64,000 nucleotides of DNA, from positions 124,001 through 188,000 of the forward strand of contig JAPTJF010000001.1 in NCBI GenBank assembly GCA_029339195.1, in the 5' to 3' direction. A model generated the notes under the pieces. That model made no database searches, had not been told where the DNA came from, and saw nothing but the letters and a program-made list of their open reading frames with translations. The DNA is from Micractinium sp. NFX-FRZ (Eukaryota; Chlorophyta; Trebouxiophyceae; Chlorellales; Chlorellaceae). Of the stretch, positions 1 to 64,000 are shown in pieces; the first letter of the stretch is position 1, and every line of letters begins with the position of its first letter. Position numbers and translations under genes: made by a program.

Positions 1-25
1 TTCATTTATGTACGTCTGTAAACAG

Positions 26-3000
26 CCTGAGGGATGGCATCGACTACTACCTGGCCTGCTCCGCCGAGGAAGGTGGGTCGATTTAGTTTATTTTACGACT
101 GGATTTGAGCATTAATAATGGCCTGGACCGCTTGCGAAACTGGGGCAGCGGCGTGGGCGGCGGCGGCCTTGCCCACGGTGGCGGGAGTTGCTGCTCCCCA
201 CCCAGGGATGCAAGCTTGAAGGGCTGCCCCGCTCACCCACCCTTGCCCCTTCACCCACCCACCCACCCCCTCCCCGTGCTTGCCTCCCGACAGATTTCAT
301 GACAGACGAGAGCATGTACGACACCCTGCCAACACTCAAGGAGGTGGGTGGGTGAGGGTGTGGCACGGGGAGAGTGGGACACACTGGTTGGGGCGTGGGT
401 GCAGCACAGGGCGTGGCTGCTTGCGGATGAGGAGCAGTGGCGGTGAAGTAGAGGGGCAGGGCAGAGGGTAGTGCTGCAGCTGCCTGCCTGCTGCAGAGCC
501 CGACAGCTGGAATGTACAATGTTCTGCACCCCACCCACATGGCAAGCTTCCCATTCCACTTCATGATTTACGAACACATCGTGATGCCTCCGTGGCCGCC
601 TGCCTGCCTCCATGTGTTGCGCGGTCCCCCCCCCTGCGCAGATCGATGTCAGCATCGGCAAGATCACAGCGCACACGCCGCGCGCTGGCGGCAGGGGCAA
701 AGGTGCGCTGCTGCTGTGCACCCGCCGCAGATCGCAGCGCAGCATGTGGAACAGAAGTGCTGCCTGCCCCAGCACTGGTTGCAGCCTGACCCAGAAGGGC
801 CTGGCAGTCCCCGCCCTCCCCTGCTTGTGGCAAGTGCTGCCTTCTGTGCTCCTACTCCTGCGAGCAGACAACGGCGACGGGGAGGGGGCAGAGGCGGCGC
901 CAGAGGGCGGCAAGGGCAAGCGAGGCAAGGGCGCCAAGGCTGGCGCCAAGAACAAAGGTGCGGCTGCTGGGTGGCGCGGCAGAGGGGGCGGCCTGGCCAC
1001 AAGCCTTGCAGGTTTGCTTTTTGCAAATGCTGCGCGTGATCAAGCATGTGGGCTTTTTCTAACAACCGCTGTGTGCGCAGGTGCCGAGGCTGCTGCCGGC
1101 AAAGGCGCTGCCAGCGGCGCCAAGGCTGCTGCGGCCATTCCGCCACCGCCAGGCCTGCCGCTGCCGCCCACCTCTCCCGTCGCTGCCACCACAACGCCTT
1201 CCGCTGTCGCCCGCACAACCTCGTTCAAGCAAGCTGCGGCCGCCGGCCTCAAGCCGCCGCCCCCGCCCCCGCCAGCTGCGGCGGCGGCGGGCTCTCCGAC
1301 AAAGCAGGGCATGGGCGGGCCCGAGACGCCTGCCCCCACCGCCCAGGTGGGACAAGCCCGGAGCCGGCGGGGCACAACTAAAACCGGTGGCATGCCAGCA
1401 GCAGAGCAAGGATGGGACAGTGCACATGAGGAGGCCAGCAGCAGCACAAGGCACGGGACAGTGAAGGCTACTGAGCCTACAGGATGGGTATCCCTGCCAG
1501 CTGCCCTGACTGCCTTGATTGGTTGTAATGCGTCCTGCCCCTGCAGGCAGGCGCCGCCAGCACGCCGCCGGGCATGCAGCGCACCCACGCAGCCTCAGGG
1601 CCCACCTCCCCCCAGCGGGCAATGCCAGCGGCAGCAGCAGCAGCGCCTCCCCCGTTGCTGCTGCCTGCTGCTGCTGGCTCACCCTATGGCGAGCCCGCGG
1701 CAGCGGCGGCGGCTGGGATGATGGGCTTGCTGCAGCAGGCTGAGCTTGAGCAGGGTGCAGCCCTGCAGCAGCAGCGGTTGGAGCAGGAGCAGCCGCTGTC
1801 CCCCGCCTCTGCCGCCCGGCTGGGTGTGTTCAACGAGCAGATGCTGCTGGCAGCGGCCGCTCACCAAGAGGAGCAGCTGGCACGCATGCACGCCCGGCAG
1901 CAGCAGCTGCTGCTGCAGGAGGCGCAGCAGCAGCAGCAGCAGGTGCAGTTGCAGGCGGGAGGCTCCTCCGCCGGCCCCTCCCTGGTACCCTCCCTGCCAG
2001 TGGTGGAGGTGCCTCCTGGCCTCCCCCCAGTGGCGCTCCCGGCAGCCCCTTCCCTGCCCTCAGGGGGGCACTCCCCTCTGGCGCTGGCGGCGCTGGCCAA
2101 CGCTGTGTCTGCTGCGTCTGCTGCAGCGGCAGCGGCGGCGGGCAGCCCCATCTCCCCCGCCCGCCAGTTCAGCGCCGGCACCGACTACCTGCCCCCGCTG
2201 CAGCAGCTGCACAGCATGCACAGCGTGCACGTGCAGCGCATCCAGGACCCCGCCCTGCACGCCGCCTCCTCCGCCGAGTTCTCGCCGCGGGGCAGCGTGC
2301 ACAGCAGCAGCGCCAGCATGGCGGGCAGCGAGGCGGAGAGCCGGCGGCGCCAGGTGGCGGATGCCATGGCCGCCGCAGCTGCCGCCGAGATTGCGGCCGC
2401 CGCGGCCGCTGGGCCGCAGGATGTGGTGGGTGCTGGGCACATGGGCATCCCCACAGTGCTGAGCTTCAACCACCTGCAGACCCAGGCAGAGTCTGTGCTC
2501 AGCCTGACAGGGGAGGCAACCGGATTAGGTAAGGCACGTGCTTGCTTTGCTTTGAGTTGCATGCAACCTGTGTTCTGAGACCATGCAGAGCTGGCTGGCC
2601 TGGGAATGGGAGCGCCGCCTGCAGGCAGCGCTACGGATGAGCACCCTCGCCAGAGCTGGCTCTAACCCGTGCTGACGGTTCGCCACCTCCTGCGCCTGCC
2701 CACCACACGTCGCAGGCGGCGAGGAGGCCGGCACGCCCACTGCCGCTGCTGCCACGGCTGCGGCGAGTGGCGAGGGCCCTGCTTCCCCCAGGGAGCACAC
2801 GCCCTGGACCCCCACCCTCCTGGACCTGCAGCTTCTGGACGCCTCAGTGCTGAACCGGTGAGCAGGACCAAGTGATGTGTCCTTCAGCAGCCGTCAATGT
2901 CAGGCTGTCGGGCACGCTCTGGCATGTGCTGCAGAGTTCGGTTCAGAGCAGGCAAGGCAGGCATTGCATTCAGGCGTGCTGCAGGGTGGCGGCTAAGCAG

Positions 3001-4975
3001 GCCTTGGCTCTGTGCTGTGTATTATTGCCTGCTCCAGGGCACCCTGCTGGCAGCCAGCCCCCTCCGTTGCCCCAGAGATCCACACCCCTGTTGGCTCCCT
3101 CAACCCACGCCCAAGGGCGTATTCTTCTTCTTCTTCCCCCTCCGTTGCCCCTCCTCACATGGGACACCCCTGCTGCGGGTGCCTGCCTGCAGGGCGCAGC
3201 CGGGCGACGGCGACTGGAAGCTGCAGGACGGCAGCGTGAGCGCCGCCGGCACGCCCGCCCCCGCACAGCGCCCAGTAGTGACCATGGCCTCCTTCCCAAA
3301 CGAGGTGAGCTGGCACATCTGGCAAGCTGCTGGGCCTTGCCGTCTCCGCTGCCGCTGCTACAGCCTGCCCATCATCCCACACCCTCCCCGCATGCACCGG
3401 CCGCCTGCCCGCCACGCCATCGCTGCGCAGGTGCACCCCAGCCTGCGGCGGGAGGCGACTTTCAGGAAGTTGTCGGCGGAGACGTGCTTCTTCGCTTTCT
3501 ACTTTCAGCAGGTGCGGGTGTTTGCTTCTTCGCTTTCTGCTTCCAGCGGGTGTGGGTGCGGGGGCAGAATTTTGAGCAGACGCACAACATGTGCATGTAG
3601 TGCATTGAATGTGGCCACTGCCGGTGCGCTGGAAGCTTGTCCACATGCCACATGGTGCAGACCGCTTGGCACCCTGCATACATACCCCCATTTCTTCCCC
3701 AACCCGGCACAAAACATCACTCTGCCATCACGACACCCACATCCAGAAACCACGTTCCCACAGCCCGCGCTGTGCATCACCCCACACGTGTGTCCAATCA
3801 TGCTTGCAGGCCTCCCGGCAGCAGCTGTTTGCCGCCAACGCGCTCAAGGCGCAGGGCTGGCGCTTCCACACGCAGTTCAACGCGTGGTTTGCACGCCAGG
3901 TGGGGGGGGGCTGCCCAACTCACAAGCAGTCAGCATGACATGTCACAAAGTGTTCCAGGGCAGCAGGTGTGAACCTTGGGTGCAGCTCCTGCCAGGGCAG
4001 CGATGCTGTTTGCGATCTTTGAGCGGTGGTGCTTGCGATTGGCGAGCGCCCGCCCTCCTGCACACCATCGCGCCCGGCCCCCGCTCCCCGGCTGCGACTG
4101 TGCTGCAGAGCCAGCCGCGCGTGGTGACGGAGACGCACGAGCAGGGGCCTCTGATCTACTTCGATTCACTGCTGTGAGTGGTGGCAAGCACACTGGAAGT
4201 ATGTGACGCCAGCACACGAGCAGCTCCTCACCTCCCCCCGGCGGCAGCACTCCAAGCCAAATGCCAGCAGCTGTCCCACTGCCTACCTGCCCAATGCCCC
4301 CTGCCCAGCTGCCAGCCACACCGGCCACTGGCAGTGCCTGCCAGCCTGCCTCCCTGCCTGCTGGCCACTTGGCAGGCCGCAGCATCTTGAAGGACAGGTG
4401 GCACATCAACATACCCACTTACCTCTGCACATGGTCCCCTGCCCCACCCCATGCACCCCCCCTCCCTGCGCAGGCACAACGTGACGCAGCCCACCGCGGG
4501 CCTGCTGCCCGCCACGCCGGTGTACAGCGGCTGGTGCCCCCGCGTCTCCCGCCCCGACTTCCTTTTTGAGGTGATGCCCGCAAGACGGGGTGGGGCCGTT
4601 CTGAGGGAGGCCCCTGTGACTGCCCTGTGGTGATGGGGGGTTTGCAAGCTGCTGTGCGGCTGGGGTGCTGCCAGGGTGAGTGGGCGCTGCTGTGCGGTCC
4701 ATGCCGCTGCTGTGCGGCCCCGGCCCGCCACCTGCCATCCAGTGTTTGGCCCCACTGCCGCAGCTTGCACCCCACTGGCGCTGCCCTCAGCACACGTTCC
4801 TGGGGGGCGAGGACGCCCACTGCCTTCAGATGGCCTCCCTCTTTATTCTGCTCCGTGTTGCCTGCTCCTGGCACAATTTCCGTCTTTGTTCCCTTCCCTT
4901 CCTCCCTGCACTGCCTGCCCGCAGTACAAGTTCATGGAGAGCGAGGACACGCAGGCACCCAGTGACGAGCCGTGA
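26..4975 (+). CDS. CCR4-NOT transcription complex subunit 3/5 (NOT3/NOT5-like), 5' part outside window
   Basis: Scaffold subunit of the cytoplasmic/nuclear CCR4-NOT deadenylase complex, which shortens mRNA poly(A) tails. Thirteen phase-consistent exons are visible: 26-72, 294-343, 642-702, 868-957, 1081-1346, 1547-2528, 2716-2857, 3193-3304, 3431-3511, 3810-3899, 4109-4173, 4474-4570, 4925-4975 (about 710 residues plus stop). The first exons (GIDYYLACSAEE, then DFMTDESMYDTL) match the end of the NOT3 N-terminal coiled-coil domain. A long Ala/Gln/Pro-rich linker follows, mainly in exon 6. The last exons encode a NOT box: HPSLRREATFRKLSAETCFF, AFYFQQ, QGWRFHTQFNAWFARQ, HEQGPLIYFD, GWCPRVSRPDFLFEYKF. 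These match NOT3/5 rather than NOT2. The first exons lie left of the window. I infer orthology from the NOT box plus the N-terminal piece; NOT3 versus NOT5 cannot be separated. Confidence 0.88.
3485..3558 (+). repeat. Echo of NOT3 exon 9 donor end
   Basis: The end of exon 9 with its donor (TGCTTCTTCGCTTTCTACTT then CAGCAG|GTGCGGG, from 3485) is repeated almost at once inside the intron (TGCTTCTTCGCTTTCTGCTT from 3523), an offset of about 38 bp. The second copy reads CCAGCGGGTGTGGG where the true donor lies. Confidence 0.8.
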
Positions 4976-5504
4976 GGGAACCAACGGAAGCGCCTTGCTG
5001 TCGGCCGGGGCCTGCTGGCAGCGGGGGTGACGGCAGGGGGAGCAGGGCGCGCGGCGGCGTCACGGTCGATAGCTCCTGAGGCCAGCGCAGTTGGTCGCGC
5101 CTGTTGCTTATCTGTTGTGGGCTGACACTTCTCAGCCCCGAAAGGTGCGCCCCCCTCGCCCAGCTGCAGCCATGTGGGCACTCTTCCCCTCGCCCTTCCA
5201 CCCTTCTATATGTAGTACCAATCCAATGCCTGCCTCTGGTCACGTGCTCCGCTGCGTTGCTGCCGCCCACGCCATGCTGTTGTTCAATTCACAGCTAGAT
5301 TTGAGGATGCAACTGAGCAGGATAGAATTGGATTCTAGTGTGGGAGGATACGAATTTGGGGAGGACAGGACTCAAAGATTGGGGGTGATTTGAGTGAGTT
5401 CACCCGGGGTCGTTGGCGGCGCGCGCCGCTGAGCGCGCTGCGCATATGCAACAGGTCAGGCCGTGAGAAGCAGCACAGTTTCGTTATTCTCGCGCCTCTG
5501 CACC
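4976..5504. other. Intergenic, NOT3 3' end to coiled-coil gene start
   Basis: No convincing coding signal. The stretch about 5285-5400 is clearly richer in A/T than its surroundings and lies shortly upstream of the next start codon, so it may hold the promoter. No TGTAA-type poly(A) signal was found. Confidence 0.5.
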
Positions 5505-6347
5505 ATGGCGGGGGTTGTAGCTATGCCCGCACTGCCTGCTGCTGGTCAGCCGGCTGCCGCGTTGCTGGTGCACGAGGCCCTCGAGGCCCTGGAGGGCATT
5601 GCAGCGGCACAGGACCACCCGGACAACACGCTGCAGCAGATTCTGCAGGCGGTGCAGGGCTTGGAGACAGCGGTGGGGCAGCTGCGGACGGAGGTGAAGG
5701 GCTTGGAGACAGAGGTGGGGCAGCTGCGGACGGCGGGGGCGGGCGTCACTGCGCGGCTGGACAATGGGCGGCGGCGGGTGCACAACATGCTGGCCAAGAG
5801 GATGCCGCAGCAGGCGATGCTGCTGCAGGCGCTGGCCAAGGAGAAGCCGCCAGAACGCAGCGCCGCCGTGGTTGGCGACCTGCCGGACCACTTCCCGTCG
5901 ACCTACGCAGCGGTACTAGAAGTGGGTGCAGGGCAGTACTGCAGGAGTGTTTTGCGTGTGCACTAATGAGCAATACCAGGCACCGTGCCTGGAGTTGCTC
6001 ACCGCCGGCATCGCCTGGATGCGCCGTGCTATTGGCTGACCCTCCCCCATCCCCGCACCCCCCGCAGCTCACGCACGCGCAGCTGGACCAGCTGGCGGAC
6101 TTTTACGAGGAGCACTTTGCGGGGGACAACAGTGCGTGGGCAGGCCCTGCCATGCAGCATCACTGCGCTGTGAACCACACCATGGCTGCCATCTGTGCCG
6201 AACGCTGGTCTGTGGAGGCCAGAGCAGGTGTTGCTATTTGTGGTCACTAGTGCAGGCGGCCCAACTGACCTGGGTGCTCCCGTGCTTTCCATGTGTGATG
6301 CAGTTGCTGCCCGCAGGGTGGCATTTGTGGTCTTCATCACCGTGTGA
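5505..6347 (+). CDS. Small coiled-coil protein of unknown function
   Basis: Three phase-consistent exons: 5505-5921, 6068-6131 and 6304-6347 (174 residues). The ATG at 5505 is preferred over an upstream non-ATG extension. Residues about 20-90 form an amphipathic helix with a repeated unit (GLETAVGQLRTEVKGLETEV) that looks like a duplicated heptad block. The next exon encodes LTHAQLDQLADFYEEHF, and the last a short hydrophobic tail ending FVVFITV. I do not recognise a named family. The third exon is the least certain: an alternative acceptor at 6316 would give a longer, Cys- and Pro-rich tail. No signal peptide or clear membrane segment. Expression is plausible because codon use is strongly GC3-biased like the neighbours. 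Confidence 0.55.
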
Positions 6348-7385
6348 GCTCGGCCGCCCACGCACCCCAGGAAGCTGTCTGCCCGAGCCTGGCCTGAGCC
6401 TGAGCACGCCTCCCCTGGGCCAGCCTGGTGCCTTGCTGTGCCTGCCCACCCTGGCGTTCCGCTGTGCCCAGTGTGTGGGCAGCTGCCAGGCAGCCAGCCA
6501 GGTGAGCAGCCCTCGGGCACAGTGCTCAGCGGGGCCGAGCTGTGTGCCGGCCTGTCGGTCTACGAATGACCACCGCAAATTGCGGACACGACCTGATTTC
6601 CTTTGATCACCCTGATGTGTCCCTCTCTCCTCCTCCTGGACCTGTCCCCTACACAGCCTGTTTTCTACACAGTCCTGTACCCCGTCCTTCCTGTTTGCTA
6701 CACATCCCGGGCCCCCATGCCCACTGCCTCTTGTCCCGGCATGACTCGCTCGCCTGCCCACCCCACCAAGCTTACGTTGGTCCTTCCCCATCTTTGCCTC
6801 AGTTCTACCTGTGCCTACCAAGAGCTGCCTTCCTGCCTTAAGCTGCAGTTCAGATGCTGCCTCCAGAGCCCCTGTTTTTAAGCCCCCCCTGTTTTTTTTC
6901 AACTCCCTGCCCCACGTGCTTCTGCTTCCGATCTCCCGTGGCCTTGCAAGCACACATGTAGGTTCCACGCATGTATGAGCGATGCGGGAGAGTGTGAGCT
7001 GGCAGCGGAAGCCTGCTGCCCCTTTTTCTTGGGGGTGGGAGTGGGGTCTGCCTGGGTTGCAAGCTGGGTTGCGAGTTGGAATTTAGCTTTGGGAAGCAAT
7101 GCAAGTGGGGCAGCACCTGGCAGGGGAGGAAGAGATGGGAGGGTCCCACCACCCAGGTTGTGCCCAGGACGGTGTGCCAGCAACACTGCCAACTGCCCGC
7201 TGCCCGCACATCCCTGCCACATGCCAGCCTGGAGGCAGCAACCGCTGCGCTGCCTGCTTGGAGGCTGGGCACTGGCATCACAAAATGGTGCAGGCGTGCG
7301 TTTACAGAGCGGCATGTCATGTCATGCAGCTGGACGGAATACAGGTGCGGGGAGGCAAGAAGGGCTGCCAGCCAACCTGGGAGCG
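6348..7385. other. Convergent intergenic region
   Basis: Lies between the coiled-coil gene and the GNAT gene, which point toward each other. It contains only overlapping low-quality open frames on both strands and C/T-rich tracts. I see no exon with matching splice phase. Confidence 0.5.
7302..7306 (-). other. Candidate TGTAA poly(A) signal for the GNAT gene
   Basis: TGTAA on the minus strand about 80 bp after the GNAT stop. TGTAA is the usual poly(A) signal of green algae. Confidence 0.45.
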
Positions 7386-8090
7386 TCACTGGACGCCCCT
7401 GCCGGGCTTGCCGGCAAGCAACAGCAGCTGCGAGCCCTCTGGATACGACCCCAGGGCAGCCCTGGCCCGCTCGTGGGGCCGCCAGCCTGCTGGGGGAGTG
7501 AAGTTCTGGCGCTTCCAAAACCCCACCGCGCTTGGGAGCGCCACACAGGAGACGGAGGCAGCACGCGGGGCGAGGCGGTCCAGCGCGTGCCGGGCAAGCC
7601 GGCTGCCCAGGCCGCCGCCGTGGTGGGAGGGCAGCAGGCACAAGTCGTGGACGAAGAGGTGGGGAGAAGCGGAGGGGCGGGAGGCCGCGCTGCCAGGGGG
7701 CGGTGGCAGCGGGTGGTTGAGGGGCGGCGGGGAGTGGGGGTCTGGCACTGTGTGAATGAGCAGGTAGCCGACTGGGCGTGCTTGTGCGCCTTCTAGGGCG
7801 ACAAAAGAGCAGCCGTGGTGCAGGATGGAGGCAAGCACAGTGCGCTCTTCCCACAGGTCGGGGGAATAGACGGCATGCTGGATGTCCATGCAGGCGTCTG
7901 TGTGGGCGGGCGTGGCTGGGACGAACGTCACGGGCGCTGCCGCTGGCTGGCGGTGGTGCGGGGGCGACCGCGGATGGGGCGGCGACTGTGGCTGCCTGCC
8001 ACCGGCGGCGGACAGTCGTTCCGTGCGCCCCGCGGTGCCATGCTCTGAGTGCATGCCTGTGGCTTGAGGGTCGTGCAGGCTCCCTGGCAT
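7386..8090 (-). CDS. GNAT-family N-acetyltransferase
   Basis: Single-exon gene, 234 residues from the ATG at 8090. The open frame continues upstream to at least 8198, but only a GTG is found there; an ATG at 8208 is in another frame. The acetyl-CoA fold is visible: VTFVPATPAHTDACMDIQHA (first strand and helix), FVALEGAQARPVGYLLIHTV (central strands), LFVHDLCLLPSHHGGGLGSR (strand 4 and the Q/RxxGxG/A-type pyrophosphate loop, here HHGGGLG), and ALPSAVGFWKRQNFTP (strand 5 and last helix). The first 50-60 residues are Pro/Ser/His-rich and could be a targeting or disordered region. A Pro-rich insert separates strands 3 and 4. Substrate unknown. Intronless genes are the exception in this window, so origin by retroposition or transfer is possible but not shown. 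Confidence 0.75.
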   Translation of the reverse strand: MPGSLHDPQATGMHSEHGTAGRTERLSAAGGRQPQSPPHPRSPPHHRQPAAAPVTFVPATPAHTDACMDIQHAVYSPDLWEERTVLASILHHGCSFVALEGAQARPVGYLLIHTVPDPHSPPPLNHPLPPPPGSAASRPSASPHLFVHDLCLLPSHHGGGLGSRLARHALDRLAPRAASVSCVALPSAVGFWKRQNFTPPAGWRPHERARAALGSYPEGSQLLLLAGKPGRGVQ

Positions 8091-8505
8091 GGGTTTTGTT
8101 TGGGTGGAGTAGGTCTGCACGCAGCGGCGGCAAGGGTAATAACGACAAGGGTGCGGCGGTAGGTTGGCGGCAGGTGGGCGAGCAGCGGCAACGATCACGG
8201 CGCGGCATATCGATGCACGTGACCCCTTACCCGCTGTCAGTTGATGCCCTATGAATTGGCTGCGGCGACAGTTTGCTTGCTCGCGAGCGGGTTAAAGGTT
8301 GCAAACTCGGATGCAAGGCACGCGGCGGGCTTCTGCGACCTGCTGAAGCGGGAGGGACACAAACATAATGTGCGCATGCGCGATCGCAAGAGGAGGCATG
8401 CAGAGTACTGCCCGGCCGCCTGTGTCCCGCCTGCCGCCGTCCCACTGCTCACCTCTGACCTCCGTGCTGCCCTGCTGTGTTACCTGTCTCAGCGATAAGA
8501 GTTGG

Positions 8506-8510
8506 TTACA
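8506..8510 (-). other. Candidate TGTAA poly(A) signal, bestrophin gene (distal)
   Basis: TGTAA on the minus strand about 110 bp past the bestrophin stop; a second one lies closer at 8585-8589. Confidence 0.4.
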
Positions 8511-8584
8511 TCATCTGCCATGCTTCAATCCCACATCAAGTGCAGCACAGGGTGGGTGCTGAGGCGCTGGCCTGGGCCGCTGCG

Positions 8585-8589
8585 TTACA
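8585..8589 (-). other. Candidate TGTAA poly(A) signal, bestrophin gene (proximal)
   Basis: TGTAA on the minus strand about 30 bp past the stop; short for a 3' UTR, so the distal copy may be the one used. Confidence 0.3.
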
Positions 8590-8620
8590 CGCCGCACGCA
8601 GCCAGGCCGACGCAACACAG

Positions 8621-11600
8621 TCACGGGGCACCGTTGGCGGCTGCTGCGTCAAAGACATCTGGGCTGACTGGGCGTGCGGTGGCAGGGGTGGACACAGCGC
8701 TTGGCAGATCCAGGTCAAATGCCCGTCCTGGCGGCAGCCGCTGGCCATTTCCGGCGGGCAGCATGTTTTTAGATGCCTGACGTGGCACCAGCCTGAGATT
8801 GCCCTTGCTTGTGGCTTCAACTGCTGCCGCTGCCGCCGCTACTGCCTCGCTGCTGCCGTTGCCCAGAGACACCGCCACCTCGGGCGGCGCTGCCATGCTG
8901 GCGCCTGTGCTTGCTGAGCTGGCGGCAAAGGCTGCCATGTCAGCTGCTGCCTCCTGGTCCGCCATCATCAGCCGCAGCGCGCGCAGCGTGCCCGAGCAGA
9001 TCCCGTTCAGCGGCAGCACGCGGTGCGGCTCCTCGATTTGCACGCCTTGCCAGGGTTGCAGCGGGGGTGGGGGATTGTGGGTTGGTGGGGGTGGGGCAGC
9101 AGCGGGCAGAACGGAGTTTTTCATTCCAGATGGTTCTTTCCCCCAAAATGAGAAGTTTTGGGAAAAGAAAACGAATGGGTGCGGTCATGTGCGGATGTTG
9201 CACGGCAGGCTTGCGGCCTTGGGCTTGCAGGCAGGCTGCCCAGGTGCGCTTCCGGGAAGAACTTGTGCAGAGGTGTTTTGCAGGCTGCTGGGTGCATGCC
9301 ACCCCTCCACGGCCCATGCAGATACCTCCACAGGACGCACGGAACTCACCCACGTTCTCCAGCCCACAAATGAGGAAGGTCATGATTGCCATGATGGGCA
9401 GCGTGGCCCAGCCAAAGCGAGGCCAGAAGGCAAAGGGGAGGAAGGTGATGTAGCAGAGGATGAAGCGGTGGGTGTGGCGGTTGTAGGCGTACGGGATGGG
9501 CTGCCGAAGGATGCGCTCGCAGCCGCCGATGATGACGTCACAGTGGCTCAACAGGACCTCCAGCTGCTGCCGCTCCATGTCGGGCAAGCACGCCCGGTCC
9601 AGCAGGCGGGACAGCACCTGCGGCAGCACATCCGAAAAACTTAAAACCCCTGGGAATGCGAGGGCATGCTGAAGTTTGGTTTAAAGAACTGTCCACACGG
9701 CAGGTGGGACAGCACCTGCAGCAGCAGCATGTGGTGACGCACAAGATGGCAATACAGAGTGCTCCTTGTACTGTCCATACAACAGGCTTGGGACGGCGCC
9801 TGCCGTACCAGTGCGGTGCACCGCCGCTTAGCAGGAGGTGCAGGGCGTGGAGCATTGGGCAGCCGCGCAGCTGCACGGCGCCCGCATCTGTGTGCCCCTT
9901 CCTCTCCCTCTCATCCACCTCCACTCCTTCTGCCGCCGCCCCGCTGTCCCCCCGGCTGCCGCTTGCCTGCAGCACCGCGATGGGCGGGATGCCCCCCGCC
10001 AGACGCCGCCTGAGGAAGTCCAGCTCCTCTGGCAGCAGCACGCCTTCTAAATGATCTGCCTTTGCCAAAGCCACAGGGGAAGGTACAGTAGTAAGGCAGA
10101 GCAGGGGGGGCGCGCACTCACAGCAGCAGGGGGAGAGCAGCAGCATAGAAGGGGCAGGACAGAGAGCAGAGCAGGGTGGGCCTGCTTGTTTGCAGCCCAG
10201 AGGCAGGGGGAGGGAAGCTTCCATATATTTAGAAGGCGTACCGTCGAGGTAGTGGTCCTGCTGCCGCAGGTAAGCGGCCAGCGCGGGCAGCAGGGCGGCG
10301 GTCCAGCGGTAGAGGGCAGGCACCAGCTGTGGGCTGCCGCGCCCCACAAACGATGTGGCCTGAAGGCGGGGCGGGGGGGCCAGGCGAGAGGGGGGCAGGG
10401 GAGAGGGATGCCGGTGTTGGGCAGGTGGGCGGGGGCAGGTGGGTGACCAGACGGCAAGTAGGCAGGGGCTGGGGCAGGTGGGTGACCAGACAGCAAAGTG
10501 GGGCGGGGGCAGGTGGGTGACCAGACAGCAAAGTGGGGCGGGGGCAGGTGGGTGACCAGACGGCAAGGTGGGGCATGGATGAGGTGGATTGACGCAGTAA
10601 ACACACATAGCCTGGGCAGGCAAAGTAGGCCGGGGCTGGGGCATACCGGGCGGACACGTCGGGTGAGGAGCAGAGAGGGCGACTCCCCCTGCCCGCCACG
10701 GCCTGCCACGCTGCCTTGGCCCCACACTTTGCTGCCCTCCCTGCCCCTTCCCCGCCCGGCCGCCGTGCCACCGCCTCACCAGGCGCAGGATTGAGCGGAC
10801 GGTGATGTAGGCGCTGCCCCACAGTGTGCGCGCCTCCCACCACCGGCCTGCATGGTGGGCGGGTGGGGCAGGGGGGCACCAGTGGGCACCTTGCATGTGA
10901 GGACTTTTACCCTCTTAAGGGTGACCAAAAGGAAGGAGAAAACGAAGAAGAAGAAGAAGAAGAAGAAGAAGAAGAAGAAAAACCATGCCCCAGGTCATGG
11001 GTTGAGGAAACCAGCAGCGGTGGCCCTAGACGCCTCTTGTGGACTGACAGGACCCCATGCAGGGACAGCTTGCGCCCCGAGTGTGGGCAAGCCCCCACAA
11101 GACTCTGCCAACCCCGCCTGGCTTTGGAATCAAGCAGCCCATGCAGCTCCGGTGGCAGAGCTGTGGCAGGGCAGAGCTTACATGCCGCCAGCCAGCCAGC
11201 CAGCCAGCCAGCCATCCAGCCAGCCAGCCCCAGTAGCGCACCGTAGGACGAGTTTGTTTTGAAGAGCATGAGCAGGGAGAGGGCGAATGAGGTGAGGGTG
11301 AAGAGAGTCAGCAGCTCCATGTGCCCAGACACGTTGGGCCAGCCCTTGGGCTGCAGCCGGGGGGGAGGGGCGTGTGGTGAGAGCGTTCAGGCGGGGCGGC
11401 ACAGAGGGCGCATGGATGGAGCACAGAGCCAGGGAGGGACCGCCCAGAAGGCACCGGCGTCAGCGGCTCCGGAGGCGGTCGCGCCCAAGCATTGCCCCTC
11501 TGCCGGCGCCACGCTGTCCCCGCAACTGCTGCTCCTCCGCGCCTACCGCCGGTGGCTGCCCCCCATGCAAGCGCACCTCTGCATATGTGGCGTACAGCCC

Positions 11601-12336
11601 CAGGCAGAGGGAGACGAGCACCGACCAGAGCCAGACGGGGGCCAGTGTGAGGACCACCTGCAGGGGGTGGTGGGCAGGGGGAGGAGGCAGAGAGCGGGCG
11701 GGGCAGGTGATTATAATTACGGCTTTGCTTCGCACAAGTCAATCAGGGTAGCAGGGCAGCAGCAGCGCCAGGTGGGCTGGCTGGAAGACAGGCTGCTGGC
11801 TGGCTGAGCAGGCCAGCCAGGTAGGACACCCCTGCCCACCCACCATGCCCGGAGGATGCATGCGTGCATGCTGCCCCAGCCCCAACCCACCGCTCAAAAA
11901 CGGCCATGCACGGCCCTCTGCCCACCCCTTTGCCTCAACAATGACCCATGCTGTGCATGATATGGCGCCCCAGCCCCACCCACCACGCCCAGCACATTTG
12001 GCTCCGGTATGTACCGCCGCCAGGTGAGGTGCCGCTGCCAGTCTTTCTCTGTGAAGGCCTGTACCCAGAAATGGAAACTTGAATGGAGTGAAGAGCGCGG
12101 GTCTGTGCCGTGCTCTGTGCCCATACTGCAGCGCAGCCAGCGCTGTGCACGCCGTGCCGGTGCTTGCCAGCGCGGTGGGCTGCTGAATTCGAGTCCCACA
12201 TGGCCCGCTTGCTGGCCGCGGCACCAAATAACGCACCCTGGATCCCTCGGCTCACATCGTCTCGAAAGGGTGTGCCCCTCAGCTCCCTCCAGGCGTCGTG
12301 TGCCAGATGATCCAAACAGGAGAAGGGCTGCACCAT
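8621..12336 (-). CDS. Bestrophin-like anion channel (UPF0187/bestrophin family)
   Basis: Membrane channel of the family that includes thylakoid chloride channels of plants and bicarbonate-linked BST proteins of Chlamydomonas. Exons on the minus strand: 12336-12256, 12058-11987, 11657-11577, 11350-11242, 10847-10780, 10359-10242, 10055-9967, 9617-9350, 9045-8621; 436 residues from the ATG at 12336. Landmarks in order: EKDWQRHLTWRRYIPEP, membrane helix APVWLWSVLVSLCLGLYATY, helix FTLTSFALSLLMLFKTNSSY, GRWWEARTLWG, CERILRQPIPYAYNRHTHRF, helices FILCYITFLPFAFW and LPIMAIMTFLICGL, then ENVGVQIEEPHRVLPLNGIC. The C-terminal 110 residues are Ala/Pro-rich. The intron after 9967 has a GC donor; the final exon uses AAG as acceptor. 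The frame is open upstream without an ATG, and an extra first exon (ATG at 12610, donor at 12502) could add a transit peptide. Chloroplast location is inferred only. Confidence 0.85.
9598..9735 (-). repeat. Echo of bestrophin exon 8 acceptor end
   Basis: The start of exon 8 with its acceptor (minus strand CCGCAG|GTGCTGTCCCGCCT at 9617) has an intronic copy about 100 bp upstream (CTGCAG|GTGCTGTCCCACCT, around 9699-9730). Both contain a usable CAG. Confidence 0.7.
10431..10574. repeat. 35-39 bp minisatellite, four units, bestrophin intron
   Basis: Units share the core GCAGGTGGGTGACCAGAC, starting near 10435, 10474, 10509 and 10544 (spacing 39, 35, 35). Intronic and non-coding; direct repeats without spacers, so not a CRISPR array. 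Confidence 0.85.
10944..10980. repeat. (GAA)n microsatellite
   Basis: About 12 GAA units, reading TTC on the transcribed strand, within the bestrophin intron between exons ending 11242 and starting 10847. Confidence 0.9.
11188..11228. repeat. (CAGC)n microsatellite
   Basis: About ten CAGC units with one interruption, immediately inside the intron downstream of bestrophin exon 4. Confidence 0.9.
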
Positions 12337-12688
12337 GGCCGGCAGGCGCGCGGGTGTGACCGCTGGCGGCGGCTGGCAGCCAGTTGGCGCCGGCCCTCTG
12401 TAGGCAGACTGCGACGGGTATCGAACCCTGTTGGTCTTGCAGAAGCCGTGGCGGCCTGGTGGGCGAATAGAGAGGCCGCACGCCCCTGACAAGGAACTCA
12501 CGCAACCCGGCAGCTATCGGCGTCCAATTGGCCTTGTGTAAAAGCACTTGCTGGACGTAAGAGCCCTTGTGGCCCACCCGCAGTGGACTTTGGAAAACTT
12601 TCGCGCACATTGAAAACACTGCAACTCAGCACGCAGCACGGCGAGTGGGTGCCGACCAACGAAATGCATTTTGCATTTTGCATTGACG
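12337..12688. promoter_or_regulatory. Divergent promoter region, bestrophin / methyltransferase
   Basis: At most 352 bp separate the two start codons, which point away from each other. If the possible upstream bestrophin exon (12502-12610) is real, the gap shrinks to about 80 bp. No TATA-like motif is clear; a short ATTTTGC direct repeat sits at 12668-12682. Confidence 0.4.
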
Positions 12689-15600
12689 ATGCAGGGTCCG
12701 ACCGACGAAATGCCACCGCAGCAGGCGGCCGATGACGCCGAGCGGGAGGCGTTGGGCAGGTGGGCGACTCGGGTGCCGGGCCTCTGGGCCCCAGCAGACG
12801 CCACTGCAGCAGTATTGATCATCCGTGTGACCGCCCGCGCTGCAGGGTGGCCCACGCTCTGCGGCACTATCGCACCGGCGCCCTGTGGGAGGTGGAGCGG
12901 TGGGAGCGCAACCTGCAGCAGCTGAGCGTGCGCCACCGGGCTCTTGTGCCTCGCTTGCCAGACAAGGTAGGGCCTCGTACTGCAAATGAGCTCCCTTACG
13001 TGGGTGCTGGGGCGGCAGCTGGATGCCTATCGAATGAATACCAGCTGCTCGTGCAGGCCTGTGCCCCGCCTGCTCACGCTGCCTCCGCACCGTCTGCCCT
13101 CGCCTCATGCCCTGCCAGGCAGCCTGCTGCTGCACAGCCGCCACCACCTCATCTCCGTGCTCCTCACCAGTGCTTTCCGTTTCTGATGTCCCACCTTTGA
13201 TTCGTAACCTCCTTTGGCCCCACTCTCCAGCACGTTCCGCTCACCCGTTCCCACCGCCGTCCCTCCTGCCTGCACACATCGCCGAAGAGAAACAAGGCAA
13301 CTACTGTACGGGAAACTTCTCAGCCTCGTTTGCCTCGCTCCCTGCCCTGCAGATTGCCGAGGCACGGCAGTGCATCTACCGCAACCACCTGTTCCTGAAC
13401 TGCATGCTGGGGATGTTTGAGGAGGAGAGCGGGTACGCCCCTCCCCACCTGGCGCCCGCCAACTCGGCAGCGGATGAGCTGGAGGCGCGGGTGGGCGCCA
13501 GCGTGGCACCGGCGGACCACGACAAAGCAAGGTGAGGAAGAAGTGTGAAGAGATGGGCGCAGGCTGCCAGCTGGCAAACAAGGGGAGGGGATAGGCATCG
13601 GCGGGTGGTGTTGACCCGCCCTGCCCGCCCACCGCCCTGCCGCATGCGCTCCCTCCCCGCCCCGCCACCCTGCAACCCATGCGTGCGCACGAGGCTGGTG
13701 GTCCTACCGCTGATGGCGTCCAATCACACATCATGATGTCTCCCCCTTGCACGTACGTGTGCAGAAACCTGGCTGTCATGCCAATTTTTTGTTTTGTCAG
13801 AACTGCCCCCTCCCTTGCAAGCATGTGCTCGAGAACCTGGCTGTCTTGCCAACGTTGTGTGTGAAAAAGCGTTCCCCTCCCTTGCAGGTATGTGCTCAAG
13901 AACTTGGCGCGCGACTGGTCAGAGGAGGGCGCAGCGGAGCGGGAGCAGTCGTACGGCCGGCTGCTGAGCGAGCTGCGCCGCCTGCTGGGCGGGGCGGGGC
14001 GCCCCGGTGGCGGAGGCATCACAGCGGGCAGCGCAGAGCCGCCCAGTGTGCTGGTGCCGGGCTGCGGGCTGGCGCGGCTGTGCCTGGAGATCACAAACCT
14101 GGTGGGTGGTGTGGGATGTTGTTGATCGTGGTTGTATGGCTGTCTGGCTGGCGGTTGGCTGGGGAGGCAAGCTCACTGCGGTGGCTGGATGGTAGACCAC
14201 TCGGTGTGTGCGGGGCGCCGTGCACAGCCAGCGCTGCAAGCCGGTTGCTAGCCCTCCGCTGTGGCCGCACCCACCCACCCACCCCGTCTGCATCCCCCAG
14301 TTCCGCCTACGCCTCTTCTCGCACCCCTGTACAGCCCCCAGGTCCAGGGCTGGCTTGCCTCGTTTATACCCCATCCCAAATCGGTGTCAAGCTCATCTGC
14401 AGGGCTTCCAGGCCCAGGGCCGCACACACTCCCCCTGACTCGCATGCCCCCTCACTCACCCACCCACCCACCCACACCCTCTGTCAAGCTCACCTGCAGG
14501 GCTTCCAGGTGCAGGGCTGCGAGTTCTCCTACTTCATGCTCCTCACAAGCGCCTACATGCTCAACGGAATAGACAGGCCGCTGCAGGTGCGGGGAACTGG
14601 TCGACTGTGTCACTCCCTGTGCATCTGGAATGTTCACTGCGCTGCACGTGCAGGATCCGAGGAGTTGCATGCAACTGGGCCTGCCGCAGTTGTAAGAGGA
14701 GTAGTGAATTCACGGCTGTTTGGTGCTGCACTGCCGCGTTGCTGCCCGCGGCTGTGGCTGCTGCTGTACTTGCCTGCCTGCCGTCCGTCTGCCCACCCAC
14801 CAATCTACATGGGCCCTCTGCCTGCCCTGCCCTGCCCCTGCCCTTCGCGCACCAACCGCAGTGGACGATCCACCCCTGGGCGCACAGCAGCTGCAACCAG
14901 CTGAGTGCGGAGGATCAGCTGAGGGGGGTGCAGATCCCGGACGTGCATCCAGCCGACCTGGTGCCAGGTGGGGGGTGACACTGTAGGGCCAGGCGCGTGT
15001 TTGTGTGTGTGTGCGTTTGGGGCGTGGGGGGGGCGGGGGTTCAACTGGGTATGGCGTGTGTGTGCAGGTCCTGCTCCCCAGCTGACCTGGCGCCAGCTGG
15101 GCAAGCGGCAGCAGGGCCAGGCGGGGTGGCAAGTGCAGGCACCAGTGGGAGGGGACCGGTGAGGGGCATGCTGCCCTCCTGGCATGCATGGTAGGTGGGC
15201 AGGAACATGGTTTGGGGCCCGCGCGGCTGGCATTGTTTGCACATACTTCTCAAACATCGACTCTTTCCTGCATATCGCCACAGGCTCCACCCCTTCTCTC
15301 AACCGGGTGCACTGGCTGGGGTCGTTGACACCTGGGGTGCCCCCGTGCCTGCAGGGCCGGGCCTGCTGAGCATGTCTGCGGGCGACTTTGCTGAAGTGTA
15401 CCGCTCGCCAGAGTACGCAGGTTAGGCGGCAGTACCAGCAGTACCAGCAGTGCCCATGCATTGTCGTGAAGCCCTGGCAGCTGCCCACCGCGCAGCACAG
15501 CATGCACAGCACCTAAACATGTCGTGCTCGACTTGGCGGCACACTGTTGCGGCAGGGGTGCCTTCTGAGCTCCCCAGTGCTCATCCACAAAGCACCTGTT

Positions 15601-17254
15601 TCAACGAGCACTGCAGTCCGGCCTGTATCCCGTTGGGGCGATGACGCCGCAGCAGCCAATGTGCCTGATGCAGTCAGTGGAAAGCACCGCCTGCCCTTCT
15701 GCCCATACCTTCCTGCCGCCCGGCCTCCCTGCCCCCCACCCCTCCTTCACCTGCAGAGGCGTTTGATGCCGTGGTGTGCTGCTTCTTCCTGGACACGGCA
15801 CACAACGTGCTGGAGTATTTGGAGGTCATCTGGGCGGTGCTCAAGGTGGGGGGGGAGGACACGCGCGGGCGACCTCCCTTTTCTATAATGTACATCTATT
15901 GTTGCTCTCTGTCCATTATTGCCTCCCCTCTGCCCATGCTCCCCCGCTGCGCACTCTTGATCCCCCTCTGCCCATGCTTCCCTGCCCATTTTTGCTTGCT
16001 TGAAAGGGCACACCCTCTGCCCACGCATCCCCTCTGCCCACCGTTGCTGTCTCCCTGCCCATCCACCCTGCCCTGCAGCCGGGCGGCTACCTCCTGCACC
16101 TGGGGCCGCTGCTGTACCACTGGGCTGAGGCACACACATATCTGGCGGGGGAGGAGCTTTCGGTAGAACTGAGCCTGGAAGAGCTCAAGGCAGCGGCACT
16201 GCAGGTGCATGCATGCATGCATGCATGCCCTTGCGTGGGCTCGGGCTGGCAGGGGTGGGTGTGCCTGTGCGGGGGGGAGGCTTGAAGCTGTGCAGGCAGC
16301 ACGGCGTGGTGCAGCCAGAGACGTGTCTGCGGCGTGTTTGGCGGGTGGGGTGTGCAATTCTTTCTTGGGCGCACCCACCCGCTGGAGGGCGGAGTGCTGC
16401 CTGTGGAGTTGATGCGGAGGGGAAGCACAGGCAATGGCCGTGCATAAAGGGGCTGGGCTGGCAGGGCGGAATGCGCTGGAGCTGAAAGGCCAGGCGTGCG
16501 GTTTTGGTGGGGAAGTTTGAGAATGAAGCCTGCATGTGCTTCCCTCTCATGTTGCTTCAAAGGAACCTCTGAGGTCCTGGCCACCCTCACCTCCTCCCAC
16601 CCTCCCTCCCCCCAACCCTTCCGCCTGCTCAGATCGGCTTCCGCCTGATCCGAGATGAAATGGTGGAGGCTGCTTTCCTGGCCAACCAGCGGTGAGCGGC
16701 GCCAGGCTGGCACAGGCCAGCTTGTCTGGGGAAGCAAGGGCGCGTGCACCTGGGTTTGTTTTGGGGGCACAGGCTGCCAGGCTGGCACAGGTCATATTGG
16801 CTGGGGAAGGAGGTGTGCGAGCATCTGCCCGGCAGGGTTGAGTATGCGCAGCCCTGCCTGCCAGCCGGGCAGCGTGCGCCCGCTGCACTGCCGCTCCTGC
16901 TGCCTGCCTGGCACTGCCTGCTGCCACGGCGTTTATTCTTGTGGCTCGCTCTGCCAGCTGCACAGGCTCTGGTCTTCTGTGCTCGCCTGTCTGCGGCCCC
17001 TCCGCCTGAACGGTGCACCTGTTGCCTCCCTTTGCCCTCCATCCCGCCCCCTCACCCTCCCTCCTGCCCCGCCCTCCCCCGGTTGCTCCCCCCACTGCAG
17101 CTCAATGATGCAGGCGTCCACCTACAACTGCGCCTTCTGCACACTGCAGAAACCCGCCGGTGCAGCAGCAGCAGCAGCAGCGCCAACGTCAGCAGCGGCG
17201 GGCGCGGCAGCGGCGCCAGGCCAGCAGCGGCAGCAGGCAGCGGCGCCTCCTTGA
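12689..17254 (+). CDS. Carnosine N-methyltransferase homologue (N2227-like / CARNMT1 family)
   Basis: SAM-dependent histidine N-methyltransferase family; the human member methylates carnosine and also histidines in certain proteins. Eleven exons, all phase-consistent: 12689-12759, 12846-12966, 13353-13531, 13888-14101, 14500-14586, 14862-14967, 15355-15420, 15757-15845, 16079-16204, 16633-16691, 17101-17254 (423 residues, close to the animal enzyme). Diagnostic stretches: YVLKNLARDWSEEGAAEREQ, the SAM loop VLVPGCGLARLCLEI (about residues 178-192), GCEFSYFMLLTSAYMLN, WTIHPWAHSSCNQLSAEDQL, IPDVHPAD, MSAGDFAEVY, CCFFLDTAHNVLEYLEVIW, GGYLLHLGPLLYHW, SVELSLEELK, SMMQASTYNCAF. The tail after this is a 40-residue Ala/Gln run. 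ATG at 12689 is chosen; a TTG 18 bp upstream is in frame. Which substrate an alga offers (free carnosine is an animal metabolite) is open; protein histidines are one possibility. Confidence 0.92.
13742..13912 (+). repeat. Two echoes of methyltransferase exon 4 acceptor end
   Basis: The junction CCTCCCTTGCAG|GTATGTGCTCAAGAACTTGG (true acceptor before 13888) is preceded by two decayed copies: about 13742-13786 (CTTGCACGTACGTGTGCAGA, then AACCTGGCTGTC) and 13807-13852 (CCTCCCTTGCAAGCATGTGC, then TCGAGAACCTGGC). Confidence 0.85.
14385..14520 (+). repeat. Echo of methyltransferase exon 5 acceptor end
   Basis: Intronic TGTCAAGCTCATCTGCAGGG (from 14385) is followed by CTTCCAGGCCCAGGG, 97 bp before the true junction TGTCAAGCTCACCTGCAG|GG (14482) followed by CTTCCAGGTGCAGGG. 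The copy keeps a normal CAG acceptor. Confidence 0.85.
16207..16229. repeat. (GCAT)n microsatellite
   Basis: Five GCAT units right after the donor of methyltransferase exon 9. Confidence 0.9.
16698..16818. repeat. Two-copy intronic tandem repeat, about 71 bp apart
   Basis: GCCAGGCTGGCACAGG is followed by a similar downstream segment ending CTGGGGAAG; copies start near 16699 and 16773 in methyltransferase intron 10. Confidence 0.7.
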
Positions 17255-17282
17255 CCCATGACGGGCCACTTGTGTGTTTGCA

Positions 17283-17287
17283 TTACA
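17283..17287 (-). other. Candidate TGTAA poly(A) signal for MED8
   Basis: TGTAA on the minus strand 76-80 bp past the MED8 stop, lying between the two convergent stop codons. Confidence 0.5.
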
Positions 17288-17303
17288 GCAGTGGGGCGTC
17301 CCT

Positions 17304-17308
17304 TGTAA
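17304..17308 (+). other. Candidate TGTAA poly(A) signal for the methyltransferase gene
   Basis: TGTAA 50 bp past the stop at 17254. Together with 17283-17287 (-) this implies the two 3' ends overlap. Confidence 0.5.
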
Positions 17309-17362
17309 GCGGTGGCCTCTATTGTGGTACACGCACTCGGGGTGTAGATTGCAGTTCAGCTT

Positions 17363-18629
17363 TCACGACAGCCCCGCCCCAAAGCTGACAGCTGCCAGGA
17401 GCGGGTCCAGCGGCGGCTGCTTCCCAGGCGCCCGCGCCGCCCCTGGCTGCTGCGACTTCTGCTGTGCAGGTGCGGTGCCCTGCCGTGGTGCAGCGCCGCC
17501 GCCACTGCCGCCGCCGGCAGTCTTTGCTGCCGCCACCGATGCCACCGCCTTTTCTATCAAGTAGTTGAGCTCCCGTTCCTGATCCTGCACCCACACAATC
17601 TGCTCGGCAAGCGAGAGCGGCGTGGATGCCGCGCTGCCGCTGCCGCCACGCTCCGCGGCCAGTGCTGCCAGCAGTGCCTGCTCCTCTCCCTCCATCTCCG
17701 GCAGCAGCTTGGTGGCCAGCATGATGGGCAGGATGGGTGCATTGGTCTGCGGGGCGGGCAGCGGGAGAAGGGCAAGCCGAAGGGGCGGGGGGGGGGGGGT
17801 GAGGGTCAGGGCGCATGTCAGCTGCGTCAGGAGCGGACACCAGGGGAGTGGCACCGCGGCACCCATTAATTATCACTGGCGGCAACAGGCGGACGAGCCC
17901 TGGGATGCATGATGGTGGGCAGACGCCACAGATGCGGAGCACCATCACCATGTGCACAGGACACACGTCAATGACAGGAACACAAGGCATCAAAAACAGT
18001 CACAGGGTTCGACGGGGCGCAGTGGACACAACCAGCGTGCAGAAACGAGCTGGCAACAGGCCCGTTGTGCACATATGAAGCCACCGCGTCCCCCCCGCAA
18101 AGAGGTGAATGCAACACATCGATGAGAGAGGGCACCTGGTTGACGGAGCGCGGGTAGGCGGCAAACTGGCGCAGCAGCGGGCGCAGCGCATCTTGAAGGT
18201 GCTGATACTGCACATTCACCACCGCATATCTGTCGAGCATGTCGCTCCTGCAAAGTGCAAGCGGCGCAGCACGACCGGGAGGCTGATTGGCTCAGCAAGA
18301 AGCGGCCTAGGGATGGGGCGCACGGTTCAGTGGCGCTGGTGGCGGCGGCGGCGCAGGCGGCAGTGGCGCGCGCTCACCACTGCACCCGGTCCGCCGCGAA
18401 CTGCAGGTTCTGAATGACCGCCTCCAGGGAGCGTTTCAGCTCCTCCGCGCGGGACCTGACCTGCAGAGGAGTGCGAGCCAAAGTTGCGAGTTGCGATCGC
18501 CTATCTTCTTCCGGCCATCTATGGCATGCCACACCAGCATACATCACTCACCGCAGCTAGATTGAGCTGTCCCGTGCCAGCGCCCATCAGCAAGTTGTGA
18601 AGCTCCGCTCCGGGCTGCCCTGCCGCCAT
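17363..18629 (-). CDS. MED8: Mediator complex subunit 8 (MED8-like)
   Basis: Head-module subunit of Mediator, the nuclear coactivator bridging activators and RNA polymerase II. Four phase-consistent exons: 18629-18552, 18460-18378, 18247-18136, 17746-17363 (218 residues). The N-terminal helices read RSRAEELKRSLEAVIQNLQF, then WSDMLDRYAVVNVQYQHLQD. The conserved segment NAPILPIMLATKLLPEMEGE has the family's pattern in which a locations/promoter loop precedes an LLxTKxxPExEE-like motif. The region LAEQIVWVQDQERELNYLIE is a further helix, and the last 60 residues are Gly/Ala/Pro-rich. Length is near that of fungal and plant MED8. Assignment rests on these motifs; alignment to known MED8 would settle it. 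The gene is convergent with the methyltransferase gene, 108 bp between stop codons. Confidence 0.72.
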
Positions 18630-19494
18630 GGTTGCCAGACTCTTGTTCAAACAAGAGATCGGGTGGGTTCCAAGCGGAGCGGTGCGACGGCCAGATTTCG
18701 CCAAAAGCCGCACTGGAAGCTGCAATGGAAACTGTGCGGCCCGCTATGCATGCTGGCTGCACCCCAAGTTGCAAGACTGACTGACGGTCCGTCCACACAG
18801 GCAGATCTCTGCCAGGATTCACATGGCTGCGGTTTGGGCACAGTGAAGCTCAGGGGTGGCCTATTGATATGTTGCCCCCAGACCTGTCCTGATGCGCCCC
18901 TTCAAGGACAGGATACCCCCCGCTAGCGGCATCCAGTGTGCTCCGCCCTGCTCGATTCCCTGCTATGCAATTGCCACCCTCATTTCAGTGCTTGTGATGT
19001 CTTTCAGGATCAGAACACCGGCATTAGTGCTGTTCTGAGGGGACATCTTCAGTAAGAAGGGAGGGCGGGGCACACCCGTGGGGCACATCCAGGAGGGGCA
19101 CCTGCAGTGCCCAGACAGGGTGCTAGGCTTCAATGCCGCCGCGGCTGGTTCGACGTCATACACAGTGTCTTTGAAGTCTTGGTGCCTGGCAAAGCACGTC
19201 GCATCGCAACTGCCTTCTCGTCCGACAGCCAGAGGAGGAAGCCAGCACGTCTACCGTGCTTGTCATACTCTGACGGAGCGGACATTCGTCTGCGCGCATT
19301 TCATTCACAGAGACCTCCGAGCGTGAATTGCGGCCTTGCAAGGGGCAACGCCAAAAGCCTCCGGTGTACTCCGCCGCCCGTGGCGCTTTGGCGCGGCCAG
19401 GAGCGCTTGCTAGGCGCCCACCCTCCAGTTCGGGGCGCAAGCTTGGCTGCACGTCATTTTGAAAGCCCTGCCCTATGGCCTGGCCTCCTCCGTA
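18630..19494. promoter_or_regulatory. Divergent intergenic region, MED8 / TRP-like gene
   Basis: 865 bp between two start codons on opposite strands; must contain both promoters. Open frames here lack ATG starts and splice support. Codon use is not that of the neighbouring genes, so I see no further gene. Confidence 0.45.
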
Positions 19495-22400
19495 ATGTCG
19501 GGGCCTCGCCCACACATCATTGCGGCCCTGCTGCTGGTGCTGCTCACGGGCACTAGCGGCAGGGCTTCTCAGGCGCTGGGGGGACAGGGGAGGCGCGACG
19601 AGCAGCAGAGGCGGCAAATTTTCCTCGAAAGCGAAAACTCGTCCTCCCCAACGGGAGCCGCACCGCCGCAGCCCTTCCAGGTGAGCCAGCAGTTCATCAA
19701 ATGGCGGGCGAGTGTCTGCACCGGGCTGCCTGCAACGATCGCGAGGTGCCAAAGTCCAGGCGGCAGACGCCGCCTGCGCCGCGCCGCGCCCACCTCCCGT
19801 GCCGTCGCCTGCCTTCCCGCCCTGCCTGCAGGTCACCATCACCTGCGACCAGCCTGGGCCCACCACCTCCAGCCCGTTGCCTCTGTGGACCGTTGATTTC
19901 GGGCGCCCGCTGCAGCAGGCCGACCCGCTCGCCCTGTTCAAAGTGGCTGGCGTTTACCGGTGCGAGCACGCGCAGGCCATGAAGCCAGCTTGGCTGCCTG
20001 CAACTCTGTGCACTGCTGGGGCTGCACTTGCAGGGATACGAGGCTGCACATAATGCTGTGCTGCGTCTTGCAGTGTGGCCAGCAGGCAGTTGGGCCAGCC
20101 ATGCACACCATGCTGCACACACCCGCATGTGCATGTATTGCCGTGCTGCTCACGTCACCGCTGCACCCCGCTGTCGGCCTCCCCTCCTGCCCCGCTGCAG
20201 CGTGGATGTGGTGTACCAGCTTGGGCAGGGGGTGCTGTATGTGCTGGGCTTTGTGGCCACGCGGGACCAGCCCACCAACATCCAGCTCACCATCCCTGCC
20301 GGGGTGGCCACGGCAGCGGCAGACGGCGCGCCCAACGCCGCGGCGCAGGCGTCGCTGGCCTACCAGCCCACCGCCAGTGAGCACGCAGGGGGGAGTGCGT
20401 CGACGGCCGGCTGGGTGGTGTAGTGTGCAGCTGCCCTAGCTCTAGGGCTGCAGGGTTGATGACAGGCAAAGCAGAAGTTGTCCGCCGCCCTGTCACGCTG
20501 GGGTGGAACGCAGCAGGCGTGTTGCGTAGCCCACAGCAGCGGCCCCATGCTCCTTCCTGCCATCTGCCTCTGCTGCCTCCCTCGCCCCCCGCCCTGACGC
20601 CATTGCTGCTGCTTTTGCCGTTGCAGAGTCTCTGGGCTGGCTGGGCAGCGCCGGCAGCGCCGCATTTGGCGGCACCATGGCTCTGACGTTTGCCACCGGC
20701 CTCATGGGCGGCGGCGGCGTGGGCATGGGGGCGCTCGGCTTTGCCAACTTTGCCCAGACGTTCTACCAGTCGGGCAACCTGCCGCTCAGCAACATGCCAG
20801 AGGTATGCGGGAGGGGCTTGGCTGGGTGGGAGGTGCCGGGGGGGCCGGCATTGCACGCATGTGCAGCAGCTTGCACCTTCTGGTGCACACGCCATGTGCC
20901 AAGCGTGCGACTCCGGCCGCCATCTCTTGCTGTCCATGCCGCCCCGCCGTGCTCGCCTGTGGTCACCCCTTGCCCCCCGTCCCACACCCCCCCGCCCCCT
21001 TTGCCTCAGAACTACAAGACCCTCTCCGCCTCCTTTGGCTGGACCAGCCTGGCCACCCTGCCCTCAGTGGGCTCCGCCATGCCCACCCCACCCCCCGGCG
21101 AGATGTCCGAGGCGGAGGACACGCTGTACAGCAAGCAGCGCTTCCCCTTCCCACCCGTCGTCCTCGTGTCGTCCGGTGGCGGCGGCAGCGGCGGCAGCGG
21201 CGGCGGCGGCGGCAGCGGCGACCCGCTCCCAGACGGAGCTCAGGTGCTAGATGTCCTCCCGCTGGACGAGTTTGAGGCGCAGATGGGCAGCCCCGACAGC
21301 AATGTCACTGGCGGCGATGTTTTTATGCAGCCGCCCCCGCCTGCGCCCGCAGAGGTTCCCACGCCTGGCGCACCCGGCGGCGAGGGGGAGAGAGTGCCGC
21401 CCAGCGGCGGCACCCCCGCCCCAGCCGCCCCCCGCCCGCCCGGCGTGACGCAGCAGCAGTTGGGCGGCAGCCCGCCGCCCGCGCAGGGGCAGCCGCCGGC
21501 GGGGAGCCCGGCCGGTCAGCCTCCCAGTCCGCCTGGGAATCCCTTTGACCCTGACCAAGTCAAGGACCCGGCCTACCAAAACCCGCCGCCTGAGCCGGAG
21601 CTCCCGCCCGCGCAGCAGGGGCAGGATCAGCCGCCGCCGCCGCCGCCCAGCGACGGCCCCTCGGTGCCCAGCGCTGGCAGCCCTGGCCAGCCAGCAGGCA
21701 GCCCTCCCGGCAGCACGCCTACGCCCGGCAGCCCTCCAGGCGCCGCACCCGGCAGCCCGCCGGGCGACAACCCAGGCAGCAGCCCAGTGCCCGGCAGCTC
21801 GCCAGGCAGCGTGCCAGTCCCCGGCAGCCCTCCAGGCAACACACCAGTGCCCGGCAGCCCGCCCGGCAGCGTGCCAGCCCCCGGCAGCCCGCCCGGCAGC
21901 GTTCCAGCACCTGGCAGCCCTCCAGGCAACACGCCAGTACCCGGCAGCCCGCCTGGCAGCGTGCCAGTCCCTGTTCCCGGCAGCCCGCCAGGTAGCGTGC
22001 CGACCCCAGGCAGCCCACCCGGCAGCGTGCCAGTCCCTGGAACCCCGCCCGGTGGCAACCCTGTGCCCGGCACCCCACCCGGCGGCAACCCTGTGCCCGG
22101 CACTCCACCCGGCAGCGTGCCAGCCCCCGGCAGCCCTCCTTCCACCGCCTCTCCCCCTCCCGCTGGTAACATCGGAATCACCCCGCCAACCGCAAGCCCT
22201 CCCCCTCTGGGAGCCACCCCATCTGGTGTCCCACCCCCTGCCAACGGCACTGGAGCGAGGCCACCCTCCGTCACCCCGCCTGCAGGCACCCCGCCCACCC
22301 GCCCCTCGCCACAAGGCGCGCCGCCCACCGCCTCGCCCCCCAAAGCCAAACCGCCCGGAGTCAAGCCCCCTGGGACCAAGCCCCCTGCTGCCAAGCCGCC

Positions 22401-22709
22401 CCTGACTCGCCCCCCGCCTCCCCGTGGGAACGGCACAGCGCCCACGCCCCGCTCACCGCCCCCCGGAGCCGCCCCACAGCTGTCACCTCCCGGCGTCATC
22501 GTGATCCCTGGGACGCCCCCGGGCAGCAGCCCGCCCCCTGCTGAGGGGGGAAACCCGCCGGTGGACAACGGTGCCCCGGCGCCAGCCCCCACTGACACGG
22601 CCGCCCCTGCGCCAGCCCCCACTGATGCCCAAGCCCCGGCGCCGGGCTATATCGAGGTTGGAGGCGGCGGCAAGCCACCTGGATCTGTGGAGGGACAGGG
22701 AGGTGAGGG

Positions 22710-22757
<48 letters not shown>

Positions 22758-25700
22758 CCAGTCTCCCTCATTTCCCTGCCTGCCTGCCTGCCTGCCTCCC
22801 CTGGTTGCTTGCTGCTGGTCCCCCTCACGCCTGCCTGCCTGCCTGCCTTCCTGCCTGCGGGTCTGCCCCGCGCTCAAGCTCCCAGCCCTGGCGCCAGCCT
22901 GCGTCACCCCGCCTCCACCTGCCTCCTTCCCCGCGCCCCTGCCCCGCTGCAGATGGGGGTGACAGCATCGCTGACACCGCCCCGCCGTCGCCCCCGCCAA
23001 TGCCCCCTGGCCTGGCGGTGCCGCCCCCGCCGCCCTCACCGCCGGCACCGAGGTTCAGCAGGCGCCGCCCGCCGCCACCGCCCAGCCCTCCGCTGCCGCC
23101 CAGCCCGCCACCGCCAGGTGCGACAACCGGCACACACATGGGAGGCCTGTTGAGCACACGTGTGACATGATGTTGGGGAAGCGTGCGGCTGAGATGCCAT
23201 GCGGGCTGCGCTCCGCTTCACGCCCCACTTGCCGCCTCCGTGCTTGAGCCTCGGCAGTGCGAGGCTTGTGTGTGCTGCACTGCCCACCATTGCCTGCCTG
23301 CCGACATCCCCTCACCCACCTGCCTCCCCTCTCTGCTGTGCCTGCAGCTCCAGTGGAGGATGAAGAGCACGAGCTGGCGCCGGCGCCGGCGCCCGGGCCA
23401 GATGGTGGTGACGATTTGGAGGCCCCAGCACCCAGCCCCCTGCCAGACCTGCTCCCTCCAGACCTCGCCCCAGCCCCCAGCGACGAGCAAGGCGGCAGCG
23501 GCAGCCCGACGCCCAGCCCTGCCGCGGCCCCTGCGGACGCACCCGCGCCAGGCCCTGCGCCGCTGATCGACGGCGCACCGGGGCTGCCGCCCCCCAGCAG
23601 CACCCCGCCCTCATCCCCGCCGCCACCCAGCCCTGCGCTGCTGTCCCCACCAAGCCCCAGCCCTGCGCTCTCTCCCCCGGCCCCATCCCCACCACCACCC
23701 AGCCCTGAGCTGTCCCCTCCACCTCCATCCCCACCACCACCCAGCCCTGAGCTGCCCCCTCCACCCCCGTCCCCTCCGCCACCCAGCCCCAAGCTATCCC
23801 CTCCACCCCCGTACCCTCCGCCACCCAGCCCCGAGCTGTCTCCTCCACCCCCATCTCCCCCGCCCCCCAGTCCCGAGCTGTCTCCCCCGCCCCCACCCCC
23901 ACCCCCACCAAGCCCTGAGCTATCTCCCCCGCCGCCCTCCCCATCTCCCCCACCTCCGGCCCCCCCGCCTCCATCTCCCAGCCTGAAGCCTCCGCCCCTC
24001 GCGCCGTCCCCTCCGCCTCCCAGCCCTCCTCCCCCCTCTCCTTCCCCGCCACCTCCCAGCCCCAAGCCTCACCCACCGCCGCCCTCGCCGCCCCCACCCA
24101 GCCCCAAGCCGCACCCGCCACTGCCCTCGCCGCCGCCGCCCAGCCCCAAGCCCCGCCCCCCTCCGCCCTCGCCGCCGCCGCCCAGCCCCAAGCCTCGGCC
24201 CCCTCCTCCCTCTCCCTCTCCTCCGCCCCCAAAGCCTGCTCCAGACGCCACACAGCCAGGCGGCGGGGGCGGCGGCGGGTCACAGACGGGCGGCGGCTTG
24301 AGCATCGGCGGCCCACAGCTTACGCAGCGCCGGCGGTTAACGGCTGTGGAGGTCCGCTCGCTCATCGAAGACCCCCTGTCTTCCCTCACAAGCAGCGGCT
24401 TCTACGTCGTCACCACTGTGACTGGTGAGCCGACCTGGCAGCTGAGCTGGCAGCCAGGTTGGCAGCCAGGCTGGCAGGGCGGCATCTGGGCAAGCCCCAG
24501 CACGCTGCCGCCAGCCCAGAGGATGCCGCCACCCCTGCGTGCTGTGCAGTGCGTGGCGCAGCGTGTATGTGCACGTGTGCTGCCCGCCCCGCCCTGCCCT
24601 GCATCCGCAGCCGTGCCGAACCTTCCACCTCCCACCCTTCCACTTCTCATCCGCCCTTTGCCAACCCCTCTTGTGTTCCCCTCCCGCAGTGTCTGACGTC
24701 GTGAACGGCACCTCGGGCCAGCCGCAGAACGTCAGCGATGAGTCTGTGGGTGCCAGCGCGTTGAGCCGCATCCGCGCCATCCAAACGGCGGCGAGCAGCG
24801 AGAGCGCTGCCGAGCAGAGCATGAAGGTGGGGCAGGGGTGGGGTGGGGTGGGGTGGGGTGCGGTCCGTGGCAGGGTGTGCCTCGGCAAGGTGCACTGTGC
24901 TGGGCGGCACCGCAGCTACTGCACTGGCATGTGCTGTGCGGGAGATACACCACCTGCTGCACTGGGCTGCTGCTGCTGCCTGCACTGGGCCGCTGCGCTC
25001 TGTGTGTGTGTGCCCGCCTGTGAGGCCCCTCTCTCTCTGTGTCGGGCTTTGCCATTGCCGCAGCACTCACCTCTGCCCCTGCCCTGCTGCCACCCGTTGC
25101 ACTTTCTTTCTTCCCCGCAGGTCCTATGGAACGTCTGCTTCTGGTCGGCCGTTGTAATCGGAGGCTTTGCTGTGCTCCACATCGGCGTGCTGCTGCTGCT
25201 GCGCTGGAAGCAGGTGGGTGGCAGGGCGGGGCGCTCGCTGCACCGCGCACACGGCAAACAGCACGCCATGCCTCTGCTGCCGCCCTGTGCAGCCACAACC
25301 CTGGCGCGCCCCTTCTCCCCACAGCCTGCCTGGCAATGACCACCACCACCTCCACCACACCCGTTGCTAGTACGCCCCCTGCCTGCCCTGCCCGCCCACC
25401 CCGCCCACACACCCCTCAACATGCTGCACCGATGTGTGGTTGTCATGCCCACAGTCTTTTGTTCCAACAAACTGACACTTTTTCAATGAAGGAACAAACT
25501 TGTGAACTCTACCCACATGTGCTGCTATGCCTTGCTGCAGAAGCCCACCCCTAAGATGCTGCACCTGCCCCGCCTCGAGCTCCTCCTCTTCATGATGGTG
25601 CTGCCCATGCTGGTGGCGGCGGGGGCCACCTTGCTGCGCGGGCCCGGCGCGGTGCACGTCGCCGTGGGCGCCATCTTTGCCGTCGCCCTCCCCCTTGCCT

Positions 25701-28327
25701 TCCTCGCCGTGTCCCTTGCCTTTGTCGTGCACTACCTGGTGCGAAACTCTGTGGAGCGCCGGCGGGCAGTGTTTGTGCTGCAGCTGCCGCCGGCGGGCGA
25801 GGGCGCCGACCTGGGGGGCGCGGCGCAGCCGCCGCCCTCGCCGCGCCGCTCGGCACGGCTCCAGCAGCAGCAGCAGCAGCAGAGGCAGCAGCGGGGGGCG
25901 CCCGACATGCTGGCGCGGGACAGCCTGACGGAGCAGTTCTTGGCCGAGCAGCAGCTGCCCAGCGGTACCCTTGCCAGCGGTACCGTCGCCAGCGCAGCCG
26001 CCAGCCAGCAGCTCAGCGGCTTTGCCTCTGCCAGCAGCGGCGGCGTCGGCACAGCGCAGTTCATTGTGCACAGAGAGGGCAGCTGCGGGCAGAGCAGCTC
26101 CGAGCGGGGCAACGGCAGCACGCCCGACTCGCCGCGCCCCGGCGGCAGCAGCAGCAATGCGGCCACCGCCGCAGCCGGTGCTGGTGCGGCAACCGCCACA
26201 GCCGTTCCTGGCGCCGGCGGCGGCCGCGGCCGCCGCGCCTGGCTGGCCTTCCAGCGCTGGCTCTTCCGCCCCGTGTTTGGTTTTGACTTGGTGGGAGGAA
26301 GCGCCAGCGTGGCAGCAGGCGCAGCGCAGCAGAGCAGTGCGGCCAGTATCCCCGTGGGTACCGCCGCCGACAGCGGCATCGCCAGCATGGCGGTGGGCCA
26401 GGGCGCCTGGTTCTGCAAATCCAAGTGGGATACCGCTTTTGTCAAGCGGTACGGCAGCCTGTTTGAGGACGCGCGCGGGCCGCAGGTCTACCACATCACG
26501 TCTGTCTACGACACAGCGGCAGGCGACGCCGACGGTGAGGGCAGGGCTTTGTTGTGCTGCTTCTGCCGCTACTAGGTGTCGTGCCCTGCCCTGCCCTGCT
26601 GTGCTGCACTGCACATGCGTCGTGCTGCGTCCTGCCCTGCCCTTCCCTGCTGCATGCGTCTTGTTCTGCCCACCGTGCCCAGTGTGCACTGCCATGCGTG
26701 GTGCCGGCGCCTGCCGCCTGCCTGCCTTTGCATGCTGCTCCCGCCTTACACGCCGCGCCGCCTGCGCGTGCGTGCGCGTGTTGTTGTGCCCCGCAGGCGC
26801 AGAGCCGCACGCTGGGACAGGCGTGCTGGTCCCTGCCTCCTACTCGTGGTCGGACACAACGGTGCAGACGCTGCAGACGTTCGGCATCCTGCTCAGGTGA
26901 TCCTTGGGGCTAGGGGGCTGAGGTTGGCGGGCTGGCGCAGGGGTAGGGCCTGTCGCTGTGGGGCTGGGGCTGGGTCTCTGGGCCAAGCTGGGGCTAGGGC
27001 TGGGGGGGGGGCTGGGACCGGGTATCCCTGGGTCAGGGCTGGGGCTAGCGCTGCGGGTTTAGGCCAGCTTTCCGGGCCAAGCTGAGCTTGCAATGTGGGG
27101 CTGGGTTCGTTTCGAGGGGCTGGGGCTGGGCTGGACAGCCGGCAGCCAGCTGGCCTCAACTGAGAGCCACGGGTGAGTCGGCCACAGCCTGTCCCCATCG
27201 ACAACCAGCATTGGTCTAGCATTGCAAGCAATCCTGCGTGCCCTGCAGTGTCGAGCAAATTGCGCCGTTGCACCTGTCTTCACCAACACTTGCCAAACCA
27301 GCATACATGCTGACACACTTTCTTACCTAGTCTGTCTTCCCATGTCTGTGCAGCGTCACCAAAATGGTGCTCTTTGCGCTCATCATCAACTCCGTGGGCT
27401 CAGTCAACAGCATGCCCCAGGTGCGTTCTTGCTCATCAGTGCCCAAAAGGGGCCATCCACACCCGCCTCGCCACGCTGTTCCCCTGCTGCCCTGCCGCTT
27501 CGTGCACCGCGCAGGTTGCAAGAGGGAGAGTTCCGTCCCTGGTGTGGACCTTGCAACCCTGGCGTGCCTGCCCGCCTGCCTGCCTGCATACATACGTACC
27601 ACACCGCCTGCCGCACGTGGTCTGCCCACCACCGCTCAGGCCTCTCCTCCTTCGCCCCCTGACACAACCTTCCCAACATTCCGGCTCTCTCGCCTGCAGG
27701 TCCTGGCGCTCGTGCTCGTGGCCCTCCTGCACCTCGTCTACCTCCGCCTCTGCCTGCCCTTCCGCATGCGAGTGGAGCTAGCAGCAGGCAAGTGTGGCGC
27801 TGCTGGGTGCCCGCCCGCCTTCCTGCCCGCATGATGCTGCCCTCGCCCACCACCTCCTCACCCGCTGGCAAATACCCTGCACTGCTGCCCGGCACTGCCC
27901 ACCTGCCCGTCTGCCTGCATCACCCGCGCACCCGGAGCCCTTCTGTCTGCCTCAGCTGTTGCTTCCTTCACCCACTGCCTGCCTTCATCGCCCGGAATTC
28001 CCCTGGCCCCTCTGTCCGCCTTACCTGTTGTCTCCCCTTTTCCCTCACCCCACCCCATTCGTTCCCCCTGCAGAGATGGTGGCCAGTCTGTGTGACCTGG
28101 GCGTCTTCATTTGCGGCATCATCCTGATTGTCAAGACGCGGTGGACCGCCGGCGAGCGGCAGGCGATAGGCATGGCCATGCTTCTCATGCAGGCCTCTGG
28201 ATTCCTCATCTTCATCTCAGTCCGAGTCCTGCTGGCAGGGCGCACCATTGTGCTGACGCTCGCCCCCCTGGCATCCGGCCTGCTGAAGCGGCGCGCCCGC
28301 GGGCGGCGGCAGCAGGCGGTCTGCTGA
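19495..28327 (+). CDS. TRP/FLC-like multipass membrane protein with hydroxyproline-rich insertions
   Basis: Fourteen phase-consistent exons: 19495-19680, 19832-19959, 20201-20376, 20627-20802, 21010-22702, 22953-23117, 23348-24424, 24690-24826, 25121-25213, 25541-26534, 26797-26896, 27354-27420, 27700-27787, 28074-28327; 1777 residues. Residues 1-25 form a signal peptide (IIAALLLVLLTGTSG). An ectodomain follows (VTITCDQPGP, VDVVYQLGQGVLYVLGFVAT), then a Gly-rich hydrophobic segment and LPLSNMPENYKTLSASFGWT, resembling the fungal TRP-like/FLC motif before its second helix. Residues about 240-1140 are Pro-rich: PGSPPG repeats at roughly 450-600 and SPPPPSP runs at roughly 925-1140. Then come membrane helices near 1250, 1290, 1315, 1645, 1667, 1695 and 1725 with a 300-residue Ser/Ala/Gln-rich loop. 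WDTAFVKRYGSLFEDARGP and the final helices fit the TRP-like C-terminus. Exon 13 has a GC donor. Family call is by pattern; channel activity is inferred. Confidence 0.7.
21694..22145 (+). repeat. In-frame minisatellite coding PGSPPG-type repeats
   Basis: Inside exon 5 of the TRP/FLC-like gene, units of about 30-33 bp encode variants of SPPGSVPVPG. Period stays a multiple of three, so unit number can change without shifting frame. Confidence 0.85.
22711..22797. repeat. (CCTG)n microsatellites, two blocks
   Basis: About 11 units at 22711-22757 and about 5 units at 22776-22797, directly after the donor of exon 5 of the TRP/FLC-like gene. Confidence 0.9.
23600..24240 (+). repeat. Coding SPPPPSP repeat tract
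   Basis: Part of exon 7 of the TRP/FLC-like gene. More than 15 units of SPPPPSPEL / SPPPPSPKP type, the extensin/pherophorin pattern known to be hydroxylated and glycosylated in plants and green algae. The opposite strand is open for the same reason and is not a gene. Confidence 0.9.
26905..27150. repeat. GGGGCT-rich degenerate intronic repeat
   Basis: Intron 11 of the TRP/FLC-like gene carries many GGGGCTGGGGCT/GGGCTAGGGCT units on the coding strand, a G-run spacing compatible with G-quadruplexes in the pre-mRNA. Confidence 0.7.
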
Positions 28328-29531
28328 TCCCGGCTGGCTGGCAAATCCTATGATGCCCGGCGCCGAGGCTGACCGTGATGATGACGCCGACGTTGGCGGG
28401 TCGCACGCATGGTGCGCCGCCTCAAAATGCAACCCCCACATACGCCCTTGTTGTTTTTTCTTGTGTTTCCGTTCCCTCCAATGCCACGTGCTGTACCCTG
28501 CCCCCCGCCCACTGCCACTGTACTCCCTTTCGCCCCCCACTGCGCGTGCCTGCCTCACTCATCGTCACCTTCCAAGCGCCCCGCCCCGCGCCTGCCGCTC
28601 CATGGGTTTCTTCTCATTGCCGCCCCCACGCCACACTTGCTTCTTCTTGAGACCAATCCCTTCACCCAATCCACTCGCCTTCACCAGTACCCACCCTCCC
28701 CTCCAGCCTCACTACCGCCTGCACTCTGCACTTCCCTGCACCCAACCCAACCCAACCCACACCATCCATGTATCCAACGCACATGCACCACTCGCCGTGG
28801 GTCCCGCCTGCCAGCCCACCAAAGACTAAGACAGAGGCACCCCGTGTGCTCCTCCCAACCTTTATCGTCTGGCGGCGCCCGCTGCCCCCCGTCCTTCCCC
28901 ACCCACCCACCGCCCGTAAGTCTTCCCTACCTCCCCTTGTCCCTCCAAAGCCATGCCCTGCGCCCTGCAGCGCCTTTCTCTGACCCTCCCTCTCCCTTGC
29001 TCCCCGCGCCAGGCGCTGCTCACCCGGTTGGCACTTGCCCCCTCCGTGAGTGACGGACGTCACATGGCGCCCATTGAGCGCCGGCCCCAACCCTGCCCCT
29101 CCTCGCCTCACGCCCCTCTGGCCCATGTGGCGCTACGCACATGTCCCATCTGTCTTGTCCCATCCCCACGCACCCTCACAGTAGAGACCTCGCTTTTGAC
29201 ATGTCACCGGGTCTGACACCCGGCACGCAGGCGCCAGTGCCCGACAGCACGCCGAAATTATCCTGTGCCCACGCTGTGACATCAATTCAACATACAAACA
29301 ACACAACAAATTCAAACAACACAGGCACGTGTTTGGGCCAGGTCAGGTCAGGTCAGGTCGGAACAGCCCTGTGCAGAGAAGGCGCCACGAGCAGATGTGC
29401 TGAGCGGTGCCAGTGGGGGTGGGGGCGCACAATCACTGCTTGGATGCCACACCGAGTTGCCACCTGATCAATGGCAAGCAGCCACCACCACTGCCCCAGT
29501 CAGGCTTAAGCAGCCACCAGCATTGCCCCAG
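28328..29531. other. Convergent intergenic region
   Basis: 1.2 kb between two stop codons (TRP/FLC-like + and PI31-like -). Mostly C/T-rich on the plus strand; a short GGTCA direct repeat (four units) at about 29340-29359. No supported gene. Confidence 0.5.
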
Positions 29532-31145
29532 TCAGGCTGCTGCAGCGCGCTGCTGGCGGAGCAGCAGCACGCCCACCGCCAGCAGTGCGGCCGCCGCTGG
29601 CAGCACCAGGTGCCGCTGCTGGCTGAGCGTGCCTGCAAGCCCGCCCGGCTGCCCCTGCCACGACGCGGGGAGCCAGCCGCCGACGGCGCCGACGCCGCTG
29701 CCTGGGTCTGCCTTGACTGCCCGCCGCCACAGGGGCGCCGCCACGTATTCCTCCCACATCTCATTCAGTGTGCCTTGAGACATGATGACACCTGTGGTGG
29801 GCAGAGGGGCGGTTGGGGTGTGCAAATGTCAGGTGATAGGTGTCAGTTGGGAGCGGAGCGCTGCGGCAAGAGGCTGGCTGGCTGGCTGGCTCCCAACAGA
29901 CCGCACAGCGGGAAGAAAAAAGGGAAGGGTGCTGCCCTCGCAGCACGACACGTTTTGATTGCTGCTGCCAGGCGCGCGGGCAGGCAGGCGGGCTGCTTGG
30001 CTGCTCTGCCGAGCAGGGTGGCTGGGCTGCGCCTGCGCCCCTCACCTTGCCAGCTGCTGCCCACGCTGCCGTCGGCGGGCGCGCCAGCCTGGCCCAGCTT
30101 CACATAGTTCCCAACCTGGATTCCCATGACCTGCCAGGGGCCAGGGGATGACGGGGCGGGCACGCAGGAAGGTCTGGAAAAAGCCCAGCACAAACATGAT
30201 TGACCAGAGCAAGGGATGCAGAACACGCAGGCAGTGCCGGCGCAACAGGCAGGCAGGCAGGCAGGTGGGCAGGCAGACAGGCGACACATAGCATCGCCGC
30301 CATCTCCACCTCATCCCATCCTGTTGGCGCCTGCCCTGGGCTGCATCAACTCTGTGCACTGTGCAGCCCAGGCAGGGCACCCTCCCTGCATCTATGTGCA
30401 ACTCTTCCTGCAGGCTGCATGCACGCGCAGCATGGCACACGCACCCAGCACACCCCAGCACGCCCAGCACACGAGCTGCAGGGATAAAACACCTGGATGT
30501 TGTCGGGGACCGGCTCGCCGCCAGGCGCCACCTCGCTCGCGTGAACAAACAGGCGGCGCGTTTGCGGCTGCATCCCGCACTGCAGGCGGAAGGTCCGTGC
30601 TGCGCCGGGCCTGCAGGAAGATTGAGGGGGTGAGGAGGAGAAGATGGGGCGCAGCGGTAACTACAGGAGACACCATCTGACCGGACAAGGAAGCGGTGGT
30701 GTAGTGGCGCTGGCGGCAGCAGCACCGCAAGCAGCGCTGGCAACACTTGGCCTTGCATCTATCACTCCAGCCACACAACCCACGCGCTGCATGTGCAGCC
30801 TGTGCCGCTTCTCAGAGGCATGCCACACGCACCGCGTATAATCCCAGGCCCACAGGTGGGCCACGGCATTCCAGTCGGCGGGCAGCGCGTAGCCCCGCAG
30901 CGGTCGGCCGCTGCGGTCCAGCGCTGTCCAGCCGTCACGCACCATCAGGCCTGCGCAACGGGGGTTGACAGTCTCATTGAGCGGGCCCAGAGAGCAAGGC
31001 GCTGCCAGGGGGCGGCAGAGCGAAGCCCTTGCCACTCACAGTGCAATGCGACGGCTAGCGCATCGGCGCCTTGTTGCGATTCGCGCAGTGACGCGGGGCC
31101 TCCAGGCAACGCCTGCCCTAGCAGCTCCTCGATGGGCTCGCCCAT
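29532..31145 (-). CDS. PI31-like protein (PI31 N-terminal domain) with C-terminal membrane anchor
   Basis: PI31/PSMF1 proteins bind and regulate the 20S proteasome. Five phase-consistent exons: 31145-31040, 30950-30833, 30610-30493, 30130-30046, 29791-29532; 228 residues. The N-terminal alpha/beta domain runs from ADALAVALHCLMVRDGWTAL through ALPADWNAVAHLWAWDYTR, TFRLQCGMQPQTRRLFVHAS, IQVMGIQVGNYVKLGQ to GTLNEMWEEYVAAPLW, the layout of the PI31 N-terminal (FP) domain including the conserved W-N then Y-x-Y-like strand. The usual Pro-rich HbYX tail of PI31 is absent. Instead the protein ends with a Gly/Ser linker and a hydrophobic segment (LVLPAAAALLAVGVLLL) followed by RQQRAAAA, a typical tail anchor. 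Orthology to proteasome PI31 is therefore tentative; it may be a membrane-bound relative. Confidence 0.62.
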
Positions 31146-31379
31146 TTTGACGCTGTTGCGATTTGCGTTTGCCGCACAGCGCTCCCTAAGCGGTGTTGAG
31201 ACCCTGCAGACCGATCGCAACACGATCCAATGTCCTGACGCCAGGAAGCAGGTAGTTTTAGGCGGTGTGTGAAAAGAAATGCTGAGCCGAGGTGGCGTGT
31301 TTCGAGAGACGGTGCAGCAGAGCCAAAGTTAGGCTCTTGTGTGCTTCCCTGACTCCCTGCACAGCGTGCGAGTCTGAAA
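31146..31379. promoter_or_regulatory. Short bidirectional promoter, PI31-like / TAP46
   Basis: Only 234 bp separate the two start codons, which face away from each other, so both 5' UTRs and core promoters must fit here. No clear TATA box. Confidence 0.5.
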
Positions 31380-34300
31380 ATGTCACCAGATGTCACATCC
31401 GAGGACCTGCAGGTATGTATAGGGTGGGCGCCTCGCGGTGCACTCAGCGAGGTGGAGCGCGTCTCGGAGAGCCCCAACAGCCCTGTCAAAGATCACCATG
31501 ATTGGTGCGGGCAGTCGATCGGTGCCAGACATGCCCCTCCGAGTGCCCCTCCCTGTTGTTGCAGGATATGCCGCTTCCGCTGCTGTTTCAGCGGGCACGC
31601 GACCTCTTGAAGCAGCTGGAGGCGGCGCCCGCCTCGGCGCCCGCCACGCAGCAGCTTGTGGCGCGGGGCCGCGAGTGCCTGCGGGCGGCGGCCGCCGCTG
31701 CCGACGCGCTGGCCCTGTTTTCTGCCAATGAGGATCGCGATGACCTGGCCACCGCAGACATCAAGTACCTGCTCATACCCTTCTACCAGGCAGAGGTGGC
31801 AGCGCACACGCATGCAGGTGCGGCACCGTGGGGCCCAGGCACTGGGCCAGAGGACTCGCTCCCAGGCAGGCAGTGCTTGGCAGCTGGCTTGTGCCGCTGC
31901 CGGCGGCGCTTCTGTTTACACTCCTGCGACATGTTGCTGCCAGACCGGTGGCGCTGTTTGAAAGCTGCCCAGATCTTGCCTGTTGACCGGCTCCTGGTGC
32001 CGCTTGATGGGGGGCCCGCGCTGCGCTGCGCCGCCCCACACCGCCCAGGCCTGACCCGCCCCGCCGTGCTCCTGCCCTCATCATCCCGCAGGCGACCCTG
32101 CCGTGCGGCTGGCGGCGCTGGCAACAGCGGGGGAGCAGTACCGAGCGTACCTGCACCGCTGCAGGCAGTACAACCTTCTCAGCCCGCCTGCTGCCGCACT
32201 GGCAGAGGCGGCACTGCAGCAGGGGGAGGACGGCGGCGGCGGCAGCGGCAGCAGCACACGTGTGGACCCCGCAACGCTGCGGCAGAACAAGATTGAAAAG
32301 TTCAAAAGGTGCGGGGGGTGCCGAATGGCAGGGATGGCAAATGGAAGCTGTTGCCGGCACCGAGTGGGAAGGTTGAGGCTGTGGGGCAGAATTTGGTTGG
32401 ATAGTTCAAGAGGTGGGTGGCTTAGGAGGGTATCTCGCATGTCTTGGTGATACGCGGGGCAACCCCACATGTGTGCCTGCTGCCTGCGCGGCTGCATGCG
32501 GACAGCAAGCGGTCAAGGCGGGCCTGCGAGGAAGGAGAGCCTGCAGGGAGCGCGGAACTAGCGGCCGCGATGCACAGTGTTAACTTCTCGGGTTGATTTG
32601 ACTGCGTTGCAGGGAGCAGGCGATCAAGGCTCGGATCGAGGAGCTGGAGCAGCGGCAGCCGCGCCAGGCTGGCAGCAGCTCCTTCAGCTTCCAGCCCCAC
32701 GGCGGCGGCGGCGGGAGTGGAGGAGGCACGGGGGCGGGCGCTGAGCTGGAGGGGGATGCTGAGGAGGCGGAGCGGGAGCTGTGGCTGCTGCAGGCCGACC
32801 TGGCGGCACTGCAGGTGAGTGGGTGAATTCCTGTGGGGCAGGGAGTTGTGGCGTATGCGGTTTGCAGAGCGGCTGGTGCGGGTTCTGGCCCGGCAGCGCT
32901 GCGCTGCAGGCGGGGGTTGGGATGTGATCAGGCAGCGGGCACGAGTGGGGGCAGGGGCCGTCTTGGGAGGGTTTTGTGTGAGGGCAGGCGAGGCGGAGCG
33001 GGGGGATGTGGCTGCAGCAGGAGCTGGCGGCCGGCGGGGCAGTGCTGTGGGGGGCCTGGGTGGTTGGGGCACGTGCTGCCGCTGTGTCGGCTCAGCGTGG
33101 CAGGGTGTGCTGCCACGTCACCAGCAGGCAGGTATGTACCCATTCCAGGCATCCACCACGATACATGCTGGAGGCAGGGCACAGAGCCGCCGCCAGCTCT
33201 GGCCTCCCTCCCTTACCCCACCCGCCCACCTGCCCACTCTGTTCGTGTGCCGCCTGGCACCCCTGCCGCTGCAGGCAGCGGAGCGGCTGGGCTCGCTGAA
33301 GCAGGAAGTCGAGATACTGAAGCACGCTGCCGCCATGCCGGAGGACCAGCGGCAGCGGCAGCGTGAGCAGCGTGCGGCAGCGGGGCCGCCTGCCGATCTC
33401 ATGCAGCAGCTGGGGGCGGTGGCGGCTGCGTCGCGGCGGCAGCAGCTGCAGGCGGGCGTGTTCCGGCCAGACCACACGCTGCCCACGATGAGCGTGGAGC
33501 AGTTTGGGGAGCTGGAGTACCGCAGGTGGGCAGTACAGGGGGCAGTACAGGGGGGCAATCGACTGTACCGCAGTTGATTAGGTTAGGCGGAAACACAGGG
33601 GGATGGGGGGTGGCAGGGCCTGCACAGAGGCAGGGTAAGATGCAGGGAGCCGGTGCAACTGCTTCTGTTGCATTGCAACAGGCGCTGTTGCATTGGGGTT
33701 TGCCTGCCACACCTGCGCCAAGTGGCGCGGGTTGCCTGTCTGTCTGAGCATGCCGGAAGGCGGTAGAGACGAGTGCGTTGGTGCACTGCATACAAGCCCA
33801 CATCCCTTGTGCTGTGCAACTCTTCGCCTGCCGCCCTCGTCACAACTAGCCGCTGCCAGGTCTTTCCACTCGCCCACCCTTGACCTGCATTTCGCCCGCG
33901 CGGCCATGTTACGCCACCGCAGGATGGTGGAGCAGCAGCAGCGGGAGGCGGCGGCCCAGGAGCGTGCGCAGCGTGCGCAGGCGGAGCGGTCAGCGGATGA
34001 TGTGGAGGAGGAGGAGGTGCAGAAGGTGGGAATTGAAACTGGCAGCTGCACGGGTTGGGCTTGGTTGACTTGAGTTTGGGTTGGGGGGTCGGTCCGAGGC
34101 GGGGCGACATGAGTTGGTGGTTGTGTGGAGTGTGGGTGGTTGTACACGGCTATTGGGACCCCTGTCTGGCCAGCCCCAAGGCGAGTGCAGCAGGCTAGAC
34201 GCCGGCATGAAATGCTGCCAGGCAGGGAGGGCACCTGCCGGTGCCTCAGCTATCGCCGAGGCTGCTGCGCCGCCCTCACATCACCTCGCATGTCTGCGTG

Positions 34301-34395
34301 CCATCCCTGTCACACCGCAGTCACGTGCCTGGGATGATTTCAAGGACGACAACCCGCGCGGCTGGGGCAACTCCAAGCTGCGGCCCTGCGCCTAA
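31380..34395 (+). CDS. TAP46: PP2A-associated protein TAP46/TAP42 (IGBP1/alpha4 family)
   Basis: Regulatory partner that binds the catalytic subunits of PP2A-type phosphatases and acts downstream of TOR. Seven exons, all in phase: 31380-31412, 31565-31817, 32092-32308, 32613-32814, 33275-33525, 33923-34025, 34321-34395; 377 residues, as in plants. Key stretches: LPLLFQRARDLLKQLEAA, LFSANEDRDDLATADIKYLL, IPFYQAEVAA, RQNKIEKFKREQAIKARIEE, ERELWLLQADLAALQAAERL, TLPTMSVEQFGELEYRRMVE, and the family-specific C-terminus RAWDDFKDDNPRGWGNSK. The N-terminal helical PP2A-binding domain and the C-terminal motif are complete. A Gly-rich insert sits between residues about 190 and 215. Divergent from the PI31-like gene. 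Confidence 0.95.
32281..32420 (+). repeat. Echo of TAP46 exon 3 donor end
   Basis: GGCAGAACAAGATTGAAAAG followed by TTCAAAAG|GTGCGG (true donor at 32309) recurs about 103 bp into the intron as GGCAGAATTTGGTTGGATAG followed by TTCAAGAGGTGGG, keeping a donor-like GT. Confidence 0.75.
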
Positions 34396-34721
34396 GCTTA
34401 TGCGCTGCCCTTTGGAGGTGCGAGTGCGGCTGGCTGTGCCGGCGCTGCCATTGCATTAGTCTCATGTGGCCTGCTTGCAGCGCCCACCTTTGCCTGGGAA
34501 CTACGCATTCCCAACTTGTGCATCTCAGCACTTGTAAGGATTCTTACAGCAGGACGGAGGGAGGGCAAAGCCAGGGTACCATCATGCTAGGGCCGCTGTG
34601 GGTCGGGCGAGCGCGGCGGGCGGCGGCGTCACTTCTCACAGGGAGCAGAACCCCCTGCTCCTGCGAAGCCCTCCACACGTAACGCAACATCGCCGCATCC
34701 GTCAGCTCCCGAGCTGAAGCC
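34396..34721. other. Intergenic, TAP46 to MYND gene
   Basis: 326 bp, tandem orientation. Holds the candidate TAP46 poly(A) signal at 34533 and presumably the MYND gene promoter. Confidence 0.5.
34533..34537 (+). other. Candidate TGTAA poly(A) signal for TAP46
   Basis: TGTAA 138 bp after the TAP46 stop codon. Confidence 0.5.
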
Positions 34722-36928
34722 ATGGCTGCGCTTGCCAGCTTGCGGGAGCTGGCACGTCACATGGACGCGGTCCTCGCCGCTGGTGCCGACGCTGACTTCT
34801 CTGGGGTGTATCTCGCTTGCAACCAAGCAGGCAATACGCTCATCGAGCTCAACCAGCCCGATGATGCTGGGCCCGAGCATTTCCGCGTGCTCAGGTGCTC
34901 TCTTGTATGCCTAGAAGCCGCATGGGTTGAGTTGCCAATTTACTTCCCGCTCCAATGCCGCCGCCTGTCGATGGGCGGCCTTGGCAGCGGCGGCGCTGGC
35001 GGCGTCTGCCGGTCCCATGACGCCTGCTCATATTTTCGTATTACAAGCGCCCCAGGCCTCCCACAGAGCCATTTGGTTTGCCTGCCTCATCATGTGCGCC
35101 CACATGTTCCCCGTCAGCCTGCAGCCTGGCCGTAGAGCTCGTCACAAGCGGCAAGCTGGCGCGCGCGGGCGCGGTGATCGGGCGCAGCATACCCGGCTCC
35201 TCTGGCGCGCTCACCGGCCTCATGCTGGTGGGTGGAGCCCTGCTGGAGGTCCTGCAGACTGCGCTAGACGCTCCGCAGCCGCCGTCGGACGCCATCTGCC
35301 GAGGCGTGGTGGCGGGGCTCATCGCACCCGGGACAGACCTTCTCAGGCAGCTGCCCCGCCTGGCCCAGGCTTTTGGAGCGGAGCTTGTGGAGGCCAGCCT
35401 GGCAGAGATGTCCTGCCCGCTCAAGCTCCTGTTGGCGCGGCTCTCGCTGGCCGATGGCCAGCCGTTTGCGGCGGCCCTGCGGGCGGGTCCGGCGCGCACC
35501 CAGGCGCTGGCGGGTGTCCTGCAGGCGCTGCTGGATGCAGCCACCTGGCTCTTTGAGGCCAGAGGCGAGCTTCTTGGCGTGCTTGCTTGCTTGCTTACGC
35601 GTGCGGATGTCTGTGGGTCTACATCTTCGTAGTGCCGCAGCAGAACTTGGGTTTCGGACCTAGAGGCGAGGCAGGCAGTGCCCAGCAAGCACGCAACATG
35701 GGGGGATGGAGAGGGGGCGGCTTTTGGTGGTGGTACTGCAGCTGGGAGTGAGAGTAGTGCCACTGTGCCCTCCTGCCTGCCCCTGAACCCACGCACGGCT
35801 GCTGCCCCCGCACCGAGGCCCGCGAGGCTGCGCCACTCACGCTGTGCTGTGTCACGCTCTGCAGGGTTTGCTGATGAACGGGCGTGGGGCGAGACGATCC
35901 AGATCTGGGGCCTCGTGCAGGTCAGTCAACCAGTACCCAGGCGGGCCCTGTTTCTATTAGGGGGATGGGAGCAGCCAGCAAGTGGACAGTTCGGCAGGCA
36001 GCCTTGCACGGTCCACTCCGATCCGTACACCCCTTTGCATCGTATCATCTGAAGGAAGAGCATGCAGCCTCGGATGGACGGGCCCGGGCTGGAAAGCACC
36101 GTGCTCACTGCCATGGCAGCGCCAGTGCCAGTGGTGACTGCCTGGCTTGAACCCTCCTGGTTGCCAGCAAGCAAGCAAGCAAGCCTAAGCCAGACACATG
36201 CCTGCTTGTCCCCCTCCCCCGCACCCTGCAGCCCGGCTCTCCCCTTGGGGCCGTGCACGCCGCCCTGCTCAGCAAGCGGCCACGCAATGCGCAGCTCATC
36301 GCGGCTCTCACGCTGAGCTATCGCGGCCACCTGGCAGAGGCCGCCGCCGCGGCGCCCGAGGCGTGCCTCATCGATCAGCGCTGGCGCCGCCTGTGGGCCG
36401 CCACTTTCGAGGGCTTCAGCAACGAACCCATGCTGCCCGCTGTGCAGCAAGCCATGCAGGGTCCGGCAGACGCGCTGGTGCTGCACGCCCACCTGGCGCT
36501 GCTGCGCGCGCTGCCGCTGCGGCGCACGCTGCCCGCCCTGCCCGCCGCCGACCAAGCCTACCTGCTGAGCGGCGCGGTGCTCACCTCGCTGCTGCTGCTG
36601 CGCATATCGGTGGACCCGCAGCGGCCTCCTGAGCGGCCGGCTCTGGGATAGGCCCTGCTGCTTGCTGCCGACATCATGGCGGCAGCGGCAGAGGTCATGA
36701 CGGCACTGGACGAGTGCCCAGAGCTCGCGGCTGCGTGCCTGGAGGGAGCACCCGACTGCTCCTTCGAAAGGGCCGACCCGGCTGTGCACTGGAGGGTTGC
36801 AGTGCGGCAGTGGGACGAGGCACACATGTCCATTTGTGAGCCCGGCGCCGCACCAGCCCCCGTGCTGCCTCTCCTGTGCTGCTGCTGCTGCCGTTCCTGC
36901 TGCTGCCACTGCTGCCTGTGTGTCCCGC

Positions 36929-36963
<35 letters not shown>

Positions 36964-38563
36964 GACCAGCTGTGACGCATCGCCGGCTGTCGCTGCCGGC
37001 GCCGGCTGCTGCTGGCTGCTGCTCCTCCCTGCCTGGCAGCTGCCTAGGCCTGGGCTGCGCGTATTCGTTCCTGCAGACAACATGATCTGCCTGGGCCTGT
37101 CTGTTGCAGGCCTGCAGTCAGTGGGGCCCTGCCACCCTGGTTTTGGCTTGGCTTGGCTCGTCTGTTGGCTTCAACAGCGCTGCCCTTGTCACCAAGCGCT
37201 TTCTTGTCCTCCCTGCGCTGCAGGCTTCCTGAACGGCTGCCATGCCTATGAAGTTCTCATGGAACAAGCGAGCACAGCGCGCAGCCCGCAGCAGGCAGCG
37301 GCGGCTTGGCAGGCGGTGCGCCGCCTGGCGGCCGCTGCCGAGCGCATGCTCCGGCTGGCGCCCAAGCTGCAGAGCAGAGGCAGCGACAGGGACGCTGGCT
37401 CGCTCTCACCGCTCAGCGTGCATATCGAGGCTCCCCTAGAGCTCTTAACAATATGCATCAAAATGGTGCAACGCCTGCAGGCGCGGCCGCAGGCAGCACA
37501 GCGTGCACAGCATGCGCAGCACGCCGCGCCAGGGGCCGACGTTGCGGCCGCGTTTGAGGCGGTCATGGGCCTGGCCCACACGCTGTGCAAGCGCATCATG
37601 CTGCTAGCCGCGGACCCGCTGGGGGCAGGGGCGGCGGTGTGGCTGGACGCCGACGGCAGGGTGGCGCGTCGGGTGGCGCTGCAGCGGGCGGCGGCGACGA
37701 CGGCGGAAGCGGCGGATGTGGATGAGAGGGAGTTGCTCATGACCTTGATGTTCCCTCTCCTCCAGGACATCACCGAATTCTGCCAAGCCGCAAAAGCCGC
37801 CAGGGCAGCGGGAGACATGGATGACATGAAGTGAGCCGCCGGGCCGCCCCGCTGCTCAGCTGTCAGTTGCTATGCTGCACGTTGCCTCTCGAGGCAGTGC
37901 CGCCGCTTGCACTGCACCCTGCGTCTCCGCTCTGCCCTGCCCCGCCCCGCTGCCTACCTGGCCCTGCTCCGCATGCTCCCACTCCCAGCGTTTTGGAAAG
38001 TGTGACGGCACTGGAGCGAGCCCTTCCTTGGCACGTGGGAATGCATCAACACTGAAATGCACCCGGCTGGCAACCTTGGATACCCCCACCCTACCCCACC
38101 CCCACCCTACCCCCGCTCCCCCTCCTGCAGGACGCTGATACCAATCGCCCAGGCGCTGGCAGCGGCCGCGGAGCACTTGAGCGGCAGCCTGCCGCCGGCG
38201 CGGCGGGGCAGTGTGGCAGCAAACCTGCGCAAAGTTGCAGACGACATGATGGGACCAGACATGATCCGCTTTGACGCCTCCAATGGCCTTTCCCACCAGC
38301 AGAACCGCTCACTGCTCCTCACCCACGTGCTGACGGGGCGCGCCTGCGCCAACATGCTGTGCCCCAGCCTGGCTGGCGCCAGCGAGGCGGACCTCCGGGG
38401 CAAGCGGTGCAGCGGCTGCCGCGTGCTGCGCTTCTGCTCGCAGCCCTGCGCCGCCGCGGCATGGCGCGAGCACAAGGCGGCCTGCCGCCTGCACGGCGGC
38501 GGCTCGAGGGGCAAGGGCACGGCCGGGGCGCCAGGGGGCGACGCAGCGGCAAGCAGCTCCTAA
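34722..38563 (+). CDS. MYND-type zinc finger protein
   Basis: Best model: exons 34722-34894, 35125-35600, 35865-35920, 36232-36609, 36652-36835, 37224-37830, 38131-38563; 768 residues. The body is a run of Ala/Leu-rich helices without a recognised domain (for example AGAVIGRSIPGSSGALTGLM and SAVLTSLLLL-like stretches). The C-terminus (coding bases about 38345-38500) is a MYND finger: CANMLC, then KRCSGCRVLRFCSQPC, W, REHKAAC. Spacing is C-x4-C, C-x2-C, C-x3-C, H-x3-C; the first pair is wider than the usual C-x2-C. MYND fingers mediate protein contacts, and such proteins are numerous in green algae. Two junctions are uncertain: the donor at 35601, and intron 4, where the donor used here gives a 42-nt intron with a TAG acceptor; an earlier donor (near 36577) would give a more normal intron. 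Function unknown. Confidence 0.72.
36930..36963. repeat. (CTG)n microsatellite
   Basis: About 11 CTG units in intron 5 of the MYND gene. Confidence 0.9.
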
Positions 38564-39246
38564 ACACTGTCTGCCCGCCAAAGCTCACGTTCGTGTCAAG
38601 CTGTCCGTCAGTTTCAAGTTCCGTAAAGAGCCACTGGCAAGGATTGAGGGCAGAGCGGGGATGAACGAGTAGGGCAGGGATGTTTATTATTGGTTGGGTG
38701 ATGGCCCATGGGGTGACACCCAGGATGGCCCTTAGCTGCTGGCTGTCACGACTCCCTTGCCCTGCCAAGGTGAGGCATCCAGGGGCGGCCGGGGTGGCGG
38801 CAGCGCCGTCTGTGCCTGCCGCAGCAGCCGCCTGCACGCGACAGTATGCGGGGGAAGGCGGGGACCGGCAGGGTTCAGAAGCGACAAGACCCCTGGATCT
38901 TGGTGAGGGCAGGTCGCGGCTTGCCCACCAAAGTGCAAGCAACAGGTGCACGCTGCTTCAATCGTGTTAGCAGCAGGCCACACAACGCCGCACCGCCCCA
39001 GCAACTCTCATACAGTGCAGATGTTGATGCTGTTCACGTGTTTGTTGTTGTTGGTGGTGGGCAGGCGCAGGCTCCCCATGCGGACTTCCCTCACACAAGC
39101 ATGCAACTCCAGTTGCGGCTGTCCACCGCAGCTGCTTCGACGCAATGTGAGGACCCCAGGAGGGGGCTCGGCCCTCCCAAGCTGGCCCGCCCTGCCAGGT
39201 TGTTGGGCCACAACTGTCGGTGGCATGTAAAGCAGGAAGAGGGTAT
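38564..39246. other. Convergent intergenic region, MYND / kinase
   Basis: 683 bp between two stop codons. A TGTAA occurs on the plus strand at 39226-39230 but is far (about 660 bp) from the MYND stop. No gene seen. Confidence 0.45.
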
Positions 39247-42200
39247 TCACCTGAGCTGCTTCAAAATCTCCTCAAAGTCGGGGCGCGCCTCCGGCTGCTG
39301 GGCCCAGCAGCGCTGCAGCAGGTCCACGTAGCCGTCCAGGCCTGCACAGGGGGCGGGTGAGGCGTGTGTGTGTGTGTGTGTGAGGTGAACAGAAGGCGAG
39401 GCGGGGTGAAGAGGAAGAAAGTGCTGGATGGGGGGCGGGAGGGAAGAGGAGACAGCAGCCCTGCAACAGGGCCACGCAGCCGTCGAGGCTTGCACAGGGG
39501 GTGTGCCTAGGTGTGTGCGAGGTGTGTGTGTGAGGTGCGGTGATCGAAGTGCGAGGTGAGAGGATGAGTTCAGCAACATGGGCGGAAGGGGAGATGAGGG
39601 ACAGAAGAGGGGAGGGGAGCGTAAAGGGAGGGGATGCCAGGCTGCTGGTTGTTGTTGGTGGGACCACAACTGCCTGCTGTGTTGTGGCCTCCCAACATGC
39701 CAGCGCCCGCAGCGCACGCGTACTACGCCCGCCCCTTGCCCAAGATCCCCAACACATGCCTGGCCGTGCAGGCCAGTGCCGCCAGGCCTGCCCAACCCCA
39801 GCACCCAGCCCTGGCTGCTCACCCTCAAACCCCGTCGCGTCCGGCCCCGGCAGCGCCTCGCGCGGCGGCACCGCCAGCCGCTCCCCGTCGATCACCCTCT
39901 GGGGGATGCCGTGCACGTTGTCCCCGCAGAAGGGCATCTGCCACGTCAGCAGCTCCCACAGCACGGTGCCGTACCTGCAGAAGAACAGCACACGCAGCAG
40001 TGGGCACACACGCAGCGATGCATGGAGCACACGCAGGCAGTCAGTTGTAGGGGCAACGTGGGCACGAAGGGGTCGCCCTGGCGGGTCCAGCGGGCTGCCG
40101 GTGAGGGGCATGGGTCGTGCGTGCCCAGGCAGCCGCAAGAGATGCAGCAGCAGGGGCAGCAGCAGCAGCAGGGCAGCAGGCCTTACGAGAAGACGTCGCT
40201 AGCTGGCCCCGCAGGGTTGCCGGCCAGCACCTCGGGTGCCTGCGCAGGCAGGTGAGGAAACTGCAAGCTGTGTGTCCCCCATCCAACACATGCAGGCGGG
40301 ACTCGGGACGCAAGGGTGGCAGCAGGCATGGCGCTATCCAGTCTGAGGCAAAGCCAGGCAGGGGATTTGCGGGCACTGCGAGGCAGAGGCCACTGGCACC
40401 CGCAGCAAGGGCAGCGCACGAGCGTTTTGACACTCGTGCTCATGAGCTCCCCTGCCACTCTCATTCTTCTCGAGCGCTCACCAGCCACCGTGGGTTCTGT
40501 GCCGGGATGAGCGTGTCGCCGGCGCTGCCTGGGGTGACCTGCTTGCTCAGGTTGAAGTCGGCAATCTGCACAGCAGGAAGAGCAGGCACAGCAGGTGTCA
40601 GGACAGGAGATGAGCAGGCAGGGCTTGTTGAACTGGGCATATACAGTTCAACACGCCCAGCATGCACCTCGACGCGCCAGGCGGCCATGCCCTCCTGCAA
40701 CCGCCTTGGCATGCAACAAGCGGCAGCAGCCACAGCCACCCACCTTGACACGCCAGGCGGCGGTGACCAGCAGGTTATGACTTTTCACATCGCGGTGAAT
40801 CACATTGTTCCTGTGCAGGTAGAAGAAGCCGCAGGCAGCATCTATGGCCTGCGGCAGGGCAGGGCAGGGAGCGGGGGGCTAGGGGTAACGTGCGGCACGG
40901 CATGGCGTGGCAGCATGTGTGACATTGCGTGGCATGGCACGACACGATGAGGCGCGTTGGCGTGGCACACAAGACCTCCAGCGGGGGCGGGGGCAGCTGG
41001 GGAGTCGGGGAGGCACCCACGCTAATGCGGCATAGAACAGCAGAGCGAGTGCCGTGCGAACTCGTGACAGCAGCTGCCTTGCGCTGATGGCCAGGCTACC
41101 ACGGAAAGCCCGCTGGGGCAGCAGCACACAGCGGGGGGCGCCAAGGAATGCAGGCGCACACAACACACACGCGCGCGCATGCTGGGGGCGGCGCCGCTCC
41201 TGCCCTGGAGCTCAGCATGCCCAGCGCAGGCGCACCATCTGCAGTCGGCGGACCCAGGGCAGGTTGGCGGCACGCTGCGGCGAGCTCCTGGCCTCAGCCA
41301 GGATGCAGCCTAGGTCCCCCAGTTCACAAAACTCTGCAGGCGGGCGGGCAGAGGGACCAAGGGTTGGTGTTGGGAAGTGGCACATCACAAGAGCGAACTT
41401 GTGAGAGGCAAGGGAGGCATGTCGGCAGCAGCCAGCGCGAACCCCTATTCCGCCAGATCACAAAACTCTGCCGGCAGGCGGGCGAAGAGAGACGAGGTGA
41501 TGGAAACACAAAAAAGTTAGCAAGTGATGGTTGCGTACAAAGTGACCAGGACCTCCCGCTCACTGCAGACAGACAAAGAGAGCAAGTGATGTTCAGTCAG
41601 AAAAAGTGTCCAAGTCTCTGCAGGCGGGCAAAGAGAGCGAAGAAAGCACTCTCTTTGAGATGTCAGGCGACGCCAGGGGGTACCGGACGCCACAGAGTGC
41701 TGGCATGCAGGCACAACTCCCCACCAGTGTGACAGGCCAGGCAGAGGCTCTCACCGAACACCATGGCGGGCGGGGCGACGCACACCCCGACGAGGGGCAC
41801 CAGGTTGGGGTGGGACAGGTTGCGCATGATGATCGCCTCCGCCTGCACATGGACAGGCATGGCGCCCAGAAGCGGGTCAGAGACGAGTGTCAATTTGATG
41901 AGCCAAGGGCTGCTGGCAGGTTGCGCATGATGATGGCCTCCGCCTGCAGATGGACAGGCATGGTGTTCAGGAGTGATCAGAAATGTGTGTCCCTTTTATG
42001 TGGAATGGCTGCTGGCAGGCTGCGCACTGCTGAGCAGGAACTGCTTCTGAGCAGGGCACCTGCGCACCTGCATGTCGGCCAGCAGCATGGGTACCGCGCG
42101 CCTGCCATTGCCATCCTTGGACCCTTGCAGCAGCACCTTGACTGCAGGCGGGAAGTGCGTGTGTGTGTGTTTGGCTGGGGGGAGGGGGCGATAAATGTGT

Positions 42201-44138
42201 GGGAGGCGCAGGGGGGGCACGTGTGTGTGTGTGTGTCGAGGTGGAGTGCACATCAATTGCACGGCTTGCGACACTGTCCGTGGTTCCTGGTCGCCCCGCC
42301 CGAACCCACTGCCCTTTTGCCTCCCTGCTGCCGGCCTGCACAGGCGCACCCGCCACAGGCGTCTCAAAGTAGATTGCCAGCAGGACCTTGCCAAAGCTGC
42401 CCTCCCGCAGGCGCCGTTGGATGGCCAGGTCTTGGTATCTGAGCTCCAGCGGCCGCAGCTCGGGGCGCAGCAAGGCCGCCGACTCAGCTGAGGCGCCTGC
42501 TGTGCGTGCTGCGGCGTCTGCTGGACCTGCCGAGGCTCCGGGGTTGGGTGTCTCGGGGCGCGCGGTGCTGCCGCTGCCGACTGCACGCGGCGGCAGGGGG
42601 GTGGCGGCAGGTGACTTGAGCTAATTACAGCACAGGGCGGGCTGCCCTGATGAGCTCTTCCTCTGGGTGGTTGTACGTCCTGTAGTTGAAGAGACACAAA
42701 ATCGAGTGTGCAAGCTGGCAGGCTTGGCTGGCTGGGAGCAATCCCACCCCAGCCCATGCCACGCTACCCGCCCGCCCACCTGACGACTGCAGTGCCGACA
42801 GGGCCGCCGACAGCAGCTGCGCTGCATGTGCCTCCACAGCATCCGGCCTCAGCTGCGACCCCGTCAGCCGCAGCAGCTGCGCCTCCTGCTCTCCCCTCGC
42901 TGCCCGGCTGATGGCCAACAGCGCAGCCTGGGTCACTGGGTGTGTCCTAAGCCTTGCCAGCTGCTCCTCAAGCTGAGACTCCAGGCTGTCTGTCACCTGG
43001 CTCCCCGCCGCCTCCCTGAGCACCAGCGACGCAGCGCAGGCCTGGTGCCCGCCCTTGGCTGCCAGATCCAGCGCTGTCAGCCCCGCACGGTTGGGTGCCC
43101 CTACGGGCGCGCCCGCCGCCACAAGCAGCGCGGTGCACTCCACGCTGCCGGAGCAGGCGGCAGCATGCAGTGCCGTCTCCCCGCGGGTGTTGGGAAGTGA
43201 CACGCTGGCGCCAGCTTGCAGCAGGGCCGCCACACAGGCCACGCTGCCCTGCCGCGCGGCGTGGAAGAGGGCGCTCGCCCCCCAGGCATCCAAGCTGTTT
43301 GGGTCTGCACCCGCCATCAGCGCCCCCCACACCGCATCCATGTCGCTGGCTTGAGCCGCGGCCACGAGCGGCGGCGGCGGTGCAATCAGCTCGTCCCCTG
43401 CCGCACTCCCCGCTGAAGTGGCTGCAGGCGTCGCTGGGGCAGCGGCGGGCACGGCGTGTGGCATATGCCGGGTGGCACCTGAGGCGGCCTGTGCTGCTGT
43501 GCTTGTGCTGCTGTGAAACTCGTGTCCCGCCTGCACCTCGGCTGCCTGGCTCTGCTGCTGTGGCTGCTGGGCCTGCAGCACAAAGCAGGGGCCGCTGGGC
43601 GGTCGCTCTCGCACACTCGAGCAGCGCAACGATGGGCAGTTACGGCACCAAGCACATTGAGCAATGCCACAACGATCAATCACTCTGCAGTTATGCCCGG
43701 CTGCCAATCAAATGAAAAAACAAAGCAGTGCGCATAAGCAACCAGACCACGGCCAGCCAGGCATGGCCAGGGGCACACCTGGGCTGTGGCAGCGGGCGCC
43801 ACCGCTGGGCTGGCAGGTTGCCGCAGCATGCGTGTGATGGCTGCCTGCCTGCCAGCCACTGCCAGCTGCAGCGCTGTCCTCCCAGATGCGTCTCGCAGCG
43901 AGGCGTCGGCGCCGGCATCCAGCAGGCGTGCCACACAGTCTGCAAAGCCGCCTCTCGCCGCTGCGTGCAACGCGGCGCCGGAGCCGTCTGCCGCCAACTC
44001 ATCCGGGTCCGCGCCTGCTTCAAGCAGTACCGTCAGCTGAGCGGCACGCCCAGCGCGGGCCGCCTCCAAGACCGAATGAGACGCACGGCGGCTCGGAGAG
44101 GGGGCTCCGTGCGCGCACAGCGAACCCACATTGCCCAT
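39247..44138 (-). CDS. Ankyrin-repeat TKL-type protein kinase with N-myristoylation signal
   Basis: Eleven phase-consistent exons: 44138-43779, 43572-42780, 42580-42350, 42141-42068, 41842-41755, 41333-41236, 40848-40744, 40565-40482, 40239-40187, 39974-39823, 39341-39247; 710 residues. It starts MGNVGSLC, a good N-myristoylation sequence (Gly2, Ser6) with Cys8 for palmitoylation, so membrane attachment is likely. Two ankyrin blocks follow: residues about 20-105 (AALHAAARGGFADCVARLLD) and about 165-270 (ETALHAAACSGSVECTALLV). The kinase domain lies at about 430-710: Gly loop REGSFGKV, Lys in VKVLLQG, helix-C Glu in AEAIIMRNLSHPNLVPLVGV, EFCELGDLG, catalytic HRDVKSHNLL, ADFNLSK (DFN instead of DFG), APEVLAGNPAGPASDVFSYG, LWELLTWQMPF, CWAQQPEARPDFEEIL. 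All catalytic residues except the DFG Gly are present. Ligand and substrate are unknown. Confidence 0.87.
39307..39534 (-). repeat. Echo of kinase last-exon acceptor end
   Basis: Plus-strand CCACGTAGCCGTCCAGGCCT, GCACAGGGGGCGGG and a TG run (true acceptor at 39341) recurs about 150 bp away as CCACGCAGCCGTCGAGGCTT, GCACAGGGGGTGTG and a TG run (39472-39534). The copy's AG acceptor has become AAG (minus strand TGCAAG). Confidence 0.8.
41321..41490 (-). repeat. Echo of kinase exon 6 acceptor end
   Basis: AGTTCACAAAACTCTGCAGG, CGGGCGGGC (plus strand, true junction near 41333) has a copy at about 41451-41490 reading AGATCACAAAACTCTGCCGG, CAGGCGGGC. A third, weaker CTCTGCAGGCGGGC sits near 41616. 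Confidence 0.8.
41816..42035 (-). repeat. Echoes of kinase exon 5 acceptor end
   Basis: True junction plus strand GTTGCGCATGATGATCGCCT, CCGCCTGCACATGGACAGGC (41819-41858). A 46-bp near-identical copy lies at 41917-41963 with GATGGCC and GCAGATGG, and a weaker third at about 42005-42035. The 41917 copy keeps a CAG acceptor and opens AEAIIMRNL before leaving the exon sequence. Confidence 0.88.
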
Positions 44139-45245
44139 GCGGTGTCGCCCCGACCCAGGCCGCTTGGAGACGACGTGCGATCAGCAGGCGGGCAATCGGA
44201 AGCAACGGCAGGGTTGAAACAGGTGGTGTTTTGTGGCAGGGTTTTCGCAGCTCCTTGGGTTTTACGGCACTGCTGCGCTTGCAAGCAGCAAATTGCACAT
44301 GCATGAGATAGCACACGGTCGATCACGCGTCTATAATAAGTCGGTGCCCGGCGGCGCCGCCACCGCCGCCAACTGTGCGGCCAAAGGAACGCCAAAGGAA
44401 TGAATGGAGCCCCACTTCCGGTTTAGGGTGGAGGCGGGGCCTGGTTTATCCCTAGGAAATTCTTGAGAGCATATCAAATGTTGACGGGGGGCATAGTGTG
44501 GGTGACAGTTGCAAGGTCATTGCTGTCTCACCGCCGGCATCACTGCAGGGTGCCTGTCAGCTGTCAGCGGCATCCATCACATCACTGCCCAGCGGCACGT
44601 CTGAAACAACTATTTGACCTGCACCCTCTCTGGTGACGACATTTGCTGCCCGATCTACAGGCAGGTGGCGTGTGTGTAGTGAACGGGGGCTTGCGTGCAT
44701 GCAAGCAAGCAGATTCGAGACGTAGAAGAGAGAAATGAAGATCAGGAGGAGGTCCACAGCATGCCACAGCATGATTCTGTCGACGCGAGTATGGTGCACG
44801 TTAGTCAAGTTGGGAGTGCTCAGGGAAAGGCGTGAGTGCAGTGCCTGGTGAGGGGAGAGTGCTGAGCAGGGGTGGTGCCAGAGGATAGCTGTCAGAACAA
44901 TGGAGGGAGCACATGTGGGCAAAAAACAACAGGCAGGCGGGTGTGTGGCTGTCTCTGCAGAGGGGAGCTTTTGTATGAGGAGGCCGACCAGATATGGGAG
45001 CCACTCTAGTCAGAAGAGGGGTCCAGAGGGTGCGGGCAGTGGTCACTCATGAACGGGTGCACTGCCATAGACTCAGCGGGTGCACTGCCGTAGGTTGAGC
45101 GCCAGGGCAGCAGCCAAAGCTGGACAGGAGAGAATGTGGTACAGGGGTGGCGCAGCACCACGCCTCACAAAACAGGACCTATCCAGAGAGGGCGGGGCAG
45201 GTGTGTGACCACGCCCCATTGGCCGCCGCCCCCGGCAGCGCTGCC
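44139..45245. other. Intergenic between kinase start and coiled-coil gene 3' end
   Basis: 1.1 kb. Contains the kinase promoter (a TCTATAATAAG stretch at about 44330) and an open frame at 44557-44767 (-) with an ATG and one hydrophobic stretch, but its codon use is unlike the neighbours and no family is recognisable. Confidence 0.45.
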
Positions 45246-46670
45246 TCAGAAGCCGAAGCAGCCGCAGCTCCTGCCCGTAACGCCACGCTCCCGAGGAGGC
45301 ACCATTGCCTGCTGCCGCTCCAGCCTCCGCTGGCTGTCCTTGAGCTGCGTCAGCAGCTTGCCATTGTCCCGCTGCTGCTCCTGCAGCTGCCGCCGGGTGT
45401 CTTTCAGCTGGGCCAGCAAGCTCTGCTGCTCCTGCAGCTGCTGCGCCTGTAGCTGCTGGGCGGCCTGATGCAGCTGCGCCTCAACCAGCTGCTGAGCGTC
45501 GCCCGCTTGACTCTCCGATTGGAAGCGGCTCAGCGGGGTGACGCGCGCCAGGTTGGGCCTCCCTGCGGGCGCGCCTGCAGAGCAAAGCCGGGGCAGCCAA
45601 GCAGCCACACGGTTCAGTTGCTTGCACACTACAAGTTGAGGTCTTCAAGCCAGGGAGCTCATGGCAGCACTGACAAGCTGCATCCAGGCAAGCTCATACT
45701 GGGGGTGCAGACCAGCGGGCACCCTCATGCGCCCGTTGCTGATTGTACATCGAAGTGGAGCCCCAGCACAGCCCGCCCCAGCTCAGCACGCTGCAACCGC
45801 CAGCACTTGCAGTAAGGCAGCAGGTGCCAAGGCGTGAGCACCACAGCACAACACGGCACAGCACAACACGACACGGCCAGCACGGCGCAGCGCAGCACAG
45901 CACAGCGCAGCGCAGCACACAGCCACCTGCAGAGCGTGCGGTGATCAGCAGGTCCTCGGGTGCCAAGCTGTGCACCTCGCGCAGCAGCGCACCCATGATG
46001 TCCTGCAGGCACAGCAGGCACAGCAGGCACATTGTTAGCGCTGGCCAGCAAGGCCAGAAGCACACCGTGGTGGCATGGCAGGTAGCACGCAGTGCCCAGG
46101 TTTCAGCAGCATCAGCAGCAGTGTCACCCGCTAAAAAAACCTGTTGGCCAGGCAGGCCCACCTGTGACTGCAGGAGCGCCGAGCCCCGCTGGGCACGCAA
46201 GTGCTGCCCGCCGCTGGGCCGAGCGCTGCCGGGCTGCTGGTTTGGAGCCGCAGCCGCATCAGGCCGCAGCTTGCCGGCCAATGAAGGCACGGGCATTGCC
46301 CCCGGCTGGTGTGCCTGCATGCTGCGGTGCCCACTGCCAGCCTCCCCAGCAGTAGTAGCAGCAGCAGCAGCAGCGGTGTGAGGCACCGCCAACTGCCAGT
46401 CCGGCTGGTCCCCCGCTCCGCCAGACTTCCCGGGCACCAGCGGTGCAGCTTTGGAGCCAAGTGTTGCCGACTTGTGTGCCTGCGTGCAAATGAAGACAGA
46501 GGCGAGTGGGGCATGAGTCAAATGCGGCACCAGCCAAGCAGGCAGCGCTGCGGGGAGAGGAACGCCCACCAGCCGGGCGCTCTCGGCAAGGTCCACCCGA
46601 TGGCGGCTGGTCTCACCTGCGGCTGCGGCGGCTGCAGCGACTGCTGTTCGGCCCAGGTGGTGACACCCAT
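45246..46670 (-). CDS. Gln-rich coiled-coil protein of unknown function
   Basis: Four phase-consistent exons: 46670-46617, 46479-46162, 46002-45927, 45574-45246; 258 residues, starting MGVTTWAEQQSLQPPQPQ. Middle part is low-complexity Ala/Gly/Pro. Exon 3 encodes IMGALLREVHSLAPEDLLIT. Exon 4 encodes a strong coiled coil of about 70 residues, with LQEQQSLLAQLKDTRRQLQE repeated as LKDSQRRLE, then a Cys-containing end CGCFGF. No recognised domain. The ATG is the first in frame after an in-frame stop upstream. It diverges from the CYP710 gene across 517 bp. Start and exon 2 are the weaker parts of the model. Confidence 0.6.
45838..45921. repeat. Degenerate CACAG/CACGG pentamer repeat
   Basis: About 84 bp of near-pentameric GCACA/ACACG units in intron 3 of the coiled-coil gene, just inside the donor. 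Confidence 0.8.
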
Positions 46671-47187
46671 CGTGCTAAAGCCGGCTAAGCTGCAGGAGGG
46701 CAAGGGTGCCAATCTGTGCGGTTGGCATTGTCAGCATCAAAAGGTTTCAACACTCCCACAACGAACTGCACGAGCTGTCGATACATTTCAGACAGCAACG
46801 TAGGTGCGGGCGAGACATGGCGATTGCGCGAGCAGTTGGGCGCTGGGGACGCCCACCTTCCTGGGGCTTTACAAAGGCTCCTGAAAATATGCCTGTGCTG
46901 ATATGACGGTCTGCAGACCCGGCGGAATGGAAGCAGCCCCGAGCAGAACTTTTCGCGCGCTCGGGCATGGGCACGTGGCCTCGCAACGCGCGCAACCATC
47001 AAAAAATCCTCAACCCACCTGTGCTCGGGGCTGCGATCGCCATTGCTCTATCCACCCTACGCCCAGAGCAGCGGCAGATCTCCAAACGCCTCCCCACCAG
47101 TGACAGACAGTGCAGCTCCCACGTCTGCGCTTACCCCAGCACCATCCCAGCATAGGAGCGTGCTCCCAAGATTTGGGGGCTTTCAAT
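46671..47187. promoter_or_regulatory. Divergent promoter region, coiled-coil / CYP710
   Basis: 517 bp between start codons facing away from each other. An ATG-led frame at about 46700-46790 (-) runs into a stop and offers no in-phase donor, so it is treated as 5' UTR. Confidence 0.45.
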
Positions 47188-50100
47188 ATGGCGGCCCTGA
47201 ACGAGACCACCGCTGATGCGCTGGTGAGCTCCTTGCGACCCTTGCCCGGCACCCCGCCCTGCTCAGCGGGTCCCAGGGACATGGCATGCTCTGCACCAAG
47301 ATCTGCGCCCGCCTGGTGCCGCCCAGGAAGCAGTGCAAAAATTGTGCCAGCGCGGTTTGGACACCGCACCAAAACACTGGCCCTGTTTGCGCCGCAGTCA
47401 GGGGACAGCAAGAGATTTCAAGGTTTTGATGTTTCCCCGCCGATGGCACCAAGGCTGAAACCTTGCCGCCGCCGCCGCCGCCGCCGCCACTGCAGGGCAA
47501 CAGCACTGTCGCCGCCACAACGGGCGTGCCGCTGCTCGACTCTCTGGTCAGCCTGGGCTCAGGCGCAGGCGTGAGCGCCGGCTCTCTGTTGCTCTACGCC
47601 AGCGCTGCGACCGGGGCCTATGCTCTGTATGAGCAGCTGCGCTTCCGCCTGGCCAGGTGGGTGCTTCCGGGCAGCGGGGCCTGATGGCAGGCTGAGCGGG
47701 CTGCTGTGCTCACAGCGCTCAAACATACTAGAGCGCAGCAGCAGCAGCTGCCGCTGCCAGCTGCACCATGCTGTGTGCGGGCATGCAGGGCTGGAAGCAG
47801 CAGCAGCAGCAGCACCACCACCACCAGTGCTTCCCTCGTAGCCGGCTCTGGGATCACGTAAAGGCGGTTGCTGCCGTGGCGTGGCACCGGCCCCTGTGCA
47901 GTCCAAAGCCAACCGGGCGTCACACTCAGCTGCCCACTGCCTCGTGGGTGCAGCCGTCGACACCATGCTCTCATCTGCTGAGCTGGCCCCCACACGCCCT
48001 GGTTGCTGCAGGCGGCGGAAGGACGGCAAGCTGGTGCCGGGGCCGGACCGGGTGACCCCCTTCCTGGGAGGCCTTGTGGAGATGGTGAGGCAGCCTGACC
48101 TAAGCTTGCCTACCTGCCTTGCTGGCTGCCTGGCTGTGCCGTCTTGGCTGCCATGTCATGGGCGTGCGCTTGACACAGCGGTGCCGTCCCCCTGTGCTCT
48201 GCTCCGCACACGCATTCCCACCAGCTTGCCCGCACGTCTCCCGACTTGCACCCCACGCGCACACTCATGCCAACCTCCCCACTCCAACTTTCCTCCTCCA
48301 CTCTCACCGCGCCGATCATGGACCCCAACTCCTTCTGGCAGTGCCAGCCCGCTGCCCCACCTTCCCATGCACAGGCCTGCCCCCTTTGCCGCCCCCAAAC
48401 CTTCCTCTCTATGTCTCCAGCAGGTGATGGACCCCGACTCCTTCTGGGAGTGCCCGCCACCTCCCGCGCACACTTGTGTGCCACCCACGTCTCCTCTGCA
48501 AAATTAAACCCTGCCTTTCCACCTCATGTACGCAGGTGATGGACCCGTACTCGTTCTGGGAGCGCCAGAAGGACAACGCCAACGTCACCGCCCCCGGCTA
48601 CTCCTACAACTCGCTCTTTGGCAAGATGATCCTCACCGTCACCGACGCAGGTGCGCAGGTGGCTGAGTGTGTGTGTGCATGAGGTGTGTGGTGGGTGGGT
48701 TGCTGTGTTTGCCTGCTCGATGACGGGCTGGGTGGCTGGCGGGCTGGCTCCCGAGACCGACAACTGACCCTGTCCTCTCGTGCCCTCTGAACACTTGCCT
48801 CCCTGCCACCCTCTCTCTCCATTCCGCAGACAGCCGCCTCTCCCGAACTTTCTACATGCTGCCGTGCATATCGCTTCCCCTGTTTGTCAACTCTGCGCAG
48901 ACAATGTGCCGCAAGCTGATGGCCGATAACACCCCTTCTCTCACATGATTCCAACACAGCACTCTCCCCTGCTTGTCAACACTCTTCTGCAGACAAGTGC
49001 CGCGAGCTGATGGCGGTCAACGACCCCTCCCGCATGCTCATGGTGCTCCACCCCTCCGCCAAGCCCATCCTGGGCCACGACAGCATGGCCTTCGCGCACG
49101 GCGCCGAGCACAAGGCCATCCGCAAGTCCTTCCTGTCGCTCTTCACGCGCAAGGCGCTGTCCACATACACAGCGCTGCAGGTGCGGGGTGCGGCACAGCA
49201 CCCTTGCCTCTCGCTGCCGCCCGAAGTGGCGCCAATTTCTCCAACAAGGCGTGGGCCGCTGCCGTCACACAGATGTTAACAAACCGTTGTTGTTTGCGCG
49301 TGTGTTGTGCTGCCTGTGTGGGGTGTGTGGGGGAAAGGAGGATGTACATCCCAACTTATTCGCATGACATCCAACACGTGGGTGCCCGCTGCCCTCCCCC
49401 CTTTCATTGGTGACAGGATGACATCATCCGCACCCACCTGGCCCGCTGGCTGGAGATGACCGCCGGCTTCCGAGAGATCCGGGACAACGTCAGGTGCTGC
49501 CTGGGGGGTGTCATATGAGGTTCTTGTGCTCACTTGCAGGACAACGTCAGGTGCGGCCTGGGGTGTGTCACATGAGAATCTTGTGCTCATTGTCAGGACA
49601 ACGTCAGGGGCGGCCTGGGGGGTGTGAGGTTCTTGTGCTCACTTGCAGGACAACGTTGGGTGCTGCCTGGGATGTGTCATACGAGAATCTGTTCTTGTGC
49701 CCAGTTTAGGTCCATTCACTCAGCGCAGGAGCGGTGAGGCGGGCGGGGGCGGTGAGGAGGCGGGCTGGGCAGGCAGACGTTGGTGTACTGTGTTTGGTGA
49801 CTCTTGTGCTTACTTTCAGGGACGCGGCTGCGGCAATGCACTGATCCGCTCCTTGGTGTGTCGCCCCCGCTGCTTCCAACCAGGCCACACTGCCACTGAA
49901 CAGCGTGGGGCACACGTGTGCGGCAGCATTGCAACTCAATCTGCACACATGTGCCGTGCAGTGCGGCCCGGGAGCAGGGCACACTCGTAGCAGCGCAGCA
50001 TTTGCACCTCACTCATTCATCCCGTATGCCTCCCTGTGTTGCCACGCGCAGGGATTTGAACCAGAACACCAGCCAGGACGTGTTTGTGGGGCCCTACCTG

Positions 50101-53100
50101 GACGGCCCGGGGGTGCGCGAGAAGTTCTCTGCCGCCTACTATGCCATGACCGACGGCTTCCTGGTGAGCCAGTTCTGCATGGGAGCGAGTGGGAAGGTAA
50201 CGGGAGAGAGGCTGAGGAGTGAGAAGAGGTGGCGCTGTGGGACTCTCGGCCCCAACTGTACACGTCTCCTGGTGACGAGGCCTGCCTCCCGCTGTACTTT
50301 CTAGTGTCCAGTGCACCTCTTTCTGGGCGGGGAAGGGGAGGGGTCCACGGTGCTTTTTAGTGTGAAACGACCGCTGTAGTTTTGGTGAGGAGCCACCCGG
50401 TGCGTTGCTAGGTGGGCAGGATGAGGGGAAGAGGGAGGAGGGCATCCAGGCGCTGCCCTGCCGGACAGTGCCGGTTGCCCACGCCAGCGTGGCCCCTATG
50501 GCTTGGTCACCACGCCAGCCAGATCCCACGAGCCAGTTCTCTGCCCTCGCCCCTCCTGTCAGTTTGATTCCTCTGGTGTGTCCGTCTGCCCTCCCTGCCC
50601 CGCCGCCTGCAGCAAGCCCTTCCCCGTCTGCCTGCCCAGCCAGCCTCCTCACCGCCCCCGCCTGCCTCACCCCTCCTGTGCCTTGCATATGTTTGCCGCC
50701 ACTCTGTCCCCGCAGGCCTTCCCCATCTGCCTGCCGGGCACGACGGTGTGGCGGGCGCGCAAGGGGCGCATCTACATCCACAAGGTGCTGAAGGAGGCGG
50801 CCAGCCGGGCGCGGGAGTACATTAAGGTAAGCCTGGCTACAGCTAGCTGCATGAGTATGACTTTAAGCTTTAGCAGTACTACTGCACCCCCGAAAGAGAG
50901 CTGTGGGGCGTCCGTGAAGGTAAGCTTGCCTGCTTGCTATGTGTGAGTGATTGCACCCCTGGAGCAGTGGTGGGGTGGGCGTGTGCATGACAGTGAACCT
51001 GCTGTCTGTGCACGGCAGCGAAGAGCGTTGGTGCCTCGTGCACTTCTGGGCCTTCAGCATGGATTCCACATGTGATCAATGGTGGAGCTGTCTCACGTTT
51101 GTGATGCACAGAATGGCAGCGCGCCTGGGTGCATCGTGCACTTCTGGGCTGGAAGTGTGGATGATTAGCAATGTTGGAACTGTCTCATGTATGTGTTTTG
51201 CAGAATGGCGGCGAGCCTCGGTGCCTCATGGACTTCTGGGCCCAGCGGTGCCTCGAGGAGATTGCAGAGGCAGAGGCGGAGGGGCTGGTGAGCCTGCACT
51301 GGGCAGGGGCACCGTGCCTTTGTGCAGCGCCCGCGTTCCGCTGCATCTGCCTTGTGGCTGGCAGGCCGCAGGCGCCCCCCTGCAGCTGCCCCCAGCCACA
51401 CCGCACTGACCGCAAGGTGGGGCACGCCATGCCCCTCCCGTTTCCTCTGCACCGACTCCCTGCCCTCTCCCCTCCACTCCCCTTCCTGTCCTACCCGCCT
51501 GCAGCCGCCCCCCAGCCACACCACAGAGCACAAGATGGGGGACGCCATGATCCTGTTCCTGTTTGCCTCCCAGGACGCCTCCACCGCCTCCCTCGTGTGG
51601 TCCCTCACCCTCATGGCGGACCACCCAGACGTGCTGGCAAAGGTGGGCTTGCCAGCACAGCCTGGGTTGTCACGACAAGCAGGGCGGCGAGGTTCTGCCG
51701 AGTTCAGGGTGTGGCTGGCAGTGCTTGCGGCCCGCTTGGGACGGCCCTTGCCTGAACCGTCCCTCCCACCTAGCCCTCGTGGGGTGCCCCTCCATGGGCA
51801 CCCATCCCTCATGCCTAGGTGCTCTGCCTGCCTCCCGCCCTCCTGCAGGTTCGTGAGGAGCAGCAGCGGCTGCGGCCCGACCCCAAGGCCAAGATCTCGG
51901 GGGAGGTGCTGGCTGAGATGCAGTACACCCGCCAGGTGAGCACGCGTACTGCCTGTCGGGGCGGTGTGTTGCCATGTATGCGCCCATGGTGCAACCGCCC
52001 GGGACGCCACGTCAGCCCGAGGTGAAGGGGGTAGGTGCTGGGGGGGTGCAGTGCACCCGCCAGGTTGGCCACGCTGTGCTTGGTTGCCCTGGGAGTGTTC
52101 TGCAAATTGCGGGCACCTCCACAGGCAGGTGGCCCACGCCACTGCGTGTTCATCCTCGACCTGCCTGACTGCTCCACCCGCTCTGCGTGCCGCTGAGCTT
52201 CCAAAGGGGGACCCTGGGCCTGCCCTCCTGCCGCCTTCCTGCCACCTTCCTGCCTCCACATCACACCTCCCTTCTGCCCCTCAACCACTGCCCCGGGGTG
52301 GCACGAGCCCTGCCCCCCTACCAACACGTGTGTCTCAACCCGTGCTGCTGCCCTGCAGGTCGTGAAGGAGCTGCTGCGCTACCGTGCGCCCGCGCCCATG
52401 GTGCCCCAGGTTTGTGTGAGGGGCTGGCACAGCTATGTGGCGGCAGCGTGACGCTGCACCTGCGTTACAGATGCCTGGAACGGTGGGGGGGGTGGCATGC
52501 ATGCTGCAGGCCGGCAGGCGGGAGCTGGAGCAGCAGCACTGCCGCTGTGGCCCCTGCACTGGCGCACCCCCTGCTGGTCCTGCCCTGTCCCCACTAACGA
52601 CCCCGTTGTACTGCCTGTTGCATCGCTGCCCGCCAACCATCACTGCCTGGCAGCCCTGCTGTACCGCCTGCTCACTGTACTGCTGCCGTGCCACTGTACC
52701 GCTGCACTGCTGTACTGCAGATGGCGTACGACACCTACCCCCTGACCGAGGACTACTCCATCCCCAAGGGAACCCTCGTCTTCCCATCCATCAACGCAGC
52801 AAACATGCAGGTGCGTGCACACGCCTAGCCTCCAGAGTGTGGTCTTCACGACACTGCACGGAGAGGCATGCACAGCCGAACTTCCTCTTTGAGCTGAGGC
52901 CTCCAGCGTAGCCTAGCCTAGTGTGGTCTTCACAACATTCCTCCGGGAGGCATGCACAGCCCACATGCCTGCATGTGTGGGGTGCCTGCATCTGGGGCTA
53001 GCGCCTGTGCTGGCAGTAACCCTGCCATCTGACCTGCCCAAGCCAGCCAAGCTGCCTGCCTGCCTGCCTGCCACCCTTCTGCATGCACCCCAGGCTGACT

Positions 53101-54159
53101 GGGTGACATTGCAGCTAGCATTGCTCAAACATCAGCATTGTGCATGCAACAGGCGTGTGCTGTTATTGCTGTTAGTGCCCCCGCAGCGCTCCCCCAGCGC
53201 CGTTGCTCAGTCGTCACGCGTGCATGTGTGTGTGTGTGTGCCATGTGTTGTGCCTCCCCCTCCCGCAGGGCTTCCCCAACGCAGAGGCCTTTGACCCCGA
53301 CCGCATGGGCCCCGTGCGCAAGGAGGACATCCACCACTCCAAGAACTTCCTCACGTTCGGATACGGCCCCCACTACTGCGTGGGTGAGCGGGGCAGCCCG
53401 GAGGCCGGCTGGCACGCGAGGGGGGAGGGCGTGGTGGGCGCAGCGTGCCCCCACGCTGCTCAATTCATACTGCCCCAAAAGTGCTGCTGTGGGAACCCAC
53501 TCGTGCCCCCCTGTGCCACCTCTGAGCATGCCCTCTCCCCTCCAGGCAAGAAGTACCGCTGGTGCGCTCCCTCACTGCACCACCTCTGAGCGTGCCCTCC
53601 CCCCTCCTTGCTCCCCCCCCTTCCAGGCAAGGAGTACGCCATCAACCAGCTGGTGCTCTTCCTCTCCATCGTGTCCCTGGAGTGCGAGTGGGACCGCCAG
53701 CGCACGCCCAACTCGGGTGCGTGGGCAGGGGCCCGCCCTGATGGGCCGGCAAGGGGAGCACAGCTGGGTTTTGTGGCGTGGCATTGCCGTCTTAACAGCC
53801 GGCAGCAATGGGGTCCGCACGGGCTGGTCAGCCACCCGGCAAGGGAAGCACCGCTGTGTGTGTGTCATGCAGTCACACCAGTCCTGCCATGCAGTCACAA
53901 CAGCCGGCAGGACTGGTGTGACCTTCGGAGGATGTGTGACCTCTTTGAGTGCATCTTACCCTGCTGCCCTCATGCTGCCTGAACCATGCCCGCCCACTCC
54001 ACGTCCCCACCTCCTGCCCCTCCTGATGCCCCCCTCGTATGAACGCATGCACTCCCTCCCCCTTTTCCCCTCCTCCCCCTGCCTGCAGACCTGTGGAAGT
54101 ACCTGCCCACCATCTTCCCACACGACTCCCTCATCTCCCTGCGCCCCCGCGCCCAGTGA
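47188..54159 (+). CDS. Cytochrome P450 CYP710 family, sterol C-22 desaturase
   Basis: CYP710 enzymes introduce the C-22 double bond in the sterol side chain (ergosterol, stigmasterol) at the ER. Sixteen phase-consistent exons: 47188-47223, 47496-47656, 48012-48084, 48536-48650, 48993-49180, 49417-49493, 50052-50163, 50716-50826, 51204-51287, 51505-51642, 51849-51935, 52359-52409, 52721-52810, 53269-53383, 53627-53716, 54089-54159; 532 residues. An N-terminal membrane segment (GSLLLYASAATGAYALY) precedes LVPGPDRVTPFLGG. CYP710 traits: FLSLFTRKALSTYTALQ, NTSQDVFVGPYLD, PICLPGT, PRCLMDFWAQ, I-helix LFLFASQDASTASLVW, VREEQQRLRP, ExxR in KELLRYRAPAPMVP, YPLTEDYSIPKGTLVFPSI, FDPDRMGPVRKED, haem loop FGYGPHYCVG (Cys about residue 478), EYAINQLVLFLSIVSLEC. 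The domain is intact. Its introns are unusually rich in exon-end copies. Confidence 0.94.
48314..48565 (+). repeat. Two echoes of CYP710 exon 4 acceptor end
   Basis: GTGATGGACCCGTACTCGTT, CTGGGAG (true exon start 48536) is preceded by ATCATGGACCCCAACTCCTT, CTGGCAG (about 48316) and CAGGTGATGGACCCCGACTC, CTTCTGGGAG (48421). The second copy retains a CAG acceptor and the exon reading frame for eight codons. Confidence 0.9.
48875..49026 (+). repeat. Echo of CYP710 exon 5 acceptor end
   Basis: CCCCTGTTTGTCAACTCTGC, GCAGACAATGTGCCGCAAGC, TGATGGCCG (from 48878) copies the true junction CCCCTGCTTGTCAACACTCT, TCTGCAG|ACAAGTGCCGC, GAGCTGATGGCGG (exon at 48993), about 92 bp apart. Confidence 0.9.
49481..49702 (+). 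repeat. Four-copy tandem of CYP710 exon 6 donor end (about 57 bp unit)
   Basis: GGACAACGTCAG|GTGCTGCC (true donor 49494) is followed by three further units beginning GGACAACGTC near 49539, 49596 and 49648, each with GTG...CTTGTGCTCA-type downstream sequence. Several units rebuild both an AG acceptor (CTTGCAG) and a GT donor. Confidence 0.92.
50996..51245 (+). repeat. Three-copy array ending in CYP710 exon 9
   Basis: Copies near 51014 (AGCGAAGAGCGTTGGTGCCT, CGTGCACTTCTGGG), 51110 (CAGAATGGCAGCGCGCCTGG, GTGCATCGTGCACTTCTGGG) and the real exon 51204 (AATGGCGGCGAGCCTCGGTG, CCTCATGGACTTCTGGG). Period about 96 bp; the flank CTGTCTCA(C/T)GT also repeats. Confidence 0.9.
51377..51562 (+). repeat. 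Echo of CYP710 exon 10 acceptor end
   Basis: CCTGCAGCTGCCCCCAGCCA, CACCGCACTGACCGCAAG, GTGGGGCACGCCATG (from 51379) copies CCTGCAG|CCGCCCCCCAGCC, ACACCACAGAGCACAAG, ATGGGGGACGCCATG (exon at 51505). The copy is bounded by CAG and AAG|GTGGGG, so it could splice as a 33-bp micro-exon. Confidence 0.85.
51903..52065 (+). repeat. Echo of CYP710 exon 11 donor end
   Basis: GAGGTGCTGGCTGAGATGCA, GTACACCCGCCAG|GTGAGC (donor 51936) recurs about 127 bp on as TAGGT GCTGGGGGGGTGCA, GTGCACCCGCCAGGTTGGC with a donor-like GT preserved. Confidence 0.7.
52829..52968 (+). repeat. Intronic tandem duplication, CYP710 intron 13
   Basis: AGTGTGGTCTTCACGACACT ... GGAGAGGCATGCACAGCC and AGTGTGGTCTTCACAACATT ... GGGAGGCATGCACAGCC, about 85 bp apart. 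Not obviously derived from an exon. Confidence 0.85.
53510..53640 (+). repeat. Echo of CYP710 exon 15 acceptor end
   Basis: CCACCTCTGAGCATGCCCTC, TCCCCTCCAGGCAAGAAGTA, CCGCTGG (from 53516) copies CCACCTCTGAGCGTGCCCTC ... TTCCAG|GCAAGGAGTACGCC (exon at 53627), about 64-80 bp apart. The copy keeps a CCAG acceptor at the haem-loop junction. Confidence 0.88.
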
Positions 54160-55559
54160 GCTCTGCTGCCGAAAGCGCTGCTGGAAGGGCACGCACAGCA
54201 GCAGGCAGCCGACTGTGCGGCTGTGCCTTCGACGCCGGCGGGGGCAGGCACTGCAGGCAACCAGCGCCGGGAAGGGGGTGATGCGCGGGCTGACCAAGTG
54301 CTTCGCTCCCGCCACGCCCCCGCCCCCGCCGGTCGCTGCCGCACGGCGCACCAGACGCCACCGCAGCTGCACCCCACCTGCACCTCCGCCGGAAGGCCAG
54401 TGCGACCGTAGGACGTCACACAAGGCACGTCACAGCCGGCCCCTGCCCGCCATTGCTACCCGACCGCTGCCCAGCCAGCAGCCAGGCACCCCCCAGCCAG
54501 CAACGGTGCCCACACACCACGCGCCGCTGCTGCAGAACAGAACGAACCGCACCCCTGCACCCTTCCCCTGTCCACTCCATCTCATTGCTAGCACCCCTGT
54601 GCCCGTGCATTGCTAGCCCCCCCCCCCCGCACTGCCTCCCCTCCTTTGCTCCGCCTTCCCTCGCTCTCCGGTGCGCCCTGTCCTGCCGGCAGGGCAAGCC
54701 ATCTGTTCCCCTACACACTTGCCTTCTCCACGCACTCGGCGGCGGCAGGTCGGTCCCCACCTGCCGGCCGCATGGCGCCCTCGCCCCGCCTCCTTAAATG
54801 TGTGTTGTGCGCGCCCCCGTCTGGCCGGCGCAAAGCCTCTGCACTGCCATTGCTTTTGATTGGTTGACTAGTTGCCAAATGGTGCCCACCCTCCCCTTTG
54901 CTACGATGCTGCTGCTCATCTTGCCTTCCCAACGCCTCACGTGCGCCCCTGCTTCATGACCCATGTGTCCTGCTGTGTGCACGTTTCACGTCCCCATTCT
55001 CAGCATCCACGCGTGCTCAAGATACCATGCATTCCACGGTGCAGCCGTGTAAAGCACAGGACGGCGCAGTTTGGGATGGGTGGGGTGAGCAGCCAGACGT
55101 GGTGGGGCAGCACTGCTGGCGGCGGTGGTGCGACCCCAGCCCTCCTTCTCCCCTCTCCTTCCAACAACGCCTCATTGGAAATCGGGTTCTCTTGAACGGC
55201 GGCTTGAACCGTGTACTGCACCTCTGCAGCTCCACAGACAGAAGGGCTCTTGAGCGAGGGGGCACCCTGCAGGGGCGCCTTGTCAAGACCCTCTATCGGA
55301 GCTCGATTCATTGCGCGGAACGCTTGCAATTCGTCATCAGTCACGATATCAAGTGAGCCCCTGCTAGCTTGCTAGCCAGAGTTGCCGCCGGCGGCTAAAA
55401 TTTCCGCTGGCACTGCTGCTGCCTGCCTGTGCAACTGATAATTTCACTTGAAGCTCCCCCGACCAATTGGCACAGCTAACACCGCTGCAAAGTCAAGAAC
55501 GGGACTCCGCCGCCACCGCCGCCACTTGCCGCTGCTGGGTGGACGCGTGTGCTGGGACG
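54160..55559. other. Intergenic, CYP710 to MOCS2A
   Basis: 1.4 kb, tandem orientation. Probably a long C-rich CYP710 3' UTR (TGTAA at 55048) and the MOCS2A promoter. An open frame at 55000-55344 (-) lacks an ATG start and has no recognisable family; not called. Confidence 0.5.
55048..55052 (+). other. Candidate TGTAA poly(A) signal for CYP710
   Basis: TGTAA about 890 bp after the CYP710 stop; the only clear one I noticed in this gap. Confidence 0.3.
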
Positions 55560-56169
55560 ATGGACGTGCGGGTGCTGTTCTTCGCGCGCAGCCGAGAGCT
55601 GGCGGGTACAAGTGAAGCGACGCTTACCGTACAACTTGGCAGCACGACGGCGGCGCTGATGCGGCAGCTACTAGAGCAGGTGGGGCGCCCAGACGCTGCC
55701 ATTGCCGCCGCTGCCGCTGCGGCCGCGCCGCTGCCGATGCTGGCGCTGCCGCTGCTTTGGGCCGTGTGCATCGCTTCGTCCGGCACCAAGCCCTCGGGGC
55801 AGCGAGGGCCCGTCATGCAACTGCTTCAAAGTAGCGCCGTGATACGCCACGCTTCACTGTTGCGCCCACAGCTTCTTCAAACCCTAGCCACCACGTGCCC
55901 GCCCTTCCACCCCATCTCGCCCGTGCCCTGCAGCACCCCTGAAGCACAGAGGTTCAGGACAGCTTCGTGCTCAGTCCGATTCACAAGAAATCACACCTGT
56001 GCTCGCCCTTCCCCAACCCCTGCACGTGCCCATGCAGTACCCCCAGCTTGCGGAGCTGCAGGGCAGCTTTGTGCTCAGCCTGAACCAAGAGTACCTGGCG
56101 CCCGGGGAGGAGCAGCAGCTCAAGGCGGGGGACGAGGTGGCAGTCATCCCGCCCATCAGCGGCGGCTAA
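55560..56169 (+). CDS. MOCS2A: Molybdopterin synthase small subunit (MOCS2A / MoaD-like)
   Basis: Ubiquitin-like sulfur carrier that, as C-terminal thiocarboxylate, supplies sulfur to molybdopterin synthase in the cytosol. Two exons, 55560-55679 and 56038-56169; 83 residues, the normal family length. Start MDVRVLFFARSRELAGTSEA has the conserved MoaD opening (VLFFAxxRELAG); the end AGDEVAVIPPISGG carries the required C-terminal Gly-Gly. Middle NQEYLAPGEEQQLKAGDE matches as well. Intron phase 0. The large subunit MOCS2B is not adjacent here, so the bicistronic arrangement of animals is not used. The intron carries a decayed copy of the exon 2 start. Confidence 0.94.
55926..56095 (+). repeat. 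Echo of MOCS2A exon 2 acceptor end
   Basis: CTGCAGCACCCCTGAAGCAC, AGAGGTTCAGGACAGCTTCG, TGCTCAGTCCGATTCACAAG (from 55928) copies ATGCAG|TACCCCCAGCTTGC, GGAGCTGCAGGGCAGCTTTG, TGCTCAGCCTGAACCAAGAG (exon at 56038), about 105 bp apart. Confidence 0.88.
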
Positions 56170-57118
56170 GCCCCTGCGCCCAGTGGGCGCCTTCCCAGGC
56201 GGGGCAGCAGCTGCCGGCTGGCTGACCCGGGGGGGAAGGCCTGCCCTGAGGGGCGCTACCTGGCAACATGTTTGAAAGCCCAGCTCCCACCCGTGCCCCA
56301 CTTCTTGATCCTAGTGATTCCCTTGCCTGGCTTCCTCCCAGCTTCATCCACGTGCCACAAATTGCCCCCCTTCTGCGTGTGCCCCAGATGTTCTTGTTGT
56401 GGCGGCGCGCGAACTGAGCTTGTAATCTCGCGAGTGATGTGAGACATTGGCCCAGCGGACTTCTCTTAGGCACGCAGGGAGGCGCACAGTAGGCATGCAG
56501 CAGTGTTGTTTTCATCGTGAGTGGGGAGATCCACAGTGCTGTCCAGAGGTTGCTGACTTCAGTGTGCTCTTCAATGTGCCGCTCATGCTGGAGGGTGCGT
56601 GCCACCAAGCGACCCGCCTGTTCCCTTACCGCCTGTCCCCTGAACTTGCCTCTGCCTGCTGACAGCGGCATCACCATTGGAGTTTCACACTCGCAATCAA
56701 AAGCATGGGTGCCTGTGGCCGGCCGATTTGTTTTCCCGCTTGACAAGGGAGACACAGCGGCAGCGAGGCTTTGCCGTGGCGGGTCACGGCAGCTCGTCCC
56801 TTCCGATCTATGCCCATGCTGCGCCCCTCCAACCACATGGCCTCCCGCAACCACATGGCCTCCCATTTTCACATTGTGTCACGTGTGCCAGAATTTTCAA
56901 ACTTACTGCCCTTTGCAAAGCTCATCGCCAGCTCTGCAGGGCATGGCCAGGCTGGCGACCGCCCCGCCGCCAGCGCAGCGAGCCGCGGTGTCCCAAAACA
57001 CTGGGCCTCTGCGTGGCCCAGCACGCGCTCCTTCATCCGTGGCTTCCTCCGATCACCACTTTCTCCACGACAGAAGCACAGCGCAGCTGCAGCGCAAGGG
57101 TTGCCGGTCGGAGAAGTC
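56170..57118. other. Intergenic, MOCS2A to ATP synthase d
   Basis: 949 bp, tandem orientation. Holds a TGTAA at 56421 and presumably the ATP synthase d promoter. A small direct repeat CAACCACATGGCCTCCC occurs twice near 56830-56865. No gene seen. Confidence 0.5.
56421..56425 (+). other. Candidate TGTAA poly(A) signal for MOCS2A
   Basis: TGTAA about 250 bp after the MOCS2A stop. Confidence 0.45.
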
Positions 57119-59168
57119 ATGCTGCGCTCCCTGGCGGTTCGGGCGGCGCGCAGGGTGAGTCATGGCGCTTCAACGCGTAGGCAGCTCTCGAGGGGACCGG
57201 ACCCACGCCCTGACCGTGCCCATGTCACCCTGCAGGGGAGCGCCCTGGCGGTGCAGCAGCAGCGGTGCTACGCCGATGCCGCTGTGGCGACGCAGGCATC
57301 CGTGTGGGATGAGCTGGGGGAGCTGGTAACCAGCGACGAGGGCAGGCGCGAGCTGGCCACGCTGCGCAGCGTGTACGCCGAAGTTGCGCAAAAGCTGGCG
57401 GCACAGGCCAAGGTGGGCAGCTTAGGCGCCGGGGATCGCCGCGGGGGTCGCGTTGGCGCCTGGTTTCAGCGCTGCTTGGAAGCGGCGGCGGGGCGGGAGG
57501 CGGCAGGGGTGGCAACTTTACGCCCTGAGTATTGTCCCACTGTGTCTTGTTGCTGCTGCAGCCCATGGAGCCCATCAACTGGGAGAACTGGAACAAGGAG
57601 GTGGACCCCCGCCTGGTGCAGCAGTTCAAGCAGACATATGACAGTGAGTCGCACCTGCAGGCAGAAGCTTGCCCCCGCGTGTCGGTGGGCAGGCCTCGAG
57701 AGTGGAGTGCTGTGTACCGGGAGGGAGCAGCGGCAGCGGCTGCAGTGAGGCGAGGAGGGCCGCATGCTGCAGCATGCGACGCAGCAGGCCGCCTGCAGCA
57801 GCGGGTGGAAGCATGACAGGCGCCGCCCTGCAGCTGCCGCACGTGGCACCATCTTGCTTGCACCCCCACCCACCTCTCACTGCCCTGCCTCTCATCACCC
57901 ACCTTGCCTGTCGTCCACCCCAGCCATCAAGCTTATCAAGCCCGCCGGCACTGAGTTTAAGCCCGCCCTTGTGTCGCCCCTTCACCAGCCTTGGACAAGG
58001 AGCAAGGCACCGACTGCTGCCCGCCCCTTGCCTGCCTGCCCCCCTGCGCTGCCCACTGCAGCCATGAAGTTCCCCAAGTACGATGGCAAGGATGTGGAGG
58101 AGGCGGCAGCCAAGTTCTCGGAGCTCATGAAGGAGGCGGAGGGCGTGGTGGCGGCCTCCCAGAAGCGCATCACGGAGCTCAAGGTGGGGCGGCGGGGGGC
58201 TGCCCGCTTGCCACGCGCTGCAGCGGGATGTGGGGCCTGCAGTGGGCGGTTTTTTGTACGGCTGGAGGGTGCGGCCTGGGGCCATGCACCTGCTGCAGTG
58301 CAGCTGCGCGGGATCCCAACACCAAGCTCTCAGGGCAGATGTGGAGGGGGGCAGGGGGAAGTGGTTGGCTGTGTTGGGCGAGGCGGCAGCATGGCGTGCC
58401 TGCTGGGCCGCCTGCGGATGCTGTGGGTCAGCCACGCGCACGGCGGGTGCTGCCATGGCCACCTGCACTCAGCCACACCCATCACTGTGTTGAATCCCGG
58501 CTGAACCGGTGCTTTTTGGTCTGGTTTGTTGCGGCCCAATGTTAGCATCCCAGCGGGAGAAGGAGTTGCCTGCATTCCCCTGCTAGTGTACTCAGCCGCT
58601 TCACTCAACGACACGCATCACTGTGCTGATTGATTTCCGTGGCCATGGGTGCAGGCCGAGATTGCCAACATCCAGCGGGAGAAGGAGCGCATTGCCACCA
58701 CCACCATTGACGATGAGCTGGCAGCGGACCCCGCCATGGCCAAGGTGGGGAGCATTGGCTGCTGTGGATGTTACAAATGAGGCAGGGGGGCGGAGGCACA
58801 GAATTGGCGGGCAGCGGGTGCGGCTGGACGGTGGGCGTGGCGGGGCAGAGAGAAGGGCATGCAGTGGGAAGGACGTTTCCCAATTGCCCTGGCAGCAGCG
58901 GTGCCATGTGAAGTGTTGCTGGAGCTTGGCAGCAGGCTGGGGGCATGCGATGAGGAGATGGGACACGAGGTGTGTGGGGGAAAGGGCCAGCACAGCCTCC
59001 GGGCGTAGTCAGCTGCCGGCGGGGCTGCTTCTTGGCGAACGAACACGCTGGCCGATGCGTGGGCCTGTATGCCTGCTCACCATGCTGCCATGATGCCATG
59101 CTGTGTGTGCTGTGCTGCAGGAGGTGGACGATGAGGTGCAGAAGAACTACTTCATGGTGTCCAACTGA
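57119..59168 (+). CDS. Mitochondrial F1Fo ATP synthase subunit d
   Basis: Peripheral-stalk subunit of mitochondrial ATP synthase. Six phase-consistent exons: 57119-57154, 57236-57412, 57562-57643, 58062-58183, 58655-58744, 59121-59168; 184 residues. The first 25 residues (MLRSLAVRAARR, then Gln/Arg/Ala) are a mitochondrial presequence. The plant-type subunit d pattern is visible: SVWDELGELVTSDEGRRELA, EPINWENWNKEVDPRLVQQF, YDTMKFPKYDGKDVEEAAAK, EAEGVVAASQKRITELKAEI, and the acidic end LAADPAMAKEVDDEVQKNYF. A sequence at 57925 that resembles the exon 4 start (ATCAAGCTTATCAAGCCCGC) is judged an intronic copy rather than an exon, because using it makes the known family spacing worse. Confidence 0.85.
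58477..58695 (+). repeat. Echo of ATP synthase d exon 5 acceptor end
   Basis: Intronic GTTAGCATCCCAGCGGGAGA, AGGAG (about 58541-58565) copies GCCAACATCCAGCGGGAGAA, GGAG in the exon starting 58655; the upstream flank CATCACTGTG(T/C)TGA also occurs twice (58479 and 58616). Confidence 0.75.
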
Positions 59169-59551
59169 GCTGGCGGGCACTAGCTGAGCTGGCACCCAGC
59201 CGAGCTGGCGCCACGTCATGCGCCACCGCCACGTGCGATGCTGGCCCACCAGAGCCGGCTCGAGGGGCCACCAGCAACCCTGCCACTCGCCTGCTTCACA
59301 GTCATCCCTGCGGCTGCGGCTCATGCACACCGTGGCGCACACTGGTGCAGCTGCTTGTCCGCTAGCACCCCTCTCCTTTTCCGTTGTCCCTTTTGCTCCC
59401 TCTCCTCCTTCTTCTGTCCAGCAATGATGGGGCAGCACGGGCTGCTGACTGCGGCAGGGTGGCGCGGGGCAAGGCCTGAGGCCCGCCCCATCCACGCCTG
59501 CGCGCACTGTATCCGGCCCAGCCCCGCCGCCTGTGCTGGCACCAAAAGCAT

Positions 59552-59556
59552 TGTAA
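59552..59556 (+). other. Candidate TGTAA poly(A) signal for ATP synthase d
   Basis: TGTAA about 385 bp after the stop codon. Confidence 0.45.
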
Positions 59557-59559
59557 CCC

Positions 59560-59586
59560 AACACACACACACACACACACACACAC
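59560..59586. repeat. (CA)n microsatellite
   Basis: About 13 CA units in the 3' flank of the ATP synthase d gene. Confidence 0.92.
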
Positions 59587-59929
59587 CGCGTGCGCTTTTG
59601 CTCCCACAAGCTCGGCTGCAAGCCGGGCACGGTGCTACCTTTCGAGGGCATCAGGGCTGTTGACATTGGTATCAACGCTGTGTGCAGGAAGAGGCTGTGC
59701 TGCTGGCAGTATTGGTTGATGAGGGCTGGAGTCGCGCATCGGCTTTGCAAAACACTGGCAGCCATGCAGGGCTTGGAGCGTGGCGTGCGTGCTGTGGTGC
59801 CGGCCCCAGGTCCACCCCAGCCATCGCTCACACTCTTCAAGCGTCACATGAGTCAGATGATGCGGGCCAGTGAAGAGCGTGCAGGGCATGCAGACGCAGG
59901 CAGGTGAGGAGGACGGGCAGGCAGAGGGG

Positions 59930-60007
59930 CAGGATTGACTGATGAGGGACGGGTTTTGCGCATGGGTACAGGATTGACTGCTGAGGGGCGGGTTTTGCGC
60001 ATGGGCT
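59930..60007. repeat. 39-bp tandem repeat, two units
   Basis: CAGGATTGACTGATGAGGGA with GGGTTTTGCGCATGGG is repeated with three mismatches. Confidence 0.9.
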
Positions 60008-60131
60008 TCTCCAACACTGCTGCCATTTTGGGGTTTATACCCCAAGCCCTGGGGCAAGGCGTGCTCTGCCTCTGGTGCCACCCTCGGGTCGGCGTAGCAA
60101 CCTAGGGCGCGGCCTGATGTTAGCAAGCTGG

Positions 60132-63100
60132 CTAGGGCATGGCGTGTGCCTCCGCCTCTGCTGCCAGCCCCAGGTCCTCCCCCACCATGCGCACTGCAAT
60201 AGGGTGATAGTTGGGCCGCTGCTCGCGGAAAATTGACAGCGCGGCGCCCCGTGCTGCCGCGCTCTTGCTGGACTGGAGTGCCCGGAAGAGCTTGCGCAGG
60301 TACCTGCGGGCAGGGTGCGGTGTGTGTGTGTGTAGGGGGGGGAGCGGGACAGCAGCAAAGAGTCATGGAGGTGCAGAGAGGAGTGGGGGCAGGAGATGGG
60401 CGGGGTGTGCCAGCTGGCGCCACCACACAGCCCAGCCTGAGGGGGCTTTGTGCTGCTACTGCTGCTGCTGTCGTTACAGCTCGTCACATCCCCAGGAAAA
60501 AAGGATTGAACTTCGGGACCAACCATATCCTGAGAGGTTGACGAGGCATGCACCTTGTGCCGCTACTGCTGCTGTGGCATTGGCTGTTCGCCGGAGCAGG
60601 CAGGCAGGTGGAGGCCGGACCCACCTCACGCGCCCTTGCTCCTTCAAAAATGACTCCACGTGCGGCAGGATGGCGTCGTCGCCTGCAGCATAACGTGCAC
60701 ATGGCACCACACGGCAACAGCGGGGAAAGGGGTTAGACAGGAGTGAGGATGCTGCAAGCTGTTGACAGGCTGGCGCCCCTCTCTGCCTGGCACCCCTCAT
60801 CAGCGTGCTGCACAACTGTGCCAGCCGCCGACACGCACGCTGCGCAGTGCAGCAGCACAGCACAGCACAGCACAGCACAGCACAGCACTTGAGCTCGCGC
60901 CTGGGCTGGGCTGGGCTCCTGGTGCAGTATATGACAAGCATATATATGACAAGCATGATGAGGCTGCGCACGCTGTGTGGCCAGCCCTCACCGGCGTTGA
61001 TGCACAGCCCGTACCAGCTGGTGCGCAGCTCAGAGTTGCGTCGGCCGTCAAGGGAGTACAGCTGGCCCAGCCTGCAGGGCAGGAGTGCAGTGGCAGGAGT
61101 TCAGTGGGCGGCCAGGCGGGCCGCCAGGTGGCGGCGATGACGGAAGCAGAGGACACGCAGGGCGAGGAGGAGGGGTGGCTGGGCAGCAGAGCGCGAAGCT
61201 GGGACTGAAAAAAGAAACGAGTGCTTGAGGAGATTGCCTTGTGGGGGACACCTCGTTCCTGCCAGCGCCTGCCATGTGCCCGTGCGCACCAGGGCGCCGA
61301 GCGCCACCTGCGTGCCTGCCTCCCTGCACGCCTCCCCCCCCCACACACACCCAGCCCAGGCATGACGCTGCCTCACTTGCGGGTGATGGCGGGGTGCAGG
61401 GGCTGCAGGGAGCGCAGCTCCGCAAGCTTGTCCACAAACGCCAGCAGCTGGACAGGGAAAATAGACACCACAAAAGTTGAGTGCTCACACAACACAAGCA
61501 GCTGGGGAGGGGACAAATAGAAATTGAAACCACAGAAGGTGAGTGCTCCACGAGCAGCTCTGCCAGCTTGTGCACACATGCCAGCAGCTGGCGGAAGGGG
61601 GCACTCGAACTTGAAACGTTTTCATCAACCACAAAAGCTGAATGCTCAACCACAAGCAGCTTTGCCAGCTTGCCCACGCACGCCAGCAGCTGTTCGGAGA
61701 AAGCGGAAGGAACATCAGTACATTAAGAAACGGTGAAGGGCGGAAGGTGAGATTCCTGGCAGAGATATCCAATTGATTGTCCGGAGTGGGTGAAACCCAG
61801 GCGTGAGGCGGGGCTTGCGAGCGCGGCAGAGCGCAGTGCAGGACTTGGGGGGTGCGCTATTGTACCACTCCAGCCTGCTGGGCCAGGCCCGCAGCCAGGC
61901 CCGCAGCCATGGCCAAGCACCCCGGTCACGCACACAAACGCGCGCGGCACGGGGGGAACACGGGGAGGCGGGCTCCCCGCGCTCAGAGGCGCGGCACTTT
62001 GAACGCGCATACACACACGCACACACACACACCTGTACCGTGCTCCAGCCATCAATGTCGGCCGCCGATGCCCCCGCTGGTCCCTCGCTGCCGATGCCCA
62101 TGACGTCCGATGTGTGCCACCTGCATTCGCCACCAGCGGGGAGGCTCTCGTGCACTGGTCGGCACCAGCTGGCAGCAACAGTCATGGCGCCGGCCTCCAG
62201 CTGGGCTGGTACCACCAGAGCAGGGGGCTGCATATGAGGGGGCTGTGTAATCTGCACAGTTAGGCAGGAGGAGGGCGGACGGGGAAGCATGCCCAAGGCA
62301 CGGCTGGCAGGGGTGCCCGCCCGCCTCCCTCACCGCTTCGCCAGCTCATATGCCTGCTGCGCCAGGCTTTCATCGTATCGGTTAGTCACGGGAGGCATGC
62401 CTGCGCACGAAGCGGCAGCGAAAGCAGCAGCAGCAGCAGCGGAGGCAGACGGTGGCAGCCGCCAGTGATGTAAACTGAGCAGGAGGAGGATAGCGAGTGG
62501 GCATGCAGGCAGGTGGGCAGGCAGGTCCTGGGCTGCCCACAGATGCCAAAGCTCTTCCTGGTGCACCGCTGCGGCCCCACCAGCCAGCATCAGTTTGCCT
62601 CTGGAGACACAGAGCACCAACCCACTGCGTGCCCACACTGGCACATATTCCACCCACACACACCCACACACCCACGAACCCGGGGCGTACAGCCAGGCCT
62701 GCCAGTCCACCGCCGCCACCCCCGGCTCGCCCTGGAAATAGGAGCAGTAAAACTGCCGGAATTCTTCGCTGGTGACGGGGTGGGAGGCGAAGCGGCGCAG
62801 GTAGGAGCGAAAGAAGGGCTCAAAGCGGGAGGGGCCACCCGCCGCCTCCTGCAGGTGGTGCATGAAGGCAAAGCCTGCAGGCAAACACAGGAGAAAGAAC
62901 AAATGACTCGTTAGTTTCACGATTTCGCGGCGTGCCTCTATTAAATAACGGCGCAGGGGCCAGGCCAGCGCTGCAGAAGTGGCGTGCCATGTAATGCACA
63001 GGAGGGGGTGTGAAGGCGAAAGGTGCGGGGCGGGGCCTGAAGCAGGCAAGGCTGGAGGGAATTGGGCAGCAGGGGGTAGGAGGCCCGAGCGTTGCAAAGT

Positions 63101-64000
63101 GCAGGGCATTCGTCGGCTCCCTGGCACACTCCCTAGGGCAGCCCTTCCTTCTGAGGCTGCCCCGCAAGAGAAGCGTGTGCGCCGCGCTTGCCACAGCACC
63201 TTTCTCGTAGGGTATGGCCGACAGCGCCTCGTCCGGATCGATGCCGCCTGTCCAGAATGGGGAGAGGCGTTTTCGAGAAGTGCTGGTTGAGGCGCAGACT
63301 GTTGGGGGTGTGGGCGCACGCGTGGGCTGACGGCGGACACAGAGCAGAACAGGGGATGTGCACGCCGCCGGGCTGGCAGCAGAAGGTGGGCGGGCACGCC
63401 CCAGCCCGCCCACTGCACTACCAATCGTGGACCACAGCAGCAGCAGCAGCAGCAGCGCCCTGCGTGTCAACCCTTGAGTTGATCCACCTCCTCATTGATA
63501 ATCTCACCAGATAAGTCGGGCACCAGAGCTGTGAAGCGGTTGCCAGGCCCAAGCTCTTTCTCCACCGTCTCACGAAGCACCAGCCAGCCCAGCGCCGCTT
63601 GCAGCTGGTACATCTGCGGGCGGCCTCAGCATCAGTGATAGAAACGTCGGGGTGGCGGGCTCAGGAGGAGGCAGACATTGAAGCAAGGTGCTTTGCCTGG
63701 CCGGCCCAGACCCCGCCTTGCTGGCACTGAGTCCGCTCCTCCTTCCCGATCACGCATGAGTGAGTGTGCGCTGTCCTCTTGCCGCACCAGCCAGCGTGTG
63801 CAGCCCGTGCTGCCCTCTTGCCCCACCCTTCTGTCCAATACATCCGCGTGTTCAATCGCCCAGAGCAGCCCTATTGCCTGCTCCCTGCCCGTTCCTCACA
63901 ACCGCCCACACGCTCTCCTCCCTGTCCCTCACAGCCGCCCGCCTGTCCCCCCTGCCCGTCCCTCACAGCCTCCCACCTGCTCCCCTGCCAGGCGCCCCAG
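60132..64000 (-). CDS. Leukotriene A4 hydrolase-type M1 aminopeptidase, C-terminal part (5' end outside window)
   Basis: Zinc aminopeptidase of the LTA4H family, probably cytosolic. Ten exons on the minus strand, in phase: 64000-63977 (end of an exon), 63613-63508, 63247-63200, 62874-62680, 62400-62334, 62120-62033, 61447-61377, 61071-60992, 60682-60625, 60303-60132; about 302 C-terminal residues. Characteristic pieces: LGRLAGEQMYQLQAALGWLV, GIDPDEALSAIPYEKGFAFM, SEEFRQFYCSYFQGE, VDWQAWLYAPGMPPVTNRYD, AYELAKRWHTSDVMG, LLAFVDKLAELRSLQPLHPA, LGQLYSLDGRRNSELRTSWY, AILPHVESFLKEQGRVRYLR, and the end HPIAVRMVGEDLGLAAEAEA. These correspond to the tail of the catalytic domain (PYEKG) and the whole helical C-terminal domain. 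The HExxH zinc site lies beyond the window edge. Whether the alga's enzyme hydrolyses epoxides is unknown. Confidence 0.9.
60850..60888. repeat. (CAGCA)n microsatellite
   Basis: About seven pentamer units within an LTA4H-like intron. Confidence 0.9.
61408..61700 (-). repeat. Two echoes of an LTA4H-like exon acceptor end
   Basis: Plus strand CTCCGCAAGCTTGTCCACAA, ACGCCAGCAGCTGG (true exon start 61447) has copies at about 61556-61597 (CTCTGCCAGCTTGTGCACAC, ATGCCAGCAGCTGG) and 61656-61694 (CTTTGCCAGCTTGCCCACGC, ACGCCAGCAGCTG). Flanking CACAAAAG(T/C)TGA(G/A)TGCTCA repeats too. On the minus strand the copies would read LLACVHKLAELL and LLACVGKLAKLL versus LLAFVDKLAELR. Confidence 0.9.

Follow-up and report, generated by a model that had tools for sequence, protein, structure and literature searches.

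Why do introns in a stretch of green algal DNA contain decayed copies of the exon ends that border them? The window, a stretch of 64,000 nt of Micractinium sp. NFX-FRZ contig JAPTJF010000001.1, carries such echoes in at least nine genes according to a preliminary description, which ascribed them to frequent short tandem duplications across exon-intron borders. The sample analyzed here is 344 kb of this Chlorella-like genome: the window plus 280 kb of three other contigs (C2, C30, and C120). All feature coordinates are window positions.

Gene models and scope of the searches

The gene models are ab initio. As a check, Pfam was run on 10 of the 21 proteins predicted in the window, and the expected family was recovered in all 10 (NOT3, bestrophin, CARME, TAP42, ankyrin plus kinase, P450, ThiS, ATP synthase d, LTA4H C-terminal, and Med8). 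Orthologues, 73-88% identical, served as a further check for the methyltransferase and CYP710 genes. The junction tests cover genes that have at least 3 exons and at least 450 coding bases. Introns shorter than 50 bp were left out of the own-versus-control exon-edge test, and those shorter than 80 bp out of the gapped search and later analyses. The gapped search begins 25 bp past the junction and is blind to most offsets below ~65.

One gene, g6, contains coding minisatellites. Its four copies were removed from the echo, intron-length, codon-position, and splice-site-decay counts, and from the mismatch-direction and multi-decoy (star) analyses; its introns still count toward the totals of 591 and 1182. 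The gene was included in the exon-edge test, the gapped junction search, the offset and frame counts, the contiguity counts, and the random-placement test. Positions 21600-24300 were masked or excluded for the offset-depletion tests, the direct/inverted count, the intron-base count, and the first part of the identity-by-pair-class analysis; g6 copies were left out of the second part.

Exon edges are echoed in their own introns

The preliminary description was to stand or fall with a comparison of own-intron and other-intron similarity, and the comparison came out on its side. At a score of at least 14, 63 of 1212 exon edges in the 344 kb (g6 included) resembled their own intron, versus 1/1190 for a non-adjacent intron of the same gene, 1/1212 for an intron of another gene, and 0/1212 for the own intron reversed. 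Both exon ends are affected, as had been claimed (31 donors and 32 acceptors). The gapped search reached a score of at least 18 at 99 of 1182 junctions versus 5.1 expected, so that about 5 of the 99 matches at this threshold are expected by chance, and it yielded 97 exon-containing copies at the 1182 junctions. Local direct repeats in the window (offset 13-500, score at least 18) number 89, of which 44 are coding minisatellites at 21.7-24.2 kb. Four control ranges of offsets contain none; with the search extended to offset 600, 1 match appeared in one control. Introns with an echo make up 19 of 111 in the window, 48 of 354 in C2, 5 of 55 in C30, and 21 of 71 in C120, a total of 93/591. The excess of echoes is real, far above chance, and also found outside the window.

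It is scarcely conceivable that the echoes stem from introner-like mobile elements or a dispersed intron repeat family. No similarity supporting such a family was found among the 591 introns or between two echo-bearing introns and the genome: all-against-all blastn gave 25 hits, none longer than 62 bp among the best 15 of 25, and neither of the two introns recurs in full elsewhere in the 66-Mb genome. A passage in PMC9860276 reports introners mainly from fast-evolving lineages, e.g., green algae. The echoes resemble introners, as described there, in their effect on algal intron content and differ from those dispersed families in being local to each junction.

Echoes in nine genes

Echoes were found in all nine genes named in the preliminary description. 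They are clear in the NOT3, bestrophin, methyltransferase, kinase, CYP710, MOCS2A, and LTA4H genes; those of TAP46 (scores 18-19) and ATP synthase d are present but weak. In the NOT3 gene (forward strand), the real donor junction at 3485..3520 (exon 3431-3511; gene model and Pfam) is followed at offset 38 by a decoy at 3523..3558 that is 89% identical and keeps the GT. A real acceptor junction of the same gene at 4915..4953 (exon start 4925, gene model) has its decoy at 4781..4819 (offset 134, AG kept). The bestrophin gene (reverse strand) has a real acceptor junction copy at 9602..9698 (exon 9350-9617; gene model and Pfam) and, contiguous with it (gap 1, offset 98), an intronic decoy at 9700..9780.

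Three junctions of the methyltransferase gene (forward strand) are duplicated. The acceptor at 13874..13908 (exon start 13888) has a decoy at 13807..13841 (offset 67; the corresponding position has lost its AG) and a weak outer decoy at 13739..13773. The acceptor at 14483..14556 (exon start 14500) has a decoy copy at 14386..14467 (offset 97); both exon starts are given by gene model and orthologues. The donor at 14949..15068 (exon end 14967, gene model) is followed by a decoy at 15078..15203 (offset 129). In TAP46 (forward strand), the real donor junction copy at 32192..32316 and a weak decoy at 32319..32420 (offset 104) form a weak pair with a score of 19.

The ankyrin kinase gene (reverse strand) also has three pairs, all at acceptors with exons from the gene model: 39305..39451 (exon 39251-39341) with a decoy at 39453..39598, a contiguous tandem unit of ~147 bp; 41315..41435 (exon 41236-41333) with a decoy at 41449..41572 (offset 134); and 41816..41916 (exon 41755-41842) with a decoy at 41917..42015, an exactly adjacent 101-bp tandem unit that is 83% identical.

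Five junctions of the CYP710 gene (forward strand) are duplicated. The acceptor junction at 48532..48577 has an inner decoy at 48420..48465 and an outer decoy at 48311..48356. The decoy acceptor copy at 48848..48953 (offset 91) belongs to a real copy at 48935-49050, the extensions of the two overlapping. The real donor junction at 49482..49538, where orthologues place the donor after 49493 and the gene model is wrong, is followed by three further copies at 49539..49690 with periods of 57, 57, and 52. Decoy edges of this kind, whose splice sites look functional, can mislead annotators into calling false micro-exons, as in the CYP710 model here. The acceptor at 51169..51241 (exon start 51204; gene model and orthologues) has a decoy at 51077..51149 (offset 92, AG kept) and a further weak copy at 51023-51052, and the donor at 51919..52024 (exon end 51935, gene model) a decoy at 52047..52163 (offset 128).

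In the MOCS2A gene (forward strand), a decoy acceptor copy at 55922..56000 keeps TGCAG; the real exon edge lies at 56025..56097, with the acceptor probably after 56037, judging by the MOCS2A-like part of P0125 and not by the gene model. The ATP synthase d gene (forward strand) has a weak intronic echo at 58526..58574 of exon 58655-58744 (real copy 58646-58700). The LTA4H gene (reverse strand) has a real acceptor junction copy at 61414..61460 (exon 61377-61447, gene model) and decoys at 61554..61600 (offset 140) and 61656..61702 (offset 242).

Geometry of the copies

The copies are tandem duplications in direct orientation, for the most part contiguous and typically 80-160 bp long. Aligned copies are 67-94% identical. 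The splice site, said earlier to be always included, is crossed by 86 of the 97 copies; the other 11 end 1-31 bases short of it or cross it by 1-2, and "always" becomes "nearly always". Copies are contiguous (gap of 15 bp or less, with generous extensions) in 69 of 97 pairs. Contiguous units include those of 101 bp at 41816-42015 (gap 0) and of 147 bp at 39305-39598 (gap 1).

Template-switching or end-joining repair could instead have inserted a copy of a nearby exon edge, in which case the copies would not be true tandem duplications. The 28/97 pairs without visible contiguity, more than 15 bp apart and with no homology detected between them, are consistent with this, as is a 57-bp inverted copy in the neighbouring CYP710 intron. 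Such insertion is nevertheless unlikely in view of the 69 contiguous pairs and of the orientation of local repeats scoring at least 18: 200 are direct and 10 inverted (not deduplicated), whereas template switching would be expected to produce inverted copies in quantity.

The distance from the real junction had been put at mostly about 40-150 bp. This range needs correction: of the 40 ungapped junction pairs that lie outside arrays, 32 have offsets of 80-159. Compared with intron-intron pairs, exon-intron pairs seemed far too rare at offsets under 80 (at offsets of 20-79, unfiltered, 13 seen versus 41 expected), and gene-finder bias assessed in silico is modest (clean recoveries of 18-27/28 at offsets of 20-60 and 22-28/28 at 80-130). 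Once sequence complexity was filtered for, few of the short intron-intron pairs and little of the sub-80 contrast were left; after this filter, which is harsh on long pairs too, 0 pairs were seen versus 5.0 expected at offsets of 20-59 and score 13. A firm lower size limit was dropped and only the 80-160 bp class is reported.

How junction-spanning duplications may persist

Very probably, short tandem duplications that span a junction persist since splicing at the outer site yields the original mRNA, and the inner copy becomes decaying intron. Duplications, mostly of 80-160 bp, would arise within genes of the alga, presumably by replication slippage or end joining. Where one falls across an exon-intron junction, that junction would be present twice in the gene. 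With splicing at the outer copy, which is continuous with the remainder of the exon, the mRNA would stay as it was, and the inner copy would turn into intron, lengthening it by one unit. Reading frames and orthologues suggest that the outer copy is indeed the splice site in use. The inner copy would then decay neutrally while selection maintains the exon copy. Recurrent duplication at the same junction would leave two or three relics.

Selection probably filters the duplications. Those inside an exon must keep the frame and those spanning a junction need not, so the survivors would be intronic copies that include a splice site. Offsets modulo 3 are 31/28/27 among 86 junction copies, which shows no frame bias, and the offset is a multiple of three in 30 of 38 exon-exon pairs (coding minisatellites included). 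Relative to random placement, minisatellites included, junction-spanning exon-intron pairs are in excess (57 versus 32.9), exon-interior pairs are fewer (27 versus 40.3), and intron-intron pairs number 103 versus 86.8. The excess at junctions can be explained if pairs decay more slowly when one of their copies is constrained, and a junction hotspot is therefore not claimed.

Decay of the intronic copy

The intronic copy decays neutrally. The preliminary description held that decoys often keep a usable AG or GT, and this is borne out: AG is kept in 30 of 39 acceptors and GT in 24 of 42 donors, as expected under neutral decay. Selection against decoy splice sites was sought among the 42 donor and 39 acceptor decoys and none was found.

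The copies might instead be functional alternative exon edges, duplicated splice sites maintained by selection. About half of the decoys do score above the 10th percentile of real sites (20/42 donors and 19/39 acceptors), but this is the neutral expectation (0.47 and 0.48). Function is made quite improbable by this match together with the lack of frame preference and a mismatch rate that is flat across codon positions (0.200, 0.192, and 0.185 in 82 pairs), a sign that the two copies are not both under coding constraint. The echoed peptides YVLKN, GFQVQG, and VMDPYSFWE (the last at 48532..48577) also argue against it, as they occur singly in the orthologous proteins of both genes checked, methyltransferase and CYP710. 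Finally, exon-to-decoy mismatches run 108 GC->AT versus 43 opposite at codon position 3 and 128 AT->GC versus 48 opposite at position 2; the decoy thus drifts toward intron composition.

The exon copy evolves more slowly than the decoys. At the 19 junctions with two or more decoys, mean identities are 0.836 (exon-near), 0.808 (exon-far), and 0.732 (near-far), from which, uncorrected, the exon branch is ~0.044 versus 0.12 and 0.15 for the decoys. Divergence in step with distance, as earlier proposed, is not supported: the near copy is closer to the exon in 11 of 19 cases and the far copy in 6, with 2 ties.

Several points count against the tandem-duplication model, among them the pairs that are not visibly contiguous and the ab initio origin of the gene models. 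Young copies are scarce where steady neutral production would yield more: among junction HSPs with offsets of at least 60, 0/55 reach 98% identity and 4/55 reach 95%, and 98% is reached by 2/20 exon-only and 1/37 intron-intron pairs. The intron part of a pair should be less identical than the exon part, yet the values are nearly equal (exon 0.807 versus intron 0.834; second estimate 0.80-0.81 versus 0.77-0.83), in a comparison biased by the methods. And the exon should also change synonymously, yet a third-position excess is missing. The flat codon-position rate and the equal identities prompted the idea of copies born diverged through error-prone copying; the short exon branch and the composition drift favour ordinary decay with a constrained exon. 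Collapse in assembly would also produce a scarcity of young copies, but there is next to no chance that the echoes are an assembly artefact: they are 67-94% identical, lie on four contigs, and respect gene structure.

Intron length

Echo-bearing introns are longer by about one unit. The median is 364 with an echo and 235.5 without, and falls to 243 once the unit or units are subtracted; the difference from echo-free introns has p = 4e-17 before subtraction and 0.24 after. Detectable local copies account for 6.7% of intron bases, compared with 0.5% at a control lag; the 6.7% is a minimum, since copies become unrecognizable with age. Lengthening as such is thus upheld, but that it is "a main route", as first put, is not established by these figures. 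To our knowledge, intron lengthening in small genomes is poorly documented. It is possible, if doubtful, that introns of this algal lineage grow in quanta, a distinct class of ~80-160 bp tandem duplications copying exon edges in from both ends until most present intron sequence is decayed remnant. If so, each intron would be a readable record of past duplications that retains a constrained reference, the exon edge.

Relation to known systems

Internal gene duplication or tandem genomic duplication has reportedly been put forward as an intron source by Gao and Lynch in 2009 and by Hellsten et al. in 2011. In the account of intron gain in the review PMC3443670, duplication of an AGGT-containing exonic segment gives rise to a new intron. 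The echoes share with that process a short within-gene tandem duplication whose splice sites are taken from the duplicate; here, by contrast, an existing intron is lengthened via its own junction, and the copy decays, apparently unused. Birth of introns by tandem duplication of coding sequence (the Rogers model), with the intron equal to the repeat period, is a highly improbable source of the echoes. Similarity between an intron's own donor and acceptor windows does occur in 14/591 introns at score 14 (1.3 expected) and in 7/591 at score 18 (0.0 expected), but most echo introns are far longer than the repeat period, and several of the 7 resemble gene-model errors, being short and adjacent to tiny exons. 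With 7/591 and several suspect models, intron birth by tandem genomic duplication is not claimed.

In Drosophila, 5/31 new intron positions arose by tandem duplication, according to PMC2891723. There, too, exon sequence was duplicated and one copy then intronised; here, unlike in that case, 93/591 introns have a visible relic, and intron positions need not have changed. A 2007 study, whose title is cited in PMC3488318, likewise concerns, by that title, tandem copies of splice-site-bearing sequence; unlike those in its alternatively spliced introns, the copies here look unused and neutral.

The mutation type is a known one, of which the echoes form a variant that is dense and can be measured. 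As the exon edge is a built-in reference, the age, size, and fate of duplications and the decay of unused splice sites are measurable in one genome. The echoes resemble minisatellites at the 19 junctions with at least two decoys, for example in the four copies at 49482-49690. They differ from minisatellites in mostly having a single additional copy and in counting a constrained exon edge among their members.

Sample and gene models

The window (G000:C1:124001-188000) was analyzed together with parts of contigs C2 (200 kb), C30 and C120 (40 kb each) of the same assembly (66 Mb, 838 contigs), 344 kb of DNA. A generalised HMM gene finder, trained without labels on the 344 kb, predicted 618 GT-AG introns with a median length of 244 bp; the splice consensus was AG/GTGAG for donors and TGCAG/G for acceptors. 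Ten of the 21 proteins predicted in the window were scanned and all ten matched the expected Pfam family, and the closest named proteins belong to the Chlorella clade (Micractinium, Chlorella sorokiniana, C. vulgaris), to which the host alga is therefore related. Orthologues aligned for two genes (73-88% identity) agreed with the gene models except for small errors. Two model errors are micro-exons inside decoy copies of the CYP710 gene, 48421-48423 and 49540-49550. GC is found instead of GT at 18 of the 591 predicted donors (all modelled introns of at least 80 bp).

Exon-edge echoes in introns

Intronic copies of the neighbouring exon edge ("echoes"), described earlier in at least nine genes, were found in all nine, weakly in TAP46 and ATP synthase d. 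The window has 89 local direct repeats at a score of at least 18, 44 of them coding minisatellites at 21.7-24.2 kb, versus none in any of the four control offset ranges. The corresponding numbers are 101 versus 0-2 per control in C2, and 21 and 33 versus 0 in C30 and C120. The excess of echoes also withstood the comparison first proposed as a way to refute it, exon edges against their own introns (score at least 14): 63 of 1212 matched, 31 on the donor side and 32 on the acceptor side, versus 1/1190 when the intron came from elsewhere in the gene and did not adjoin the exon, 1/1212 for an intron of another gene, and 0/1212 for the reversed intron. A gapped search that included 25 bp of intron flank gave scores of at least 18 at 99 of 1182 junctions (5.1 expected); exon sequence is present in 97 of these, of which 86 span the splice site. 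With the minisatellite gene left out, 93 of 591 introns, spread over 35 of 66 genes, carry an echo. The observation of exon-edge echoes is thus confirmed.

Anatomy and origin of the copies

The plainest examples are tandem pairs: 41816-41916 and 41917-42015 abut exactly, and 39305-39451 and 39453-39598 are separated by one base. Contiguity to within 15 bp was seen in 69 of 97 extended alignments and was absent in 28. The exon share of the unit is highly variable (median 0.48 for donors, 0.35 for acceptors) and resembles random placement. Template switching as the main route by which the copies arose is opposed by their direct orientation; repeats were direct in 200 cases versus inverted in 10. 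The core of the preliminary interpretation, frequent tandem duplication across exon-intron borders, holds.

The offset, i.e., the spacing between real copy and decoy, is 80-159 in 32 of 40 junction pairs outside arrays. Corrected for opportunity, junction pairs exceed expectation by ~12 per million position pairs where the offset is 80-139, and the excess all but vanishes above 250; same-size pairs occur at 6.7-9.1 per million within introns and at ~3 per million in intergenic DNA (three HSPs per bin), and the duplication process therefore extends beyond junctions. At score 12 (50-bp windows, targets 70-170 bp away), the excess was 11.7% at donors, 13.0% at acceptors, 9.0% in intron interiors and 2.2% in intergenic DNA. 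At offsets of 20-59, five donor echoes and no acceptor echoes were seen (four contigs, score 12, no complexity filter), which would fit a branch-point requirement inside acceptor units.

A junction-spanning tandem duplication would present two equal sites to the spliceosome. Splicing at the outer site, the one joined to the rest of the exon, would leave the message unchanged and make the event nearly neutral, and each such duplication would lengthen the intron by one unit. Reading frames and orthologues suggest that the outer site is the one in use.

Decay of the decoys

Offsets of junction copies show no preference modulo 3 (31, 28, 27). Those divisible by three make up 30 of 38 exon-exon repeats, 45 of 103 intron-intron repeats (a figure inflated by minisatellites called intron) and 10 of 28 intergenic repeats. 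Where exon and decoy differ, the decoy relaxes toward intron composition. The 10th-percentile score of real sites is exceeded by 20 of 42 donor decoys and 19 of 39 acceptor decoys (0.47 and 0.48 expected under neutrality); GT is retained in 24/42 (expected 0.65) and AG in 30/39 (expected 0.71). Retention is thus close to neutral expectation, and these decoys give no evidence that selection keeps or removes their splice sites.

At 19 junctions with at least two decoys, mean identities were 0.836 between exon and near decoy, 0.808 between exon and far decoy, and 0.732 between the two decoys; on average, with exceptions, decoys thus resemble the exon more than one another. This star-shaped pattern, in which the exon branch is short, argues that the same edge was duplicated repeatedly and that the exon evolves slowly. 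Divergence in step with distance, as first proposed, was not borne out, since it is the nearer decoy that resembles the exon more at 11 of the 19 junctions, the farther one at 6, and neither at 2.

Intron length and relation to known intron gain

Introns with an echo have a median length of 364 and those without, 235.5; once the unit is subtracted, the former falls to 243 and the difference (p = 4e-17) is no longer significant (p = 0.24). Detectable local copies hold 11,458 of 171,766 intron bases (6.7%), versus 884 (0.5%) at a control lag. The 6.7% is a lower bound for the share of intron made by duplication and no proof that this is the main route.

Exon-edge echoes belong to a known mutation type, of which they are a dense and measurable variant. 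Intron gain by tandem duplication is covered in the literature (papers compared: PMC3443670, PMC2891723, PMC3488318, PMC9860276). None of the open papers listed describes, in its title or the opening of its abstract, remnants of duplicated junctions as a widespread trait of introns. Part of what is reported here may already be present in Gao and Lynch (2009) and Hellsten (2011).

Age and distribution

Some results count against the duplication model. None of 55 junction HSPs with offsets of at least 60 reaches 98% identity and four reach 95%; the 98% level is reached by 2 of 20 exon-only and 1 of 37 intron-intron pairs. Steady production would yield more young copies, so their scarcity may mean that duplications came in a burst in the past, that the assembly collapsed recent copies, or that selection soon removed new decoys. 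Within the units, the exon part and the intron part diverge about equally, where intron was expected to be higher; the high floor of the shifted-window alignments (0.63-0.69 in controls) limits the weight of this comparison. Exon-decoy mismatch is equal across codon positions (0.200, 0.192, 0.185), without the third-position excess expected if the exon gains synonymous changes.

Echo density varies among contigs from 9% to 30% (p = 0.004), and echoes cluster by gene, with a dispersion greater than in all 2000 shuffles. In one gene (C120:27740-38211, stretches L028-L029), taken from its motifs to be P-type calcium ATPase-like, 13 of 26 introns carry an echo.

Other repeats and gene order

Introns with a donor window similar to their own acceptor window include 32815-33017 of the window, C2:111110-111200, C120:5571-5661, and C2 138654-138774 counted on the reverse strand. 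These are candidates for birth by duplication, or gene-model errors. A proline-rich protein gene at 21690-24240 of the window has coding minisatellites with units of 30 and 42 bp, part of which the gene finder seemingly labels intron.

CYP710, MOCS2A and ATP synthase d lie in this order at 47188-59168 of the window. The order seems to be shared with C. vulgaris, because one 805-aa protein record of that species (P0125) joins CYP710, a stretch that aligns as MOCS2A-like, and ATP synthase d; the record is probably a fused gene model. A 57-bp inverted copy, 93% identical (49723-49779 and 50625-50681 of the window), joins two neighbouring CYP710 introns. C2:190738-191338 (738-1338 of stretch L021) holds a near-perfect inverted repeat (score 280.5), whose 288-bp arms flank a spacer of 25 bp.
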